This document shows positions 1-64,000 of a stretch of 64,000 bases of DNA, in pieces. The stretch is from Amycolatopsis pithecellobii (lineage in GTDB: Bacteria; Actinomycetota; Actinomycetes; Mycobacteriales; Pseudonocardiaceae). Every line of letters starts with the position of its first letter. Position 1 is the stretch's first letter. The translations under genes and the position numbers were made by a program. The notes beneath the pieces were generated by a model, which saw only the letters and a list, made by a program, of their open reading frames with translations, was not told where the DNA came from and ran no database searches. The stretch lies in contig NZ_WMBA01000003.1 in assembly GCF_009707865.1 (NCBI RefSeq), positions 124,001 to 188,000 on the forward strand. Direction: 5' to 3'.

Positions 1-74
1 CCTTGCAGACGGCTTCTCCCGCACGCGTAAGGGAACTGCGGCGCGACGGGTCCGGCTGGGCGGGTGCCAGATGA
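1..74 (+). CDS. C-terminal end of an upstream gene (partial)
   Basis: A reading frame is open from the left edge (codons from base 3) and ends at TGA 72-74, overlapping the ATG of the next gene as ATGA. Its last residues are rich in Arg, Gly and Ala and match nothing I recognise. The overlap, which is the usual coupling between genes in this window, is the only reason to call it the end of the preceding gene of the same operon. Confidence 0.4.
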   Translation, partial: LQTASPARVRELRRDGSGWAGAR

Positions 75-358
75 GCATCGTCGAGCTCGTCACGATGCGG
101 GCCAAACCAGGCCACGAGGATTACCTGGGCCGGACGCTGCCGAAGGGGCTGGCCGTCCTCGCCGAAGCCGAAGGATGTCTCGGGACGGCAGTCATGCGGT
201 GCATCGAGCGTCCTGACGAATTCGTGTTGCGCATCGAGTGGGTCTCGGTGGCGGCACACGAGGATTTCCGGGCGGCGCCTGAGTTCGCGCACTACCGGGC
301 GCCCTTCGCCGATCACCTCGCCGAGGTCGTCGGATTCGCCCACTACACCAGAATCTGA
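71..358 (+). CDS. ABM-family (antibiotic biosynthesis monooxygenase fold) small protein
   Basis: A 95-residue protein with the single alpha/beta ferredoxin-like pattern of the ABM/YgiN family: an N-terminal strand (VELVTMRAKPG), a helix with LPKGLAVLAEAEGC, and a central EFVLRIEWVS strand followed by an aromatic-rich helix. Family members are cofactor-independent quinol monooxygenases or small heme/aromatic-binding enzymes. Here it heads an operon of ring-cleavage genes, so a role on a quinol or catechol intermediate is plausible but unproven. The start ATG overlaps the preceding stop (ATGA) and the next gene begins 15 bp after its stop. Confidence 0.75.
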   Translation: MSIVELVTMRAKPGHEDYLGRTLPKGLAVLAEAEGCLGTAVMRCIERPDEFVLRIEWVSVAAHEDFRAAPEFAHYRAPFADHLAEVVGFAHYTRI

Positions 359-373
359 AAGAACGGAGATGTC

Positions 374-1225
374 ATGCGACTGGCAACAATCAGGACGGGC
401 GGCGGGTTGCGTGCGGCCCGCGTCGACGGTGACGAGCTGACGCTCCTGCCGTTCGAAGATGTCGGGCAGCTGCTCGCTTCGGGCGAAGACTGGGCGCAGC
501 GCGCCGCCGGCGCCGAAGGTTCGCGGTTGGCACTGGCCGGCGCCGATTTCGCCCCGTTGACGCCGAATCCCGAGAAGATCGTCTGTGTCGGCCTCAACTA
601 CCGCGATCACGCGGCCGAGGGCAATCTGGCGGTGCCGGAACATCCGGTGTTGTTCTCCAAGTACAGTCGCAGTCTGATCGGCGCCCATGACGATCTGGCG
701 ATCCCGTCCGTGTCGAAGCAGGTGGACTGGGAGATCGAGCTGGGCGTGGTCATCGGCCGTCCGGCCCGTCACGTCAGTGAATGCGACGCTGAGTCCTATG
801 TGGCCGGTTACACGATCGTCAACGACGTCTCGATGCGGGACTGGCAGCTGCGCTCCTCGCAGTACCTGGCGGGCAAGACGTTCGAGCACTCCACACCGGT
901 CGGCCCGTTCCTGGTGACGCCCGACGAGGTCGGGCATGCCCGCGCGCTGCGGATGGAACTGGCCGTCGACGGCGAGGTCAAGCAACGCTCGTCGACCGAC
1001 CAGCTGATCTTCTCGGTGCCGCAGATCATCGCCGATATCAGCACGTTCATCACGCTGGCGCCCGGTGACCTGATCGCCACCGGCACGCCCGGCGGGGTCG
1101 GGCACGTCGCCCAGCCCCCGGCTTATCTGACTCCCGGAAAAACCGTGACCTGCCACATCGAAGGTCTGGGCACCCAGACCACGCACTGTGTCGCGGCGCC
1201 CGGCTACGCATCCTCGGCGGCCTGA
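374..1225 (+). CDS. Fumarylacetoacetate hydrolase (FAH) family protein
   Basis: 283 residues with the FAH C-terminal fold: a CVGLNYRDHA block at about residues 71-80, metal ligands E120 and E122 in DWEIELGVVIG, the VNDVSMRD block at about 149-156 (D151 ligand), and a GTPGGVG turn near the end. The family hydrolyses or hydrates 1,3-diketo or 2-oxo acids with a divalent metal. It is directly followed by an extradiol dioxygenase, so it probably acts on a ring-fission product (hydratase, isomerase/decarboxylase or acylpyruvate hydrolase). A CGGAG ribosome site precedes the ATG. A second FAH paralogue lies downstream at 4470. Confidence 0.85.
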   Translation: MRLATIRTGGGLRAARVDGDELTLLPFEDVGQLLASGEDWAQRAAGAEGSRLALAGADFAPLTPNPEKIVCVGLNYRDHAAEGNLAVPEHPVLFSKYSRSLIGAHDDLAIPSVSKQVDWEIELGVVIGRPARHVSECDAESYVAGYTIVNDVSMRDWQLRSSQYLAGKTFEHSTPVGPFLVTPDEVGHARALRMELAVDGEVKQRSSTDQLIFSVPQIIADISTFITLAPGDLIATGTPGGVGHVAQPPAYLTPGKTVTCHIEGLGTQTTHCVAAPGYASSAA

Positions 1226-1226
1226 C

Positions 1227-2111
1227 ATGACTCCTCACATCATCAGCGAAATCGGCCATGCCGCACTCCGGGTCCGTGATCTCGCGGCGGCGGAGGAGTT
1301 CGCCACGAACATTCTCGGCCTGCACCTGACCGACCGCACCGATGACGGGCTCTGGTTCACCCATGGCGGACCGCATCACAGCCTCCAGTACCTCGCCTCG
1401 GACGAGGACGCCCTCGACCACGTCGGGCTCGTCGCTCCGGACGCCGAAGCCGTTGCCGAGGCACGAAAACGGGTGGAAGCGGCCGGGCTGCGGATCGTCG
1501 AGGACGGGCCGCTGGGCCCCGGTGTCCAGGACGGTTTCGCGTTCCAGGACAGCTACGGTTTCGTCTTCGAGATCTACAGCCAGATGACCGACGTCAAGCC
1601 GGACCGAGCCGCCGGGGTGCTACGGCCGCAACGACTCGGCCACTTCAACTTCTTCGTGCCCGATCCGCGGCGGATGGAAAAGATGCTGACGGAGCTTTTC
1701 GACTTCCGGGTGTCCGACCGGATCGAGGAGGGCGTTTTCCTGCGCTGCAACGTCGACCATCACGGTATCGGGGTGTTCCCTGGGCACGGGCGGATCCACC
1801 ACTGTGCCTGGGAATACCCGACGATCGTCGAGATCGGGGCGATCGCCGACCTCATCGATGCCCGCGGCGAATCGGTGCTCTGGGGCCCACTGCGGCACGG
1901 CATGGGCCGCAACATCGCGACCTACGTGCAGGAGCCGAGCGGGCTTGTCGTCGAGTTCTACTGCGATATGGAACGGATCTACGACGACGCCCGGCATGTG
2001 CCGGGGGAGTGGTCCTACGACGGGCACAAATGGGTCAGCCTGTGGGGGCCGCACCTCACCCCGGAGGGTTTCGCCGAATTGGGCCTGCCGCCCGGAACCC
2101 GTGAGTCGTAA
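1227..2111 (+). CDS. Type I (VOC-fold) extradiol ring-cleavage dioxygenase
   Basis: 294 residues in two vicinal-oxygen-chelate halves: residues 1-125 (degenerate, no metal) and 135-260 (catalytic). Likely Fe(II) ligands are H139 (LGHFNFF), the histidine pair H191/H192 (IHHCAW) and E243 (VVEFYCDME), the 2-His-1-Glu set of catechol 2,3-dioxygenase-like enzymes. It should open a catechol-type ring next to the hydroxyls. ATG 1227, just after the FAH stop, is chosen over an upstream in-frame start because the protein then begins at the first VOC strand. The FAH and lactonase genes on either side fit a meta-cleavage pathway. Confidence 0.87.
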   Translation: MTPHIISEIGHAALRVRDLAAAEEFATNILGLHLTDRTDDGLWFTHGGPHHSLQYLASDEDALDHVGLVAPDAEAVAEARKRVEAAGLRIVEDGPLGPGVQDGFAFQDSYGFVFEIYSQMTDVKPDRAAGVLRPQRLGHFNFFVPDPRRMEKMLTELFDFRVSDRIEEGVFLRCNVDHHGIGVFPGHGRIHHCAWEYPTIVEIGAIADLIDARGESVLWGPLRHGMGRNIATYVQEPSGLVVEFYCDMERIYDDARHVPGEWSYDGHKWVSLWGPHLTPEGFAELGLPPGTRES

Positions 2112-2126
2112 GGAGTGAGCGACACA

Positions 2127-2954
2127 ATGCTGGCCGCCGATCTCGTGTGGGCCGAATCGCCGCGCTGGCGGGACGGAAGGGTGTGGATCTCCGACACCCA
2201 GGGAAACCGGCTCGTCATCGTCGGGCAGGACGGCACCCAGGTCCATCCCCTTGAGACACCGGTCAACGGCACGGGCTTTTTGCCCTCCGGTGATCTCGTC
2301 GCCGCGCGCATGCACGCGGCACGACTGGACAGGTTCGACGGGGACGCCTGGTCGGTGTACGCCGATCTGACCGGGTTCGTCGACGCCCGGCTCGGTGATC
2401 TGCTCGCCCTGCCGGACGGAACGGTTTACGTCGACGAGGTCCGGACGCCGGACGAGCCTGGCCGCCTCCTGAAGGTGGACGCCGCCGGCCGGGCCTCCGT
2501 CGCGGCCGAAGGGCTGGTGTTCCCCAACGGGCTCGCGGTGATCGACGAGGGCCGCACGCTGATCGTGGCCGAGACGTTCGCCGGCCGGCTGACCGCGTTC
2601 AGCATGGGTGCGGACGGGAAGCTCGACGGCCGGCGAACCTGGTTCGACCTGAGGGAGCGCCTCGGCGCCGGATACCTCCCGGACGGAATCTGTGCCTGCC
2701 GGGACGGATCCGTCTGGGTCGCGACGATGACCGGCAACGCTTTTGTCCGTGTTCGTGACGGCGACGTCGTCGACCGGATCGACGCCGATGGGTTCGCGAT
2801 CGCGTGCTGCCTCGGCGACGACGAGAGCGAGCTGTACATCACCACGGCGACCAGCCTCGACCCGGGCACGCCGGTGATGGACGCGGCGCACCGGCAACGC
2901 ACACGTGCCCGGGTCACCGCACTTCCGCACCACACAATCCGACCGCCCGGGTGA
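2127..2954 (+). CDS. SMP-30/gluconolactonase family lactonase
   Basis: About 275 residues of six-bladed beta-propeller with the SMP-30 metal site: E10 (AESPRW), N134 (VFPNGLA) and D186 (LPDGIC). The family hydrolyses lactones such as gluconolactone and, in aromatic pathways, lactone intermediates; the true substrate here is unknown. A GTG at 2115 is in frame but abuts the AGGAG ribosome site (2111-2115). ATG 2127 sits at a normal distance from it and is preferred. It lies between the extradiol dioxygenase and the flavin hydroxylase. Confidence 0.8.
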   Translation: MLAADLVWAESPRWRDGRVWISDTQGNRLVIVGQDGTQVHPLETPVNGTGFLPSGDLVAARMHAARLDRFDGDAWSVYADLTGFVDARLGDLLALPDGTVYVDEVRTPDEPGRLLKVDAAGRASVAAEGLVFPNGLAVIDEGRTLIVAETFAGRLTAFSMGADGKLDGRRTWFDLRERLGAGYLPDGICACRDGSVWVATMTGNAFVRVRDGDVVDRIDADGFAIACCLGDDESELYITTATSLDPGTPVMDAAHRQRTRARVTALPHHTIRPPG

Positions 2955-2967
2955 GCGAGGTTTGATC

Positions 2968-4473
2968 ATGAACGAGACTTTCGACAATGAAGTCGATGTC
3001 GCGGTAATCGGTTGCGGGACAACGGGTCTGACACTGGCCCGGCTCCTGGAGTTCGAGGGCCTGCGTGTCGCGGTGATCGACCGCGGCCGCCTGCCGATGT
3101 CCCGGCCACGTGCGACACATGTCGACGACGAGACGATGCGGGCGTTCCAGACGCTCGGCGCGCAGCATCTGGAGAAGACATTTTCCCCGGTGGGCGTCTA
3201 CCGTCACTACGATTCCCAATGGCGCACGGTGATGGAAATGGACATGAACCGTGGCTTGACCGAACAGGGCTGGCTGTCGGACTACATGTTCCATCAGCCC
3301 GATTTCGAGGCCGTGTTGCGCGGCTATGTCTACAACTATGCCGAGGGGAGCACGTATTTCGGCTGGGAAGCCACCACGATACGGGACACCGGCGATGCCG
3401 TACTGGTCGACGTCCGCGAGATTTCCACCGGTCAGGAGCGGCGGATCACGGCGTCGTTCGTGGTCGGCTGCGACGGCGCGAATTCCCGGGTGCGCGAATT
3501 CATGGGCTGCACGGAGGTCGATCACAAAGCGACGCACCGTTCGCTGATCATCGATATTCTCCCGTTCGTTTCCCACGACAAGCTGCCGGGCCGCGATTCC
3601 TTCATCCAGGGCGCGATTCGCAACCCGTTGACGTTCGTGCCCATCGCGGAGCCCCGCCTGCGCTTCGAGCTGATGCTTCGCCCGGACGACGACGCCGCGG
3701 TGTTCGAACGGACCGAGAAGGCATACGAAGTGGTTTCGCCGTGGTTCAGCCCGGATCAGTACCGGCTGTTGCGCTGCGACGTCTACGAATGGCGGTCGGT
3801 CACGGCGAGCCCATGGCGGTCCGGGCGGCTCCTGCTCGCCGGCGACGCCGCGCACACCATGCCGCCGCATCTGGGGCAGGGCATGTGTTCGGGTATCCGG
3901 GACGCCACCAACCTCGCCTGGAAGCTCGGGCGGGTGATCCGGGGTGAGTCCCCGGCGGGGCTTCTGGACAGCTACGAGACCGAGCGCTGCCCGCATGTGC
4001 AGACGTTTACGGCGATCGCCGCGGAGCTGGCGAACCGGATCGAGGCGCTGGAAGCGCCGGACGACGATCCCCCTGTCGTCAAGGCGGAAGCGTTGCGCCC
4101 GCGGCTCGGCCCCGGCGTTCTCGACGGCGTGAACGAACTCGCCGGAACCTTGAGCGCGCAACCGAGGACGACGAGCGGCCGGCTTCTGGACGACGTCGTC
4201 GGCTACCGTTTCGCCGTGGTGGGCGACCCCGTGACCGTGTCGCGGATGAGCTCCGATACGAAGGCGATGCTGGACTCCCTCGGCGTCCGTGTCGTCGACG
4301 ATTTCTCAGGTGGGATCCGGGAATGGGTGACGGGTCTTGGCGTGGCCGCGGTGGTCATCCGGCCCGATCGATACCTCTTCGGGACCGCGAACAGCGCGGC
4401 CGAACTCGACGACGTGGTCGCCCGGCTCGGCTCCACAGTGGTGCCGCCGATCGCCGTGCGGGGCCCGGCATGA
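2968..4473 (+). CDS. FAD-dependent aromatic hydroxylase, MhpA-like
   Basis: 501 residues of a class A flavoprotein monooxygenase: the dinucleotide-binding GCGTTG at residues 15-20, the DG motif GCDGANSRVRE near residue 167 and the GD motif LLLAGDAAHTMPPHLGQG near residue 290, followed by a 150-residue thioredoxin-like tail. The RATHVDDETMR and GMCSGIRDATNLAWKL blocks resemble 3-(3-hydroxyphenyl)propionate hydroxylase (MhpA) and related phenol hydroxylases. It should ortho-hydroxylate a phenolic acid to give the catechol cleaved by the neighbouring dioxygenase. ATG 2968 is used; it follows GAGCGAGG. The stop overlaps the next ATG (ATGA). Confidence 0.85.
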   Translation: MNETFDNEVDVAVIGCGTTGLTLARLLEFEGLRVAVIDRGRLPMSRPRATHVDDETMRAFQTLGAQHLEKTFSPVGVYRHYDSQWRTVMEMDMNRGLTEQGWLSDYMFHQPDFEAVLRGYVYNYAEGSTYFGWEATTIRDTGDAVLVDVREISTGQERRITASFVVGCDGANSRVREFMGCTEVDHKATHRSLIIDILPFVSHDKLPGRDSFIQGAIRNPLTFVPIAEPRLRFELMLRPDDDAAVFERTEKAYEVVSPWFSPDQYRLLRCDVYEWRSVTASPWRSGRLLLAGDAAHTMPPHLGQGMCSGIRDATNLAWKLGRVIRGESPAGLLDSYETERCPHVQTFTAIAAELANRIEALEAPDDDPPVVKAEALRPRLGPGVLDGVNELAGTLSAQPRTTSGRLLDDVVGYRFAVVGDPVTVSRMSSDTKAMLDSLGVRVVDDFSGGIREWVTGLGVAAVVIRPDRYLFGTANSAAELDDVVARLGSTVVPPIAVRGPA

Positions 4474-5498
4474 AGCTGGTCACCTTCGCGGTCCGCCGGG
4501 CGGAAGGTCATCTTGTGCGGGCGGGAGTTCTGCTCGGTGACGTCATCGTCGACGTCGACCTGGCGCTGGCCGGTCAAGGGCGCGAACCAGTCGCAAGTGG
4601 ACGGTCCGGCGGCGATTCCAGCCTGCTGCGGTTGATCAGCGGGGGAGAGAGGGTGATCGAAGCCACCAGGGAAGCCACCGCCCGTGCCGTCGAGAAGGGA
4701 ACCGACCGGCTGGGCGATGCGCGGATCTTGTACCCCGCCGGTGACGTGCAGCTCGTGTCGCCACTACCGCGCCCGAACAGTCTGCGCGACTATCTGGTCA
4801 TCGAGGAGCATCTGCGGGGCGTCATCGCCGCCGGGGTGATCAAGGACGTGCCGGATGAGTGGTACCGGATTCCGGCGCACTACAAGGGAAATATCGACGA
4901 GATCTACGGCCCGGACGACACGGTCCCGTGGCCCGCCTACACCGGCAAGCTCGATTACGAACTGGAAGTGTGCGCCGTGATCGGCACGCCGGGGCGGCGA
5001 ATCCGGGTCGGCGACGCCGGCCGCCATATCGTGGGTTACACGCTCTACAATGACTGGAGTGCCCGCGATATCCAGGCACGGGAAATGAGCATCGGCAACG
5101 GTCCGGGAATCAGCAAGGACTTCGGCAGCTCGCTGGGCCCGTGTATCGCCACGCCGGACGAATTCGACCTGCGCACCGCGCATCTCGAAGCACGGATCGA
5201 CGGCGAAGTGTGGTCCGCGGGCACGCTCGGCACGATGCAGTTCTCGTTCGAAGAGCTCATCGAATGGACCAGTCAGGAGCAGACGTTGCGGCCGGGAGAC
5301 CTGCTGGGCAGCGGCACCATTGGCAAGGGCTGCGGGGTCGAACTCGGTCGCTGGCTCACCGAAGGGTGCCAGGTGGAGCTGGAAGCCGAAGGCATCGGGA
5401 TATTGCGGAACCGGGTCGGCTACCGGGGCCAGGGCCCGCGCCGTGCGGTGGACATCGTGAGCAGGAGCGAGGAATGTACAGCGACTACGAGTTCTTGA
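4470..5498 (+). CDS. FAH family hydrolase/hydratase (second paralogue)
   Basis: 342 residues, longer than the first FAH at 374 and divergent from it. Metal-site residues are visible in YELEVCAVIG (about 162-171) and in YNDWSARDIQ (about 193-202). The long N-terminal domain (about 100 residues) resembles two-domain FAH proteins. The ATG overlaps the hydroxylase stop (ATGA), and its own 3' end overlaps the next gene by 25 bp, so it is firmly within the operon. Two FAH enzymes in one meta-cleavage operon suggest consecutive hydration/decarboxylation and acylpyruvate hydrolysis steps; which does which cannot be told here. Confidence 0.83.
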   Translation: MKLVTFAVRRAEGHLVRAGVLLGDVIVDVDLALAGQGREPVASGRSGGDSSLLRLISGGERVIEATREATARAVEKGTDRLGDARILYPAGDVQLVSPLPRPNSLRDYLVIEEHLRGVIAAGVIKDVPDEWYRIPAHYKGNIDEIYGPDDTVPWPAYTGKLDYELEVCAVIGTPGRRIRVGDAGRHIVGYTLYNDWSARDIQAREMSIGNGPGISKDFGSSLGPCIATPDEFDLRTAHLEARIDGEVWSAGTLGTMQFSFEELIEWTSQEQTLRPGDLLGSGTIGKGCGVELGRWLTEGCQVELEAEGIGILRNRVGYRGQGPRRAVDIVSRSEECTATTSS

Positions 5499-6265
5499 AA
5501 GTGGAGCCCGGCGCGGACCGGGTGCTGCGGATCACCATGAACCGCCCCGAAAAACTCAACGCATCCGGCGAGATCGGGCACGGCGAACAGGGCCGTATCT
5601 GGCGCGAATTCGATGCCGACCCGGAGATGAACGTCGCGCTGATCACCGGTGCGGGCCGGGCGTTTTCCGCCGGTGGTGACCTCGAAGCCGGCAACGGCCC
5701 GCTGGCCACCGATATGCGCGACGGGCGGGCGCTGGTGCGCAACATGATCGCTTGCCGCAAGCCGATCATCTCGGCCATCAACGGGTTCGCCGTCGGCGGT
5801 GGGCTGGCCATCGCGCTGCTTGCGGACATCAGCATCGCCAGCGAGAAGGCGGTACTCATGGACGGCCATCTCAAGATCGGCCTCGCGGCGGGTGACCACG
5901 CCGCCCTGGTGTGGCCACTGGCCATCGGCCTGGCACGGGCGAAATACCATCTGCTGCTGTGCGACCGCATCACCGGGAAGGAAGCCGCCGAAATCGGGCT
6001 CGTCGCCCGGTGCGTGCCGCACGAGGAGCTGATGACGACGGCAGAGGACATCGCGGCGCGGCTCGCCAAGGGACCTCAGTTCGCCATTCAGGGCACGAAA
6101 GCGGCCTTGAACAACTGGTATCAGCAGAACATCGGCATTTTCGAGCATTCACTGTATGTCGAGGCCCTCAGCGCGACCCTGCCGGACGCCGCGGCCGGCC
6201 TCGACGCGTTCCGCACCGGCGCCGAACCCGAGTTTCCCGGTGCCACCAACGCCAACATGTACTGA
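5474..6265 (+). CDS. Enoyl-CoA hydratase/isomerase (crotonase) family protein
   Basis: 263 residues with the crotonase oxyanion-hole blocks AFSAGGDLE (about 57-65) and INGFAVGGGLAIALL (about 95-110). At the catalytic positions the usual two glutamates are not evident: the region reads MDGHLKIGLAAGDHAA, as in an actinobacterial subgroup with DxHxKxGLxAGD. Hydratase activity is therefore uncertain; isomerase or C-C hydrolase roles are also possible. ATG 5474, preceded by GGAGCGAGGA, lies inside the preceding gene's end. The acyl-CoA ligase that follows would supply its CoA substrate. Confidence 0.85.
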   Translation: MYSDYEFLKVEPGADRVLRITMNRPEKLNASGEIGHGEQGRIWREFDADPEMNVALITGAGRAFSAGGDLEAGNGPLATDMRDGRALVRNMIACRKPIISAINGFAVGGGLAIALLADISIASEKAVLMDGHLKIGLAAGDHAALVWPLAIGLARAKYHLLLCDRITGKEAAEIGLVARCVPHEELMTTAEDIAARLAKGPQFAIQGTKAALNNWYQQNIGIFEHSLYVEALSATLPDAAAGLDAFRTGAEPEFPGATNANMY

Positions 6266-6280
6266 GGAAGGATGTGGGCG

Positions 6281-7837
6281 GTGGACACGCTCGCGGATTG
6301 GACGACCCTGGCGCGCCGGTGGACGCTCGCCACGGTGGCCGCACCGGAGGCGACGTTTCTCGAATACGTGCCGTCCGGCGGCGAGGTGGTCGCGTGGACC
6401 TATCGCGAATTCGACGCGCTCATCGGGCAGGTCCAGCGCGCGATCGCCACATACGGGGTGCGCCGCGGTGACCGTATCCAGCTGATTTTGCCGAACTGCC
6501 CGGCGTTCGTCGCCGTCCTGCTGGCCGCGGCCCGCAACGGCTGGATCATCCTTCCGTGCGACCCGCGCGGCACCGCCGGGGAACTGGCACGGCAGGCGGC
6601 GAGGGTCGATCCCGTGCTGGTTGTTTGCGGAGCCGCGCAGGCCGAAACCTACCAAGCGTCCGGAGCACCGGCGCCGGCCGTCGTCGTGGACCCTGAGGAC
6701 CACAGGCTGACGGCACTGAGCATGCCCGGCGCCACTGAACCGGAGCCCGTATCGGTCGCACCGCTGGACAAACTGGCCCTGATGTTCACCTCGGGTACCA
6801 CGTCGGAGCCCAAGATCGTGGAGCTGACACAGGCCAACTACGCGTTCGCCGGCGACGTCATGGCGGCGGCTTCCGGGCTGCGGGCCGGGTCGCGTTTTCT
6901 GGTCGTGCTGCCGCTTTTCCATGCGAACGCCCAGTACTATTCCGTTGCCGCGGCCATTTCGGTCGGGGCGACCGTGGTCCTCGCCGGTTCCTTTTCGGCC
7001 TCGCGGTTCTTGCGGCAGGCCGAGCAGTTGCGGGCCACCCATGCGTCGTTGTTCGCGGCGCCGATCCGGATGATCCTGGCGCGGGCCGAGCCGACGCCCT
7101 TGTCGCGGCCGCTGGAAAACGTGTGGTTCTCGCAGAACCTCACCGGCGACGAATACGACAGGTTCGCCGCGCTCGTCGGGTGCCGGCCGCGGCAGATCTA
7201 CGGCATGACGGAGACCGCCCCGGCGGTGCTCATGAGTCGGCGGTTGAATCTCGCGAAAATGACGTTGGGCACCCCGACACTCGGTTGTCATGTCCGGCTC
7301 CGCGACCCGGACACCGGCGCACCGGTCGAACCGGGCGAGATCGGGGAGATCCAGGTCGGCGGCTTCCCGGGGCTGTCGTTGTTCGCCGGCTACCGTGACA
7401 ACCCGGCCGCGAATGCCGCCGCGATCGTGGACCGAGATGGCGACGGATTCGCGTGGCTCAGGACCGGCGACCTCGGGCGCCTCGACGTGGACGGCGACGT
7501 GGTGTTCGTCGGCCGGGGCGGCGACATGCTCAAGGTCGCGGGGGAGAACGTGTCCGTCGTCGAGCTCGAATCGACGCTGGTCGACCACCCCGAGGTGCTC
7601 GACGCCGCGGTTGTCGGGGTGCCGGACGCGGTGCGTGACGAGGTGCCGGTGGCCTTCGTCGTCCCGGCGGCCGGCGCGTCCCCGACCCTGGCCGACGACC
7701 TACGGCAGTGGTGCGAGGAGCGCTTTTCCGGCCCGCGGCGCCCCCGTGAGATCCACGTGGTGGACGAACTCCCCCGAACCGCAGTCGGGAAGATCCAGCG
7801 CTTCCGCCTCGCGGAACGAGGGAACGCCAAGTCCTAG
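6281..7837 (+). CDS. AMP-dependent acyl-CoA synthetase/ligase
   Basis: About 518 residues with all ANL adenylation motifs: P-loop FTSGTTSEPK near residue 169, YGMTETAP near 306, RTGDLG near 394 and the catalytic lysine in AVGKIQRF near the C-terminus. It activates a carboxylic acid with ATP and loads CoA. An in-frame ATG at 6272 lies only one base after the GAGGAAG ribosome site, so GTG 6281 at ten bases is the better start; only three residues differ. It is the last gene of the operon, ending just before a strong hairpin at 7853. Confidence 0.87.
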   Translation: MDTLADWTTLARRWTLATVAAPEATFLEYVPSGGEVVAWTYREFDALIGQVQRAIATYGVRRGDRIQLILPNCPAFVAVLLAAARNGWIILPCDPRGTAGELARQAARVDPVLVVCGAAQAETYQASGAPAPAVVVDPEDHRLTALSMPGATEPEPVSVAPLDKLALMFTSGTTSEPKIVELTQANYAFAGDVMAAASGLRAGSRFLVVLPLFHANAQYYSVAAAISVGATVVLAGSFSASRFLRQAEQLRATHASLFAAPIRMILARAEPTPLSRPLENVWFSQNLTGDEYDRFAALVGCRPRQIYGMTETAPAVLMSRRLNLAKMTLGTPTLGCHVRLRDPDTGAPVEPGEIGEIQVGGFPGLSLFAGYRDNPAANAAAIVDRDGDGFAWLRTGDLGRLDVDGDVVFVGRGGDMLKVAGENVSVVELESTLVDHPEVLDAAVVGVPDAVRDEVPVAFVVPAAGASPTLADDLRQWCEERFSGPRRPREIHVVDELPRTAVGKIQRFRLAERGNAKS

Positions 7838-7852
7838 GTGGTGTATACCGGC

Positions 7853-7889
7853 GCCGCGGCCCGGCAGGCGCATGCTGCCGGGCCGCGGC
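7853..7889. terminator. Bidirectional hairpin terminator between convergent genes
   Basis: A perfect 15-bp inverted repeat (7853-7867 with 7875-7889) around a 7-nt loop, GC-only except two pairs, lies between the stop of the plus-strand ligase (7837) and the stop of the minus-strand FMN reductase (7902). The lack of a strong T-run is normal for actinomycetes. Its position fits termination from both sides. Confidence 0.75.
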
Positions 7890-7901
7890 GGGACGTCGGC
7901 G

Positions 7902-8492
7902 TCAGACGGCGGCACGCGCCTCGCGCAGGGCGGTCGACCACCAGACGAGGTCGTCGAACATGGCGTCGACCGAGGGCAGCAGGATGTTCTCGATGTCCGC
8001 GATCGGTGCGTCGCCGCCGAAGGGATGCACCTTGAACAGGTCGCTGCCGCCGATGTGGGCGCCGAACTTGGAGGGCACCATCTGAAGTTCGACGCCGATA
8101 CCGCGTAGGTGCTCGACGGCGCGCGCACCGCCGGTGCTGCCGTAACCCAGCGCCGAGAACGGTTTGCGCACCCATTCGACGTACGCCTGATCGAGAGCGT
8201 TCTTCAAGGCCCCCGTGATGGAGTGGTTGTACTCGGCCACGACAAAGACATAGCCGTCGTACGGGCGGATGGCGTCCTGCCAGGCGACTACCTTGGGGTC
8301 GGCGCTGGGTACGTGCAAGTTCGAGCCGGCCTCGGCGAAGAACGGCAGATCGAAGTCACGCAGATCGAGGCGGTCGAGGGTGAAGTCGTCACGCTTGGCG
8401 GCGTAATCGATGAGCCAGTCAGCCGGTTTGTCGGCGAAGCGTTGCGGGCGGGTGGAACCGATGATGAGGGCCAGGCTGGGCCGAGTGCTCAC
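7902..8492 (-). CDS. NAD(P)H-dependent FMN reductase family protein
   Basis: 196 residues with the flavodoxin-like fold of NADPH-dependent FMN reductases: the phosphate-binding IIGSTRPQRF loop at about 10-19, the FVVAEYNHSITGALKNALD segment at about 83-101 and an ALGYGSTGGARA loop at about 119-130. It reduces flavins or quinones in the cytosol; in such clusters it may supply FMNH2 or protect against quinones. It is transcribed divergently from the MarR gene at 8611 across a 118-bp region rich in inverted repeats, so MarR control is likely. Confidence 0.85.
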   Translation of the reverse strand: MSTRPSLALIIGSTRPQRFADKPADWLIDYAAKRDDFTLDRLDLRDFDLPFFAEAGSNLHVPSADPKVVAWQDAIRPYDGYVFVVAEYNHSITGALKNALDQAYVEWVRKPFSALGYGSTGGARAVEHLRGIGVELQMVPSKFGAHIGGSDLFKVHPFGGDAPIADIENILLPSVDAMFDDLVWWSTALREARAAV

Positions 8493-8540
8493 GGGTCTTC
8501 CTTCGTCGTTTCAAGCGCCGGGGACGCGGCAACGATACGA

Positions 8541-8601
8541 CCCGGAATAATCCGAGTCAAGATGATCCGGGTCTTGATGAGTTTTGCCGTGCTCATTAGC
8601 A
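8541..8601. promoter_or_regulatory. Divergent FMN reductase/MarR operator region with three dyads
   Basis: Three inverted repeats lie in the 118-bp divergent region: CGGA-ATAA-TCCG (8543-8554), TCAAGA-N9-TCTTGA (8557-8577) and TGCT-CATT-AGCA (8590-8601). MarR dimers typically bind such short dyads and repress both genes. Which one is bound is not decidable by eye. Confidence 0.45.
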
Positions 8602-8610
8602 TGCTCTGGT

Positions 8611-9090
8611 ATGGCGGTTCGAGCGACTGAGGACAACGGGGAACGGGTCTGTTCGACGTTGTTCCCGTCGGCCGACCTGAGCTTCCTGCTGCATGCGGCC
8701 TGTGCGCGGGTTTCCGCGGAGATCGACGGTGCCGCTCGCGAGATCGGGCTGACGGATGCACGCGATTGGTTCGTGCTGGCCGTTTTGGACGGCGGCGAGA
8801 AGCACACCCAGCTTGAGCTCAGTCGCATGGTGTGCGTCGACAAGACCACACTGATCAGCGTTATCGACCGGCTCGAGCAACGCGGTTTCGTGCAGCGCAC
8901 CATCGATCCGGCCGATCGCCGGGTGCGCATTCCGCGAATTACCGCCGCCGGGCGCCGGGTGTGCGCGAAATTCGCTGCGGCACGCGACGAGGTCGAGTCG
9001 CGGGTGTTCGACGGCATCGAGCCCGGCCGCCGGGCGCTGCTGCTCGAACTGCTCGGGCAGGTCGCCGAGCGCGAGCCTGCTGGAGTCTGA
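8611..9090 (+). CDS. MarR family transcriptional regulator
   Basis: 159 residues with a winged-helix core: LELSRMVCVDKTTLISVIDRL as the recognition region, then RGFVQRTIDPADRRVRI as the wing with the conserved DxRxxR pattern. MarR proteins usually repress a divergent gene and release DNA on binding a phenolic ligand. The divergent FMN reductase is the probable target. ATG 8611 is used; a TTG 27 bp upstream is in frame but adds nothing recognisable. No clear Shine-Dalgarno precedes it, so a short leader is possible. Confidence 0.87.
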   Translation: MAVRATEDNGERVCSTLFPSADLSFLLHAACARVSAEIDGAAREIGLTDARDWFVLAVLDGGEKHTQLELSRMVCVDKTTLISVIDRLEQRGFVQRTIDPADRRVRIPRITAAGRRVCAKFAAARDEVESRVFDGIEPGRRALLLELLGQVAEREPAGV

Positions 9091-9099
9091 CGCGCCGAC

Positions 9100-9113
9100 C
9101 ACTGTCCACAGTG
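9100..9113. terminator. Small hairpin after MarR gene
   Basis: CACTGT-cc-ACAGTG is a perfect but short inverted repeat in the 148-bp gap between convergent MarR and the MhpB-like dioxygenase. The two-base loop makes it a weak terminator candidate. Nothing else recognisable lies in this gap. Confidence 0.3.
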
Positions 9114-9238
9114 TACAAGAGGATGGCCGCAACGACCGAAACGGCAGCAAAGTCGGGTAGGCTTTTCTCGGTGGCCACATCGGACAGTGCCGGTCTCAAG
9201 GATTTCTCACGTCCGCAACGAGTTGACCCCCGGGTTGC

Positions 9239-10168
9239 TCAGCCGACGGGGAATGTGGTGCCGATGCCCATGCCGGTGATCCACTCGGGGACCGGCTCAT
9301 AGCTGGTCCAGACCAGTGGTGCCCCGGCGGCGACCTGCCCGATCAGCCAGCAGCGCACCTCGTGGCCGCCGCTGCCCGCCAGGTCTTCCAGTTTTTCGTG
9401 TCCGAGTGCGGCGACCGCCTCGGCGTCGTTCGCGCTCAGGCGGTCGAGGAACCAGCCGTCCCACTCGGTGTTCACCCGGGCGCCGGGGTCACCGCCCATC
9501 GCGCGGACCCGCGGCTCCCGGGCTGCCGCGAAGGCGCGGACATCCGCGCGGCCGTGGATCAGCGCCTCGCGGCGCTCGCCCGTCAGTTCGCGTGGGTCGT
9601 TGGAAGGCAGCCAGTGCGACAGCCCACCGCTCGAGGCCACCAGGACGCGGCCGGGAAAGTCGGCCGAGCGCAGGGCCTCGCCCAGTGCGTGTCCCAAGGC
9701 GACGCACCGGTGCGGCGAGGGCAGCGGCGGCGCCGCGGTGTTGACCACGATCGGGACCATCGGCCGCTTGCTGCCGCCGGTGAGCATCTCGTAGGTCTGC
9801 ACGATGCCGTGGTCGACGGTGAGCGAGTACGACAGAGCCAGGTCGAAGCCGGCGTCGGTCAGTCCATTATGGACGGACCAGGCGAGCTGTCCGGCGACCG
9901 GCAGCGGACCTTCGGCGCTGTCGAAGTCCCCGAAGCCGGCCGCGTGCTCGACCCCGAGGACGAACGGCGGCATCACGTCGTAGAAGTTGCCGTGGAAGTG
10001 GTCGGGCCCGATCACGACGATCGCGTCGGGGGCGAGGGTATCGACCGCGTGGCGGACCCGCTCGGCGTCGGCGAGAAACCGCGCGCCGGGACCGCCCTCG
10101 GCGGGCGGTGCCAGCAGTGTCGCGAAAGGACTGTGGGACATGCCGGCGAATCCGGCGATCTCGGCCAT
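9239..10168 (-). CDS. Type III extradiol dioxygenase, MhpB-like (2,3-dihydroxyphenylpropionate 1,2-dioxygenase family)
   Basis: 309 residues with the LigB-superfamily Fe(II) site: GMSHSP at 10-14 (H12), VVIGPDHFHGNFYDVMPPF at 51-69 (H57, H59), VDHG with H120 and a SSGGLSHW histidine near residue 190. The blocks SHSP, PDHxxGxFYDVMPPF, DFxSAxGxLPV and PEWIxGxG match MhpB of the phenylpropionate pathway. It cleaves a 3-substituted catechol meta to the side chain. Its ATG overlaps the stop of the upstream C-C hydrolase (TGATG), the partner expected to cleave its product. Confidence 0.87.
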   Translation of the reverse strand: MAEIAGFAGMSHSPFATLLAPPAEGGPGARFLADAERVRHAVDTLAPDAIVVIGPDHFHGNFYDVMPPFVLGVEHAAGFGDFDSAEGPLPVAGQLAWSVHNGLTDAGFDLALSYSLTVDHGIVQTYEMLTGGSKRPMVPIVVNTAAPPLPSPHRCVALGHALGEALRSADFPGRVLVASSGGLSHWLPSNDPRELTGERREALIHGRADVRAFAAAREPRVRAMGGDPGARVNTEWDGWFLDRLSANDAEAVAALGHEKLEDLAGSGGHEVRCWLIGQVAAGAPLVWTSYEPVPEWITGMGIGTTFPVG

Positions 10169-11079
10169 CAGGACGGGTCCTTCCCGGTGAGCAGCCAGGT
10201 GCGGTGGACGTCGAGGAACTCGGTGACCTTCTCCCACTGCGGCCAGTGGCCGGCGTCCTCGATGACGTGCAGGCGGGCGTCGGGCAACCAGCCGAGCAGC
10301 AGCTCGGCTTCGTCGAGCCCGCCGGTGGGGTCGTGGGTGGTCCATAGCAGCAGTGTCGGTGCGGTCACGCGCGACACCCAGGACGGGTCCCACGCGAAGT
10401 CCTTGCGTACCTCGGGGTCCTGCAGCACCAGCGTGTTGCCGATGGCCGTGACGAACCCGGGCCGGGAGTAGACCCGGCGGCGCAGGTTGACCAGCTCGTC
10501 GGTGACCATTTCCTTGTGGTGGAACAGGAACTCGACCCGGCGGCGCACGGTCTCGTCGCTCGGGTCGAGCACCGCGGCCATCGTGCTGTCCCGCATCTTG
10601 GCCATCACCTCGGGCTTGCTGGCGATGTTGCCGGGCGTGTTGAGCACGATCCTGCCGACCCGGTCCGGGTGGTGCGCGGCGGTCCAGGCGACCACCCAGC
10701 CGCCGAGGGACTCGCCGGACAGGTGTGCCCGCTCGATGCCCAGAGTGTCCAAAAGGGACACCAGGTGCGCGGAGAGGACGTCGATTGTGTAGGGCCGGTC
10801 CGGCAGGTCCGACCAGCCGTGGCCGACCATGTCGTAGACCGTGACGCGGAAGTCGCGGGCGAGGCCGGCCAGATCGCGGGCGTAGGCCTCGAGGTGCCCG
10901 CCCGTGCCGTGCAGCAGCACCAGGTCTTCTCCGGTGCCCGCTTGCAGGACGCGGGTCCGCACCGGCTGCCCGTCCAGCGGCACCTCGACGTAGCGCAGGG
11001 TGTGTTCGAGCTCGCCCAGCTCACCCCAGATGCCGACGTGGTCGGGGATGGGCGGGGCGGCGCGTTCGGTGGTCGTCAC
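10168..11079 (-). CDS. Alpha/beta hydrolase, MhpC-like meta-cleavage product C-C hydrolase
   Basis: 303 residues with a full catalytic triad: S124 in SGESLGGW, Asp near residue 249 in WTTHDPTGG and His near 277 in EDAGHWPQWE; the LLHGTGGHLEAY segment (about 56-67) forms the oxyanion loop. Length and motifs fit 2-hydroxy-6-oxo-dienoate hydrolases that cleave the vinylogous diketone made by the adjacent extradiol dioxygenase. GTG 11079 is the start; it overlaps the preceding cupin stop as GTGA, and the hydrolase stop overlaps the dioxygenase ATG. Confidence 0.83.
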   Translation of the reverse strand: MTTTERAAPPIPDHVGIWGELGELEHTLRYVEVPLDGQPVRTRVLQAGTGEDLVLLHGTGGHLEAYARDLAGLARDFRVTVYDMVGHGWSDLPDRPYTIDVLSAHLVSLLDTLGIERAHLSGESLGGWVVAWTAAHHPDRVGRIVLNTPGNIASKPEVMAKMRDSTMAAVLDPSDETVRRRVEFLFHHKEMVTDELVNLRRRVYSRPGFVTAIGNTLVLQDPEVRKDFAWDPSWVSRVTAPTLLLWTTHDPTGGLDEAELLLGWLPDARLHVIEDAGHWPQWEKVTEFLDVHRTWLLTGKDPS

Positions 11080-11576
11080 TGGTCCTCCCGGTGGTCGCCA
11101 CGGGCTTCGGCGATGCTCGCCAGGCCCGCGCTCTGGCGGCGGCCGACCCCGAAAAGGTTCAGCAGCCGCGAGTTCTCGATGGTCAGGAACTCGACCGGGT
11201 GCTCGGCCGAGTCGTTGTAGTGGCGGTGCCACGTCCATGGCGGGGTGTAGATGAACGAACCGGTCGTCCATGCGACGGTTTCGTCCTCGATCTCGCTGTG
11301 GCCGCGCCCCGTCAGGACAAAGTGGACGGTCTCGTGGTGGTGGCGCTGCATGTCCGAGCTTTCGCCGGCCGGGATCACCTGGCGGAAAAGCTCGAACGTC
11401 GCGGTCGGCAGCTTCCCGGCGACCCGCAACGACGTCGGGTTCGGGACCGTGCCCGGCGGGATCTCCTCGAGTTCGCCGTCATGCACGACGAGCGGCCGCT
11501 GCGCGCCGGGGCGGACGGTGTGGCTGATGCTCGCGAGGAAGTCGGTCATGGCGAAACCGGGTCCGGATGTACTCAT
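11076..11576 (-). CDS. Cupin-domain protein
   Basis: 166 residues, a single cupin barrel. The first metal motif holds H79-H81, E82 and H85 (RHHHETVHF) and the second has H117 and H119 (WHRHYN), so a metal site is intact. Such proteins range from dioxygenases to isomerases or ligand-binding proteins; the conserved EFLTIENSRLL end gives no specificity. ATG 11576 has AAAGG upstream; ATG 11549 is an alternative. It is the second gene in the SDR-cupin-MhpC-MhpB operon, coupled by GTGA to the hydrolase. Confidence 0.75.
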   Translation of the reverse strand: MSTSGPGFAMTDFLASISHTVRPGAQRPLVVHDGELEEIPPGTVPNPTSLRVAGKLPTATFELFRQVIPAGESSDMQRHHHETVHFVLTGRGHSEIEDETVAWTTGSFIYTPPWTWHRHYNDSAEHPVEFLTIENSRLLNLFGVGRRQSAGLASIAEARGDHREDQ

Positions 11577-11590
11577 GAAGCACCTTTCGC

Positions 11591-12382
11591 TCAGGCTGGG
11601 GATTCCGTGCGGCCGCCGTCGACCGTCAGCACCGTCCCGTTGACGTATCCCGCTTCGGGGGACGCCAGGAACGCCACCGCGGCCGCGATCTCGCGAGGTT
11701 CCGCGGCCCGGCCGGCGGGGATGACGGCGAGGTCCTCGGCCATCGCCGCCGCGACGTCGACCCCGGCCGTGCCGGCCCGGCTGCGGACCACTTCGAGGCG
11801 CCGCTCGGTGAGCGTCGCACCGACGGCGACGCAATTGACGGTGACACCCCGGTCGGCGTATTCGCGGGCGGCCAGCTTCGCCGCCGATGTCGTCGCCGAG
11901 CGCAGCACGGTCGACGCGGCGAGCCCCGGCTGCGGCTGGCGCACCGCCGTCGACGTGATCACGACGACGCGTCCGAAGCCGCGCTCGGCCATCGACGGCA
12001 GTGCGGCGCCCATCAGCGCCAGCGGGCCCACGACCAGCAGATCGAGGTCGTGGTGCCACTGCTTGGCGGGGACGTCGAACACCGTGCCGGGCGCGGGACC
12101 GCCCGCGTTGGCGACCACGACGTCGAGCGTGCCGTGGCGCTCGCGTACCCGGGCCACCGCGTCGGCCGCGGCGTCCGGGTCGGCGAGGTCGCACACGACG
12201 AACTCGGCGTCGTCACCGAGGGCGGACGCGGTTTCGGCGAGTGTCTTTTCCGTGCGCCCGGCGAGAACCACGCGATGGCCGCTGGAAAGCAGCGCTGCGG
12301 CGCAGGCCGAACCGATGCCGCCGGCTCCGCCGCCGACGAGGGCGACGCGGCGGTCGTTCGCGAAGGACTGGTTGGTCTCCAT
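11591..12382 (-). CDS. SDR-family protein lacking the catalytic tyrosine
   Basis: 263 residues with a classical Rossmann start GGGAGGIG (17-24), NAGG at 92-95 and serine S144 (ITSTA), but the YxxxK position reads T165-S-A-A-K169. The catalytic Tyr is thus replaced by Thr while Lys is kept. The end (YVNGTVLTVDGG) is typical of FabG-like SDRs. A standard dehydrogenase role is doubtful; it may be an atypical reductase or a binding protein. It is the first gene of the minus operon, with GTAGGA before ATG 12382, and is 41 bp from the divergent IclR start. Confidence 0.8.
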   Translation of the reverse strand: METNQSFANDRRVALVGGGAGGIGSACAAALLSSGHRVVLAGRTEKTLAETASALGDDAEFVVCDLADPDAAADAVARVRERHGTLDVVVANAGGPAPGTVFDVPAKQWHHDLDLLVVGPLALMGAALPSMAERGFGRVVVITSTAVRQPQPGLAASTVLRSATTSAAKLAAREYADRGVTVNCVAVGATLTERRLEVVRSRAGTAGVDVAAAMAEDLAVIPAGRAAEPREIAAAVAFLASPEAGYVNGTVLTVDGGRTESPA

Positions 12383-12423
12383 GATGTGTCCTACATTCAG
12401 GCCATGTCCCCGAGAGACCAAGC

Positions 12424-13230
12424 ATGAGTCCCACTGTGCGGGACTCGCGAGACGATGGTGCGGTGTCGGGCGCGCTTGAACGAGCGGCCGCGCTGCTGGA
12501 CGCGTTCGACGTGTCCTATCGCGAGCTGACCCTCTCCCAGCTCGTCGAGCGGTCCGGGCTGCCCCGCTCGACCGTGCACCGGACCGCGGCCCGGATGATC
12601 GAACTCGGCTGGCTCGACAAGCCGGGGGAGAAGTACCGGATCGGCACCCGCCTGTTCGAGCTGTCCGGCCTGGTGCCGGTGCGTCACGAGCTGCGCGAAG
12701 CCGTCCTGCCGTACCTGCAGGACCTCTACGCCGCGGCCAAGACCACCGTCCAGCTCGGCGTGCTCGAAGGCACGCGCGTGCTGGTCGTCGAGAAGATCAG
12801 CGGGCACCGCCAGCTGCCGATGCTGGACCAGGTGGGCGGCTTCATCCCGGCGCACTGCTCGGGGCTCGGCCGCGCGATCCTCGCCTGGTCGGACGCGGAG
12901 ACGGTCGGCGCGGTGGTGGCCGCCGGGCTCACCCGGCGCACCCCGCGCACGATCACCAGCGCCGACGCGCTGGAGCGCGAACTGGCCGCCGTCCACGAGC
13001 GCGGCTGGGCCTACGACCTCGAAGAAGGCAACCCCGGCATCAGCTGTGTCGCGGCGCCGATCTTCGACTTCACGGGCAACGTCACGGCTGCCCTGTCGGT
13101 CACCGGGCCGAGTGCCGCGGTGCAGCGCGATCGGATCGGACCGGCGGTGCGGATGGCGGCCGCGGCGGCGAGCCGGGCCTATTCCGCGCGGCGCTGGGCC
13201 ATGCCCCGCCCGGAGCTGCCATCCCAGTGA
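12424..13230 (+). CDS. IclR family transcriptional regulator
   Basis: 268 residues: an N-terminal winged helix (LTLSQLVERSGLPRSTVHR, about residues 34-52) and a C-terminal IclR effector domain with GGFIPAHCSGLGRAILA and GNPGISCVAAPIFD blocks. IclR proteins in catabolic clusters often activate or repress a divergent operon on binding an aromatic acid. Only 41 bp separate its ATG from the SDR ATG, so promoters must overlap the coding ends. It probably controls the SDR-cupin-MhpC-MhpB operon and perhaps the downstream flavin monooxygenase. Confidence 0.87.
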   Translation: MSPTVRDSRDDGAVSGALERAAALLDAFDVSYRELTLSQLVERSGLPRSTVHRTAARMIELGWLDKPGEKYRIGTRLFELSGLVPVRHELREAVLPYLQDLYAAAKTTVQLGVLEGTRVLVVEKISGHRQLPMLDQVGGFIPAHCSGLGRAILAWSDAETVGAVVAAGLTRRTPRTITSADALERELAAVHERGWAYDLEEGNPGISCVAAPIFDFTGNVTAALSVTGPSAAVQRDRIGPAVRMAAAAASRAYSARRWAMPRPELPSQ

Positions 13231-13329
13231 CTGGGACTCAAGTTTGGCCTACTCCTCACCGCTGATTCACGCTGTGGCACACGCCGTGCCGGGCACCCGG
13301 CGCGGATGATCGGTCGAGGAGGACCAGGC

Positions 13330-14820
13330 ATGCGCGTCGCGATCATCGGAGCCGGCGTCGCCGGGCTGACTACGGCCAAGGTGTTGCTGCAGGCCGGCCA
13401 CGACGTCGAGGTCTTCGACAAGACCCCGGATATCGGCGGCGTGTGGAGCCGGACCCGGCGCTATCCCGGGCTGACCACCCAGAGCCCGAAGGCGCAGTAC
13501 TCCTTTTCGGACTTCCCGATGCCAAGGGAGTTCCCGGAATGGCCTTCCGGCGCGCAAATCCAGGAGTACCTCGCGGCCTACGCCGACGAGTTCGGCGTCA
13601 CGCCGCGGCTGCGCCTGGACACCGAAGTCGAGTCGGTGGTGCTCGAGGACGGCCGGTGGGTGGTGACCACCGCGGCGCGGGAAACCTTGGGATACGACCG
13701 GGTCGTCGTCGCGAACGGTGTGTTCTCCGAGCCGGCGATCCCGGACTACCCCGGTCGCGCGGAGTTCGAGGCGGCCGGGGGGCGGCTGCTGGCCGGCTCG
13801 GACTTCCACGATGGTGAAGACGCTCGCGGCAAGCACGTGCTCGTCGTCGGCTACGGCAAATCCGCCTGCGACGTGACCGTGGCGATCAGCGATGTCGCCG
13901 CGAGCACCGACGTCATCGCCCGGCAGCTGCTGTGGAAGGTGCCGCGCCAGATCGCCGGTGTGCTCAACTTCAAGATGCTGCTGCTGACCAGGATGGGCGA
14001 GGCGCTGTTCCGCTACCGGCGGCTGCGCGGTTTCGAGAAGTTCCTGCACGGCGCGGGAAACCGGCTGCGACGGGCGCTGCTCAACACGGTCGGGTCGGTG
14101 TCGGTGCGGCAGTTCGGGCTTGCCCGGCACGACCTGGTGCCGCGCGGCGAGATGGAGCACATCATCAAGAACGCGATCGGTCTGGTCACCGAAGGGTTCT
14201 TCGAAGGCGTCGCCGACGGTTCCATCCGCGTCCACCGGGACCAGGTGATCACCCGGTTGTTCGCCGGCGACGGTCGTCCGATGGCGGAGCTCGCCGACGG
14301 CACCGTGCTGCCCGCCGACCTCGTCGTCTGCGCGACCGGGTTCACCCAGGGGGTACCGTTCCTGCCGGAGCCCGTTCAGGAGCGGCTGTTCGACGAGCGC
14401 GGGAATTTCCTGCTGTACCGGCAGATCCAGCCGATCGGTGTGCCGGGTCTGTATTTCAACGGCTACAACTCGTCCCTGTTCAGCCCGCTCAACGCCGAAA
14501 TTGCGGCGTTGTGGATCGCGGCCGACCTCGGCGGCGCGCTGAACCTGCCCGACGAAACGACTCGCCGCGAGGACGTCGTCGCGCAGCTCGCCTTCATGGA
14601 CACCGCCACCGACAAGCACCACAGCCGCGGCACGAAGATCATCCCGTTCTCCATCCACAACGTCGACGAAGTGCTCGGCGACATCGGCGTGCAGATCGGC
14701 CGGTTCACCCGCTTCACGCACTGGCTGAACCCGGTCGCGCCGTCGGCGTATCGGTCGCTGACCCCGAAGCTGCTCGCCCGCCTGGAAACCGCCCCCGAAC
14801 CCGTCAAAGCCCCGCTGTAG
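13330..14820 (+). CDS. Flavin-containing monooxygenase (FMO/BVMO superfamily)
   Basis: 496 residues with an FAD Rossmann motif GAGVAGL at 7-13, DIGGVWSRTRRYPGL at about 38-52 (FMO-like GGxW) and a second NADPH-binding VVGYGKSACD near residue 170. The tail has ATGFTQG and FNGYNSSLFSPLNAEIAALW. It inserts oxygen using FAD and NADPH; the substrate is unknown. ATG 13330 is chosen because GAGGAGG (13316-13322) lies seven bases upstream; an earlier ATG at 13306 has none. The cupin gene follows 15 bp after its stop. Confidence 0.83.
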   Translation: MRVAIIGAGVAGLTTAKVLLQAGHDVEVFDKTPDIGGVWSRTRRYPGLTTQSPKAQYSFSDFPMPREFPEWPSGAQIQEYLAAYADEFGVTPRLRLDTEVESVVLEDGRWVVTTAARETLGYDRVVVANGVFSEPAIPDYPGRAEFEAAGGRLLAGSDFHDGEDARGKHVLVVGYGKSACDVTVAISDVAASTDVIARQLLWKVPRQIAGVLNFKMLLLTRMGEALFRYRRLRGFEKFLHGAGNRLRRALLNTVGSVSVRQFGLARHDLVPRGEMEHIIKNAIGLVTEGFFEGVADGSIRVHRDQVITRLFAGDGRPMAELADGTVLPADLVVCATGFTQGVPFLPEPVQERLFDERGNFLLYRQIQPIGVPGLYFNGYNSSLFSPLNAEIAALWIAADLGGALNLPDETTRREDVVAQLAFMDTATDKHHSRGTKIIPFSIHNVDEVLGDIGVQIGRFTRFTHWLNPVAPSAYRSLTPKLLARLETAPEPVKAPL

Positions 14821-14835
14821 AAAGGGAGTCCGCGG

Positions 14836-15285
14836 ATGGACACTGCCACCGGCCACCACGTCATCCACCCCGATGAGGGCACGAATCTGGGCGCGATCGG
14901 GCTGGGCATCTACGCCCGGCTCACCGGCGCCGACACCAATGGCGCCTACTCGTTGTTCGAATACGTCGTGCCCCCCGGCCTCGGTGGCCCGCCGACCCAC
15001 ATCCACAGCCGCGAGGACGAGCTGTTCACCTGTGTCCAGGGCCGCGTCGAGGTCGAACTCGACGGCGTCCGGCACGTCCTCGGCCAGGGCGACTCGCTGC
15101 TCATGCCGCGTGGTGTGCCGCACGTGTTCCGCAACCCCTTCGACGAGGAGACCCGCGTCATCGCCGTGGTTTCCCCGCCGGGACTGGAAAACTACTACCG
15201 CGAACTGTCCGAACTGCCGCCCGGCCGCGACCTGAAGCTGGTGGCGGAAGTGATGACCCGCTACGGCTTGGCACTGCAGAAGTAA
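14836..15285 (+). CDS. Cupin-domain protein (quercetinase-like)
   Basis: 149 residues forming one cupin: H55, H57 and the acidic D61/E62 in THIHSREDELF, then H96 in PRGVPHVFRN, which together make a complete metal site. The pattern GxxPTHxHxREDExFxVxxG is common in small quercetin 2,3-dioxygenase-like cupins. AAAGGGAG lies seven bases before the ATG, and the gene is only 15 bp from the monooxygenase, so the two are cotranscribed. Its substrate is unknown; degraded sequence follows. Confidence 0.78.
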   Translation: MDTATGHHVIHPDEGTNLGAIGLGIYARLTGADTNGAYSLFEYVVPPGLGGPPTHIHSREDELFTCVQGRVEVELDGVRHVLGQGDSLLMPRGVPHVFRNPFDEETRVIAVVSPPGLENYYRELSELPPGRDLKLVAEVMTRYGLALQK

Positions 15286-15317
15286 ACCCCGCCCCGACAC
15301 ACGGAGAAAAACCGAGA

Positions 15318-15515
15318 ATGACCGACGATATCCACGACGAGACGATCAGCTTCGACGCCGCCGAGATGCCGATTCCGACCTGATGAAGCGGTCTCCGGGC
15401 TATCATGGACGGCCTCTCCCGGAGGCGAACAAGCCGCTCATCGAGGCGGTGGACAAGCTGGGGGCCGCGGAAAAGTCGAGATCCACGACGGCGCTGGTGA
15501 GCTCGCCGAACTGAG
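15318..15515 (+). pseudogene. Degraded start of an unidentified gene
   Basis: After GGAG (15303-15306) an ATG at 15318 opens a frame that stops after 21 codons (MTDDIHDETISFDAAEMPI...). A one-base shift near 15375 continues as DSDLMKRSPGYHGRPLPEA and on to about 15460, where a second shift gives a further open stretch (VEIHDGAGELAELSGW). The codon use looks coding, but no single frame survives. I cannot name the family. It was probably the third gene after the flavin monooxygenase and cupin. Confidence 0.4.
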
Positions 15516-15529
15516 CGGCTGGAAGCCCG

Positions 15530-15677
15530 CCGGACCGCCCTGCGGCGCGGTGAGCAGGGCCATGGACAGCTCGTCGAGGTTGGCGTCGGGGCGCAGGTCA
15601 CCTCGGTCACGCATGCGTCGTGCTTGGTTGGTCCGTTGCAGGGCGGGGTGCGTGAGGGCGCCGGTATTCTCGTGTTT
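15530..15677 (-). pseudogene. TetR-family regulator remnant (C-terminal piece)
   Basis: In one minus frame the translation reads ENTGALTHPALQRTNQARRM followed by RDRGDLRPDANLDELSMALL and a TAPQGG end. This is the typical final helices of TetR ligand-binding domains (RGxLRPDADxDxLAxALLAALQGG). A stop at about 15680 and loss of similarity at about 15534 leave only about 45 residues. It overlaps, in another frame, the 3' end of the membrane-protein gene at 15607, implying that a rearrangement joined the two. Confidence 0.5.
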
Positions 15678-16869
15678 TCACGCTGAATTCCGCGATGGCG
15701 AAGGTGTCGCCGTCGGGGATTCCGGTCGCTACTGCTCCCGCGTGTGGTTCGCCGGCGATCCAGAGGCGGCGTGAGCCCATGAGTTCGGCTGCGATGTCGG
15801 CGGGACAGTCCACGATGCGAAACCGGGCGCGCATCCCGTCGGGGAACCGGGCCCAGCCCAGCATCGGCCGACCGGGGCGGAAGTCCTCGGCCACGACCGC
15901 GGCAGCCACTTCCGTCCACGGGCCTGCCGCCAGGAGCCGTGCCGGGGACGTCACATCCCACCGCCAGTTCACGGCCGCCGCGACGGCGAGGAGGACCAGC
16001 ACCGGTAGCACCCAGGGCAGCACGCCACCCACGGTGATGACCGCCGCGGTCTCCAGCGCGACTCCGAGCACCACCACGGTCGCCAGCACGAACGTGCGGA
16101 TGCGAAGGTGTAGGCCCAAAGCTGCCCGTGAGCGCGGCTTGCGACCGGGCATGCCGAATTGATCCGACGTGAACGTGACGCGGGCAAAGTCGTCAGAGCC
16201 GGGAAACCCGGCGATGGCCGAGCCGGGCAGAGCGGCGGTGATCCACATCCGCCCGGCGTGTTCGATCGCCTCGGCCAGTGCCGGTGGGCAGTCGCGGAGT
16301 ACGAAATACCCAGGCGTGCCATCGGGAAAGGACACCGTCCCGGTGACGTCCGCGACGAGATGGTTGGCGCGCACCGGGAACGGCGTCCACGGGCCCTTGA
16401 GGACGCGCAGCATGCGGACGGTTCGCGCCCACCGGACCAGCACGAACACCGCCAGGCCAAGAGCGCAGGCCAGACCGAATGCGGCATAGAGCACGTCGAC
16501 GCCGTGCGGCGGGTGCTCGACCATGCCACCCACGACCGCCGCCGCCGGCAACCAGGCCGGCAGCAGCACGCAGCTCAACCGAATACCGCGCGCCCGCAGC
16601 CATGAGCGCGACCACGGTCGCGGTGACCACTCACCGGTCAGCCAGGGCGGCACCCGGCGCACGAAGACCAGGATCAGCGTGCACCCGAAGCCCACTGGCA
16701 GACCGATCGCGGCCGTCGAGGTCCAGCCATCAGACAGGTGGATTGCCGCGAGAGCGACGAAGACGCCGAAGAGCCACCAGCGTGGACGCCACCCGATCTT
16801 CTCGGCGCCGGATTCGGTCAGCCCGGGAACGGGCTCTCCGACCGTCGACTCGGCGCCGTCCGAAACCAC
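15607..16869 (-). CDS. Membrane protein with a duplicated extramembrane domain, function unknown
   Basis: About 420 residues. Hydrophobic segments lie near 31-46, 53-70, 98-117, 127-146, 259-281 and 283-302 (six likely helices). Two soluble segments, about 159-236 and 316-396, look like copies of each other: GPWT, then FPDG, then DCP, then a W-I, then a G-x-P-x-x-D-x-F-A end. The layout is four helices, domain, two helices, domain. No family was recognised. GTG 16869 is a guess; frames continue upstream into the LLM gene. It trails the hydantoinase operon by 40 bp and may be cotranscribed. Its last 20 codons overlap a TetR remnant. Confidence 0.6.
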   Translation of the reverse strand: MVSDGAESTVGEPVPGLTESGAEKIGWRPRWWLFGVFVALAAIHLSDGWTSTAAIGLPVGFGCTLILVFVRRVPPWLTGEWSPRPWSRSWLRARGIRLSCVLLPAWLPAAAVVGGMVEHPPHGVDVLYAAFGLACALGLAVFVLVRWARTVRMLRVLKGPWTPFPVRANHLVADVTGTVSFPDGTPGYFVLRDCPPALAEAIEHAGRMWITAALPGSAIAGFPGSDDFARVTFTSDQFGMPGRKPRSRAALGLHLRIRTFVLATVVVLGVALETAAVITVGGVLPWVLPVLVLLAVAAAVNWRWDVTSPARLLAAGPWTEVAAAVVAEDFRPGRPMLGWARFPDGMRARFRIVDCPADIAAELMGSRRLWIAGEPHAGAVATGIPDGDTFAIAEFSVKTREYRRPHAPRPATDQPSTTHA

Positions 16870-16909
16870 CGCATCACCGCCCGACTCCGGCTTCAGCTCG
16901 ACCCCGTGA

Positions 16910-17941
16910 TCATGCCTTGGCCTTCGGGCGTGAGGCCATCTGCGGTATGACTCCGTCACCGTAGGCGCGCAGCGTTTCGTCCTTGGCATCGTGTTGCAGG
17001 TAAAGGGCGAACTGGTCGACCCCCAGCGATTCGAGTTCACGCAGCCGCCGAACCTGGGTGTCGACCGGGCCGAGCAGGCAGAAGCGCCGCACTATCTCGT
17101 CGGGGACGAATTCCGTGTGCGCATTGCCCGCCTTGCCATGGGAGTTGTAGTCGTAGCTCTGCCGGCCCTCGACGTAGTCCGACAACGCCGCGGGCACCGA
17201 GCCCCCATCCGCGCCGTAGCGCTTCACGATGTCCGCGACGTGGTTGCCGACCATGCCGCCGAACCAGCGGCACTGGTCGGTGGCATGGACCAGCCCCGCG
17301 TCGGTTCCGTCGGTCACGTACGCCGGCGCGGCGACGCAGGTGGTGACCGATTCCGGGTCACGACCCGCGTCCGCCGCTGCCTTCCGGACGGCCCCGACGG
17401 ACCAGGCGACCACGTCCGGATCGGCCAGTTGCAGGATGAAGCCGTCGGCCACCTCGCCGGCCAGCGCCAGCGCCTTCGGCCCGTATGCGGCCATCCAGAC
17501 CGGCAAGTGCGAGCCGTGCGACCACGGGAAGCGCACCGTATTGCCTTTGTGGTGAACAGCGCGCGAGTTGCCCAGCTCCCGGATCACCGTGATCGACTCG
17601 CGCAGCGTCGCGAGGGTGACCGGACTCCCGTTGATCACGCGCACCGCCGAATCGCCCCGGCCGATGCCGCAGATGGTGCGGTTGCCGAACATGTCGTTGA
17701 GGGTGGCGAACAGCGACGCGGTGACGGTCCAGTCACGAGTGGCCGGGTTGGTGACCATCGGACCGACGGTGACCCGGTGGGTGTTCGCCAGGATCTGGCT
17801 GTAGACCACGTAGGGCTCCTGCCAGAGCAGGTGCGAGTCGAACGTCCACACGTGACTGAACCCGTAGTTCTCCGCGCGCTTGGCGAGGTCGACGACGCGC
17901 CAGGCCGGCGGATCATTCTGCAGTACCACTCCGAAATCCAT
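16910..17941 (-). CDS. LLM-class (luciferase-like) flavin/F420-dependent oxidoreductase
   Basis: 343 residues of the luciferase-like TIM barrel: MDFGVVLQNDPPAW start, YGFSHVWTFDSHLLWQEPYV, the MVTNPATRDWTVTASLFATL segment, GIGRGDSAVR (about 93-102) and VWMAAYGPKALALAGEVADG. These are features of F420-dependent LLM proteins, close to the family I know as TIGR03842/CPS_4043 (name from memory). It lies 8 bp after dihydropyrimidinase in one operon with a beta-ureidopropionase-type nitrilase, while no dihydropyrimidine dehydrogenase is in the window. A role in converting uracil or thymine to the dihydro form is inferred from this. RutA, another LLM enzyme, shows that the fold can act on uracil. 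Confidence 0.8.
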   Translation of the reverse strand: MDFGVVLQNDPPAWRVVDLAKRAENYGFSHVWTFDSHLLWQEPYVVYSQILANTHRVTVGPMVTNPATRDWTVTASLFATLNDMFGNRTICGIGRGDSAVRVINGSPVTLATLRESITVIRELGNSRAVHHKGNTVRFPWSHGSHLPVWMAAYGPKALALAGEVADGFILQLADPDVVAWSVGAVRKAAADAGRDPESVTTCVAAPAYVTDGTDAGLVHATDQCRWFGGMVGNHVADIVKRYGADGGSVPAALSDYVEGRQSYDYNSHGKAGNAHTEFVPDEIVRRFCLLGPVDTQVRRLRELESLGVDQFALYLQHDAKDETLRAYGDGVIPQMASRPKAKA

Positions 17942-17949
17942 GTGCGGCC

Positions 17950-19359
17950 TCAAATCAGGTTCTGGGAGAGATTGCGCTTCACGAAGCGGCCATGGCCCTT
18001 GGCGCCGATATAACCGGTGTCGTCCTTGATGACCGTGCCCCGCGACATCACGACATCGACGTGTCCGTCGATCTCGTATCCCTCCCACGCCGAGTAGTCC
18101 AGATTCATGTGGTGGGTCTTGCCCAGCCCGATCGACGTGTGGCCATGGGGGTCGTAGATCACGATGTCCGCGTCGGCGCCTGCCGCGATGGCGCCTTTCC
18201 TGCCGTCGAGCCCGAACATGCGGGCCGGCGCCGTGCAGCAGACATCGACCCACTTCTCCAGCGAAATCCGCCCGTCCACGACGCCCTGATAGAGCAGGTC
18301 CAGCCGGTGCTCGACCGAACCGATTCCGTTGGGGATCCGGGAGAAATCGTCGATGCCCAGCTCTTTCTGGTCTTTCATGCAGAACGGGCAGTGGTCGGTC
18401 GATACGGTCGTCACGTCACCGGTGCGGAGGTAGCGCCACAGTTCGTCCTGATGTCCCTCGGCCCTGGCTCGCAGGGGAGTGGAGCAGACCCATTTCGCCC
18501 CTTCGAATCCGGGCGCGCCGAGCTGCTCCTCCAGCGACAGATACAGGTACTGCGGGCAGGTCTCGCCGAAGACGTTCTGCCCGGCGTCGCGCGCCTCGGC
18601 GATGCGGGCCAGCGCCTGCTTCGCGGACACGTGCACCACATACAGCGGCGCTCCGGTGAGGTCGGCCAGCATCACCGCCCGGTGGGTCGCTTCCTGCTCG
18701 GTCTGCCACGGCCGGGTGGTGCCGTGGTGATACGGCGTGGTCTCGCCGCGGTGCAGGGCCTGCTGGACCAGCACATCGATGGCCGAACCGTTCTCGGCGT
18801 GCATCATGATCAGCCCGCCGTTGGCCGCCGCGGTCTGCATCGCCCGCAGGATCTGCCCGTCGCTGGACAGGAAGACACCGGGGTAGGCCATGAACAACTT
18901 GAACGACGTGATGCCCTCCCCGATGAGCTCGTCCATCGCCTTGAGCGACTCGTCGTTCACCTCGCCGATGATCTGGTGGAACGCGTAGTCGATCGCGCAG
19001 TTGCCGGCCGCCTTGTCATGCCAGCGCGCCACCTGGTCCTGCACCCGCTGCCCGCGCGTCTGCACGACGAAGTCCACGATCGTCGTCGTACCGCCCCAGG
19101 CCGCCGCCCGGGTGCCCGTCTCGAAGGTGTCCGAGGCGAACGTGCCGCCGAAGGGCATCTCCATGTGCGTGTGCCCGTCGACGCCCCCGGGGATCACGTA
19201 TTTGCCCGTCGCGTCGATCACGTCGTCCGCCGAGATCGATGCCCCGACCGCCGACCCCGGTGCGAGGACCGCCGCGATCCGCTCGCCTTCCACCAGCACG
19301 TCGGCCGGCGACGAACCAGTAGAGGACACGACTGTCCCGCCCTTGATCAAGGTGGTCAT
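17950..19359 (-). CDS. hydA: Dihydropyrimidinase (D-hydantoinase)
   Basis: 469 residues of the cyclic amidohydrolase family with the binuclear metal site: H63 and H65 (DGHTHMEMPFGG), the carboxylated lysine near 154 (TSFKLFMAYPG), His near 184 (MMHAENG), His near 240 (VVHVSAKQAL) and Asp near 319 (STDHCPF). It opens 5,6-dihydrouracil to N-carbamoyl-beta-alanine. Its ATG overlaps the stop of the nitrilase gene (ATGA), which would carry out the next step. Length matches bacterial hydantoinases (about 460). Confidence 0.92.
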   Translation of the reverse strand: MTTLIKGGTVVSSTGSSPADVLVEGERIAAVLAPGSAVGASISADDVIDATGKYVIPGGVDGHTHMEMPFGGTFASDTFETGTRAAAWGGTTTIVDFVVQTRGQRVQDQVARWHDKAAGNCAIDYAFHQIIGEVNDESLKAMDELIGEGITSFKLFMAYPGVFLSSDGQILRAMQTAAANGGLIMMHAENGSAIDVLVQQALHRGETTPYHHGTTRPWQTEQEATHRAVMLADLTGAPLYVVHVSAKQALARIAEARDAGQNVFGETCPQYLYLSLEEQLGAPGFEGAKWVCSTPLRARAEGHQDELWRYLRTGDVTTVSTDHCPFCMKDQKELGIDDFSRIPNGIGSVEHRLDLLYQGVVDGRISLEKWVDVCCTAPARMFGLDGRKGAIAAGADADIVIYDPHGHTSIGLGKTHHMNLDYSAWEGYEIDGHVDVVMSRGTVIKDDTGYIGAKGHGRFVKRNLSQNLI

Positions 19360-20204
19360 GGGCGCGTCACCTTGGTGTAGGAGTCGGGCCTGCGGTCGCG
19401 GTAGAACTGCCAGTCGTCACGGGTCCGCTTGATCTCGTCCAGGTCGAGATCACGGATGACGATCTCCTCCTTGTCCTCGGAGGCGATCTCGCCGACGAAG
19501 TTGCCGCGCGGGTCGACGAAGTAGCTTGAGCCGTAGAACCGCACGGCGTCGTCGCCGAATTCGCCGGTCTCCCGGCCGATGCGGTTGCTGGCAGCGACGT
19601 AGTACTGGTTGTTCGCGGCTGCCGCCGGCTGCTCTATTTCCCATAAGCGGTTGGACAATCCCGGTTTGGTGGCCGACGGATTGAACACGATCTGCGCGTT
19701 GCCCAAGCCGAGCTCACGCCAGCCCTCGGGGAAATGGCGGTCGTAGCAGATGTAGACGCCGACGCGGCCCACGGCCGTCTGGAAGACCGGGTAGCCGAGA
19801 TTCCCGGGACGGAAGTAGAACTTTTCCCAGAACTGCGGCAAATGCGGGATATGGTGCTTGCGGTACTTGCCCAGCAGGGTCCCGTCCGCGTCGATCACCG
19901 CGGCCGTGTTGTAGTACTCGCCCTCGTTGGCGACCTCGTAGATCGGTAACACGATCACCAGGCGCAGTTCCCGGGCGAGGGCCTGGAACCGCTGCGTTGC
20001 CGGCCCGGGAATCGGCTCCACGTATTCGTAGTACTTCTGATCCTGCACCGCGCCGAAATACGGTCCGTAGAACAGTTCCTGGAAACCGATGATCTGCGCT
20101 CCGGCCGCGGCGGCCTCCCTGGCCAGCTCGGCATGCCGCTCGATCATCGACTCCTTGTCGCCCGTCCAAGCCACTTGCGTGATCGCGGCACGCACGACCG
20201 TCAT
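19356..20204 (-). CDS. Nitrilase-superfamily amidohydrolase, probable beta-ureidopropionase
   Basis: 282 residues with the Glu-Lys-Cys triad of the C-N hydrolase fold: E43 (GFQELFYGPYF), K116 (GKYRKHHIPHLP) and C153 (YICYDRHFPEG). The HIPHLPQFWEKFYFRPGN block resembles N-carbamoyl-beta-alanine and N-carbamoylputrescine amidohydrolases. With dihydropyrimidinase directly downstream, N-carbamoyl-beta-alanine is the expected substrate, giving beta-alanine, CO2 and ammonia. GGAGGAG lies seven bases before the ATG, and a LacI-type operator is centred about 50 bp upstream. Confidence 0.85.
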   Translation of the reverse strand: MTVVRAAITQVAWTGDKESMIERHAELAREAAAAGAQIIGFQELFYGPYFGAVQDQKYYEYVEPIPGPATQRFQALARELRLVIVLPIYEVANEGEYYNTAAVIDADGTLLGKYRKHHIPHLPQFWEKFYFRPGNLGYPVFQTAVGRVGVYICYDRHFPEGWRELGLGNAQIVFNPSATKPGLSNRLWEIEQPAAAANNQYYVAASNRIGRETGEFGDDAVRFYGSSYFVDPRGNFVGEIASEDKEEIVIRDLDLDEIKRTRDDWQFYRDRRPDSYTKVTRP

Positions 20205-20250
20205 GTTTTTTCTCCTCCGCTACCCGGGATGTATTGTCCGGACGCCAGAT

Positions 20251-20264
20251 TGGTACCGGTTTCA
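20251..20264. promoter_or_regulatory. LacI-type operator in front of the nitrilase/hydantoinase operon
   Basis: TGGTACCGGTTTCA, read on the minus strand TGAAACCGGTACCA, lies 47 bp before the nitrilase ATG. The same sequence recurs at 21439 and, with two changes, at 21339. The central ACCGGT is a perfect palindrome, as in many LacI-family operators. Repression by the adjacent LacI protein is inferred. Confidence 0.7.
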
Positions 20265-20304
20265 AAAACCCTCGCACAAGGCGGCGCGGATGGTCAAGAG
20301 CGCG

Positions 20305-21330
20305 CTAGCTGGAGGCGCGGATGATCAGATCGCAAGCCACCGTGGTGGTGCGCTCGGCCGGGAGCCCCTGGATGGCCGAGGTCAACATGCGGGTGGCGGC
20401 ACTGGCGATGTCGTCGAGGTTGACCGAGACGCTGGTGAGCGGCGGATCAAGGTAGCGAGCCAGTTTGGTGTCGTCCCATCCGACCACGGCGACGTCACCC
20501 GGGACCTTCCGGCCGAACTCGCCGAGACCGCGCAGGACGCCGACCGCGATCTGGTCGGCGGCACACAGCACGGCATCGAGGTCCGGGGCGGCGGCCAGTA
20601 GCCGTTTGATCGCCCGGTGGCCGGCCTCGAACTCGTAGCCGACGGACTCGATCAGCTTGGGATCGATGGTGAATCCCCGCTCGGCGGCGATGGCGGTGAA
20701 CGCATCGAGTCGCTCGCGCGCGATCGGTGACTGGTGGGCGTCCACGCCGCTGAGGTAGGCGATCCGGCGGCGGCCGGTGCGCCACAGATGCTCCAGGGCC
20801 TGCGCCACGCCGCTGACGCTGTCCGTCACGACGGTCGGCAAGTCGATGCCCTCGACCTCCCGGCCGGTCAGGACCATCGGGGGGCCACTCGACGCGATCG
20901 ACTCCACCAGCGGGCGGATGGCCGGCTCGGCGAGGTGCGTGATCCCGCAGTGGATGATGCCGTCGACGCCGCGGTGCGGCAGATCCCGCAGGAAGCGGGC
21001 GAGCCGGTCCTGTCGCCAGTCGGTGTTGCACAGCATCAGGGTGTAGCCGGCTTCGTCACAGTAGCGCTCGAAGCTGCGGGCGATCTCGGCGAAGAAGGCG
21101 TTCGAGATATCGCTGACGATGAGGGCGACGACCCCGAAGCTGCGGCTCTTCAGGCTCTGCGCGACCCGGCTCGGGCTGTACTGCAGCTCGGCGATCGCAC
21201 GCTGCACGGCCGCCCGTTTCTCGGGGCGCACGTTGGGGGAGTCGTTGAGCACCCGGGATACCGTCGTGACCGATACTCCGGCCGCGCGCGCGACCTCCTG
21301 GATGGTGACCTTCACCGGTTTCGTTGCCAC
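20305..21330 (-). CDS. LacI family transcriptional repressor
   Basis: 341 residues from GTG 21330: helix-turn-helix at about residues 7-30 (VTIQEVARAAGVSVTTVSRV), hinge helix SPSRVAQSLKS, then a periplasmic-binding-like effector domain ending in TSVSVNLDDIASAA. Ribose or nucleoside-derived ligands are common in this family. It sits between the minus hydantoinase operon and the plus nucleoside-importer operon, with matching operators before both and one 9 bp from its own start, so it likely represses all three. The start has no strong ribosome site, but it gives the normal family length. Confidence 0.88.
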   Translation of the reverse strand: MATKPVKVTIQEVARAAGVSVTTVSRVLNDSPNVRPEKRAAVQRAIAELQYSPSRVAQSLKSRSFGVVALIVSDISNAFFAEIARSFERYCDEAGYTLMLCNTDWRQDRLARFLRDLPHRGVDGIIHCGITHLAEPAIRPLVESIASSGPPMVLTGREVEGIDLPTVVTDSVSGVAQALEHLWRTGRRRIAYLSGVDAHQSPIARERLDAFTAIAAERGFTIDPKLIESVGYEFEAGHRAIKRLLAAAPDLDAVLCAADQIAVGVLRGLGEFGRKVPGDVAVVGWDDTKLARYLDPPLTSVSVNLDDIASAATRMLTSAIQGLPAERTTTVACDLIIRASS

Positions 21331-21338
21331 GCCCGCAA

Positions 21339-21352
21339 TGGTACCGGTTCCG
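21339..21352. promoter_or_regulatory. LacI-type operator at the lacI-like gene start (autoregulation)
   Basis: TGGTACCGGTTCCG differs in two positions from the 20251 copy and lies immediately upstream of the regulator's GTG at 21330 on the minus strand. Binding here should block the regulator's own expression. Confidence 0.6.
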
Positions 21353-21438
21353 CAACTCTGCGCGATAACTCTGCCCGGGGACGGTATCGGCTCTTGACTG
21401 GTTTGGGGCAGGGAGGCACACTCCCTCGCATCGGTACC

Positions 21439-21478
21439 TGAAACCGGTACCAAAGCCTGGGGGCGGAAACCGTTACGG
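21439..21478. promoter_or_regulatory. Tandem LacI-type operators before the nucleoside importer operon
   Basis: TGAAACCGGTACCA at 21439-21452 is identical to the minus-strand reading of the 20251 copy, with an extra TCGGTACC just before it (21431-21438). A weaker second copy, GGAAACCGTTACGG, is at 21465-21478. Both lie within 55 bp of the ATG of the binding-protein gene at 21494, a repression position. Confidence 0.65.
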
Positions 21479-21493
21479 ACCTAGGAGTACGTC

Positions 21494-22564
21494 ATGTCAG
21501 CATCTCGCCGAGCGAAATCGGTCTGTGCCCTGGCCGTAGTGGCCGTGGCAACGGCTTGTGGTGCGCCACCGTCGGGCGGCGCGGCCAAGGCCGGCGACGG
21601 GCCGACCGGATGCCTCGTCGCGGACACGGCCGGCATCAACGACGGCGGGTTCAACGCGCTGGCCTGGGGCGGTATGAAGAAGGCCGAAAAGGACCTCGGC
21701 GCGAAAGTCCGCTTCTTGCAGGCACGCTCCAGCGATGACTACGCCACCAACATCAACGCGTTCGTCAAGCAGGGTTGCGATCTGATCGTCACCGTCGGCT
21801 TCCGCATGGCGGACGCGACCAAAGCGGCCAGCGCGCAGTATCCGGACGCGAAGTTCGTCATCGTCGACAACGCCTACGACCCCGCGCTGCCGAACGTGCG
21901 CGGAACCACCTTCGCCACCGACCAAGGCGCGTTTCTGGCAGGCTACGCGGCCGCGAGTGCCAGTCACACCGGGAAGGTGGGCACCTTCGGCGGTGTCAAG
22001 ATCAGCCCCGTCGAGTCCTATATGGACGGATTCGCCCGCGGGGCGGCGTACTACGGCAAGCAGACGGGTAAGGACATTCAGCTCCTCGGGTGGAGCATCG
22101 ACCGCCGCGACGGAACCTTTATCGGGGACTTCAACGACCAGGAGAAGGCCAAGCAGATTACCCGGGCGCTCATGCAGCAGGGCGCCGATGTGATCTACCC
22201 GGTCGCCTCCGGTGCAGCTGTCGGCGGGTACTCCGCCATCAAGGACAACGGCAATGGCGTGCTGGGCATCAAGGGCGATATCGACGGCTGCACCGCTTTG
22301 CCCGACTACTGCGGCATCTTCCTCACCTCGGCACTGAAGAACGTCGACGCGGCCGTCTTCGAAGCCATGACCGAAGTGCGCGACAAAACGTTCAAGGGCT
22401 CGACCTACGTCGGCACCCTCAAGAACGACGGCACCGGCATCGGACCGTTCGGCCAGAACGAGGGCCGCGTGCCCCCGCAGGCGCGAGAGGACCTCAAGAA
22501 GATCGCCGACCAACTCAAGACCGGCGAGCTGAAGACCGGTTCCCCGTTCACCGTCGCGAACTAG
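21494..22564 (+). CDS. BMP-family nucleoside-binding lipoprotein (ABC importer)
   Basis: 356 residues. A basic N-terminus and hydrophobic segment end in a lipobox-like VATAC with Cys22, so the mature protein should be a membrane-anchored lipoprotein. The body is the Bmp/Med periplasmic-binding fold: VADTAGINDGGFNALAW, VKQGCDLIVTVGFRMADAT, GAFLAGYAAA and GKVGTFGGVKISPVESYMDG. BMP proteins bind nucleosides for import. AGGAG lies seven bases before the ATG. It heads an operon with an ATPase, two permeases, uridine phosphorylase, an isomerase and an aldolase. Confidence 0.9.
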   Translation: MSASRRAKSVCALAVVAVATACGAPPSGGAAKAGDGPTGCLVADTAGINDGGFNALAWGGMKKAEKDLGAKVRFLQARSSDDYATNINAFVKQGCDLIVTVGFRMADATKAASAQYPDAKFVIVDNAYDPALPNVRGTTFATDQGAFLAGYAAASASHTGKVGTFGGVKISPVESYMDGFARGAAYYGKQTGKDIQLLGWSIDRRDGTFIGDFNDQEKAKQITRALMQQGADVIYPVASGAAVGGYSAIKDNGNGVLGIKGDIDGCTALPDYCGIFLTSALKNVDAAVFEAMTEVRDKTFKGSTYVGTLKNDGTGIGPFGQNEGRVPPQAREDLKKIADQLKTGELKTGSPFTVAN

Positions 22565-22578
22565 GTGGCGACCGCATC

Positions 22579-24091
<1,513 letters not shown>

Positions 24092-24099
<8 letters not shown>

Positions 24100-25342
24100 C
24101 ACCATGCGCGAAACCAGCGCCCCGAACGGCTCGGAGTCACGGAAAACGCGAGCGGTCGTGCCGTTCCAGACCTTCCTGCTCTACGCGGGATCAGCCCTGA
24201 TCGCGCTCGTCGTCGGCGCCGTCTTGATCATCGTCACGTCGTCGGACCTGCGGGCACGCTACTCGTACTTCTTCGCCGTGCCCGGCGACGCGATCGGGGC
24301 GACAGCGCACCGGATCTCCGAGGTCTACGGGACGCTGCTCACCGGCGCCGTCGGCAGCCCCAGCGCCTACCTCGCGTTCATCCGGGCGCCCGGCGCGGAC
24401 ACGGCCGGTGTCGCGTTTTCACCGATCTCCGAGACGCTCGTGGCCGCCGCTCCGCTGATCGTGGCCGGGCTCGGGATCTCGCTCGCGTTCCGCGCCGGCC
24501 TCATCAACGTCGGCGGTCCCGGACAGGCGGCGCTGGGCGCGCTCACCGCGGCGGTCGTGGGTTACTGGCTCGATCTCCCGTTTCCGCTCCCGTTGCTGAT
24601 GGCGGCGGGCGCCGCCGTCCTGGTCGGCGGGCTCTGGGGCGCTCTCGTCGGCTGGCTGAAGGCCAGGTTCGGCGCCCACGAGGTCGTCACCACCATCATG
24701 CTCAACTACGCCGCGACCAACCTCGTCGTGCTGGCGTTGAGCTTTTCCTTCCTGAGGCGGCCGGGCCGCAGCGACCCGATCACCCCGGAGATCAGCGAAG
24801 GCGCACGGCTGCCGGGACTGTTCGGGAGCGACTTCCGGGTCAATATCGGCATTCTCGTCGCGATCGCCGCGGCCGTGCTGTTCTGGGTCCTGCTCAACCG
24901 GACGCCCCAGGGCCTGGAACTGCGGGCTGTCGGGCAATCGCGGCAGGCCGCGACCGCCCTGGGTATCAACCACCGGCGGGTATGGGTGGGTGCCATGGCC
25001 GGCTCCGGCGGTCTCGTCGCGCTGGGCGCCGCGATCCACGTCATGGGTGTCGAGCACGCCATGACGCCCGGAACGGCCGGAACTCTGGGCATCGACGCTC
25101 TTGTCGTCGCCCTGCTCGGCCGCACCGGGCCGGTCGGGTGCTGTGTCGCCGGGGTGATCGTCGGTGGCATGCGCGCCGGCGGTACCCAGGTGCAGGCGCT
25201 GACCGGCGTGCCCTACGACATCGTCACGTGCATCCAGGCGGTCCTCGTGCTGCTGATCGCGACACCGCGCGTGGCCAAGGCGCTCTTCCGGCTCAGGAAG
25301 CTTTCCATCAAGCCTTCGACGACCCATGGGTGGGCGGCGTAA
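24092..25342 (+). CDS. ABC transporter permease 1, nucleoside type
   Basis: 416 residues with about nine to ten hydrophobic segments and the BPD_transp_2 signature region (RAGLINVGGPGQAALGAL, near residue 131; HEVVTTIMLNYAATNLVV; ELRAVGQSRQAATALGI). The N-terminal 30 residues are cytosolic. It pairs with the second permease to form the membrane channel of the BMP-dependent importer. ATG 24092 overlaps the ATPase 3' end. Confidence 0.88.
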
Positions 25343-25345
25343 TCC

Positions 25346-26611
25346 ATGACCACATCGATTGTCCTTGCGATCAGGGGAACCACCGCTCGTGCCACCAGGG
25401 TGAGGCTGGGCGCGGCACTCGCGCTCGCCGCCCTGAACGCGCTGCTGGTGCTGCTGACCTTCCGATCGCACAGCGGGACGACCAAGATCGACTGGTCGGT
25501 CTCCGGGCGCGAGACGGCCTGGACCATCCCGTCGTTCGCCGTCCCGACGAGCGTTGCCGCGGTATTGGGCGCAGTAGGGCTGCTCGCCGCCGGTCTCGCG
25601 GTGAGCCGCGGTGGAAAGCGCCACCTGGGCGGGCTGTTGACGCTCTCCGGGATCGTCGCGGTCCTCGCCACGCTGGTCCTTTGTGGAGCCGGGCAGACCG
25701 TCTCGTTGCTTGCGCTCGCCGATGAGTCGATGGCCCGCGCGGCGCCGTTGGTGCTCGCCGCGCTCGGCGGCGTGCTGTGCGAACGCGCCGGAGTCATCAA
25801 TGTCGCCATCGAAGGCCAGCTCCTGTTCGGTGCTTTCGTCGGCGCCATCGCGGGCAGTGCCGGCGGATCCGGCCTGGTGGGGGTGCTTTTCGGTGTGGTG
25901 GCGGGTGTCGCTATCGGTGCGCTCTTCGCGACACTCGCGATCCGGTTCAAGGCCGAGCAACTCGTCGTCGGGATCGTGCTCAACACGGCGATCGCCGGGC
26001 TGACCGGGTTCTTCGTCTCCGGCATCTTCATCGACACCCCATCGCTGAACAACACCCCGACCATCGGCGCGATCAGCATCCCGCTGCTGGGCGACGTGCC
26101 TGTCCTCGGACCGTTGTTGTTCCACACCAGTCCTTATGTGTGGCTGGCCGTCGTCCTCGCGTTCGTGGTGAACTTCATCCTCGAGCGCTCCCGGATAGGC
26201 CGGCACATCACGGCGGTGGGGGAGAACCCCCGGGCCGCCGACGCCGTCGGTATCAACGTCCAGCGCGTCCGGTTCTGGGCGACCGTCGCCGGTGGTCTGA
26301 TCATCGGCACCGCCGGCACCTACTTCACCGTGGGCAGCGTCGGCCAGTTCTCCATCGACATGACCGGGGGCCGCGGCTTCATCGCGCTCGCGGCCGTGAT
26401 CCTCGGGGCATGGCGCCCGGCCGGGGCGATCGCCGCGGCGGCGCTTTTCGGCTTCGCCGACGCCTTGCAACTGGCGCTCAACATCCTCGGCGCTCCGATC
26501 CCGTCCCCGTTGCTCCTGTGCCTGCCTTACGTCGTCACGATCATCGCGATCGTCGCACGAGGCCAGGTGCGTGCGCCGTCGGCCGACGGCGTTCCGTACG
26601 AACGAAACTGA
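25346..26611 (+). CDS. ABC transporter permease 2, nucleoside type
   Basis: 421 residues of BPD_transp_2 permease: several N-terminal helices, then CERAGVINVAIEGQLLFGAF (the conserved N-x-x-x-E-G element), VVGIVLNTAIAGLTGFFV and ITAVGENPRAADAVGIN, the coupling loop. It starts 3 bp after the first permease stop. The larger N-terminal part, with about 100 residues and four helices before the signature, is usual for the second permease of nucleoside importers. Confidence 0.88.
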   Translation: MTTSIVLAIRGTTARATRVRLGAALALAALNALLVLLTFRSHSGTTKIDWSVSGRETAWTIPSFAVPTSVAAVLGAVGLLAAGLAVSRGGKRHLGGLLTLSGIVAVLATLVLCGAGQTVSLLALADESMARAAPLVLAALGGVLCERAGVINVAIEGQLLFGAFVGAIAGSAGGSGLVGVLFGVVAGVAIGALFATLAIRFKAEQLVVGIVLNTAIAGLTGFFVSGIFIDTPSLNNTPTIGAISIPLLGDVPVLGPLLFHTSPYVWLAVVLAFVVNFILERSRIGRHITAVGENPRAADAVGINVQRVRFWATVAGGLIIGTAGTYFTVGSVGQFSIDMTGGRGFIALAAVILGAWRPAGAIAAAALFGFADALQLALNILGAPIPSPLLLCLPYVVTIIAIVARGQVRAPSADGVPYERN

Positions 26612-26632
26612 CCCGAGAGGAACACACAGTTC

Positions 26633-27421
26633 ATGACCGTCGACGAGCACCAGGCCGTACCCGCGGCCGCCCTTGCTCCCCGTTTCTTCACGGCACTGGC
26701 CGAGGATGGGTTCACTGCGGCGAACGCTCTAGTCACCGGTGATCCCGGCCGCATCGAGCCCGTATCGGAGCTCCTCACCGACGCGCGGGTGAAGTCGTTC
26801 CGGCGCGGATTCAAGGGCGCGACGGGACATTACCGAGGGCTGCCCGTCTTCCTGCTGTCCCATGGGATCGGCGCACCCGGAATCGAGCGAGCCCTCATCG
26901 AGCTGAAGGAGCTCGGGGTCCGTTCGGTCATCCGCGTCGGCACGACCGGTGCGCTGCAAGAGGGGATCGAGCCCGGGACGCTGATCGTCAACGACGCCGC
27001 CGTGCGCCTGGAGGGAACCTCCCTCAACTACGCGCGACCGGAGTTCCCCGCTGCCGCTTCCTGGGACATGACAGCGGCGCTGGTCGAGGCCGCCAGGGCA
27101 CGGCAGCAGACCGTGCACGTCGGGACCGGGGCCACCACCTCGTCTTTCTTTGCAGGGCAAGGCCGAGAACCGTTCACGAAGTGGAATGCCGCCGCTGCCG
27201 GCGTGCTGGACGAGATGCATGCGTTGGGGGTACTGAACTTCGAGATGGAGGTGGCCACGCTGCTCACTCTCGCCCGGATCTTCGGCGTGCGTGCCGGTGC
27301 GATCTGCACTGTCGTCAACAACCGCGTCGACAAGGTCCCCGGCTGGGAGTTCAGCACTCTCGACGCCGCGCAGGTCGCACTCGACGCGCTCGTCGAGGCC
27401 GACAGCGCTGTCGTCCGATGA
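26633..27421 (+). CDS. udp: Uridine phosphorylase (nucleoside phosphorylase-I family)
   Basis: 262 residues matching the NP-I family and particularly Udp: the phosphate-binding VTGDPGRIEP (about 34-43), GIGAPGIERALIEL, VIRVGTTGALQEGIEPG, the LEGTSLNYARPEFPA block and the nucleoside-binding NFEMEVATLLTLA. It splits uridine with phosphate into uracil and ribose 1-phosphate. AGAGGAA lies upstream. The stop overlaps the ATG of the isomerase gene (ATGA), placing the enzyme for ribose 1-phosphate directly next. Confidence 0.87.
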   Translation: MTVDEHQAVPAAALAPRFFTALAEDGFTAANALVTGDPGRIEPVSELLTDARVKSFRRGFKGATGHYRGLPVFLLSHGIGAPGIERALIELKELGVRSVIRVGTTGALQEGIEPGTLIVNDAAVRLEGTSLNYARPEFPAAASWDMTAALVEAARARQQTVHVGTGATTSSFFAGQGREPFTKWNAAAAGVLDEMHALGVLNFEMEVATLLTLARIFGVRAGAICTVVNNRVDKVPGWEFSTLDAAQVALDALVEADSAVVR

Positions 27422-28428
27422 GCGCGATCCTCGACGCGGGCTGGGATACCGGGGTCTTCCTGCTCGACAACATCGCCCGCATCGACGCTCAGGGCGTGCA
27501 CATCCTGGACCGGCGGGTCTATCCGTTCGACAAGACCTGGGTCACCTGCCCCGACGTACCCAGCGTGGCCACCGCGATCATCGACATGGTGACGCAGAGC
27601 GGCGGCACCGCGACCGCCGCCGCATACGGGATGGTGCTCGCCGCGGATCACGCCGGCCGGCACGCCCAGCCCCGTGACGAGCTCCAGCGTCTCGCGCGCA
27701 TTCTCAGGGAAACCCGCCCCACCAACGACTCCGTGAAGACGGTGGTGGAGAACTCCCTCGAGATCTGCGCTCGATGGGAACCGGAGCAATGGCCCGGCGC
27801 GCTGGTCGAGTCCGTCAGCACCCGGGAAAAGCAGCGCCTGGCGCTGACCTGGCAGATCGCCGAGCACGGCGCCACGCTCCTGCCGGACGGCGTGCGGCTC
27901 CTGACGCACTGCTGGGCCGAAACGGGCCTCACCCAGATGGTTCTCGCCGCCACCCGCGCGGGCCGAACCGTCCAGGTGTTCTGTGACGAGACCCGGCCCT
28001 ATCTGCAGGGCTCGAGGCTGACCGCCGACGCGCTGCGCGATGCCGGTGCAGCCGTCACCGTGGTGCCCGATGTGGCGGCTGGATATCTCCTGTCCGAGGG
28101 GGCGGTCGACCTGGTCGTCACCGGGTCCGACCGGGTCGCGGCCGACGGCAGCGTGGTCAACAAGGCAGGCACTTTGGCGCTGGCGCTGACCAGCAAGCGT
28201 TACGGCGTCCCGTTCTACTCGCTGTGCCCCCGCGTGGACAGGGACACCCCCACGGCCGCCGGCGTTCCGATCGAGCTGCGCGACGGTGAAGAGGCGTTGC
28301 ACTGTCTCGGGCGGCGCACGGCCACCGAAAACGTGGCCGGCTTCTACCCGGCCTTCGACCGGACGCCGGCCGATCTCGTCACCGGACTCATCACGCCGAC
28401 CGGGGTCAAGGCGCCCCACGAACTCTGA
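27418..28428 (+). CDS. MtnA-like aldose-phosphate isomerase (eIF-2B fold)
   Basis: 336 residues of the IF-2B/MtnA family. The MtnA catalytic pair is kept: C165 in LLTHCWAETG and D238 in VVTGSDRVAADGSVVNKAG; the DETRPYLQGSRLTA block is near-diagnostic. MtnA isomerises 5-methylthioribose 1-phosphate to the ribulose 1-phosphate. Here, coupled to uridine phosphorylase and followed by a class II aldolase, ribose 1-phosphate to ribulose 1-phosphate is the likely reaction. Compared with MtnA, the N-terminal region is divergent. The ATG overlaps the phosphorylase stop. Confidence 0.82.
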   Translation: MSAILDAGWDTGVFLLDNIARIDAQGVHILDRRVYPFDKTWVTCPDVPSVATAIIDMVTQSGGTATAAAYGMVLAADHAGRHAQPRDELQRLARILRETRPTNDSVKTVVENSLEICARWEPEQWPGALVESVSTREKQRLALTWQIAEHGATLLPDGVRLLTHCWAETGLTQMVLAATRAGRTVQVFCDETRPYLQGSRLTADALRDAGAAVTVVPDVAAGYLLSEGAVDLVVTGSDRVAADGSVVNKAGTLALALTSKRYGVPFYSLCPRVDRDTPTAAGVPIELRDGEEALHCLGRRTATENVAGFYPAFDRTPADLVTGLITPTGVKAPHEL

Positions 28429-28437
28429 GGGACAACC

Positions 28438-29121
28438 GTGCAGAACCAGCAAGAACGGCGCCGACTGGTCGACGTGCTCCAGGAGATGTCACGTTCCGGG
28501 CTCGTCATCTCGACGGCCGGAAACGCCAGCATCCGGATCGACGACGACCTCGTGGCGATCTCCCCGTCACGACTGCCTTACGACAGCATGCAGGCCTCGG
28601 ACATTTGTCTGGTCCACCTCAACGGTGCGCTGATTGACGGTCACCCGCATCCCAGCAGCGAGATGCAACTGCACCTCGACATCTACCGGGCAACCGATGC
28701 GCGAGCGGTCGTCCACACTCATTCGAAGGCCGCAGCGGTCGTTTCCACGGTCGCGGATCAGCTGCCGGCCATCCACTACTACATCAATCAGCTCGGGGGC
28801 GCGCCCATCCGCGTCGCCCCGTACTTCACGTTCGGCACCAAGGAGCTGGCGAACGCCGTGGTCGCTGCTCTGCGGGGCCGCACCGGCGCCCTGATGGCGA
28901 ACCACGGTGCGGTGGCGATCGGCGATACGGTCGACGAGGCCTACTCGCGCGCCACCGTGCTGGAGTGGCTCTGCGAGGTGTGGTGCTCCGCCCAGACGCT
29001 AGGCACGCCGAGGCTGCTGAGCGACGAGCAACTCCAGGATGCCGAACGTCGACGCGAACGGTCGGTCTACGAACAGATGCAGGCCGAGCGCGCGCCAAGA
29101 TCGTCGGCACCCGCGAACTGA
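28438..29121 (+). CDS. Class II aldolase/adducin family sugar-phosphate aldolase
   Basis: 227 residues with the fuculose/rhamnulose-type aldolase zinc site: E75 (SSEMQLHLD), H93 and H95 (VVHTHSKAA) and H156 (MANHGAVAIGD); the GNASIRID and ISPSRLPYD phosphate-binding blocks are present. Such enzymes cleave ketose 1-phosphates into dihydroxyacetone phosphate and an aldehyde. After a phosphorylase and an MtnA-like isomerase, ribulose 1-phosphate would give DHAP plus glycolaldehyde. GTG 28438 follows GAGGGAC. The gene ends convergently with the PucR gene, their stops adjacent. Confidence 0.85.
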   Translation: MQNQQERRRLVDVLQEMSRSGLVISTAGNASIRIDDDLVAISPSRLPYDSMQASDICLVHLNGALIDGHPHPSSEMQLHLDIYRATDARAVVHTHSKAAAVVSTVADQLPAIHYYINQLGGAPIRVAPYFTFGTKELANAVVAALRGRTGALMANHGAVAIGDTVDEAYSRATVLEWLCEVWCSAQTLGTPRLLSDEQLQDAERRRERSVYEQMQAERAPRSSAPAN

Positions 29122-30702
29122 TCACTGAGCGGCCAGGTCGGCGGCGATCAGTGCCACGTGCAGCGACACCCGGATATCAGGATCCTGCAGGGACGCTCCC
29201 AGTAGCTTCTCGATCTTCGCCAGCCGGTCGTAGAACGCGGCGCGAGACAGGTGCAGGCTGGCCGCCGCGTCGGATTTGCCCGACGGATGTTCCAGGAGGG
29301 CACGCAGCACGTTCAGCAGGCCGTCGCCGGTCTGCCGGTCGTGTTCCGCGAGCGGATCCAGCTCACGGGCGACGAACAGGCGCAGTCGGTCGTCCGGACC
29401 CAGCAGCGTCAGCAGGCCGCGCAGATGCACGTCCTCCAGGCGGTACACCACCCGCTCGCCCGGGTCCTCGCGCAGCGACTCCACCACGTGCTGCGCCTCC
29501 CGCAGTGACCGGTCTATCTGCCCGGTCCTGGGCACGCCGCGGCCGGCCCCGACCACGACGGGATGGCGGCGCGCCACCCGCTCGGCCAGGTCGTCGACGA
29601 GCCGCTTTTCCTTGGCCGATGGCGGCAACGACAACAGCACCCGCACATCCCGGTCGATCTCGCACACCAGGGCCGGCACCCGCATCTCGTGGACCGAGTG
29701 CACCACCGCCGCGAGCGCGTCCTCCACCACCGACGCGGTGGAGCCGGGCGCCGAAACGCGGGGCCGGATGGTCAGGCCGACGAAGTTCCGCTTCCCCATC
29801 GGCAGGCCGGACAGCTCGCATCGGCGCACCAGGTCGGGGCCGGCCGGATCGGCGAGCAGACCGATGAGCAGCTCGTGATGGGTGCGGCGGACCAGGCTGT
29901 CCCGCTGCCGGTCCTGCAGCCGGTGCATGGCCAGTGCGGCCGCCGCCCGCTCGGCCACCACGATCAGCCGCCCGGCAGGCGCGGTCGGGGCCTGCACGAT
30001 CAGCCGCCCCCAGCCACGATCACGGCGCCCCAGCCGGGTCAGGAGCCAGCCGTTCGTCTCGTCCCACGCCGTCCGCTCGGCCTGCTCGACGCCACGGGAA
30101 CGCGACTGCCAACCGGCCAGGAATACGCCGATGTCCTCGGGGCCGGCACGGTAGTCCAGCACGCGGTGCTGCTCGTCCTCCAGCACCACCGCCGCCCCCG
30201 CGAGCCGCTGCACGGCTTCCAGGATTTCCGCCGGGCCGGCTTCGGCGATGCTCAACGCGGTGAACGTATCGTGCACGCGTTCGGCTTCGCGCAGCTCGGC
30301 CAGCTGGTCGGCCACGATCCGCTCGCCGACCGCCTGCGCCACCTCGGCGAACCGGATCTCCCGGCCCAGCGCGACCAGGGGGAGCCCGAGCCGTTCGCAC
30401 GCGGTGATCAACGGCACCGGAACCGTGGCCCAGCGTCGTCCCAGCTCGATGAGCAGGCCCGCGGATTCGCTTTCGGCCAGGCTTTCGGCGAAGGCACCGA
30501 GCTCATCGGCCTTGTCCGGCAACGCGATGCCGGTGCTCAGCACCAGATCACCGCCGCGCAGCAGCGGCGCGATATCGGCCAGTTCGGTGGTGTGCACCCA
30601 GCGCACCCGCCGCTCCAGACTCGCGGCGCCGGCCAGCACCTTGGGCCGGGCCGCGCGCAGCACGGGCATCCGCACCACCTGCCCGACGGTCAGTCCGGCC
30701 AT
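29122..30702 (-). CDS. PucR family transcriptional regulator
   Basis: 526 residues: an N-terminal PucR domain (LTVGQVVRMPVLRAARPKVL through LPLVALGREIRFAEVAQAV, about residues 4-125), a central ligand/GGDEF-like region, and a C-terminal HTH_30 DNA-binding domain (SDAAASLHLSRAAFYDRLAKI, about 478-498). PucR proteins control purine, pyrimidine or amine catabolism, often as activators of a divergent operon. It is divergent from the dehydrogenase/aminotransferase pair across 123 bp with a GACAGAA/TTCTGTC dyad. GGGAGG lies eight bases before its ATG. Confidence 0.87.
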   Translation of the reverse strand: MAGLTVGQVVRMPVLRAARPKVLAGAASLERRVRWVHTTELADIAPLLRGGDLVLSTGIALPDKADELGAFAESLAESESAGLLIELGRRWATVPVPLITACERLGLPLVALGREIRFAEVAQAVGERIVADQLAELREAERVHDTFTALSIAEAGPAEILEAVQRLAGAAVVLEDEQHRVLDYRAGPEDIGVFLAGWQSRSRGVEQAERTAWDETNGWLLTRLGRRDRGWGRLIVQAPTAPAGRLIVVAERAAAALAMHRLQDRQRDSLVRRTHHELLIGLLADPAGPDLVRRCELSGLPMGKRNFVGLTIRPRVSAPGSTASVVEDALAAVVHSVHEMRVPALVCEIDRDVRVLLSLPPSAKEKRLVDDLAERVARRHPVVVGAGRGVPRTGQIDRSLREAQHVVESLREDPGERVVYRLEDVHLRGLLTLLGPDDRLRLFVARELDPLAEHDRQTGDGLLNVLRALLEHPSGKSDAAASLHLSRAAFYDRLAKIEKLLGASLQDPDIRVSLHVALIAADLAAQ

Positions 30703-30724
30703 CCGGCATCCTCCCGCGTGAGCT

Positions 30725-30765
30725 GACAGAACGTTGGATATTGAGGTCGAACTCTACATTCTGTC
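30725..30765. promoter_or_regulatory. Probable PucR operator dyad
   Basis: GACAGAA (30725-30731) and TTCTGTC (30759-30765) form a perfect 7-bp inverted repeat with a 27-bp spacer, centred in the divergent region between the PucR gene (start 30702) and the dehydrogenase gene (start 30826). Half-sites roughly three helical turns apart could be bound by a PucR multimer; binding is inferred. Confidence 0.5.
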
Positions 30766-30825
30766 GGCCCGAGTAGGGGCGCTGACCAGTTAGTTTCGGG
30801 AGCAGACCAGCGAAGGAGCCGCCAC

Positions 30826-32340
30826 GTGACCACCCCGATCCACCACTGGGCCGACGGTGCCGAGTTCCCCGGCACATCCGGACTTTGGGCCGATGTCACC
30901 AATCCCGCCACCGGCCGGGTATCCGGCCGGGTCGCGCTGGCGAGCGAACGCGACGCCCAGTTCGTCATCGCCTCCGCGGCGCGGGCGAGCCACGCGTGGG
31001 CCGCCACCTCGCTGGCCAAGCGCACCCGGATCCTGTTCGCCTTCCGCGAGTTGCTCAACAGCCGCAAGGACGAGCTCGCCCGGCTGATCACCGCCGAGCA
31101 CGGCAAGGTCCACTCCGACGCGGTCGGCGAGATATCCCGGGGCCTGGACGTCGTCGAGTTCGCCTGCGGCATTTCCCACCTGCTCAAAGGCGGGCACAGC
31201 GAAAGCGTGTCCACCGGCATCGACGTGCACTCCCAGCGTGTCCCAGTGGGCGTGGTCGCCGTCATCAGTCCGTTCAACTTTCCCGCGATGGTGCCGATGT
31301 GGTTCTTCCCGATCGCCATCGCCGCCGGCAATGCCGTGGTGCTCAAGCCCAGCGAGAAGGATCCGTCCGCGGCGTTGTGGCTGGCGAAACTGTGGCAGGA
31401 AGCCGGCCTGCCGGACGGCGTGTTCAGCGTGCTGCAGGGCGACAAGACCGCCGTCGACGCGCTGTTACACAGCCCCGAAGTCGACGCGATCAGCTTCGTC
31501 GGCTCCACCCCGATCGCCCGGTACGTATACGAAGAAGGCAGCCGGCACGGCAAGCGCGTGCAAGCCTTGGGTGGGGCCAAAAACCATCTGGTGGTGCTGC
31601 CCGACGCCGACCTGGACCTGGCCGCCGACGCGGCGGTCAACGCCGGATACGGCAGCGCGGGTGAACGCTGCATGGCGATCAGTGTGCTCGTCGCCGTCGA
31701 CCCCATCGGCGACGAACTCGTCGCCCGCATCGCCGAGCGGACCCGCGCGGTGGTCGTCGGCGACGGACGCCAGGGCGAGGCCACGGAACCCGATATGGGA
31801 CCGCTGGTCACCCGTGCCCACCGCGATCGGGTGGCCGGCTTCATCGCCGCCGGGGAGGCCGCCGGCGCCAAACTCGTCCTCGACGGCCGCGACGTCTCGC
31901 CGCGCGGGGACAGTGACGGTTTCTGGCTCGGTCCCACACTTTTCGACCACGTAACGTCCGAAATGGACATCTACCGCGAGGAGATCTTCGGACCGGTCCT
32001 GTCGGTGGTGCGGGTGGCCTCCTACGCCGAGGCCGTCGAACTGATCAACCGCAACGAATACGGCAACGGGACCGCGGTGTTCACCAACGACGGGGGAGCG
32101 GCGCGCCGGTTCGAGGCGGACGTGCGGGTCGGCATGATCGGAATCAACGTGCCCATCCCGGTTCCGGTCGCCTGCTACTCGTTCGGTGGCTGGAAGCGGT
32201 CGCTGTTCGGCGACACCCATGCGCACGGCACCGAGGGCGTGCATTTCTTCACCCGCGCCAAGGTCGTCACCTCACGCTGGATCGACCCGGCGGCGCGGCC
32301 GGCCGGCGGGCTCGAATTGGGGTTCCCGCGCAATGTCTGA
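30826..32340 (+). CDS. mmsA: CoA-acylating methylmalonate/malonate-semialdehyde dehydrogenase
   Basis: 504 residues of the aldehyde dehydrogenase superfamily. C282 in GSAGERCMAIS is the nucleophile; ISPFNFPAMVPMWFFPIA and SFVGSTPIARYVYEEGSR are the MmsA-type NAD/CoA regions, and the usual general-base Glu is replaced (LGGAKNHLV), as in CoA-acylating members. It converts malonate semialdehyde, from beta-alanine, or the methyl analogue to acetyl- or propionyl-CoA. AAGGAG is seven bases before GTG 30826. Its 3' end overlaps the aminotransferase ATG by 8 bp. Confidence 0.9.
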   Translation: MTTPIHHWADGAEFPGTSGLWADVTNPATGRVSGRVALASERDAQFVIASAARASHAWAATSLAKRTRILFAFRELLNSRKDELARLITAEHGKVHSDAVGEISRGLDVVEFACGISHLLKGGHSESVSTGIDVHSQRVPVGVVAVISPFNFPAMVPMWFFPIAIAAGNAVVLKPSEKDPSAALWLAKLWQEAGLPDGVFSVLQGDKTAVDALLHSPEVDAISFVGSTPIARYVYEEGSRHGKRVQALGGAKNHLVVLPDADLDLAADAAVNAGYGSAGERCMAISVLVAVDPIGDELVARIAERTRAVVVGDGRQGEATEPDMGPLVTRAHRDRVAGFIAAGEAAGAKLVLDGRDVSPRGDSDGFWLGPTLFDHVTSEMDIYREEIFGPVLSVVRVASYAEAVELINRNEYGNGTAVFTNDGGAARRFEADVRVGMIGINVPIPVPVACYSFGGWKRSLFGDTHAHGTEGVHFFTRAKVVTSRWIDPAARPAGGLELGFPRNV

Positions 32341-33676
32341 GCTGATCCCGGCCGACGCCGGCCGCGCCTACGAACTGGACCGCCGGCACGTGTTCCACTC
32401 CTGGTCCGCGCAGGCGAAAATCGATCCGATGGTCGTGACCAAGGCCGCGGGCAGCTACCTGTGGGACGGCGAAGGGAACCGGTTGCTGGACTTCACCTCG
32501 CAACTGGTCTTCACCAATCTGGGCCACCAGCATCCCCGGATCGTGGCCGCGATTCAGGAACAGGCGGCCAGTCTGTGCACCATCGCACCGTCGCATGTGA
32601 ACAGTGCTCGCTCGGAAGCCGCCCGGCTGATCACCTCGCACACGCCCGGGGGACTGGACCGCATCTTCTTCACCAACGGTGGGGCGGACGCCAACGAGCA
32701 CGCCATCCGGATGGCGCGCCTGCACACCGGGCGGCACAAGGTGCTGTCCACCTATCGCTCCTACCACGGGGGCACCAGCCTGGCGATCAATGTGACCGGT
32801 GACCCGCGCCGGTGGCCCAACGACACCGGAACTTCGGGCACCGTCCACTTCTTCGGCCCATTCCTTTACCGCAGCGCATTCGCGGCGACCACCGAGGACG
32901 AGGAATGCACGCGGGCACTGGAACATCTGCAAAGCGTGATCGAGTTGGAAGGGCCGGACACGATCGCCGCGATCGTCCTGGAATCCATTCCCGGCACCGC
33001 CGGCATCATGGTCCCGCCACCGGGTTATCTGCGCGGCGTGCGTGACCTGTGCGACCGGCACGGGATCCTGTACATCGCCGACGAGGTGATGTCCGGATTC
33101 GGCCGGTCCGGCAGGTGGTTCGCCGTCGAGCACGATCAGGTGGTCCCGGATCTGCTGACCTTCGCGAAAGGCGTCAACTCCGGGTACGTCCCGCTCGGCG
33201 GCGTCGCGATCAGCGAAGGGGTCTGCGCGACCTTCGCCGAGCGACCCTATCCCGGTGGGCTCACCTACTCCGGGCACCCATTGGCCTGCGCCGCCGCCGT
33301 GGCCACCATCCGGACCATGGAGGACGACCGGGTCGTCGAGCACGCGGCGGAACTGGGGCGCACCGTGTTCGGCCCCGGGCTGCGCGAGCTGGCGGACCGG
33401 CACGAGTGGATCGGCGACGTGCGTGGCACCGGTGCCTTCTGGGCGGTCGAACTGGTCGGCGACCGCACCACGCGTGAGCCACTCGCCCCCTACGGCGCGA
33501 GCAGCCCGGTGATGGACGCGATCCTGGCGGCCTGCCGGCGCCGTGGCCTGCTGCCGTTCGCCAACTTCAACCGGATCCACGTGGTGCCCCCGCTGACGAT
33601 CACCCCGGCCGAGGCGAAGGCAGGTCTGTCCATTTTGGACCAGTCGCTGGCCGGGGTGTCGATGAACAACGCCTGA
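32333..33676 (+). CDS. Class III aminotransferase, probable beta-alanine transaminase
   Basis: 447 residues of PLP fold type I, class III: FTNGGADANEHAIRMAR (PLP phosphate region), YRSYHGGTSLAINVTGD, IADEVMSGFGRSGRWF with the pyridine-binding Asp, and LLTFAKGVNSGYVPLGG with the Schiff-base lysine K279. Omega-amino acid:pyruvate transaminases have these blocks. Coupled to the semialdehyde dehydrogenase, it should turn beta-alanine into malonate semialdehyde, which completes pyrimidine-base breakdown begun by the hydantoinase operon. ATG 32333 lies inside the dehydrogenase 3' end. Confidence 0.87.
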   Translation: MSELIPADAGRAYELDRRHVFHSWSAQAKIDPMVVTKAAGSYLWDGEGNRLLDFTSQLVFTNLGHQHPRIVAAIQEQAASLCTIAPSHVNSARSEAARLITSHTPGGLDRIFFTNGGADANEHAIRMARLHTGRHKVLSTYRSYHGGTSLAINVTGDPRRWPNDTGTSGTVHFFGPFLYRSAFAATTEDEECTRALEHLQSVIELEGPDTIAAIVLESIPGTAGIMVPPPGYLRGVRDLCDRHGILYIADEVMSGFGRSGRWFAVEHDQVVPDLLTFAKGVNSGYVPLGGVAISEGVCATFAERPYPGGLTYSGHPLACAAAVATIRTMEDDRVVEHAAELGRTVFGPGLRELADRHEWIGDVRGTGAFWAVELVGDRTTREPLAPYGASSPVMDAILAACRRRGLLPFANFNRIHVVPPLTITPAEAKAGLSILDQSLAGVSMNNA

Positions 33677-33689
33677 CACGGTCGCCGTC

Positions 33690-33709
33690 GTGCCGGCATT
33701 CTCCGGCAC
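33690..33709 (+). terminator. Hairpin after the aminotransferase gene
   Basis: GTGCCGG-cattct-CCGGCAC is a perfect 7-bp stem with a 6-nt loop starting 14 bp after the aminotransferase stop. It separates the pyrimidine module from the next regulon. Confidence 0.55.
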
Positions 33710-33742
33710 CCTAGAACTCCGTTCGCGGCGCGGGCAACCGTG

Positions 33743-33792
33743 GCTCGTTATGGCACAAGCACCGGGCGTCCGGGGGCCTTTCGCCGTTGATT
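33743..33792 (+). promoter_or_regulatory. Regulon operator site 1 plus -35 element
   Basis: GCTCGTTATGGCACAAGC (33743-33760) is one of five copies of an 18-bp dyad. Exactly 26 nt later lies TTGATT (33787-33792), a -35-like hexamer, with CACTGT 18 nt further as a possible -10. It precedes the 33861-41805 operon. The upstream in-frame extension of the amidohydrolase would run through this site, so that start is rejected. Confidence 0.7.
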
Positions 33793-33860
33793 TTCGCCAT
33801 GCCGGTCCACCACTGTGGAAACCGGCCGTGAAGCGGAAATCGAGAACGGGGAACCCACCG

Positions 33861-34724
33861 ATGGGCATCGACCTGAATGCGATCGAGGCAATCGACATGC
33901 ATACGCATGTCCTGTCCTCGGTGGCCGGCCATCGTATCGCGCCGGACTCGGTGGAAGCAGCCAGTGGCGAGGTGTTCGGCCACGCGATGGCGATGACCGT
34001 TCCCGAGCTTGCGGAGACCTATCGACAGCGGCGGATGCTGTGCGTGACGTTCATGGTCGACGTGATGGGCACCGAGAATCCGGTGACCAACGACGAGGTG
34101 CTCCGGCTGGGGGCCGAGCACGGCGACGTGATCATCCCGTTCGCGAGTGTCGATCCGCGGCGCCCCGATGCCGTGACGGAGGCTCGCCGGCTGCTCGAGA
34201 CCTACGACGTCAAGGGATTCAAGTTCCATCCGACGATGCAGAACTTCTATCCGAACGACGAGCGTTTCTACCCGCTGTACCAGGTGATCCAGGACAGCGG
34301 CGCGATCACGATCTTCCACACCGGACAGACGGCGATCGGGTCCGGTCAGCCCGGCGGGGGAGGACTGCGGTTGAAATACTCGAACCCGATCCACCACGAC
34401 GACGTCGCCGCGGACTTCCCGGACCTCAAGATCATTCTCGCCCATCCGTCGACGCCGTGGCAGGATGAGGCACTCGCGGTCGCGGTCCACAAGCCCAACG
34501 TCTACATCGACCTGTCGGGCTGGTCGCCCAAGTACTTCCCGCCGCAGCTGGTGCAGTATGCGAACACACTGCTCAAGCACAAGGTGCTCTTCGGCACCGA
34601 CTTCCCGGCGTTCACCCCGGAAAAGTGGCTCGAACTGTTCGACAAACTGCCGATCAAGCCCGAGGTTCGCCCGCTCATTCTCAAGGAGAACGCGGTCGCG
34701 TTGTTCGACGGGAAAGGGCTGTGA
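33861..34724 (+). CDS. Amidohydrolase-2 family metal-dependent hydrolase/decarboxylase
   Basis: 287 residues of TIM-barrel amidohydrolase: H14/H16 in IDMHTHVLSS, KGFKFHPTMQNFYPND, ITIFHTGQTA, LAHPSTPWQDEA and the C-terminal Asp in LFGTDFPAF, together the metal site. Relatives include ACMSD, gamma-resorcylate decarboxylase and 4-oxalomesaconate hydratase-like enzymes, so either decarboxylation of an aromatic acid or hydrolysis is possible. It is the first gene of an operon behind regulon site 1; two other family members lie in the same regulon (43787 and 50470). Confidence 0.8.
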   Translation: MGIDLNAIEAIDMHTHVLSSVAGHRIAPDSVEAASGEVFGHAMAMTVPELAETYRQRRMLCVTFMVDVMGTENPVTNDEVLRLGAEHGDVIIPFASVDPRRPDAVTEARRLLETYDVKGFKFHPTMQNFYPNDERFYPLYQVIQDSGAITIFHTGQTAIGSGQPGGGGLRLKYSNPIHHDDVAADFPDLKIILAHPSTPWQDEALAVAVHKPNVYIDLSGWSPKYFPPQLVQYANTLLKHKVLFGTDFPAFTPEKWLELFDKLPIKPEVRPLILKENAVALFDGKGL

Positions 34725-34725
34725 C

Positions 34726-35475
34726 GTGAAGGTCGAAAACAACGTAGCCGTGGTGACCGGAGGATCGAGCGGACTCGGGCTGGCCACCGCGAAGAGACTT
34801 TCGAACATGGGAGCGAAAGTCTTCGTGCTCGACAGGCAAAAGCCGCCATCGGACGCGCTCGGGACCGCCCACTTCGCCGAGTGTGACGTCACCGACGAGG
34901 ACGGGGTTCGCCGCGCGTTCGAGGAGGCATCGGCCCTGGGCCCGGTCCGCATCGTGGTGAACTGCGCGGGGATCGGCGATCCCCAGCGTGTCCTGTCCCG
35001 GGACGGCAGCACGAAGCCGCTGGCTCCGTTCCGGCATGTGCTGCAGGTCAACCTGGTCGGCACGTTCACGGTGCTGAGCATCGGGGCCGGGTTCATCGCG
35101 CAGACGCAACCGCAGGACGGCGAACGCGGGGTCATCGTGAACACCGCTTCCGTGGCCGCCTTCGACGGACAGATCGGCCAGGCCGCGTACAGCGCTTCCA
35201 AGGGCGGCGTCGCGGCGATGACGCTGCCACTGGCCCGCGACCTCGCGCAGTCGCTCATCCGGGTCGTCGCCGTCGCCCCCGGCATCTTCAGGACACCCCT
35301 GCTGTCCACCCTGCCCGAAGCAGCGCAGGTCGCGCTGGGCGAGCAGATCCCGCATCCGAAGCGACTCGGCGAGCCGGACGAGTTCGCCGCGCTCGTCGAG
35401 CACATCATCGGCAACCCGATGCTGAACGGAGAGGTCATCCGGCTCGACGGCGCCATCCGGATGGGTCCCCGATAG
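34726..35475 (+). CDS. SDR-family 3-hydroxyacyl-CoA dehydrogenase-like (HSD10-type)
   Basis: 249 residues of classical SDR: TGGSSGLG (11-18), NCAG, S142 in NTASVAAF and Y155/K159 in AAYSASKGG. The DRQKPP, ECDVTDEDGV and GIFRTPLL segments resemble type II 3-hydroxyacyl-CoA dehydrogenase (HSD10), which oxidises 3-hydroxyacyl-CoA or hydroxysteroids with NAD. It starts with GTG 34726 one base after the amidohydrolase stop. A beta-oxidation-like step fits the CoA ligase directly downstream. Confidence 0.85.
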   Translation: MKVENNVAVVTGGSSGLGLATAKRLSNMGAKVFVLDRQKPPSDALGTAHFAECDVTDEDGVRRAFEEASALGPVRIVVNCAGIGDPQRVLSRDGSTKPLAPFRHVLQVNLVGTFTVLSIGAGFIAQTQPQDGERGVIVNTASVAAFDGQIGQAAYSASKGGVAAMTLPLARDLAQSLIRVVAVAPGIFRTPLLSTLPEAAQVALGEQIPHPKRLGEPDEFAALVEHIIGNPMLNGEVIRLDGAIRMGPR

Positions 35476-35536
35476 CCGCAACGTCCGCATTCCCCGAGCA
35501 ACCCCCACCCAGCTTAGTCCACATTGGAGTGTCGTC

Positions 35537-37654
35537 ATGCCGTTCACCGGTGAACCCCGGGAGCCCTCGCCCTCGGCGCGCTCCGCGGTCGAGAGGCTGA
35601 TCACCCCGCGGTCGGTTGTCGTCGTCGGCGGGTCCACCCGTCCCGAGGCGCTGGGCAATCGCGTGCTGCGCGGCCTCATCGACGGCGGCTTCGACGGGGA
35701 GATCCACGTGCTGGGCCGCCGGGCGGCCACGATCCACGGGCTCCCGTGCGTCACGAGCTTCGACGACCTCCCGGACGGGATCGACCTTGCGTTGCTGACG
35801 ATGCCGTCCGCTCAGCTCGGCGACGTCGTCGACTCGTGCGTCGCGCACCATGTCGGCGCCGCGGTGTGCTTCGCCTCCGGGTTCGCCGAGCTCGGCGAGG
35901 AAGGGAGCCGCCACCAGGAGGAGCTCGGTCGCCGCGCCCGCACCGGCGGTCTCCGCCTGCTCGGCCCGAACTGTTTCGGGCTGCTGAACACGGTGGGCCG
36001 GTTGTCGGCGCTGCTCGCGCCGATGCCGCCGACGCCCGTCCCCGGCCCCGGGCACGGGCCGGGAGTCGCGATCATCGCGCAGAGCGGCGGCATCGGCACG
36101 CTCGTCGCGGGCGGCCTCGGCGGGCGCGGTGTGCCCGTCTCCCACCTCATCGCGACCGGCAACGAGGCCGACCTGGGACTGGCTGACCTCCTCGAGTACC
36201 TCGCCGACGACGAGCACACCGCCGCCTTCGCGGTGTATGCCGAGCAGATCCGCGAGCCCGGCCGTTTCCTCCGCGCGGTGCGGATCGCCCAGGACCGGCG
36301 GAAGGCCGTCGTGCTGCTGCATCCCGGGCGTAGCGATCGGGCGCGGGTGGCGGTCCAGTCGCATACCGGCGCCCTCGCCGGCGACCACTCGCTGATGGCG
36401 ACGGTCGCCCGCCGCGCAGGGGCCGTCGTCGTCGACACCACCGAGGAACTGGTGGACCTCGCCCAGCTCCTGCTCCGTTTCCCGGCGCCGCCGGCCAAGG
36501 GCGCCGGGGTGATCACGCAATCCGGTGCCATCTGCGCGATCGTGACGGACGCCGCCCAGACCCTCGGGCTCGACCTGCCCGAACTGACCCCGGAGTCCGG
36601 TGACCAGGTCCGGAACCCGCTCGATCTCGGCACCGGGTCGATCTCCGATCCGATGATCATCGGCAAGGCGGCGGAGCGGATCCTCACGGATCCCGCGATC
36701 GGCAGCCTCCTCGTCTCCAACCCGGACGCCCAGGACCCGCTCGACTCCGTCTGGCTGGAGAGCATCGTTCCGCTGCTGGCCGGCTCGGCCAAGCCGATCG
36801 TCTACGTGAGCCAGAACGAGGCCGAGCCCCCTCCCGGTTTCCACCGCCTGCTCCTCGACCACAAGGTCGTGTTCCACCGCTCGCCGGAGCGCGCGCTGCG
36901 GGCGCTGGCGCGGGCGACCGAGGCCGGAGCCCGGCGCGCCATCGGCAGGCGCGAACCCGGCGCGCTCACCCCTGCACCGTCCCTGGCGACAGGCGTCCAG
37001 CCGGAGTGGATCGGGAAGCAACTGTTGCGGCAGATCGGTATCCCCGTTCCCGAGGGCTCACTGGCCCGGACCCCGGATGAGGCCGTCGAGATCGCCGAGC
37101 GCATCGGCTATCCGGTCGTCGCCAAGATCCAGTCGGCGGCGCTGTCCCACAAAACCGACGTCGGCGGGGTCGTCCTCTCGATCGCCGACGCCGATGAGGT
37201 CCGCGCCGCCTGGGCGCGGTTGCACAGCGGCATCGCGCGCGTGCGTCCGGGACTCGCCGTTGACGGCGTCCTCATCGAGCGGATGAGCGCCCCCGGGCTC
37301 GAGCTCGTCATCGGGGCGAAGCGGGACCCCCGGTGGGGCCCGGTTGTCATGGTCGGCGCCGGTGGCGTCCTGGTGGAGGTTCTCGAGGACATCCGGCTGC
37401 TGCCCGCGGACCTGCCCGAGTCCGCTCTCGCCGAGGAGATGCTCCGGCTGAAGGCCGCCCGGATCCTCCGCGGGTACCGCGGTGGCGCGCCCGCCGACAT
37501 CGCCGCGGCCGCACACGTGGCCGCGCTCGTCGGTGATCTCGTGCTCGCGAGGCCCGAGATCACCGAGATCGATATCAACCCGCTGATCGTGTTCCCCGAG
37601 GGCCACGGTGTGATCGCGCTCGACGCGCTGGTGACCACCGCCGACCTGGGATAG
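35537..37654 (+). CDS. NDP-forming acyl-CoA synthetase (ACD type, fused alpha-beta)
   Basis: 705 residues: an N-terminal CoA-binding domain (VVVVGGSTRPEALGN...), succinyl-CoA-ligase-like domains with AIIAQSGGIGTL and the SHTGALAGDHSL block carrying the likely phospho-histidine, and a C-terminal ATP-grasp domain (GYPVVAKIQSAALSHKTDVGG, near 523-543; IDINPLIV). It makes or uses acyl-CoA with ADP/ATP and phosphate, as acetate-CoA ligase (ADP-forming) does. GGAG lies before ATG 35537, 61 bp after the SDR gene. The acyl group is unknown. Confidence 0.85.
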   Translation: MPFTGEPREPSPSARSAVERLITPRSVVVVGGSTRPEALGNRVLRGLIDGGFDGEIHVLGRRAATIHGLPCVTSFDDLPDGIDLALLTMPSAQLGDVVDSCVAHHVGAAVCFASGFAELGEEGSRHQEELGRRARTGGLRLLGPNCFGLLNTVGRLSALLAPMPPTPVPGPGHGPGVAIIAQSGGIGTLVAGGLGGRGVPVSHLIATGNEADLGLADLLEYLADDEHTAAFAVYAEQIREPGRFLRAVRIAQDRRKAVVLLHPGRSDRARVAVQSHTGALAGDHSLMATVARRAGAVVVDTTEELVDLAQLLLRFPAPPAKGAGVITQSGAICAIVTDAAQTLGLDLPELTPESGDQVRNPLDLGTGSISDPMIIGKAAERILTDPAIGSLLVSNPDAQDPLDSVWLESIVPLLAGSAKPIVYVSQNEAEPPPGFHRLLLDHKVVFHRSPERALRALARATEAGARRAIGRREPGALTPAPSLATGVQPEWIGKQLLRQIGIPVPEGSLARTPDEAVEIAERIGYPVVAKIQSAALSHKTDVGGVVLSIADADEVRAAWARLHSGIARVRPGLAVDGVLIERMSAPGLELVIGAKRDPRWGPVVMVGAGGVLVEVLEDIRLLPADLPESALAEEMLRLKAARILRGYRGGAPADIAAAAHVAALVGDLVLARPEITEIDINPLIVFPEGHGVIALDALVTTADLG

Positions 37655-37680
37655 ACGCGACCCGCTTTCCGAGGAGGCCC

Positions 37681-39669
37681 ATGATGGTGGCGAAGCAGCC
37701 GGAGCTCTTGGCCGCGACCGACCAGACGATCGACGACGCACTGGGGTACGCGGATCCCCTGGTGCTGCGCGGACTCGTCTACCAGCTGACCGCGGATCCG
37801 GAGCTGCTGCCGATCGAGGTGGAGACCGAGAACTTCGGCATCTCCGAGAGCGTCACAGTCCGGCACCAGGCCGACGTGGCGATGATCCGGGCGAAGGCCG
37901 CGGCCTACCTGAGGGCGTGCCGGGACGCCGGTGCGGGCGACGTGCCCTTGGGCCCGGCGGAGCGGCTTCCGCGCAGCCTCGCCCTCACCGCGGGCCGGGA
38001 GATCCCGCCGCCGGAGCTGGACATGTGGCTGGAACAGCTTGCCGTGGACCGGTTCGCCCGCGGCGTCTCCTGGCAGGAAAAGCCCTCCGCGGAGCGGCTC
38101 GACGCGTTTTCGGTCGTCGTGATCGGCGCCGGCATGGGCGGCCTGAACGCCGGGGCGCAGCTCGCGCACGCGGGCATCACCTTCACCATCCTGGAGAAGA
38201 ACCCGGAAGTCGGGGGGACCTGGTACGAGAACCGTTATCCGGGCTGCCGGGTCGACACGCCGAGCCGCACCTACACCCACGTCCTCGGCGCCGATTTCGA
38301 CTACCCGTCCCCGTTCTGCGTGCAAAGTGAGAACGAGCGGTATGTGAACTGGATCGCCGACCACTTCGATCTCCGGGAGAAGGTCCAGTTCGGCACGGAC
38401 GTGCAGTCGCTCGTCTGGGACGAGGACACCAAGACCTGGGAGATCACCGCGCTGCAGGGCGGTGTTCAGCGCGTCTGGCGGGCCAACGCGGTGATCACCG
38501 CCGTCGGATTCCTGTCACGGCCCAACATTCCCTCCGTGCCGGGCCTGGACGAGTTCACGGGGGAGCTCTTCCACACCGCGCGCTGGCCGTCCGGCCTCGA
38601 CCTCACCGGGAAGTCGGTCGCCGTGGTCGGCAGCGGCTGCACCGGCTATCAGCTGGTGCCGGAGCTGGCGAAGCAGACCGGGCACGTCTATCACTTCCAG
38701 CGCACCCCGAACTGGGTCTTCGACGTGCCCGGATATCTGGCTCCGTACCCGCCCCAGGTCAACTGGCTGGACCGCAACTTTCCTTACCTGGTCAACTTCA
38801 TCCGTTTCCAGCAGTCCTGGTCGCGGCGCCCGGATGCGACCAGGGCGGCCAACGAGATCGATCCCGCGTTCGAGGACCCGACCGCGCTGAGCGCCGCGAA
38901 CAAGGTCGTCCTCGAGCAGCGCCTCGCGTTCATGAGGTCCAAGTTCGCCGACCGCCCTGACCTGATGGCGAAGATGCTGCCGGTGGCCGCACCGCTGTCC
39001 GCACGGCCGGTCCTCGTCGACCGGGACTACAGCATCTACGACGCGCTGCTCGACGAAGACAAGGTCACGCTGGTGACCGGGGGGATGCAGAAGGTCACCG
39101 CCAAGGGGATCACGGCCGAAGACGGCACCGAATACGAGGTCGACGCGATCGCGCTGGCGACCGGGTACCGGGCGAACGACTACCTGTGGCCGATGCGGGT
39201 GCAAGGACGCGACGGCGCTACGCCGCAAGAGCTTTGGGCCAAGGACGGCGCCCGCGCCTACCTCGGGTGTCTGCTGCCGGGGTTCCCGAACCTGTTCGTG
39301 CTCTACGGCCCCAACACCAACGCGAACGTCGGCTTCGCCGCCATCCACTTGGAGGAGCTGGTGACCCGGTTCGCGGTGAGCTGCATCGCCGGCGTGATCG
39401 CCGAGGAAAAGGACACCGTCGACGTGACCATGGACGCCTACTGGCGGTACAACGACGAGCTGGACCGCAACATGGTCTCGAAGGTCTACCTCGATCCACG
39501 CGCGAACAGCTACTTCACCAATGAGTTCCGCCGCAGCGCCACCAACGGCGCCATCGACCCGCGGATCCTCTGGCGGTGGCTCCGCGACCCGCGGAGCACG
39601 GACCCGAGCCTCACTCGGGACGGCGACGCGATCAGCCCCCGCTTCGGTGAGGACCTCGTCGTTGAGTAG
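37681..39669 (+). CDS. Baeyer-Villiger monooxygenase with N-terminal extension, HAPMO-like
   Basis: 662 residues. An extension of about 140 residues precedes the FAD Rossmann motif VVIGAGMGGLNAG near 146-158; the GGTWYENRYPGCRVDTPS block follows. The BVMO fingerprint FTGELFHTARW (F292 to W302; FxGxxxHxxxW) and second Rossmann motif VVGSGCTGYQ are intact. The overall size and N-terminal domain match 4-hydroxyacetophenone monooxygenase (about 640 residues) rather than cyclohexanone-type enzymes (about 540). It would convert an aryl or cyclic ketone to an ester, to be cut by the adjacent esterase. ATG 37684 has better spacing from GAGGAGG than 37681. Confidence 0.87.
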   Translation: MMVAKQPELLAATDQTIDDALGYADPLVLRGLVYQLTADPELLPIEVETENFGISESVTVRHQADVAMIRAKAAAYLRACRDAGAGDVPLGPAERLPRSLALTAGREIPPPELDMWLEQLAVDRFARGVSWQEKPSAERLDAFSVVVIGAGMGGLNAGAQLAHAGITFTILEKNPEVGGTWYENRYPGCRVDTPSRTYTHVLGADFDYPSPFCVQSENERYVNWIADHFDLREKVQFGTDVQSLVWDEDTKTWEITALQGGVQRVWRANAVITAVGFLSRPNIPSVPGLDEFTGELFHTARWPSGLDLTGKSVAVVGSGCTGYQLVPELAKQTGHVYHFQRTPNWVFDVPGYLAPYPPQVNWLDRNFPYLVNFIRFQQSWSRRPDATRAANEIDPAFEDPTALSAANKVVLEQRLAFMRSKFADRPDLMAKMLPVAAPLSARPVLVDRDYSIYDALLDEDKVTLVTGGMQKVTAKGITAEDGTEYEVDAIALATGYRANDYLWPMRVQGRDGATPQELWAKDGARAYLGCLLPGFPNLFVLYGPNTNANVGFAAIHLEELVTRFAVSCIAGVIAEEKDTVDVTMDAYWRYNDELDRNMVSKVYLDPRANSYFTNEFRRSATNGAIDPRILWRWLRDPRSTDPSLTRDGDAISPRFGEDLVVE

Positions 39670-40618
39670 GGCGGGTGCTCCGCCGGTGGATCCCGGGGTG
39701 CGGCGGGACCTGAACTCGATACCGGCCGTGCGGGAGCTGACCGCCGAGTCGCTTCCGGCGATTCGGGCGGCGCGTCCACCGCGCCCCCAGCTCTCGGGCG
39801 AAGTCGAGCACTCGGACCTGACCATTCCCGGCGATCCCGCGCTCCGGCTCAGGATTCATCGACGCCGGGCCGCCACGGGTGTCCTGCCGTGCATCCTGTC
39901 CATCCATGGTGGCGGCTTCGTGCTGGGAGACGCCACCGTGGACGACGCGCTGTTCGAGAACTGGTGCCGGCGGTTCGACTGCATCGGGGTTTCGGTCGAC
40001 TACCGGCTCGCCCCGGAGACGCCGTATCCGGGTCCGCTGGACGACTGCCACCGCGGGCTGCGATGGGTGCGTGACCACTCCACGGAGCTCGGCATCGACC
40101 CGGCCCGGGTCGGCGTGTTCGGCGTCAGTGCGGGCGGCGGGTTGGCGGCGGGTCTCAGCCTGCTCATCCGGGACCTCGGTGAACCCCCGCCGGCCTTTCA
40201 GGCACTGCTGTACCCGATGCTCGACGACCGGCAGGTCACGACGTCGAGCAGGTGGACCGACGTCCCCCGCTGGAACCCGGTCGCGAACCGGTTCGGCTGG
40301 CGGTCGTATCTGGGCCCGGTATACGGCGCGGCGGACGTCCCGTACCACGCGGCGCCCGCACGGGCCACCGACCTGACCGGCCTGCCGCCGACCTGCGTCG
40401 TCGTCGGGACCGTGGACGGTTTCCACGACGAGGACGTCGCCTTTGCCCAGCGGCTGTGCCACGCGGGCGTATCGACCGAACTGCACGTTTATGCGGGTGG
40501 TTCCCACGGCTTCGCCGCACCGGCGTGCCGGGCGCCGCTCGCCATCCGCGCCCGGCAGGTGATCGACGACTGGCTGGCCGGTCAACTGGGGCTCAACCGA
40601 GAAGAGGAATTGTCGTGA
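39662..40618 (+). CDS. HSL-family alpha/beta hydrolase (esterase)
   Basis: About 318 residues of hormone-sensitive-lipase type: oxyanion motif IHGGGFVLGD near residue 81, nucleophile in GVSAGGGLAAG near 156, Asp in GTVDGFHDED and His in GGSHGFA near the end. TTG 39662, eight bases after GGTGAGGAC and overlapping the BVMO stop, is the likely start; GTG 39689 is an alternative. Tight coupling to the BVMO suggests it hydrolyses the ester that enzyme makes, like the acetate-ester hydrolase paired with 4-hydroxyacetophenone monooxygenase. Confidence 0.83.
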   Translation: MSRAGAPPVDPGVRRDLNSIPAVRELTAESLPAIRAARPPRPQLSGEVEHSDLTIPGDPALRLRIHRRRAATGVLPCILSIHGGGFVLGDATVDDALFENWCRRFDCIGVSVDYRLAPETPYPGPLDDCHRGLRWVRDHSTELGIDPARVGVFGVSAGGGLAAGLSLLIRDLGEPPPAFQALLYPMLDDRQVTTSSRWTDVPRWNPVANRFGWRSYLGPVYGAADVPYHAAPARATDLTGLPPTCVVVGTVDGFHDEDVAFAQRLCHAGVSTELHVYAGGSHGFAAPACRAPLAIRARQVIDDWLAGQLGLNREEELS

Positions 40619-41805
40619 GCACACCAGATCCGCGTTCCGGCCGCATTCCCCTGCTGATCGTCGGGGGAGGCATCGGCGGGCTCGCCGCGGCGCTGGCCAT
40701 CGCCCGTACCGGACGGTCGGTGCACCTGATCGAGCAGGCGGCCGAGTTCGCCGAAATCGGCGCGGGGCTGCAGATCGGGGCGAACGCCACCCGCGTGCTC
40801 GACCGGCTCGGGGTGCTGGAGGCGGCGGAGTCGGTCGCCGTCCATCCCGAGCAGGCGGTGATGCGGGACGCGACCACGGGGGAGAAGCTCACCGGGCTCA
40901 CCCTGGGTGCCACCTACCGCCGGCGCTACGGATTTCCCTACCTCGTCATGCACCGCGGCGATCTCCTGCAGATCCTGCTCGACGCCTGCAACGCGGACCC
41001 GCTGATCACCTTGGAGAACAACCGGCACGTCACCGGCTGCCGGCTCGAGACCGGCGGTGTGGCCGTGACCTGTGCGGACGGCCAGGTCTACCGGGCGGGG
41101 TTGGTGGTGGGGGCCGACGGGCTGCGGTCCACGCTGCGGACGCTGTTCGCGGACGACGAACCGGTGTGCAGCGGATATGTGGCGTACCGCGGCACCGTGC
41201 CGATCGAGGAGGTGGAGACCGGCGTCGAGGGCAACGACGTCATGCTCTGGATCGGCCCGCGGCTGCACCTCATGCAGTACCCGGTGCGGGTCGGGGCGCT
41301 CTACAACCAGGTCGCCGTGTTCCACAGCAAGACCTTCGCCGCCGGTGGTGAGTGGGGGACGCCCGAGGAGCTCGACGAGATGTTCGCCCCGACGGTCGAA
41401 GCCGTCCGCCTCAGCGCCGCTTCGGTCTCCCGTATCCGGCACTGGCCGCTGTACGACCGCGAACCGCTCGGCTCCTTCGTCCGCGGCCGGGCGGTGCTGC
41501 TCGGGGACGCCGCTCACCCGATGCTGCAGGTTCTCGGGCAGGGCGCGTGCCAGGCCCTCGAGGACGCCGTCGTCCTGGCCGACGAGCTCGCGGCCAATCC
41601 GGAAAATGTGGAGAAGGCGCTGGCCGCATATGAGCAGGCGCGGCTACCTCGCACCACCCGGTGCCAGCGTGTCGCCCGCCCGTGGGCGGACATCTGGCAC
41701 CTCACCGATCCGCTGGCACTCGCGCTGCGCAACCGGATCTTCCGCACCCGGGCCGACGACGACTTCAGTGACGTCGACTGGCTGTATGCCGAACTCCCGG
41801 CTTGA
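40615..41805 (+). CDS. FAD-dependent aromatic hydroxylase (salicylate/3-hydroxybenzoate hydroxylase-like)
   Basis: 396 residues: GGGIGGLAAAL (17-27), the EIGAGLQIGANATRVLDRLG block typical of salicylate 1-hydroxylase and 3-hydroxybenzoate 6-hydroxylase, the DG motif VVGADGLRSTLR near 165 and the GD motif LLGDAAHPMLQVLGQGACQ near 296. It would hydroxylate, possibly with decarboxylation, a phenolic acid or phenol. The intradiol dioxygenase that follows suggests the product is hydroxyquinol or a catechol. GTG 40615 overlaps the esterase stop as GTGA. Confidence 0.86.
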   Translation: MSTPDPRSGRIPLLIVGGGIGGLAAALAIARTGRSVHLIEQAAEFAEIGAGLQIGANATRVLDRLGVLEAAESVAVHPEQAVMRDATTGEKLTGLTLGATYRRRYGFPYLVMHRGDLLQILLDACNADPLITLENNRHVTGCRLETGGVAVTCADGQVYRAGLVVGADGLRSTLRTLFADDEPVCSGYVAYRGTVPIEEVETGVEGNDVMLWIGPRLHLMQYPVRVGALYNQVAVFHSKTFAAGGEWGTPEELDEMFAPTVEAVRLSAASVSRIRHWPLYDREPLGSFVRGRAVLLGDAAHPMLQVLGQGACQALEDAVVLADELAANPENVEKALAAYEQARLPRTTRCQRVARPWADIWHLTDPLALALRNRIFRTRADDDFSDVDWLYAELPA

Positions 41806-41807
41806 CC

Positions 41808-41825
41808 GCTCGTTCTAGCACAAGC
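41808..41825 (+). promoter_or_regulatory. Regulon operator site 2
   Basis: GCTCGTTCTAGCACAAGC, the best dyad of the five (7 of 9 symmetric pairs, CTAG centre), starts 3 bp after the hydroxylase stop and 87 bp before the intradiol dioxygenase GTG. The nearest -35-like hexamer in line is TTGATG at 41866, 40 nt on, rather than 26 as at the other sites. Confidence 0.65.
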
Positions 41826-41911
41826 CCGGGGCCGAAGCGAAAGCGTTCCGTCGGCTCTCCCGGTATTGATGGTTCTACCCCTGCCGTTTCCCAAGAAGGA
41901 GAGAAACGCTC

Positions 41912-42793
41912 GTGAGCGAGTCCGAGACCAGGCTGCAGGTCGTGTTCGCCGACCTGCGTCGCGCCATCGACGACGTGATCCTCAAGCACGAGGTCACCAT
42001 GGAGGAGTTGCTGGCCGCGGTCAGGTGGATCCGGCAAGCCGCCGATGCCGGCGAACTGGAGCTCGCCACCATCCTGTTCGCGAAAGCGGTCCTGAAACAC
42101 AGCGAGGGCGCCACCTACGCCCATCCGGAGACCGATGGCGCGAGCAACTGGGAGATGGAAGGCCCCGCCTATCTGGCCGGCGCCCCCCTGCTGGACAGTC
42201 CCGCCGTGCTGCCGATGCGCCCCGACGAGGCCGGTGAGCCGCTCATCGTCTCCGGGACGGTGCGGTCCACCACGGGTGACCCGGTGCCGGGTGCGATCGT
42301 CGACGTCTGGCAGATCGACGCCGACGACGTGTACTCCGGTTTGACGACCGCCGATTTCGCGATGCTGGGCATCACGCCGGACATCCCCAACGACGCCACC
42401 GGCATCCCCACCTACAATCTCCGGGCCAAGATCGTCGCCGACAGCGACGGGCACTACGAGTTCCGCACGATCATGCCCGGCGTCGAATCCTTCGGCTTCA
42501 AACCCGGCAGCCCGCTCGAGGCCCTGACTCAGGCGCTGCGGCTGGAGGGCGACCGGCCCCTGCACATCCACGCCATCGTCTCCGCCGACGGATTCCTCCC
42601 ACTGACCACGCAGATCTACTTCGACGGCGACCCTCGCGTCGAGGGCACCATCGAGGGCCACATTCCCCCTGCCGCGGTCAAAACCACCACACGGCAGGAC
42701 GACCCCGGCGACTTCCGGGCCCACGGCCTCGACCAGCCCTACCGCGCCCTCACCTACGACTACGTCCTCCGCCCGCAGTCACTTCACGACTAG
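41912..42793 (+). CDS. Intradiol ring-cleavage dioxygenase (hydroxyquinol/catechol 1,2-dioxygenase family)
   Basis: 293 residues with an N-terminal helical dimerisation domain (1-95) and a beta-sandwich catalytic domain. Fe(III) ligands expected at Y141 (DDVYSGL), Y182 (GHYEFRTIMPG), H218 and H220 (RPLHIHAIV). The order Y-Y-H-H and the PVPGAIVDVWQ block are those of catechol and hydroxyquinol 1,2-dioxygenases. It opens a diol ring to a muconate or, from hydroxyquinol, to maleylacetate. AAGGAGAG precedes GTG 41912. It may be its own unit behind operator site 2. Confidence 0.88.
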   Translation: MSESETRLQVVFADLRRAIDDVILKHEVTMEELLAAVRWIRQAADAGELELATILFAKAVLKHSEGATYAHPETDGASNWEMEGPAYLAGAPLLDSPAVLPMRPDEAGEPLIVSGTVRSTTGDPVPGAIVDVWQIDADDVYSGLTTADFAMLGITPDIPNDATGIPTYNLRAKIVADSDGHYEFRTIMPGVESFGFKPGSPLEALTQALRLEGDRPLHIHAIVSADGFLPLTTQIYFDGDPRVEGTIEGHIPPAAVKTTTRQDDPGDFRAHGLDQPYRALTYDYVLRPQSLHD

Positions 42794-42854
42794 AGCCTGT
42801 GCACATGCGCTGATCAAGGAGTTTCCAGAGGGTGGGCTTTCGTGGTCGGCAACG

Positions 42855-42935
42855 CACAGGTGTGTGGCAAAAGCCGCCACGGCGCGGTGGCGGTTGATGC
42901 AGCATTCCACCGGGTGCCGCTGTTTTGCCGATGTC
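42855..42935 (-). mobile_element. IS5-type transposase remnant (C-terminal scrap)
   Basis: One minus frame contains RHPVECCINRHRAVAAFAT, recalling the RNxVERCFNRLKQWRxIAT block near the end of IS5-family transposases. Frames break on either side, and the rest of the 187-bp gap (42794-42980) between the dioxygenase and the convergent hydrolase holds no gene. Similarity is short, so this is tentative. Confidence 0.4.
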
Positions 42936-42980
42936 GGTGTCGAAGGCCGGTGGTCGCGCAGTGAGGAAAACCCCGGCACC

Positions 42981-43781
42981 TCAGGTCCGCGCCGCCTCCA
43001 CCCGGCCGAGGAAGCCGAGCACGGCCCGGTTGAACTCCTCCGGCCGTTCCCACGGCGCGCTATGGCCGACATCGGGCATCACCACCAGCTGGGCACCGGG
43101 AATGTGTGCGGCCACCTCGCGCATCGCGGGCGGGGGCACGTACAGGTCCGCGCCGCCGGCGATCAGCAGTACCGGCGGCGCGAGCCGTCCCAGGGTGGCC
43201 CAGGTGATGTCGTTCGTGACGTGCTGGATCACCATCTCGCCGCCGTTGTAGGCCAGCTCATGGATCCGGCGCCACTCCGTGAGCCCGTCCGGGTTCTCCG
43301 CCCGGTAGCTGGGCCCCAGTTCGAGGAAGTCGTGTGGCAGACCCCGGAACCCGGGGAACTGCAGCGCGTCAAGGCGGGCCTGCCAGTCGGCATCGGTGAT
43401 CCCCATGACGCTGCCCGCGATCACCAGGCTGCGCAGGGCCGCCGGGTGCCCGAGGGCGAAGTCGGCCGCATAAATGCCGCCGGCCGCGACGGCGACCGCG
43501 TGGAACGGCCCGAGTTCCAGCGCGCTCGCCAGCGCGGCGAGGTCGTCGGCCCCGCTGCCCGGCACCTCCGGCGGCGGCGCCGACGAGCGGTAATGCCCTC
43601 GCCGCGAATAGCCGATCACCCGATAGCCGGCTTCAGCGAAGGCCGTCTGCTGGCCCGGCCAGCTGAGCGCCGACCCCGTGCCGGAATGGAGCAGGACAAC
43701 CGGCGGCCCGTCGCCGCCGGTGTCCCAATACCACAGTTCCCCGCCCGGTATCGCCGCCTTGCCCTCACGGACTCCGGTCAT
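42981..43781 (-). CDS. Alpha/beta-hydrolase fold protein with Ala at the nucleophile position
   Basis: 266 residues. Oxyanion loop LLHSGTGSALSW (30-41), acid D212 (AGGADLYVPP) and base H240 (PDVGHSAPWERPEEF) are normal, but the nucleophile elbow reads A-V-A99-A-G-G where GxSxGG is expected. It therefore cannot use the usual Ser. Either it is a non-hydrolytic fold member (cofactor-free oxygenase, decarboxylase or lyase-like) or it is inactive. It follows the gamma-resorcylate-decarboxylase-like gene by 5 bp and is in the unit behind operator site 3. Confidence 0.8.
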   Translation of the reverse strand: MTGVREGKAAIPGGELWYWDTGGDGPPVVLLHSGTGSALSWPGQQTAFAEAGYRVIGYSRRGHYRSSAPPPEVPGSGADDLAALASALELGPFHAVAVAAGGIYAADFALGHPAALRSLVIAGSVMGITDADWQARLDALQFPGFRGLPHDFLELGPSYRAENPDGLTEWRRIHELAYNGGEMVIQHVTNDITWATLGRLAPPVLLIAGGADLYVPPPAMREVAAHIPGAQLVVMPDVGHSAPWERPEEFNRAVLGFLGRVEAART

Positions 43782-43786
43782 CACGG

Positions 43787-44776
43787 TCAGCGCCGGATAT
43801 CCGCGACGAGCTTTTCCCAGTTGCCGAAGGCGAAGCTCTCGCGTTCGGTTTCGCCGATCGGCGCTGTGTCGATGAACTGGCGCACGGAGCCGGCACGCTC
43901 CCGGTTGAACGGGTAATCGGTGGCGTACATGACGTGTTCGATTCCCACCGTCTCCACACTCCACCGCAGGTACCGGTGGCTGGAGATGCCGCCGGGCGTG
44001 ATGAAGATGTTCGACCGGAAGTACTCCGCGACGGGTCGCTGAAGCCCGGCGACGTTGTCCAGGACGGCGATGCGGTCGAGGTAGAACAGGACGACCTCGC
44101 CCCAGTGCCCGAGAATCACCTGGAGATCGGGGAACCGGTCGAACAGGCCCGAGGTGATCATCCGCAGGACGGTCAGGCCCGCGTCGTAGTGCCAGCCGAT
44201 CGCCCCGGTCGCCAGCAGGTTGTCCACGGGCTCATCGAACCCCTGGTAATAAGCCTGGTTGACGATGGGCAGCGGTGCGCGGGGGTGCAGGTAGACCGGG
44301 GCGTGCAGGTCTGCGGCCGCCTCGTAGATATCCCAGAACTCGAGCGCATCCACACTTTGCTCACCGGAGCGGGCGTTGATCATCACCCCGTTGAGCCCGA
44401 GTTCGGTGACCGCGCGCCCCAGTTCGGCAGCGGCCGCTGCCGGAGCGGGTGTTGCGAGCGTGGCGAATCCCTGGAGACGCTCGGGATGGCGGCGCACGGC
44501 GGCGGCGATGGCGTCGTTCGTGGGCCCCTGCAAGGCGATCGCCTCGGCGGCGGCCAGGTTCTGCAGACCCGGCGTGGTGAGGGACAGGACCGCCACATCG
44601 ATCCCGGCGTCATCCATGGCGGCGAGACGGCTGTCGTCGAGGTCCAGCAGCGCCGGCGTGATATCGCTTTCGAGGGCCCATTTCATCATCGGCTCGGTCA
44701 GCCCGGGATCCTGCCGTTTCCATGCCTCGACCACGTCGGTGGTGGCCATGTGCTCTTCCAGTGCGTAGATCCTCAT
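43787..44776 (-). CDS. Amidohydrolase-2 family decarboxylase, gamma-resorcylate decarboxylase-like
   Basis: 329 residues. The start MRIYALEEHM carries the E-E-H metal motif of hydroxybenzoate decarboxylases; further ligands are H164 (VYLHPRAPLP), H224 (ILGHWGE) and D287 (YATDYPFNRE). Length and ligand spacing closely follow gamma-resorcylate and 2,3-dihydroxybenzoate decarboxylases (Zn or Mn, non-oxidative). It would remove CO2 from a hydroxybenzoate to give a phenol that can enter the flavin hydroxylase and intradiol dioxygenase route. ATG 44776 is preceded by GGAGGCAGG. Confidence 0.85.
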   Translation of the reverse strand: MRIYALEEHMATTDVVEAWKRQDPGLTEPMMKWALESDITPALLDLDDSRLAAMDDAGIDVAVLSLTTPGLQNLAAAEAIALQGPTNDAIAAAVRRHPERLQGFATLATPAPAAAAAELGRAVTELGLNGVMINARSGEQSVDALEFWDIYEAAADLHAPVYLHPRAPLPIVNQAYYQGFDEPVDNLLATGAIGWHYDAGLTVLRMITSGLFDRFPDLQVILGHWGEVVLFYLDRIAVLDNVAGLQRPVAEYFRSNIFITPGGISSHRYLRWSVETVGIEHVMYATDYPFNRERAGSVRQFIDTAPIGETERESFAFGNWEKLVADIRR

Positions 44777-44849
44777 CGAGGAAACCTGCCTCCACAACGT
44801 TCATCATCACCGGGACCCCCCGTCCCACAGTGCTGACCGGCCCGGCGAA

Positions 44850-44899
44850 AAGCAACGGCGACCGGCCCGTCGCCGCGAAGTGCTTGTGCCATAACGAAC
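44850..44899 (-). promoter_or_regulatory. Regulon operator site 3 plus -35 element
   Basis: On the minus strand GTTCGTTATGGCACAAGC (44899-44882) differs at one base from site 1. TTGCTT (44855-44850) begins after exactly 26 nt and CACTGT follows 17 nt later. It drives the decarboxylase/alpha-beta-hydrolase unit and lies next to the 3' end of the MocR gene. Confidence 0.7.
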
Positions 44900-44904
44900 C
44901 GCGC

Positions 44905-46296
44905 TCAGCGCAGCGCGACAGCGCGGGACGCGGTAGCAGCCTCGCGCACCGCGAGGGCGACCTCGGCCGCATGGTGCACCGGCAGCTGCGTGGTGGCGAT
45001 CCGCAGATGGTGTTGCCTCGCCGGCAGCTGCGTGAAGGCGCTGCCCCCGGCAGCACTGATGCCATAGGCCCGCAGCACTCGCAACGCGGTGTGCTCGTCC
45101 TGGACGCCGACCCACAGGGAAAAACCCTCGGTGCCGTAGGTATCGATCTCGAGCCGGCTCAGCTCGCGGGCCAGTGCGGCACGCCGTTGCCGGTATTCGC
45201 CGGCGGCCGCGGCGACCGTCCGCGCGACCCCGTCATCGGCGAGCATCAGCGACAAGGTTCCTTGGAGCAGGCGCGAAGTCCACACCGAGCCCATCGCGCG
45301 CCGGCGCCGGGCGAGCTGCACGATGCCGGGTGCGCCGCCGATCAACGCCACCCGCAGATCGGGACCGTGGGACTTGTTCCACCCGCGAACCAGCACCACC
45401 CGGTCGGGCAGCCAGTTGCCGAGGGACACGCCGGGGCCGGCCGCGAGCAGCGGCGCCGGGTCCGACTCGATGACGACCGGTACCGTCGGCCGTTTCCGGA
45501 GAATCCCGGCCAGCTCGCCCGCCCGGTCCGCGGTCATCGTGTGCCCGTCCGGGCTGGAGAACCGTGACTGGATGACGACCACCTCGACATCCCCCGCCTC
45601 GGCGAGAGCGGACGGGATCATGCCCTCACCGTCGGCCGGCACCGGCACGATCTCGCATCGCAGGTACTCGAGCTGATCCAGCACCGGCGCGGCGGTCGGG
45701 CTCTCCACGGCCACCCGCGTACCGGGGCGGGCGAGCACATCCAGGAGCAGCAACACCCCGTCGTAACACCCGCCGCAGGGCACGATCATTCCGGGATCGA
45801 ACGGCCAGGTCCGCCTCGCATATTCCGCCAGCGGCGCGACGAGCATGTCCCCGCCGTACTTGTTGAAATCACCGAGAACATCCGAACTCATCACCGCGGC
45901 GAGATGCGGCTCGATGTCGGGCAACAGCTCGGGATCGGGGGACGGGCTCATCAGGTCCAGCTGCATCGGGAGCCCACCGATCACCGACTCCAGGCGGTGC
46001 CCTGGTGGTTCCTCGCCGACCACGCGGGTGCCCTGACTGCCGTTGGTGCTGATGAGCCCGGCCTCGCCCAGCACCCGCCATGCCTTTGCGACTGTCGCCG
46101 GACTGATCTGCAGCGTCCCGGCGAGGTTGCGCACGGTCGGCAAGTAGCGGTCCTTCACCTCGCCGCGGTGCCGGATCAGGTCCGTCACGGCGGCGACGAT
46201 CCCGCGCGCGGTGGCGTCGTGAATGTGCTGGGCCAGCCAGCGCGCCGGGATCACGTCACCCGGAGGCAGCTCCGCCGCGGCATACGCCTCGACCAT
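44905..46296 (-). CDS. MocR-type regulator (GntR wing-helix plus aminotransferase fold)
   Basis: 463 residues: an N-terminal GntR DNA-binding domain (LPTVRNLAGTLQISPATVAK, about 54-73, then AWRVLGEAGLISTNGSQGTRVV) and a PLP aminotransferase-fold domain with GGCYDGVLLLLDVLARPG, VIESDPAPL and the PLP-lysine region VRGWNKSHGPDLRVALIG. MocR proteins bind dyads or repeats and are usually activators. It lies among the five operator copies and is divergent from the thiolase unit, so it is the best candidate regulator. GGGAGG lies five bases before ATG 46296. Confidence 0.85.
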   Translation of the reverse strand: MVEAYAAAELPPGDVIPARWLAQHIHDATARGIVAAVTDLIRHRGEVKDRYLPTVRNLAGTLQISPATVAKAWRVLGEAGLISTNGSQGTRVVGEEPPGHRLESVIGGLPMQLDLMSPSPDPELLPDIEPHLAAVMSSDVLGDFNKYGGDMLVAPLAEYARRTWPFDPGMIVPCGGCYDGVLLLLDVLARPGTRVAVESPTAAPVLDQLEYLRCEIVPVPADGEGMIPSALAEAGDVEVVVIQSRFSSPDGHTMTADRAGELAGILRKRPTVPVVIESDPAPLLAAGPGVSLGNWLPDRVVLVRGWNKSHGPDLRVALIGGAPGIVQLARRRRAMGSVWTSRLLQGTLSLMLADDGVARTVAAAAGEYRQRRAALARELSRLEIDTYGTEGFSLWVGVQDEHTALRVLRAYGISAAGGSAFTQLPARQHHLRIATTQLPVHHAAEVALAVREAATASRAVALR

Positions 46297-46376
46297 GCGC
46301 ACCTCCCTGGTGAAACAGCTGAAGATCGAGATTCACGGTACCCGGAGCCCGCACCCGCACGCCACAAGCAACCCCC

Positions 46377-46426
46377 GCTCGTTCTAGCACAACCGTGATG
46401 GCCGCGGCGCGGTCATATCGTTGACT
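46377..46426 (+). promoter_or_regulatory. Regulon operator site 4 plus -35 element
   Basis: GCTCGTTCTAGCACAACC (46377-46394), then 26 nt, then TTGACT (46421-46426) and CACGGT 17 nt on. It lies in the 179-bp region between the divergent MocR gene (start 46296) and thiolase-like gene and points toward the latter; it may also control the MocR gene. Confidence 0.7.
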
Positions 46427-46475
46427 TCGGTGGTGCCGGCGGTCACGGTTCGAACGGACGAAAAGAGCGGTGGAG

Positions 46476-47624
46476 ATGAAGAACCAGGCGTGCATCATCG
46501 GGGTCGGGCAGACCGGCCTTTCGCGCAACAGTGGACGCAGCGTCCAGCGGCTGGCCGTCGAGGCGACCGCCGCCGCGCTGGCGGACGCGAACCTGCCGGC
46601 GAAGGCGATCGACGGCATCGTGCCGTCCCCCGTGGGGCCCACGGCCGAAGACATCATGGCCTCGTTCGGCATCGCCGACGCCCGCTTCACCGCCGTGCCG
46701 CACCTGGGCGGAGCCGGCTCCGTGGCGGCCCTGCGCCTGGCCGCGCTTGCCGTGGCCGGTGGACAGGCGGATGTCGTGCTCACCTTCGTGGCGCGGAACG
46801 GGAGATCCGGCGCCCGTGTCGACCAGCGTGTGGCCGTGGCGATGCCCGGTCAGCAGTTCAGGACGAACCTGGAATATCCGCACGGGATGAACACGCCGGC
46901 GCAGTGGTACTCGCTGCTGTGCCGCCGGCATATGCATGAGTTCGGCACGACGCGGGAGCAGCTCGGAGCCGTCGCGCTCACGATGCGCCGGCATGCCAAC
47001 CTCAACCCGGCGGCACAGATGTACCGCAAGAAGCTGACCATGGAGGAGTACCTCGCCGCGCCGGTCATCGCGGACCCGTATCACCTGTTCGACTGCTGTC
47101 TGGAAACCGATGGTGCGGCGGCGGTTCTCGTGGCGTCTCCAGAGTACGCCGCCCGGGTGGGCGCCACGCCCGTCTTCATCGAGGGGGCCGCTGAAGGGCA
47201 CCCCGACTCCGCCGACGACATCAGCAACCGGCAGGACTTCTTCAACACCGGACTGACCAAGGCGGCGCCGCGGGCTTTCGACATGGCCGGATGCGGACCC
47301 GAGGACGTGGACTTCGCCATGGTCTACGACTGCTTCACCTTCGAGGTGATCCATCAGCTGGAGTGTGCGGGCTTCTGCAAGCTCGGCGAGGGCGGCGAGT
47401 TCGTGGCCGGCGGCGGTATCGCACTCGGCGGCCGGCTGCCGGTCAACCCGAGCGGCGGCTTGCTCTCCGAAGGACATCTCGGTGGTATGAACCACATCGT
47501 CGAGGGCGTCCGGCAACTGCGCGGCAGGTGCGGTGACCGGCAGGTACCGGGCGCCACCCGCTGTGCCGTCACCGGCTGGGGCGATCTCGGCGACGGCGCA
47601 CTCGCCATCCTCGGCACGGCGTGA
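46476..47624 (+). CDS. Thiolase-fold protein lacking the nucleophilic Cys (Ltp2/SCP-x-like)
   Basis: 382 residues of thiolase superfamily: CIIGVGQTGLSR start, ADVVLTF, the VYDCFTFEV block (Y284) and GGRLPVNPSGGLLSEGHLGGM with the conserved His. At the place of the nucleophilic Cys the sequence is HLGGAGSVAAL, so classical thiolysis is unlikely. Ltp2-type retro-aldolases, which pair with a DUF35 protein, also carry the YDCFT tyrosine. The DUF35 gene follows with a GTGA overlap. A retro-aldol cleavage of a 3-hydroxyacyl-CoA is therefore suggested. GTG 46470 is an alternative start. Confidence 0.82.
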   Translation: MKNQACIIGVGQTGLSRNSGRSVQRLAVEATAAALADANLPAKAIDGIVPSPVGPTAEDIMASFGIADARFTAVPHLGGAGSVAALRLAALAVAGGQADVVLTFVARNGRSGARVDQRVAVAMPGQQFRTNLEYPHGMNTPAQWYSLLCRRHMHEFGTTREQLGAVALTMRRHANLNPAAQMYRKKLTMEEYLAAPVIADPYHLFDCCLETDGAAAVLVASPEYAARVGATPVFIEGAAEGHPDSADDISNRQDFFNTGLTKAAPRAFDMAGCGPEDVDFAMVYDCFTFEVIHQLECAGFCKLGEGGEFVAGGGIALGGRLPVNPSGGLLSEGHLGGMNHIVEGVRQLRGRCGDRQVPGATRCAVTGWGDLGDGALAILGTA

Positions 47625-48061
47625 CCACCCTCTGTCCAGTCAAGAGATCAGGTGCCTCGATGATCAACCCTCCCGACCGTCACGATCCTGAGCTGGAGCC
47701 GTTCTGGGACGGCACGGACCAGGACGAGCTGCGCGTCCAGCACTGCGCGGCGTGCGGCACCTTCCGGTGGCCGCCTCGCCCGGCCTGTGCCCACTGCGGC
47801 TCGCTGGACACCGAGTGGGTTCAGGCGCCCGGCCGCGGCGAACTTTTCAGCTGGACCGTCGTGGCGCGCTCGACGCTGCCGGACTTCGTGGATCAGGTCC
47901 CTTATGCGGTCGGAGTCGTCGCGTTGGACGGCCTGCCCGTGCGCATGATCGGCAAGATCGAAACGGACGACCCCTGGGGACTGCGGGTGGGAATGCCGGT
48001 CACCGCGGTGTTCCGGAACCACGCCTCCGGCGTCCGGCTCGCGGTGTGGGAGCTCAGGTGA
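47621..48061 (+). CDS. DUF35 zinc-ribbon/OB-fold acyl-CoA-binding protein
   Basis: 146 residues (132 if ATG 47660 is used). A rubredoxin-like zinc ribbon HCAACGTFRWPP...CAHCG holds four Cys, followed by an OB-fold (GELFSWTVVARSTLP, VPYAVGVVALDG, GMPVTAVFR). DUF35 partners form obligate complexes with thiolase-fold aldolases or hydratases and hold the CoA substrate. Translational coupling (GTGA) to the thiolase-like gene supports a complex. The next start (GTG 48058) overlaps its stop in the same way. Confidence 0.85.
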   Translation: MTTLCPVKRSGASMINPPDRHDPELEPFWDGTDQDELRVQHCAACGTFRWPPRPACAHCGSLDTEWVQAPGRGELFSWTVVARSTLPDFVDQVPYAVGVVALDGLPVRMIGKIETDDPWGLRVGMPVTAVFRNHASGVRLAVWELR

Positions 48062-48987
48062 CACGGGAATCGGTGGATCCGCAGGTCGAGGGGCTGCTGG
48101 GCAGCCTGAGCAACTGGGGGCGGTGGGGGACGGAGGATCAGCTGGGCACGCTGAACCACATCACGGCCGAGTCCCGGCTCGCCGCCGTGAAGGCTGTGCG
48201 GACCGGGGAAACCGTCTCATGCAGCCGTGACATCTCACCCCGGCAGAGCAAGGAGAACCCCAGTCCGCTGCTGCACCACATGATCGCGAGCGGGGAGGGC
48301 GCGCCGGAGGAGGGTCTCGGCATCGCGGCCGACTGGCTGGGACTGGCGTTTCACGGCTACTCGGTCACGCACCTGGACAGTCTTTCCCACCTGTTCTGGA
48401 ACAAGCAGAGTTACAACGGCCGCCCGGCCAGTGACGTCTCGACCGTATCGGGCGCGGCGACCGGGTCGGTCGAGGTGGCGCGGAACGGCATCGTCACCAG
48501 GGGAGTCCTGCTCGACCTCGCCGGCGCGCGAGGGCAGGAATGGCTCGAACCGGGGGAGGCGTTGACACCGGCCGATCTGGAGCGCGCTGAACGGGAGCAG
48601 GGCGTGAGTGTCGGTCGCGGGGACGTACTGCTCGTCCGGACGGGCCGTGATGCACGCCGTGCCGTGAAGGGCCCCATCCACCCCGACCACGAGGGCGCGG
48701 CGGGGTTGCACTTCTCCTGCCTCCCCTATCTTCACGAGCGGCAGATCGCGGTCCTGGGCTCGGATGCGGTCAACGACGTCGTCCCGTCCGGCGTCAGCGG
48801 GTTCGAGATGCCCGTCCACACGGTCGCCCTGGTGGCGATGGGTCTGTGGCTGCTCGACAACGCCTACCTGGACGAGCTGGGCCGGCGCTGCCGCGACCGG
48901 GGGGCCTGGGACTTTCTGGCGGTGCTGGCGCCATTGCTGCTGAAGCGCTCGACCGGCTCGCCGATCAACCCGCTCGCAGTCCTTTGA
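48058..48987 (+). CDS. Cyclase-family (kynurenine-formamidase-like) metal hydrolase
   Basis: 309 residues of the cyclase/PF04199-type fold. The metal motif usually written HxGTHxDxPxH reads HGYSVTHLDSLSHLFW, keeping the histidines and Asp but with Ser/Val in place of Gly-Thr. GNWGRWGxxDxxGTLN-like text at the start (LSNWGRWGTEDQLGTLNHI) is typical of a large actinobacterial subgroup. It may hydrolyse a lactone, amide or ring-opened product. It ends the thiolase-DUF35 unit; an IS110 scrap with a strong hairpin follows. Confidence 0.82.
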   Translation: MTRESVDPQVEGLLGSLSNWGRWGTEDQLGTLNHITAESRLAAVKAVRTGETVSCSRDISPRQSKENPSPLLHHMIASGEGAPEEGLGIAADWLGLAFHGYSVTHLDSLSHLFWNKQSYNGRPASDVSTVSGAATGSVEVARNGIVTRGVLLDLAGARGQEWLEPGEALTPADLERAEREQGVSVGRGDVLLVRTGRDARRAVKGPIHPDHEGAAGLHFSCLPYLHERQIAVLGSDAVNDVVPSGVSGFEMPVHTVALVAMGLWLLDNAYLDELGRRCRDRGAWDFLAVLAPLLLKRSTGSPINPLAVL

Positions 48988-48991
48988 GGCC

Positions 48992-49096
48992 GTGGTCCTG
49001 ACCTCGATGCCGGGCATCGGGGTCAGGACCCCAGCTCGCATCCTGCTCGAGATCGGCGACGCTGCGCACTTCGCCGACGACGAGACACCCGGCTAA
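48992..49096 (+). mobile_element. IS110-family transposase remnant
   Basis: Thirty-four codons read VVLTSMPGIGVRTPARILLE and continue IGDAAHF, the strongly conserved C-terminal (transposase_20) block of IS110 transposases, then diverge and stop at TAA 49096. No other part of the element is present. The scrap fills the gap between the convergent cyclase and MFS genes. Confidence 0.75.
48994..49030. terminator. Long hairpin inside the IS110 scrap, probable bidirectional terminator
   Basis: GGTCCTGACC (48994-49003) pairs with GGTCAGGACC (49021-49030); inside, CGATGC (49005-49010) pairs with GCATCG (49014-49019). With one mismatch this makes a 16-bp stem with a 3-nt loop, placed exactly between convergent stops at 48987 and 49093. 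Confidence 0.6.
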
Positions 49097-50439
49097 ACCC
49101 CGGCTCTACCGGTGACGCGCGGGCCGAATGCGATGACGACGAGCGCGAGGGCCGGCGCCAGGGCGAAAGCGAGGAAGATCGCGGGCGTGCCGAGTCCGGC
49201 CGCGAGCAGCAGGCCGCCATAGATGGGGCCGGCGATTCCGCCCAGGCGGCCGACGGTGAGGGCGAGACCGAGTCCGCTGCCCCGGTTGTGCGTGGGGTAA
49301 TACACCGCCATGTAGGAGTTCAGCAGGCTCTGCGTCCCCACGCCGCCGGCGCCCATCACCAGGACGAGCGGATACACCAGGATCGCCGGTGGCTCAAGCG
49401 CCAGCACGACAAGGGAGGCCGCCGCGGCGAGGAAGCTGGTGAGCACGACCGGCTTGGGGCCGATCCGGTCCGCGATCGTGGCGCCGGACAAGGAACCGGC
49501 CATGGTGCCGATATTGAGGATGACCACGAAAATGAGTGCGGACGTGATCCCGTACCCGGATTTGATCATCAGCTGCGGCAGCCAGACGTTCGCCCCGAAT
49601 CCCATCAGCAGGCACAACGCGGTCGCGAGCCAGAACACGATGGTCGCCCGCACATGCTTGCGGCTGAACAGCGACCGCACCGCTCCGGTCGCGGATCGGT
49701 CCGCCGCCGACGTCAGCGCCGGGCCCGTCTCCAGCAGGACAGGCAACCGGTGACGGCGAATGCAGTTCTGGGCTTCCGCCGCCCGTCCCCTGGCGAGCAG
49801 ATACGAGATCGACTCCGGCAGGCGTGCGTAGGCCAACGGGAACAGCAGCACCACGGGCAGCGCACCGACCCAGAAGGCCGCGCGGAAACCGTAAGCGGGC
49901 ACCAGCCAAATACCGAGCAGTGCGGCGATGACTCCGCCGATACCGAGGCCGACCTGGGCCAGGCTCGAGTTGAAGTTCCGGCGCCGAAGTGGCGAGAACT
50001 CGACAATCAAGGAGAGCGCGGTCGGGGTGAAGCCTCCGCTACCGAGTCCGACGAGGACACGGGCGACGAGGAGCATTTCGGGGTTCACCGAGACCGCACT
50101 GAGCACCATGCCGCCGGAAAAGCACAATACGGTGGCGAGGTACATGCGCCGGCGGCCGATGAGGTCGGTGAGTGTGCCGGCGGTGAACGCCCCCAGCCCC
50201 ATGCCGAAAACCGCCGCCGACCCGATGAGGCCGACATATTCCGGAGTGAGGGACCAGCCCGATTTCAGCAGCGAAGGCACGGTCACGCCGAGGACGAGAA
50301 TGTCGTAGCCCTCGAAAATCAGGGTGACCGCGGCGAGGATCAGCAACGCGACAGGGGTCCGCAGAACGGTGACGGTCGTGGCGGTTCTTGTGGTCGCGGA
50401 AGGTTTCGGTTGTGATGCGGGGGTGGGTATGGCGTTCAC
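49093..50439 (-). CDS. MFS transporter, aromatic acid:H+ symporter type
   Basis: 448 residues with 12 predicted helices and MFS motif A (GTLTDLIGRRRMYLA near 88-102). The first helix FEGYDILVLG has the D-x-x-[IL] Asp of AAHS (BenK/PcaK) transporters, and the loop VEFSPLRRRN and the central charged loop at about 230-262 are normal. It likely imports the aromatic acid degraded by this regulon. It is the last gene of the unit running from 56344, 30 bp after the amidohydrolase. Confidence 0.85.
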   Translation of the reverse strand: MNAIPTPASQPKPSATTRTATTVTVLRTPVALLILAAVTLIFEGYDILVLGVTVPSLLKSGWSLTPEYVGLIGSAAVFGMGLGAFTAGTLTDLIGRRRMYLATVLCFSGGMVLSAVSVNPEMLLVARVLVGLGSGGFTPTALSLIVEFSPLRRRNFNSSLAQVGLGIGGVIAALLGIWLVPAYGFRAAFWVGALPVVLLFPLAYARLPESISYLLARGRAAEAQNCIRRHRLPVLLETGPALTSAADRSATGAVRSLFSRKHVRATIVFWLATALCLLMGFGANVWLPQLMIKSGYGITSALIFVVILNIGTMAGSLSGATIADRIGPKPVVLTSFLAAAASLVVLALEPPAILVYPLVLVMGAGGVGTQSLLNSYMAVYYPTHNRGSGLGLALTVGRLGGIAGPIYGGLLLAAGLGTPAIFLAFALAPALALVVIAFGPRVTGRAGV

Positions 50440-50469
50440 GAGACCTCCTTGTACAGGTGAACGACAGGT

Positions 50470-51399
50470 TCAGAGCAGTGCCTTCGCGTTCCGGCGAAAG
50501 AGATCCAGCCATCCCTCGCCGGAGTCCAGTTCGCGCATCACCTTCCTCACGCTGGGCTGCCGGGCGAAGCAGTAGTCGGTGCCGAGCAGGAGCCGGCCGG
50601 TTCCGACGACCGAGGTCAGTGTGGGTAGCGCGGTCGGCAGGGGCAGCACCGCGCAGTCGAACCAGAGCCGGCCGAGCTGGATGCGGGCGGACTCCTCGGC
50701 CTTCCCGTCGCCATAGCCTTGCGCGGAGCCGCGGAAGCGTTCCACCCGTTCGGTCACGAGCGGGAGGACGCCGCCGCTGTGGGTGGCGATGAACCGGATA
50801 TCGGGATAACGCAGAATCACTCCGGCGAAAATCAGATCGACAAAAGTGCGGGCGCTGTCGAACAAGTACTCGATCATCGGCTCCGGGCGGCCGAGCGAGA
50901 CCAGGTCGCTGTTCGGCGGCGAGGTGGGGTGCACGAAAAATGTCGCACGGCGGCGGTTGAGCGCCTGCCAGAGCGGCTCGTACCGGGGATCGCCGAGGTA
51001 AACGCCGCCCGCGTTCGACATCACCGAGTATCCGGTGACGCCATCGCGGTCGTGGACACGTTCGATCTCGGCAAGCGCACCGTCGACGTCGGGCAGTGGC
51101 AGGGAGGCGAAGAGCCCGAACCGGCCGGGGTGCCGGCGGGCCGTGCTGATACCGACATCGTTGACGAGGCGAGCGATATCCCGGGCCGGCTCGTCGTGGC
51201 CGAAGTGGATACCGGGCGACGACACGGACAGGATCGACCGGTCGATCCCGACCTCGTCCATCAACGCGAGGTGCTCCTCCGCGGACCAGGCCGGCCACGC
51301 GGGCATGTTGTCGGGCACCCGATGACCACCCTGCTTGGCAGCGGCGATGTACTCGTCAGTGACGAAGTGGGCGTGCACGTCGACGAGCGCGTCGGACAT
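50470..51399 (-). CDS. Amidohydrolase-2 family protein (third in regulon)
   Basis: 309 residues: H9/H11 in VDVHAHFVTD, FVHPTSPPNSD, ATHSGGVLPLV and LLGTDYCFARQ provide the TIM-barrel metal site. Relatives include ACMSD and aromatic-acid decarboxylases; reaction unknown. It starts 5 bp after the stop of the acyl-CoA ligase, in the same transcription unit. It is only distantly similar to the other two family members in this regulon, so they probably do different steps. Confidence 0.8.
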   Translation of the reverse strand: MSDALVDVHAHFVTDEYIAAAKQGGHRVPDNMPAWPAWSAEEHLALMDEVGIDRSILSVSSPGIHFGHDEPARDIARLVNDVGISTARRHPGRFGLFASLPLPDVDGALAEIERVHDRDGVTGYSVMSNAGGVYLGDPRYEPLWQALNRRRATFFVHPTSPPNSDLVSLGRPEPMIEYLFDSARTFVDLIFAGVILRYPDIRFIATHSGGVLPLVTERVERFRGSAQGYGDGKAEESARIQLGRLWFDCAVLPLPTALPTLTSVVGTGRLLLGTDYCFARQPSVRKVMRELDSGEGWLDLFRRNAKALL

Positions 51400-51404
51400 C
51401 GTGG

Positions 51405-52997
51405 CTACGCCTCGCTGTGGGCGTGCCCCGACGAGGCCAGTCGCTCTCGCAGGCTGGGCTTGGAGATCTTGGTACTCCCTGTCAGCGGCCACCTCTCGAC
51501 CGGGATGAACTCCTTGGGACGCTTGAAGGCCGCGAGTCCGGAGCGGCAGAACTCCTTCAATTCCTCTTGGGTGAGGGTCATTCCGGGCGCGAACTCGATG
51601 AAGGCGACGACCTTCTCACCCCATTTCGCGTCGGCCACCCCGATGATCTGAGCCTCGACGATGCTCGGGTGCTCTTTGAGGAAGATCTCCACTTCGAGCG
51701 CCGACACGTTCTCGCCGCCGGACTTCACGACATCCTTGATGCGGCCGTGGAACCGGAGGTAGCCGTCTGGGGAGAGGCTCCCCAGGTCGCCGGTGCGAAG
51801 CCAGCCGTCGTCGGTGAACGGTTGCTCGTCGTCGGGCATGCCGAGATAGCCGATCATGCGATTCCAGCTCAGTATCTGGATCTCGCCCATCGCGCCGGCC
51901 GGGAGGACGTGCCCGTGGTCGTCCACGATGCGCACTTCGATACCGGCGTGCGGGCGGCCGATGTACTGGAACCGCGTCTCCTGAGGATCCCGCAGGTCCC
52001 CCAGTGCGACCGTGGGGGAGCATTCCGTCAAGCCGTATACGTTGGTGATCTCCGCCCCGAGCACGTCGTGCAGTTGCCGGCAGAAGCCCGGTGTCTCCGC
52101 GGTGGCCACCAGCCGTATCCGCGATTCGCCCCCGGTTCGTTCCCAGCTGCGCACGAAGTCCCAGAGGACCGTCCCCACCCCGATGAGCACCGTCAGCCCC
52201 GTGCTCTGCGCGATCCGGGCCGCCCGGTCACCCGACCAGCGGGACATGATCGCGACCGAGGCGCCGCCGAGGAAGGCGGACAACAGCGTGAAGACCGCCC
52301 CCGAGTTGTGGTAAAAGGGCGACGCCCCAAGGAAAACGTCGTCGATCCCGACCATCCAGCGGCCCGCGTTGGCGGCGCCGGTGGCGATCAGCGCGTCCTG
52401 CCGGAGCCGGGCGCCCTTGGGAGATGCGGTACTCCCCGAGGTGAACTGGATCATGCCGACGTCGGTGGAAAAGTCCCTGCCCGCCGCGCTCGGACCGGCT
52501 TCGTCAGCCGCTTCCAGCACCGGGAACGGCGCCCCTGGTGTGTCACGGAGCCAGCGGCAGGTGATGCCGGTGGTCAGCGGACCGGCGAGGCGTTCGGTGG
52601 CGAATCTGGTGACCGCATCCGAGTCCGGGTGCGGTTCGTCGACCAGCAGAAGACGCGGTTGCGTCTTCTCCAGCTGGAACGCGATCTCCCGCCAGGTGAG
52701 CTTGGTATTGAGCGGTACCACCGACGCTCCGAGCACACTCGCGCCGAACCAGGCATAGACCCAGGCGATGGAGTTCTCGGCGAGGATCGCCACCCGGTCC
52801 CCGGCGGATACGCCCGCGGCGGACAGCCGTCCTGCCATGAGCCGGGACTGGGTGTTCAGATCCTCGAATGTGACGACGCCGGCTTCTTGTTCCCACCCTC
52901 CCTCTTCGGGATGGAGCGCGGGACGTTTGCCGTAGCGCCTGGCCAGTGTGTCGAGCATGCAGGAGAAGTCATGACCGAGCCAGTCCTGGTCCCTCAT
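51405..52997 (-). CDS. AMP-dependent acyl-CoA ligase
   Basis: 530 residues with ANL motifs: IQFTSGSTASPKGARL near 180-195, VYGLTECSP near 320, DGWLRTGDLGSL near 405 and the catalytic Lys in LTGSTKISKPSLRERL at the end. It activates a carboxylate as CoA thioester. It lies between an LLM oxidoreductase and an amidohydrolase in the unit headed by a CoA transferase. ATG 52997 is used; a longer in-frame start would overlap the LLM stop region. Confidence 0.86.
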   Translation of the reverse strand: MRDQDWLGHDFSCMLDTLARRYGKRPALHPEEGGWEQEAGVVTFEDLNTQSRLMAGRLSAAGVSAGDRVAILAENSIAWVYAWFGASVLGASVVPLNTKLTWREIAFQLEKTQPRLLLVDEPHPDSDAVTRFATERLAGPLTTGITCRWLRDTPGAPFPVLEAADEAGPSAAGRDFSTDVGMIQFTSGSTASPKGARLRQDALIATGAANAGRWMVGIDDVFLGASPFYHNSGAVFTLLSAFLGGASVAIMSRWSGDRAARIAQSTGLTVLIGVGTVLWDFVRSWERTGGESRIRLVATAETPGFCRQLHDVLGAEITNVYGLTECSPTVALGDLRDPQETRFQYIGRPHAGIEVRIVDDHGHVLPAGAMGEIQILSWNRMIGYLGMPDDEQPFTDDGWLRTGDLGSLSPDGYLRFHGRIKDVVKSGGENVSALEVEIFLKEHPSIVEAQIIGVADAKWGEKVVAFIEFAPGMTLTQEELKEFCRSGLAAFKRPKEFIPVERWPLTGSTKISKPSLRERLASSGHAHSEA

Positions 52998-53028
52998 CGT
53001 CCCTGCCTTTCCCGCGAGGTTGCGTACG

Positions 53029-54006
53029 TCAATTCGCCCGGACACCGGACTTCACCACCGCTTCCGTGAGCAGTTCCAGCTGTCGCATGAGGATTCTTTC
53101 GCTGGGATTGGGCAGGTCGATGGTGACGTGCTGGACGCCGAGGTCCGCGTATTCGTTCAGCAGTTCCGCCGCGTTCTCCACCGACAGGAATTTCCGGAGA
53201 CTCTTCCCCGTATAAGGCGCCTTCGGATCGGAGATCCCCCAGATCAGCGATACCGCGATCCCCGGGCACGGAACGCCCTGCTCAGCCGCCTGCTCCTCCA
53301 GGTAGCGCCGGCCGGTCCGCACCTGCTCGGGCTCCAGCCTCGCCGGCAGCCAGACGTCGCCGAGCTCCACGGCACGCCGCACCGCCCGCCGGCTGTTGCC
53401 CCCGACCAGCACGGGGGGACTCGGCTGCTGCGGGCTTTTGATGAGCGGTCTGATGGTGGGCAGCTGGGTGAACCGGCCGGCGAAATCGAACTCCTCACCC
53501 CGGAGCATCTGGCGGATCACCCGGATGTACTCGTCGGTGCGGAGTCCCCGCTGGGCGGGAGAAACACCGATGGCGTTGAACTCCGCCTCGACGTGACCGA
53601 CCCCGATACCGAAGAGCATCCGGCCTTTCGAAAGGACGTCGAGGGTGCCCAGCATCTTGGCCTGGACAACGGGATCCCGGTAGGGCAGCACGATGACGGA
53701 GCTCCCGAGCTCGATCTTCGTCGTGCTACCGGCGAGAAAGCCCCAGAGCATATACGGGTCCAGCCACCAATTCTCCTCCCCGTAATATTCGACGGCCGTG
53801 AATTCCTTGTTGCCGTATTCCTCGATGTCCAGCCATTGCCGTACCGGCTCGACGCGGGTGTCCTCGAGTCCGCCCACCGGCGCGACGAGGTGGTCTTGCA
53901 CCCACAGCGAGTCGAACGCCAGGTTCTCCGCGGTCGTCGCGAGGCGCAGGACCTCATCTCCGCGGACCCAGGACCGATAGCACGGTATCCAGGTACCGAC
54001 CTTCAC
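53029..54006 (-). CDS. LLM-class F420-dependent oxidoreductase
   Basis: 325 residues of luciferase-like TIM barrel: VKVGTWIPCYRSW start, LAFDSLWVQDHLVAPVGG, IELGSSVIVLPYRDPVVQAK, GIGVGHVEAEFNAIG and PPVLVGGNSRRAVRRAVEL. These fit F420-dependent actinobacterial LLM proteins. The possible reaction is reduction or oxidation of a CoA ester or ketone in the pathway. GTG 54006 has AGGAGG a few bases upstream. It is 34 bp after the CoA transferase gene. Confidence 0.84.
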   Translation of the reverse strand: MKVGTWIPCYRSWVRGDEVLRLATTAENLAFDSLWVQDHLVAPVGGLEDTRVEPVRQWLDIEEYGNKEFTAVEYYGEENWWLDPYMLWGFLAGSTTKIELGSSVIVLPYRDPVVQAKMLGTLDVLSKGRMLFGIGVGHVEAEFNAIGVSPAQRGLRTDEYIRVIRQMLRGEEFDFAGRFTQLPTIRPLIKSPQQPSPPVLVGGNSRRAVRRAVELGDVWLPARLEPEQVRTGRRYLEEQAAEQGVPCPGIAVSLIWGISDPKAPYTGKSLRKFLSVENAAELLNEYADLGVQHVTIDLPNPSERILMRQLELLTEAVVKSGVRAN

Positions 54007-54040
54007 AGCGCCTCCTGATTTCTCCAGAAAAAATTGCGGC

Positions 54041-56344
54041 TCACGGCCATCCCGGCGGCAAGTCATTGGTCTGGACCGCCCAGTGCTTCTCCAGCGTGGC
54101 CACTTCGTCACCGAGCCCGGCCCGCTCGAGGATACGCACGCCGTCGGCGCCGGGCGGCCGGACGGCGTGCCCGACGCGGGCCGGGGTATCCGACAGCGCG
54201 AGTGCGACGCCCGGCATCGTGATCTCCCCGGCCTCCTCATAGATCTGCCGCACGGACATGCCGCGGGCCAGGTTCACCGGGTGCGTCATCAGCTCGGCGA
54301 GGGTCACCAGCTCGTGGGCGCCGAGGCCGGCGGCACGCAGCGCGGTTACCCACTCGGCAGCGGGCCGGGCCGCGAACGCCTCCTCCAACCGGCCGGCCAG
54401 CTCGTCCGGGCCGGTGATCCCCGCGATGCCGGCCAGTCCGTCGATCCCGTCGAGGCGGGCCCGGTCGGCCTCGGTGGCACCGAGGAAGAACCAGCTGTCC
54501 GCCGCCTGGTAGAAGCGCATCAGCGGGCCCTCGCCGAGCACGGCGATACCGGCCGGCTCGGCGGCGGGTCCCGACCCGGCGTGCTCCAGCATCAGTGTCG
54601 CCTGGTGCAGGGTGCCGGTCTGGACCAATGATGTCCGCACCCGCAGGCCCTCGCCGGTGGCGGCGTGGTGATAGATGCCCAGCAGCGCGGCGAAGGCCGT
54701 GGCGACCCCGGTGCCGTAGTCGAGCACGGTGTAGGGGCCGAAGATGGCGGGCGGGTTGCCGGGGCCGCCGGTCCGCGCCATGACCCCGGTGACGGCCTGG
54801 CCCTGGGCCTCGTATCCGCGCCCGCGCGCCCACGGCCCGATGCCGCCGAAGCAGCTCACCGTGGCGTAGACGATGCCGGGTTTGCGCGCACGGACAGCCT
54901 CGTAGCCGATGCCGTAGCGCTCGGCGGTGCCGGGCGGGAAGTTGAGCACCACGACGTCCGCCTGGTCGACCAGCCGCCAGAAGACCTGCTGGCCCTCGAC
55001 GTGCTCGATGTCGAGGAGGATCGACTGTTTGCCGCGGTTGATGCTGCTGTGTACCGGGATAGTGCGCTGCGGTGCGTTGATCTTGATGACCTCCGCGCCC
55101 AGCTCCCCGAGGATCCGTCCGGAGCTCGGACCGGCCAGGATCTGGGTGAGGTCGAGCACGCGCAGGCCCGCGAGCGCGCTTTCCCGCGCGACGGCGGCCG
55201 GCGCGGGGGTCTCGGCGGGCTCGGTAGTCGCGAGCTCGGCGAGAATGTCCGCCCGGTCGGCGTCGGGCAGGTGACGGGGCCGCAGCGCGTGGTCCAGACC
55301 ATCTGGGCCCTGGTCGTCACCCACGTGCACCGGGATGCCCGCCATCCACGTCGGGCCGAACACCGGGTCGTCGAGCCGGGTGACCGCGCCGGACGCCCCG
55401 GCGTGCGGTGTCGCGAGCCACTCGCGGGCGGTCCGGACCTTGGCGATCGGGACGCCCGCCCGGCGTCCCAGGTCCTCCCAATACGCCGCCGGGTGCTCGA
55501 GGAACATCTCGGTGAGCCGGGCGCACAGGGTCTCGTCGTCGAGGACTGTCCACTCCGGACGGCCGGCCTCCTGTAGCAACCAGTTGCGGAAGCGCGGGCT
55601 TGAGCCGATCGGGTTGAACTGCACGTACCGGTCGTCCCCGCAGCGGTAGGTGCCGGCGCCGAGGACCTTGTTCAACACGAACTCCGGTTTCGGCCCGCCG
55701 GCGGAGATGGCGTAGGTGCCCTGGTCCCCGATGGCCTCGAACATGGCGTCATACAAGGGAACGGACACATGCTGGCCGCGGCCGGAGCGAAGGCGCTCGG
55801 TCAGCGCGGCGACGATGCCGACGGCACCGAGCAGCGCCGCGAAGTTCGACGCGATCGGCAACGCGCTGTAGGTGGGCCGCGTCATGTCCCAGCCCTCGGG
55901 GGCTTCGCTCATCCGCGTCCGGCAGTTGTGTGTGGCGGCGGCGATGACGCCTTCGAAGGCCCGGACCCCGGCGCGTGGGTCGTCCGGGGCGAAACCGGGC
56001 AGCGACAGGTAGACCAGGCGCGGACTGCTCTCCCGCAGATCCGCCCAGCCCAGCCCGAAGCGCGCCATGACCCCTGGCCGGAAGTTCTCGATCACCACGT
56101 CCGCCCGCTCGACGAGCGCGAGGGCGGTTTTCCGGTCCGCCACCGTGGTCAGGTCGAGGGTGATGCGGCGCTTGCCGCGGCTGAGGAAGGCATCCGCCGT
56201 GGCGGTTGCCACGGCACTGTCGGGGCGGTCGACTCGCACCACCTCCGCCCCCTGCTCGGCGAGCAGGACGCCCACGAGCGGCCCGGCGATGTAGTGGCCG
56301 AAGTCGACGACACGAATCCCTGCGAGCGGGCCGGCGTTGGTCAT
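54041..56344 (-). CDS. Double-length CaiB/BaiF (class III) CoA transferase
   Basis: 767 residues holding two complete CoA_transf_3 domains in tandem: residues about 3-385 (GIRVVDFGHYIAGPLVGVLL start) and about 400-760 (GLRVLDLTQILAGPSSGRIL start). Single-domain enzymes are about 400 residues. At the position of the catalytic Asp both copies have Glu (VRAFEGVIAA in the first, GRGYEAQGQA in the second). It would move CoA between acids. It is the first gene of the unit behind operator site 5. Confidence 0.86.
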   Translation of the reverse strand: MTNAGPLAGIRVVDFGHYIAGPLVGVLLAEQGAEVVRVDRPDSAVATATADAFLSRGKRRITLDLTTVADRKTALALVERADVVIENFRPGVMARFGLGWADLRESSPRLVYLSLPGFAPDDPRAGVRAFEGVIAAATHNCRTRMSEAPEGWDMTRPTYSALPIASNFAALLGAVGIVAALTERLRSGRGQHVSVPLYDAMFEAIGDQGTYAISAGGPKPEFVLNKVLGAGTYRCGDDRYVQFNPIGSSPRFRNWLLQEAGRPEWTVLDDETLCARLTEMFLEHPAAYWEDLGRRAGVPIAKVRTAREWLATPHAGASGAVTRLDDPVFGPTWMAGIPVHVGDDQGPDGLDHALRPRHLPDADRADILAELATTEPAETPAPAAVARESALAGLRVLDLTQILAGPSSGRILGELGAEVIKINAPQRTIPVHSSINRGKQSILLDIEHVEGQQVFWRLVDQADVVVLNFPPGTAERYGIGYEAVRARKPGIVYATVSCFGGIGPWARGRGYEAQGQAVTGVMARTGGPGNPPAIFGPYTVLDYGTGVATAFAALLGIYHHAATGEGLRVRTSLVQTGTLHQATLMLEHAGSGPAAEPAGIAVLGEGPLMRFYQAADSWFFLGATEADRARLDGIDGLAGIAGITGPDELAGRLEEAFAARPAAEWVTALRAAGLGAHELVTLAELMTHPVNLARGMSVRQIYEEAGEITMPGVALALSDTPARVGHAVRPPGADGVRILERAGLGDEVATLEKHWAVQTNDLPPGWP

Positions 56345-56374
56345 AAGGGAACAGTCATTGTCAGCACTACGAAA

Positions 56375-56424
56375 AGTCAACGGGACGGCGCCGCTGCGAC
56401 CGCGGCAGTTGTTCTAGAACGAGC
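56375..56424 (-). promoter_or_regulatory. Regulon operator site 5 plus -35 element
   Basis: On the minus strand GCTCGTTCTAGAACAACT (56424-56407), then 26 nt, then TTGACT (56380-56375) with GACTGT 18 nt on. It points to the CoA-transferase unit and lies in the 147-bp region shared with the divergent MFS gene at 56492. Confidence 0.7.
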
Positions 56425-56491
56425 GACGGTTGCTCGCCACGGACGCGCCTGCACAGACTGCGTACTGCCCTGGGACGACAGAGGAGTCGCC

Positions 56492-57865
56492 ATGACCGTT
56501 CCCGCCGAGCCGGCCCGCCCGTCACTGACGGAAGTAGCCGCCACCGCGACGATCACCCCGGCCCAACGGAAGCGGGCGACGATCTCCGTCGCCGCCGGAT
56601 CGGTGCTGGAATACTTCGACTGGATCATCTACTCGGTGTTCGCGGTCTACTTCGCACCGCTCGTGTTCCACGCCGGTGATCTGACCTCGGCGCTGCTGCA
56701 GTCCGCCGCGGTGTTCGCGACCGGCTATCTGATCCGCCCGATCGGCGCGGTGATCATCGGCAAGGTCTCCGACCGGCACGGCCGTAAGCCTGCCCTGACC
56801 CTGTCGGTCACCATGGTGACGATCGGGACCCTGATGATCGCCGCGGTGCCCACCTACGCCGCCGTGGGCGTCTGGTCCTCGGTCATGCTGGTGGTGGCCC
56901 GGGTCCTGCAGGGCCTGGCCTTCGGCGGCGAGTTCGGCACCGCGTCGGCCACCCTGCGCGAGATCTCCCCACCGGAGCGGCGGGGCAGGGTGTCGAGCAG
57001 CTTCACCATCGCGTCCTCGAGCGGCAACATTCTGGGCTTCGTCGTGCTGGTGGTGCTGACCACGGTGCTCAGCCCCGCGCAGATGAGCAGCTTCGGGTGG
57101 CGCATCCCGTTCGCCCTGGCCGTTGTGGGCGCGTTCGTCCTGCTCTACCTGCGCGTGCGCATGATCGAGAGCCCGGTCTTCCGGTTGGTCGAGGCTTCGC
57201 CCGCGCGGGAACGGGGGCGGATCCGGGACCTGCTGAGCCCCGGGAACCGCGGGAGCATGCTGCTGGTCTTCGGGGCCTTCGCCATGACCATCCCGATCTT
57301 CATCACCGTGACCTCCTACTCCCAGAAGCTCGGGGTCGCGGGCCTGGGGCTGTCGTCGAAATCGGTGGGGTGGGCCCTGCTGATCGCCCTGGTCGTGATG
57401 GCGGTCTCGACGTACTTCTTCGGCTGGCTCGGGGACCGATACGGGACCGCCACCGTGTTCGCGATCGGGGTCGGCAGCGCCACCGTCCTCATCGTGCCGG
57501 CGTATCTGTTCATCACCGGGACCGGCACGGTTGCCGGGCTCACGATCGGGGTGAGCGTGCTCAGCCTGTGCGTATCGATGTGGGGCGCTGTGCAGCAGAC
57601 CGTGTACGCCGCGCTGCTCCCGCCTCACCTGCGGGCCCTCGGGGTCGGTCTGGCGGTCGGCATCGCCACGGCGGCGTTCGGCGGTCCGGCGGAGCTCGTC
57701 GCGCTGAGCTTCGCCAAGGCGGGTTTCCCCATCGGACACTTCATCCTGATGACCTTCCTCGGCCTGTGCGGCACCGTCGTGGCCCTGCTCATCCGAAAGC
57801 GGCTCGCCGCGGAGCGCTCGACACCCCTTGCCGAGCCGGCATCCGCCGCGCGGCAGGCCCGCTAG
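56492..57865 (+). CDS. MFS transporter, metabolite:H+ symporter (MHS) type
   Basis: 457 residues, 12 helices. The N-terminal region SVLEYFDWIIYSVFAVYFAP and motif A RPIGAVIIGKVSDRHGRKPAL, then LQGLAFGGEFGTASATLREIS with the MHS-type GGE, match ShiA/KgtP/ProP-like carboxylate symporters. GAGGAG lies five bases before ATG 56492. It is divergent from the CoA-transferase unit and may share operator site 5, giving a second uptake route. It is convergent with the GntR gene. Confidence 0.86.
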   Translation: MTVPAEPARPSLTEVAATATITPAQRKRATISVAAGSVLEYFDWIIYSVFAVYFAPLVFHAGDLTSALLQSAAVFATGYLIRPIGAVIIGKVSDRHGRKPALTLSVTMVTIGTLMIAAVPTYAAVGVWSSVMLVVARVLQGLAFGGEFGTASATLREISPPERRGRVSSSFTIASSSGNILGFVVLVVLTTVLSPAQMSSFGWRIPFALAVVGAFVLLYLRVRMIESPVFRLVEASPARERGRIRDLLSPGNRGSMLLVFGAFAMTIPIFITVTSYSQKLGVAGLGLSSKSVGWALLIALVVMAVSTYFFGWLGDRYGTATVFAIGVGSATVLIVPAYLFITGTGTVAGLTIGVSVLSLCVSMWGAVQQTVYAALLPPHLRALGVGLAVGIATAAFGGPAELVALSFAKAGFPIGHFILMTFLGLCGTVVALLIRKRLAAERSTPLAEPASAARQAR

Positions 57866-57898
57866 GGGCGCTCGCGAGCCGGCTGACCGAGTAGCGCC

Positions 57899-57929
57899 GG
57901 CTCAGGCCACCGAAGAGGCGGCCTGAGCC
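57899..57929. terminator. Hairpin between convergent MFS and GntR genes
   Basis: GGCTCAGGCC (57899-57908) and GGCCTGAGCC (57920-57929) form a perfect 10-bp stem with an 11-nt loop. It overlaps the last codons of the minus-strand GntR gene and lies 34 bp after the MFS stop. Confidence 0.6.
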
Positions 57930-58597
57930 GCCAGGTATTCGAGCAGGAGATCGGCGGTCTGCGTGAGATGACTCTTGAGCAGCTCGCTGGCCTCGGCGCC
58001 GTTCCGCGCCAGGGCCGCGTCCTTGATGGCACGGTGTTCCGCGGCGAAGTCGCGGTGCGAAGTGTTGAGGGTGACCCCGTGCGACCAGCTTCGGTAAATC
58101 TGGCCCGCATCGCGCAGGGAGGCCGCGATGTCGATCAGGCGCACGGATGGGCAAGCGGAAATCAGTGCGACGTGGAAGTCGGTGTGAAGCGCCTCCCATG
58201 CCGGGCTGACCGCGTCGCCGGTGGCTCCTTGCCATACCGGCGTGCGTTCGAGCGCGTAGTGACTGGCGACGACGCGGGTCTCCCACGCGAGGTCGCCGTG
58301 TTCCACGGATTGCACGAGCGCGGAACCCTCGATCTCGCAGCGGGCCAGCGTCAGATCCGACAAGTCCGCGGCCGTGACCGTGGGCACGCGGAACCCCACC
58401 TGGGGTTCGGCGACGACGAGGCCCAGCTCCGTCAGCCGGGACAGCGCTTCACGAGTTACGCCCACGCTCGCCGAATACCGTTGGCTGAGGGACGCGAACG
58501 CCAGCTTGGACCCTGGCGGGAGATCACCGGACAAAATGTCGGCTTTGAGCCGGGCGAACACACCTTCGACTCGCGTTCGTTCATCGCCACTCGCCAT
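57902..58597 (-). CDS. GntR family regulator, FCD subfamily
   Basis: 231 residues: winged helix with LKADILSGDLPPGSKLAFASL and VTREALSRLTELGLV (about residues 17-62), then an all-helical FCD domain with metal-binding His in LHTDFHVALI, AAEHRAIKDAAL and LLKSHLTQT. FCD regulators respond to organic acids. It is divergent from the P450 gene at 58784 with a clean 7-bp dyad between them, so the P450 is its likely target. Confidence 0.87.
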   Translation of the reverse strand: MASGDERTRVEGVFARLKADILSGDLPPGSKLAFASLSQRYSASVGVTREALSRLTELGLVVAEPQVGFRVPTVTAADLSDLTLARCEIEGSALVQSVEHGDLAWETRVVASHYALERTPVWQGATGDAVSPAWEALHTDFHVALISACPSVRLIDIAASLRDAGQIYRSWSHGVTLNTSHRDFAAEHRAIKDAALARNGAEASELLKSHLTQTADLLLEYLAAQAASSVA

Positions 58598-58633
58598 GGT
58601 GAAATGGTACCAGATTCAAGATCCCTCGTATGT

Positions 58634-58656
58634 TCGAAGATTCTTGATGTCTTCGA
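58634..58656. promoter_or_regulatory. Probable GntR/FCD operator
   Basis: TCGAAGA-N9-TCTTCGA, a perfect 7-bp inverted repeat, lies 37 bp before the GntR start and 128 bp before the P450 start. A second looser pair, TCAAGA (58616) and TCTTGA (58642), overlaps it. Confidence 0.55.
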
Positions 58657-58783
58657 CTTCTGTGGCTAGGCTGAGCGGACTCGATCAGCGGCGACGAGGG
58701 AGGCGGGCGTTTCATGAGGCTGGCGGTCGGCAGGCCGCGCCGTCTCTCATCCGTCTCGACGCGCGGTAATCCAGAGGTAAGGG

Positions 58784-59962
58784 ATGAGCGTGACCGTGAT
58801 TTCACTTGATATTGATCTGTTCAGTGATGGGGCGTTGTTGGATCCGTGGCCGTTGTATCGGCGGATTCGGGATGCGGGGCCGGTGGTGTTTCTGAGTCGG
58901 CTCGGGGTGTGGGCGATGGGTCGGTATGGGCCGGTGCGGGCGGCGTTGCGTGATTGGGAGACGTATTCGTCGGCGCAGGGGATTGCGTTGAATCCGGTTG
59001 CGAATGGGACGACGGAGGGCCGGTTGCTGACGTCGGATCCGCCGGAGCACGACACGTTGCGTAGTGTGCTGGCTCATCGGTTGTTGCCGCGGCAGCTTCG
59101 GGATGTCGGGCAGACTGTGGCTCGGCGGGCGGAGGAGTTGGTCGAGGGCCTCGTCGAACGGGGCGAGTTTGATGCGGTGCCGGATCTGGCGCAGGCGTTG
59201 CCGTTGGGTGTCGTGTTGGATTTGATCGGGTTACCGCAGGACGGTCGTGACGAGATTCTGCGCTGGGCGGATGGGGCGTTTTCCGCGAGTGGGCCCGAAG
59301 GTCCTCGGACGTCTGAGGGGCTTGCGTTGCTGGAGGAGCAGTTCCAGTATCTGATCACCCGGGCGACCAGGGACCAGCTCGCTCCCGGCAGTATGGGCTG
59401 GGCTATTTATCAGGCTGCTGATGAGGGCAGGATTGATGCGAAGTCCATCCTGCCGTTGATGTCGGCGTATTTGACTGCTGGTCTTGACACGACCGTGAAT
59501 GCGATTGGTAACGCGGTTTACTATTTTGCCCACAATCCGGGGCAGTGGGATCTGGTGCGGCAGAATCCGGAAATCGTGGCTAATGCGTTCAATGAGGTTC
59601 TGCGTGTTGAGTCGCCGGTTCAGTTCTTCACGCGTGTGACGACGCGTGAGGTGGATGTTGAGGGTGTGCGGCTGCCGGAGGGTGCCAGGGTGATGATGAT
59701 GTACGCGTCGGCTAATCGTGATGAGCGTCGGTGGGAGAATCCCGCGACGTTCGATGTCAGGCGTAACGCGGCTGAGCACATCGCGTTCGGTCATGGTGTG
59801 CATGGCTGCGCCGGACAGGCCCTGGCCCGCATCGAAGGACACGCGATTTTGCAGTCCCTCGCGAAACGTGTGGCCCGCTTCGAAGTCTCGGCACCGGAAC
59901 GGCGGATCAACCAACTGATCCGCGGCTTCAAATCGTTGCCGACCGTCGTCCAGGCGCTCTGA
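58784..59962 (+). CDS. Cytochrome P450, CYP199-like
   Basis: 392 residues with all P450 hallmarks: I-helix AYLTAGLDTTVNAIG, the ExxR in NEVLRVESPVQ, and heme-ligand C342 in FGHGVHGCAGQALAR. The blocks AGLDTTVNxIG, ESPVQxFxRTT, SANRDxRRW and the N-terminal DPWPLYRRIRDAGPVV resemble CYP199 enzymes, which O-demethylate or hydroxylate para-substituted benzoates. Many codons end in T or G (ttg, ggt, gat, gtt) where neighbours use C, suggesting recent acquisition. No ferredoxin or reductase gene is adjacent. AGAGGTAAGGG precedes the ATG. Confidence 0.88.
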   Translation: MSVTVISLDIDLFSDGALLDPWPLYRRIRDAGPVVFLSRLGVWAMGRYGPVRAALRDWETYSSAQGIALNPVANGTTEGRLLTSDPPEHDTLRSVLAHRLLPRQLRDVGQTVARRAEELVEGLVERGEFDAVPDLAQALPLGVVLDLIGLPQDGRDEILRWADGAFSASGPEGPRTSEGLALLEEQFQYLITRATRDQLAPGSMGWAIYQAADEGRIDAKSILPLMSAYLTAGLDTTVNAIGNAVYYFAHNPGQWDLVRQNPEIVANAFNEVLRVESPVQFFTRVTTREVDVEGVRLPEGARVMMMYASANRDERRWENPATFDVRRNAAEHIAFGHGVHGCAGQALARIEGHAILQSLAKRVARFEVSAPERRINQLIRGFKSLPTVVQAL

Positions 59963-60178
59963 TCAATCGTTCGCCGGTGTTACCCGTAACCGGCTGCCGC
60001 GTCGCCCCGACGCCAACCCGATCGATGCGGCGTCGAGATGATGGACGCGCCCGAGATAGGACGGGACCCAGGCCGAGACGGCATAGTTGACGAATGCGGA
60101 GCACACGACAGCACCGAGAAGGAGCAGAGCAGATACACCCTGTTGCTGTAGGATCTCAAAACAGACTTCATTTTCTCA
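59963..60178 (-). pseudogene. MFS transporter fragment (middle/second-half piece)
   Basis: One minus frame, open for about 70 codons, reads ...QGVSALLLLGAVVCSAFVNY then AVSAWVPSYLGRVHHLDAA, a helix plus the W-x-P-S/T-x-L-x-R-x-H-G/H element found after the central loop of MFS transporters, and ends at TGA 59965. No start or other helices remain. The P450 gene ends directly beside it. A plus-strand scrap of about 39 codons (ending TGA near 60328, with ERDLVIYDSRLEKARLLFAE) follows and is unidentified; the rest to 60346 holds nothing I recognise. Confidence 0.5.
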
Positions 60179-60346
60179 CTGGCCACTTCATGTCCGTTTC
60201 ATTTGTGAAGCGGAGATGAGACTGGGTCGGCCGTCTGGGGGTTGTCGGCTATCGAGCGCGATCTGGTGATCTACGATTCCCGGTTGGAGAAGGCGCGCTT
60301 GCTGTTCGCGGAATTCGAGAGCTTTTGAGCGGTCCAGGTGTCTCTG

Positions 60347-61129
60347 TTATGCGCCGGCGCCGCCGTCGACCGGAATGATGGCGCCGGTTACCATCGAGGC
60401 TCGGTCGCTGAGTAGCCAGGCGGCGACCTCGGCGACCTCGCGGGGCTGGGCCATGCGGCCGAGTGGGGTCGCCGCGTTGTTGCGTTCGATGATGCCCGGG
60501 GATACCGCTTCCCATGCGTCGATCATCTCCGTGGCGGTGCCGCCGGGGGTGATGCCGTTCACTCGGATGCCCTGAGGGCCCCAGGTCACGGCTGCGGTCT
60601 CGGTGATGCTGTTGAGTGCGCGCTTCATGGCGCCGTACGCGGGGAGGGCGGGGTTTGCGCGGCGGCTGCCGATGCTTGAGGTGTTGACGATCGCCCCGCC
60701 GCCGCCCCGTCGCATGAGTGCGGCCTGGGCGGTCATGGCGGTCCAATGCGCCCGGAAGTTCACGGCGAACTGCTCGTCGATGTCCTCGTCGCTCGTGGTG
60801 TCGAGCGGGCCGGGCTGCTGGATCGTCGCGCCGTTGTTGAAGGCGCCGTCGAGTCGTCCGTGCAGTTCCTCGACGCGGTCGAGCGCCGCGCGGATGCTCG
60901 TACGGTCGGCGAGGTCCACTGTCACGGCATCCGCGACGCCGCCGTGGGCGCGGATCTCGGTGACGATCCGCTGGAGGGCGTCGGTGCTGCGGGCGGCGAG
61001 CACGACGGCGGCCCCCTCGGAGGCGAAGAGTCGGGCTGCGGCCTCTCCGATGCCGCGGCTGGCGCCGGTGATGAACACAACCTTGCGGGTGAGCAGGCCG
61101 ACGGGTGCGATGTTGATGTTGTTCGTCAT
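60347..61129 (-). CDS. SDR-family oxidoreductase
   Basis: 260 residues of classical SDR: ITGASRGIG (about 20-28), FNNGA in place of NNAG, catalytic Ser in NTSSIGS and Tyr/Lys in PAYGAMKRAL, and the TGAIIPVDGG end. NAD(P)-dependent alcohol/ketone oxidoreductase of unknown substrate. It starts at ATG 61129, 86 bp from the divergent XRE regulator, which probably controls it. Length and catalytic set are complete. Confidence 0.86.
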   Translation of the reverse strand: MTNNINIAPVGLLTRKVVFITGASRGIGEAAARLFASEGAAVVLAARSTDALQRIVTEIRAHGGVADAVTVDLADRTSIRAALDRVEELHGRLDGAFNNGATIQQPGPLDTTSDEDIDEQFAVNFRAHWTAMTAQAALMRRGGGGAIVNTSSIGSRRANPALPAYGAMKRALNSITETAAVTWGPQGIRVNGITPGGTATEMIDAWEAVSPGIIERNNAATPLGRMAQPREVAEVAAWLLSDRASMVTGAIIPVDGGAGA

Positions 61130-61215
61130 GACTACAGCGTCGGGCCGGTCTCTAGGTCGGATACAGGCACAGGTGGTGCCAGGCTCCGTCGCCGCGCGGC
61201 GCGCAGACTTGGGGT

Positions 61216-62073
61216 ATGGACAAGCAGGAGCTTGGGGCGTTCCTCCGTAGCCGTCGCGAGCGGCTCCAGCCGCAGGACGTCGGCCTCCCCTCGGGCTCGC
61301 GACGCCGGACACCGGGTCTGCGCCGCGAGGAGGTCGCGGTCCTCGCGCACATCTCCACGGAGTACTACGTCCGGCTCGAGCAGGGCAGGGCGCCGCGCCC
61401 GTCGAGCGAGGTCCTCGCCGGAATCGCCGGCGCGCTGCGGCTGACCAACACCGAGTCCGACCACCTCCACGTCCTCGCGGGCACCGCGCCGAGCCGCACC
61501 GGGCTGCACCGGCGCGACGTCCGTCCAAGCATCCGCGCGCTCCTCGAGCGGCTGCCGCAGACGGCCGCTTTCGTGATATCCGCCGCGTTCGATGTGCTCG
61601 CATGGAACGACCTCGCGGCCGCGCTCATGGAGGACTTCGCCCCGCTCACCCCGGAGAACCGTAACCTCGCCCGCCGCGCATTCCTCGCACCGGCACGCCC
61701 CGATGCGCCGCTGTACGGGATCTCCGACGCGGCGGAGTTCCGATGCCACGTCGTCATGGAGCTCCGATCCACCCTCGCCCGCTACCCGACCGATCCCGCG
61801 GTGACCGGCCTCGTCGACGAACTCCGCGACGCCAGCCCCGAATTCGCCCGGCTTTGGGAACGGCACGACGTGCAGGCCGCATCGATGCTCACGAAGACTT
61901 TCCGTCACCCGCTCGTCGGGGAGATCACCGTCGACTGCGACACACTCACGCTCACCGACCGCGACCAGCACCTCGTGCTCTACAGCGCACCGCCAGGATC
62001 CCGCAGCGCCGAGGCCCTCGCCTTCCTGAACGTGCTCGGAGCCGAGAGCGTCAAAGCGAACAAATCACCCTGA
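61216..62073 (+). CDS. XRE-family regulator with MmyB-like ligand domain
   Basis: 285 residues: an N-terminal helix-turn-helix (ELGAFLRSRRERLQPQDVGL, then RTPGLRREEVAVLAHISTEYYVRLEQG in parts, about 5-58) and a C-terminal MmyB-like domain (AAFVISAAFDVLAWNDLAAAL, WERHDV, HPLVGEITVD). Such actinobacterial regulators often control a divergent SDR, the arrangement seen here with the gene at 61129. A 6-bp stem hairpin at 62087 may end its transcript. Confidence 0.87.
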   Translation: MDKQELGAFLRSRRERLQPQDVGLPSGSRRRTPGLRREEVAVLAHISTEYYVRLEQGRAPRPSSEVLAGIAGALRLTNTESDHLHVLAGTAPSRTGLHRRDVRPSIRALLERLPQTAAFVISAAFDVLAWNDLAAALMEDFAPLTPENRNLARRAFLAPARPDAPLYGISDAAEFRCHVVMELRSTLARYPTDPAVTGLVDELRDASPEFARLWERHDVQAASMLTKTFRHPLVGEITVDCDTLTLTDRDQHLVLYSAPPGSRSAEALAFLNVLGAESVKANKSP

Positions 62074-62387
62074 CAAAGCCGGACACGACGGAAGGTTCTC
62101 CGTCCAGCCGTGCGCGGGATACGGAGAGTGCAGAACCGAGGCCAGCGGCACCGCAACGGGCAACTCGCCCCCAGGGCTGGACAGCGCAGTACGCCGCATG
62201 GCATCCACTGGTCAACAAAGATCGACATGTCACCCGTGGGCGATTACGCGAGACCAGCATTCCAACTCAAGGTGCGTCAAGTTCTTTCGTGAATGCCACC
62301 CGGCGAAGCCAACCTCCGCGTGCACTCCGACCACTCCCGACTCCTGACCGATCATTCAAGCATTCGCCGGCCGGGTGGCGAGGAGCT
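62074..62387. other. Gene-free stretch with one hairpin
   Basis: No coding frame with recognisable content. GACGGA-aggttc-TCCGTC (62087-62104) is a perfect 6-bp stem, 14 bp after the XRE stop, and may be its terminator. The rest shows no repeat or promoter I can support. Confidence 0.4.
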
Positions 62388-63053
62388 TCAGATCTGCGCC
62401 TGGCCGCCGTCGACGAAGAATTCGACGCCGTTGACGAAGCTCGACTGGTCGGTGGCCAGGAAGATCGCGGCATTGGCGATCTCGGCCGGATCGGCGACCC
62501 GGTCGAGTGGTACTTCCGCGGCCTGCGCGTCGAGCAGTGCCTGTTCCTGCCCGGCGGGGGCCAGGCCGAGCAGGCCGGGCGTGTTCGTCGGTCCTGGGCT
62601 CAACACGTTGACCCGGACCCCGCTCGCCCCGAGTTCGATGATCCAGGACCGTGCCAGGTTGCGGATTGCTGCTTTGGTTGCCGAGTAGACGCCGAGCCCG
62701 GGTCCTGGTCGCAGCGAGGTGGTCGAGCCGGTCAGGATCACCGAGGCATCTTCGGTCAGCAGCGGTAATGCGTTCTGCACGGTGAACAGCACCCCTTTCA
62801 CGTTGGTGTCGAAGGTCTTGTCGAACGCCTCCTCGGTCACCTCGGCCAGTGGACCGGCCACTCCACCGCCGGCGTTGGCGACCAGTACGTCGATCCGGGC
62901 CTTGCGCTGCTGAATCGTCCGGTAGAGCGCATCCAGGTCCGCGAGGTCGGACGAGTCGGTCCGGATGCCCTCGCCATTCGGGCCGAGCTCGCGGACCGCC
63001 GCGTCCAGTTCGGCCTGCCGTCGTCCGGTGATGAACACGTAGGCGCCCTCGGC
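62388..63053 (-). pseudogene. SDR gene missing its 5' part
   Basis: Reading from the 3' end, a normal SDR is seen: GSTTSL, catalytic VYSATKAAI, SPGPTNTPGL, SSFVNGVEFFVDGG. It is intact back to AEGAYVFITGRRQAELDAAV, the second beta strand. Upstream of that, the cofactor-binding TGGxSGIG segment (about 30 residues) and start are missing; the frame instead runs antisense through a TetR gene. No start with a nucleotide-binding loop exists, so the product cannot be a functional reductase. Confidence 0.75.
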
Positions 63054-63530
63054 AAGGGCAGCCTGTACGGCGCCTTCGGCGACAAACACCAGCTGTTCCT
63101 GCGGGTGTTCGAGGGCTACTGCGCCGACATCAGCGAACAGGTCGAGCAGGCCCTGGCCGGCCCGGATGCCGAGGCGTTCGAGCGGCTGCGCGCACACGTG
63201 CGCGCCGTGGCTGCCGACACCGCGGCGGACGTCGAGCATCGCGGTTGCCTGCTGGCCAGGGGCACCTCGGAACTCGCCGGCCAGGACCCGGCCGTGGCCG
63301 CCCACGCCCTGCGCACCTTCGAATTCCTCGAAGATCTTTTCGTGGCGTGTCTGGAAAAGGCGCAGCGGCACGGCGACATCGACCCGGAGGCCGACCCGCG
63401 CGCACTGGCCGGCTTGCTGCTGGCGGTCCTGCGTGGGATCGAGGCACTGGGCAAGGCCGATAAGAGCGAGGCCTCGTTGCGCAGCATCGCCGAGACCGCG
63501 TTGGCCGTTCTCCCGCGCCCGGCGCCGTAA
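63051..63530 (+). pseudogene. TetR regulator gene missing its 5' part
   Basis: The frame reads GKGSLYGAFGDKHQLFLRVF then EGYCADISEQVEQAL and a complete TetR C-terminal domain (HGDIDPEADPRALAGLLLAV). GKGSLYGAFGDK is the end of the TetR recognition helix, so about 35-45 residues, including most of the helix-turn-helix and the start, are gone. The frame upstream of 63051 is antisense SDR sequence. A truncated ligand domain could be made from GTG 63105, but it would not bind DNA. Confidence 0.75.
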
Positions 63531-63639
63531 ATATGCCACGAAACCGAGGCCGATCGTGGCTGACATCGGAGTGAGACAACTCCTAACCTTCAGGTCGCAG
63601 AAGATCAAGATGTCACGCGCGGCGAGACCCTACAGTTGC

Positions 63640-63849
63640 TCACCAGGTGACGCAGGGCGGACGCCGTGGTTTTCGCTCGGTGCCCGTGAACTTGAGCAGG
63701 ATTGCGACGATCACACCGGGGACGGCGGCCGCCCACATCGCAACCCGCCGGCCGTAGGTTTGATCCAACCAGCCACCCGCGCTCAGGCCGATGAACAAGC
63801 CGATGAAGGTGCCCGACGACCACAGCCCGATGGCGCGGGCTTGGCTACG
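63640..63849 (-). pseudogene. MFS transporter fragment (helix 5-6 region)
   Basis: A minus frame reads SQARAIGLWSSGTFIGLFIG then LSAGGWLDQTYGRR and VAMWAAAVPGVIVAILLKFTGTE, the RARAxGxWxxGxxxGxxxGxxxGGWL element of MFS carboxylate transporters. It lacks a start and all later helices and stops at 63640. It begins where the MocR-type gene at the right edge ends. Confidence 0.6.
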
Positions 63850-64000
63850 CGCTGATCGTGGTTTTGAGAAACTGCAGAGACCGGGTGAGTTCTTGCCTGT
63901 CCTGATATGCCCCCAAGGCAATGCGGAGTGCGTTCGGATGGACATTGTCGACGGCGAAACCGTCGCCCTTCGCGGCGATGCCGTTCGCTCGCAGCCGGCT
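63845..64000 (-). CDS. MocR/aminotransferase-fold protein, C-terminus (partial at right edge)
   Basis: Fifty-one codons enter from the right edge and end at TAG 63845. The text LRANGIAAKGDGFAV, then HPNALRIALGAYQDRQELTR and LQFLKTTI matches the end of PLP aminotransferase-fold MocR regulators or aminotransferases (NALRIxLG, RxELxxxLxxL). The rest lies outside the window. It is a different protein from the MocR at 44905. Confidence 0.6.
   Translation of the reverse strand, partial: SRLRANGIAAKGDGFAVDNVHPNALRIALGAYQDRQELTRSLQFLKTTISA

Follow-up and report, generated by a model that had tools for sequence, protein, structure and literature searches.

Five near-palindromic sites as putative operators of a probable MocR-type activator in a catabolic gene cluster of Amycolatopsis pithecellobii

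Five 18-mers in the genome of Amycolatopsis pithecellobii are probably the operators of a MocR-type regulator (44905-46302), which would activate five catabolic promoters of a rare gene cluster from about −71. On the basis of sequence comparisons, we assign this reading a probability of about 0.77. The window, i.e. the whole stretch of DNA analysed, spans 64,000 nt (assembly GCF_009707865.1, contig NZ_WMBA01000003.1, positions 124,001-188,000 of the forward strand). The original prediction had placed five similar 18-mers here, and all five were found again at the same positions and strands, allowing up to 3 mismatches, where 0.06 matches were expected; none of 100 shuffles reached five.

Operator 1 (predicted), GCTCGTTATGGCACAAGC: 33743..33760, plus strand; −35 TTGATT at 33787-33792, −10-like CACTGT at 33811-33816; precedes the Amido1 operon.
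Operator 2 (predicted), GCTCGTTCTAGCACAAGC: 41808..41825, plus strand; lies between the 3HB6H-like and dioxygenase genes.
Operator 3 (predicted), GTTCGTTATGGCACAAGC: 44882..44899, minus strand; −35 TTGCTT at 44855-44850, −10-like CACTGT; precedes the Amido2 operon.
Operator 4 (predicted), GCTCGTTCTAGCACAACC: 46377..46394, plus strand; −35 TTGACT at 46421-46426, −10-like CACGGT; lies between mocR and the thiolase operon.
Operator 5 (predicted), GCTCGTTCTAGAACAACT: 56407..56424, minus strand; −35 TTGACT at 56380-56375, −10-like GACTGT at 56356-56351.

The genome-wide search that had been proposed as a check gave the same picture. The degenerate pattern GYTCGTTMTRGMACAASY has five matches in the 7.9-Mb genome, all in the cluster, and its reversed control has none, so the scattering over random places that would have spoken against a regulon was not observed. 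A stricter pattern with up to 3 mismatches gave 22 matches, 17 of them outside the window; these 17 are background, because the reversed control gives more (130). The shuffles and the genome-wide pattern counts rule out a chance repeat or a dispersed element as the origin of the five sites. Among the best 16 matrix matches, none lies in front of the P450, PucR, IclR, or pyrimidine genes.

The symmetric consensus of the five sites is the near-palindrome GCTTGTTCTAGAACAAGC, with the core T(T/C)GT-N6-ACAA. Sites 1 and 3 share 17 of the 26 spacer bases, and operator 3 may have been copied from promoter 1. A third box, GCAACC (−9 to −4), accompanies sites 1, 4, and 5 and one site of Actinoplanes (11419, see below), and resembles the three-box class of MocR operators; it is absent at sites 2 and 3.

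The position of the sites relative to the promoters is regular. The 26-nt gap to a TTGACT-like hexamer, claimed for four of the five sites, is exact in those four (TTGATT, TTGCTT, TTGACT, and TTGACT), while site 2 has no clear −35, just a weak TCGGCT after 25 nt. Counting the two Actinoplanes sites as well, six of seven have the 26-nt gap. The likeness to a −35 element peaks at offset 26, a peak reached by 7 of 5,000 mononucleotide shuffles for the five window sites and by 0 of 5,000 for the seven sites. The ACTGT-like −10 boxes were likewise recovered at the four promoters, and they are weak (CACTGT, CACTGT, CACGGT, and GACTGT). Since they fall 17-18 nt beyond the −35s, the centre of the site lies near −71, as originally proposed. 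The sites thus extend from about −62 to −79, outside the core promoter, and stand upstream of the −35 at a fixed helical phase, as class I activator sites do. 

The sites precede five transcription units, which with the neighbouring genes are as follows.

MocR-type regulator: 44905..46302, minus strand; GntR winged helix-turn-helix plus aminotransferase I/II domain, proposed binder of all five sites.
Unit 1: 33861..41805, plus strand; Amidohydro_2, SDR, NDP-forming CoA ligase-like, Baeyer-Villiger monooxygenase-like, HSL-type hydrolase, and 3-hydroxybenzoate 6-hydroxylase-like proteins.
Unit 2: 41912..42793, plus strand; intradiol ring-cleavage dioxygenase (Pfam Dioxygenase_C, PDB catechol 1,2-dioxygenases; 69% Actinoplanes ortholog).
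Unit 3: 42981..44776, minus strand; Amido2 (hydroxybenzoate-decarboxylase type) and PcaD-like alpha/beta hydrolase (Actinoplanes orthologs 75% and 41%).
Unit 4: 46476..48987, plus strand; thiolase-like protein, DUF35/OB-fold protein, and cyclase (Actinoplanes orthologs 88, 77, and 84%).
Unit 5: 49093..56344, minus strand; fused CaiB CoA-transferase, LLM monooxygenase, AMP-ligase, Amido3, and AAHS-type MFS transporter.
Second MFS transporter: 56462..57865 (start approximate), plus strand; divergent from unit 5.
GntR-FCD regulator: 57902-58597; just beyond the set of sites, adjoining the divergent MFS gene.

The intergenic gaps range from −71 to 61 nt in unit 1, whose Actinoplanes orthologs are 74-86% identical, and from −22 to 31 nt in unit 5. 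The ATG of unit 5, at 56344, stands close behind its −10-like box, which predicts a leaderless mRNA. Operator 5 lies in the intergenic region common to unit 5 and the second MFS gene, and it is uncertain whether the latter belongs to the regulon. MocR had been described as the only regulator within the set: no other was found in 33743-56424, and the GntR-FCD gene lies just outside.

The regulator itself has the architecture of a MocR protein. Its N-terminus matches the GntR winged helix-turn-helix domain (PF00392, 29.4 bits against a cut-off of 27, residues 33-94), and its C-terminus matches Aminotran_1_2 (PF00155, 43.2 bits against 19.7), a fold-type I aminotransferase-like domain of ~350 aa. 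The lysine of RGWNKSHGPDLR aligns with that of TFSKILAPGFR in the aminotransferase homologue 1x0m, and we take both to be the PLP-binding lysine. The protein scores below every NCBIfam cut-off, the best model being PtsJ (E 3e-55).

We looked at the conservation of sites and regulator. A contig search, which reaches close relatives only, found a single MocR ortholog (81%), in Actinoplanes sp. NBRC 103695, inside the same but rearranged cluster; the footprinting comparison accordingly comprises two genomes. Two sites flank mocR there (locus L083, 11419+ and 9845−), each 26 nt from its −35. The first is the ortholog of site 1 (Amido1 operon) and the second of site 4 (thiolase operon). With a pattern built from the window sites alone, one of them is the only perfect match in the 10.8-Mb Actinoplanes genome, and the other carries one mismatch, the same as one unrelated match; with the strict pattern both carry 2 mismatches, which is background level. 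In the Actinoplanes region, sites 2, 3, and 5 have no counterpart, the Amido2/PcaD-like/intradiol dioxygenase operon shows no site, and the CaiB target of site 5 has no match. The LLM (83%) and AMP-ligase (80%) genes, under site 5 in the window, come after the cyclase gene and on its strand in Actinoplanes. Thus, if co-transcribed, 11 genes (unit 1, unit 4, LLM, and AMP-ligase) follow a site in each of the two genomes. When six regulators of the window were compared with the 54-kb Actinoplanes region, MocR alone had a match.

Wider searches returned no further ortholog. A MocR-type match was present in 194 of 200 relatives, the best at 40-43% identity apart from the gene itself. At E ≤1e-90, only the gene itself or that of Actinoplanes was found in 396 genomes of the phylum, 350 of the Actinoplanes family, and 390 of the family of A. 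pithecellobii; some of the sets searched overlap. All MocR matches in 99 plasmid records were below 60%. The motif occurred with up to 2 mismatches in 97 of the 200 relative genomes (own genome included), with perfect matches in the own genome only and one-mismatch matches in four others, one each; we read the matches in relatives as background, as they are mostly fewer than in the reversed control. As a further comparison, a cluster lacking mocR was sought: the best other Baeyer-Villiger homolog, at 49%, is too distant to be informative, and no site was seen in the 3.7 kb around it (5 mismatches at best).

The core of the operator recurs in front of more distant MocR homologs. We considered the 29 best loci among the 200 relatives (34-43% identity), several of them close kin. 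A perfect TTGT-N6-ACAA lies within 160 nt upstream in 13 of these and a one-mismatch core in 5 more, giving 18/29, while 11 show no core at up to one mismatch. Background rates were 0.05% (perfect) and 2.1% (one mismatch) in shuffles, and 0% and 1.2% in other windows of the same loci. In the homolog tree, the core-positive members fall into several deeply separated branches. Among 20 other MocR-type genes (28-30% identity, 450 nt each), hand-picked from the lower part of the relatives' list and with regions richer in G+C (mean 0.716), none came within one mismatch of the core; their shuffled regions had it in 46 of 2,000. Of 20 homolog loci with an operator, 11 have a TTG 6 nt past the core, a count reached by 0 of 2,001 shuffles, and 10 of these 11 have TAnnnT at 17-18 nt. 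As in the window, the homologs L055-L059, L063, L067, L069, L072, and L096 (Nonomuraea gerenzanensis) carry the core (0-1 mismatch) in front of their mocR-like gene, where it faces a TTGNNN −35; unlike in the window, it lies 6 nt rather than 26 nt from the −35, so that the window sites are about two helical turns farther out. Divergent frames at these loci encode CN_hydrolase (L059 and L067) and aminotransferase III (L069). In L055 and L057, the divergent genes resembled 4,5-dihydroxyphthalate decarboxylases by eye, an assignment we dropped as Pfam gave no match.

PMC5320631 describes MocR operators as built of direct repeats, inverted repeats, or both, in which TGT boxes are frequent. Several characterised MocR proteins are activators according to the same paper, and MocR genes often lie divergently to targets under their positive control. 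A repeat operator of this type, common to orthologs, was found here, with one ortholog available. GabR, TauR, and PdxR share with the window protein the winged helix-turn-helix plus aminotransferase-like domain, and their genes often lie divergently to a target under positive control (PMC5320631); PMC4494728 gives their motifs as direct repeats of other sequence, whereas here a palindrome is found at five promoters. The closest parallel is EnuR/EutR, the MocR-type regulator of ectoine catabolism, with the operator ATTGTnnnnnnACAAT and core ATTGT-N6-ACAAT (PMC8739950 and PMC5320631). It resembles the window MocR in protein architecture, TTGT/ACAA half-site, 6-nt half-site spacing, and control of a catabolic cluster, and each of the five sites differs from TTGT-N6-ACAA by one mismatch (T to C, in one half). 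The window MocR does not reach the EnuR equivalog level (NF052286 EhuR, 108.5 bits against a cut-off of 480), and the gene families identified in the units include none of ectoine catabolism. It also differs in the placement of its sites, which in the window stand 26 nt upstream of the −35, at five promoters.

The comparison with EnuR also raises the main alternative, that MocR binds the sites but acts negatively, as a repressor or an anti-activator, until the substrate lifts this effect. EnuR, whose operator core is identical, has been described as a repressor, its predicted sites overlap the −35/−10, and site 4, ~75 nt upstream of the mocR start, is compatible with autorepression. We nevertheless consider this unlikely: the window sites, at about −62 to −79, do not touch the core promoter and keep a constant distance to −35s that are followed by weak −10s, and the homolog operators are upstream of, not over, a TTG-type −35 in 11/20 loci. 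Much less probable is binding by the GntR-FCD regulator, even if it adjoins unit 5 and the divergent MFS gene, has a GntR winged helix-turn-helix, and FadR-type sites likewise use TKGT/ACMA boxes. We rejected it because the half-site spacing differs (2-3 nt between GT and AC in FadR-type and mostly 4 in HutC-type sites, against 6 here, as in EnuR) and because it has no match in the Actinoplanes region that retains the sites; moreover, the core recurs upstream of MocR homologs. That an unlinked regulator binds the sites, with MocR as a bystander, is hardly credible: position −71 fits many activator families, but mocR has moved together with the sites and in Actinoplanes is placed between the two, its homologs bear the core, and the genome holds no additional copy of the site.

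Activation by MocR is therefore the reading we retain; the sites and spacing in the ortholog, the cores before homologs, the EnuR core, and the comparison of regulators all argue for the originally proposed MocR regulon with a class I activator position. A MocR dimer would bind the near-palindrome centred near −71 at five promoters with weak −10 boxes, PLP and a pathway compound could be held in its aminotransferase-like domain, and the protein would contact RNA polymerase and turn on 17-19 genes, which may catabolise an aromatic or cyclic carboxylate or ketone. More speculatively, and at odds we would put below even, a MocR would have risen to master class I activator of a mobile cluster for aromatic degradation, while its relatives act on a divergent neighbour through an operator just 6 nt ahead of the −35. 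The operator would have shifted two helical turns upstream and been copied to newly recruited operons, as the likeness of site 3 to site 1 suggests, with a PLP-bound aromatic or amino intermediate as the signal. We found no account tying MocR to aromatic catabolism in the literature searched, and the word "aromatic" does not occur in the main text of PMC5320631. If true, ring cleavage would here be governed by a MocR regulon, of a sort we did not find described in that literature.

The MocR protein thereby gains a concrete candidate operator, five predicted target promoters, and a role that can be put to the test. The MocR subfamily would be linked to a Baeyer-Villiger/ring-cleavage cluster, in contrast to its ties with amino acids, PLP, or ectoine. 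The rearranged cluster in two genomes reveals which promoters retained the site, and the difference between the 6-nt and 26-nt gaps offers a natural test of helical-phase rules in MocR activation. The core before distant homologs provides candidate operators for other unassigned MocR regulators.

The five 18-mers of the original prediction exist as written, with 0.06 matches expected in shuffles, and every site heads one transcription unit and is oriented toward it. The sites, their units and the mocR gene are as follows (window positions):

33743 (+), site 1: unit 1, amidohydrolase (Amido1), SDR, NDP-forming CoA ligase-like, Baeyer-Villiger monooxygenase-like, hydrolase, 3-hydroxybenzoate 6-hydroxylase-like (3HB6H)
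41808 (+), site 2: unit 2, intradiol dioxygenase
44882 (-), site 3: unit 3, decarboxylase-type amidohydrolase (Amido2), PcaD-like hydrolase
44905-46302 (-): mocR
46377 (+), site 4: unit 4, thiolase-like, DUF35, cyclase
56407 (-), site 5: unit 5, CaiB, LLM, acyl-CoA ligase, amidohydrolase (Amido3), MFS

The degenerate-pattern search of the 7.9-Mb assembly returned these five sites and zero others. With a stricter pattern and up to three mismatches, the whole assembly gave 17 extra matches, which are background since the reversed pattern gives 130. The proposed total of about 19 genes is reached as 17 in the units, 18 including mocR, and 19 including the divergent MFS gene. Site 3 may be a copy of site 1, judging from their spacers, which are equal at 17/26 bases. 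The PDB matches of the unit 3 amidohydrolase include 5-carboxyvanillate and gamma-resorcylate decarboxylases. Within the PcaD-like coding frame and on the same strand, ARAGORN predicts a 97-nt tRNA-Val (gac) at 43486-43582, probably a false positive.

The exact 26-nt gap between site and TTGACT-like hexamer was found in four of the five sites and fails for site 2 (41808), where there is only TCGGCT at 25 nt. Across the five window sites, the likeness to a -35 box peaks at offset 26, a result reached by 7/5000 mononucleotide shuffles, and by 0/5000 once two sites of Actinoplanes sp. NBRC 103695 are included (seven sites). The -10-like boxes, 17-18 nt past the -35, miss the first T, which fits promoters in need of help. 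Given this spacing, the site centre does lie near -71, as had been proposed. In unit 5 the ATG, as read from the sequence, is 6 nt past the -10, and thus a leaderless mRNA is predicted. Read toward the divergent MFS gene (56425-56462), operator 5 is followed 5 nt on by TTGCTC, resembling the layout of the MocR homologs described below; this gene may have its own MocR-facing promoter. The hexamer GCAACC occurs at -9 to -4 upstream of sites 1, 4, and 5 and of the Actinoplanes site at 11419 in the mocR locus (L083), and is absent before sites 2 and 3; by analogy with three-box MocR motifs, it is possibly a third half-site.

One scan of genome contigs, which reaches close relatives only, found a single MocR ortholog, in Actinoplanes (81% identity), together with the same genes in a changed order. 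Identities are 86% for Amido1, 80 for SDR, 79 for CoA ligase, 86 for Baeyer-Villiger, 74 for hydrolase, and 84 for 3HB6H (unit 1); 88% for thiolase, 77 for DUF35, and 84 for cyclase (unit 4); 83% for LLM and 80 for AMP-ligase (unit 5); and 75% for Amido2, 69 for the dioxygenase, and 41 for the PcaD-like hydrolase (units 2 and 3). CaiB, both MFS, and the P450 have no match within the 54-kb Actinoplanes region. The Actinoplanes mocR lies between two sites, ahead of the thiolase and Amido1 operons (orthologs of units 4 and 1), and each has its -35 at a distance of 26 nt (TTGACT and TGGACT, respectively). Using the degenerate pattern from the window sites alone, the thiolase-operon site is the sole perfect match in 10.8 Mb, and the Amido1-operon site has one mismatch, tied with one match elsewhere. 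The stricter pattern leaves two mismatches in each, by itself a background level; the sites stand out because they are beside mocR and have a -35 at 26 nt. The LLM and AMP-ligase genes, which belong to site 5 in the window, are in Actinoplanes behind the cyclase and on its strand. Assuming co-transcription within each run, a site precedes 11 genes (those of units 1 and 4, LLM, and AMP-ligase) in the window and in Actinoplanes alike, despite the changed order. Counting against this, the Actinoplanes Amido2/PcaD-like/dioxygenase operon has no site; sites 2, 3, and 5 as such were found in the window only.

The Actinoplanes unit 1 has an additional gene resembling gentisate 1,2-dioxygenase, which is its best NCBIfam model but scores below the cut-off. 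A 70% homolog is encoded in the Amycolatopsis genome on the same contig, 76 kb from site 1 and outside the motif-defined regulon. The Actinoplanes copy of Amido3 (L083 about 4218-4526, C12:48634-48942) matches residues 3-106 of 317 only, and looks truncated. A near copy of the palindrome is present within the cyclase gene of both genomes (window 48389-48406, ACCTGTTCTGGAACAAGC; Actinoplanes G200 C12:52136, ACCTGTTCTGGGACAAGC), which coding conservation may explain.

When MocR, GntR-FCD, PucR, IclR, LacI, and XRE of the window were compared with the Actinoplanes region, MocR was the sole match; three Actinoplanes regulators (two LysR and one TetR) have no match in the window. The window sites are the core TTGT-N6-ACAA with one T to C change. 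Among the 29 best MocR homolog loci (34-43% identity, several being close kin), the core is present in the 160 nt ahead of the matched frame with 0 mismatches in 13 and with one in 5, and 11 are without it; the background for 0 and one mismatch is 0.05% and 2.1% in shuffled regions, 0% and 1.2% in other windows of the same loci. Core-positive homologs are spread over several deep tree branches, with 8 changes on the tree. Among 20 MocR-type genes at 28-30% identity, none has the core with up to one mismatch in 450 nt. PMC8739950 gives ATTGTnnnnnnACAAT as the consensus of EnuR, the MocR-type regulator of ectoine catabolism, and this has the core TTGT-N6-ACAA, from which the window sites differ by their T to C change. 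Left of the regulon (17950-20204 and 30826-33676) are genes for a dihydropyrimidinase-like amidohydrolase, a CN_hydrolase, an MMSDH-type dehydrogenase, and an aminotransferase III. Divergent neighbours of three MocR homologs (L059, L067, and L069) likewise encode CN_hydrolase and aminotransferase III, yet the two window genes have no operator.

The core, with up to one mismatch, is present in 20/33 homolog loci examined, and in 11 of these 20, some of which are close kin, TTG begins exactly 6 nt past the operator. None of 2001 shuffles reaches 11, and every other offset gives at most 1; TAnnnT follows the TTG after 17-18 nt in 10/11. These loci have the core centre near -51 relative to the divergent target, vs near -71 in the window. 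Such a 20-nt shift is about two helical turns, the expected value if the protein has to keep to one side of RNA polymerase. Since, in addition, the sites are clear of the core promoter, we favour the inference that the window MocR is an activator. In PMC5320631, several MocR proteins are described as activators, often of divergent targets, and as auto-repressors. Repression at the sites remains the main rival to activation, because EnuR is described as a repressor. As for another binder, the nearby GntR-FCD regulator (57902-58597) fits poorly, since the GT-to-AC gap is 2-3 nt in FadR-type sites and 4 nt in most HutC-type sites (PMC4494728).

A MocR regulon with a palindromic TTGT/ACAA operator is of an already known kind. 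Among the open-access papers searched (most subscription journals being outside that scope), none was found that deals with aromatic catabolism under a MocR regulon. What is new is this regulon member, its layout with five promoters, and the genes it comprises, which suggest that an aromatic or cyclic compound is broken down.
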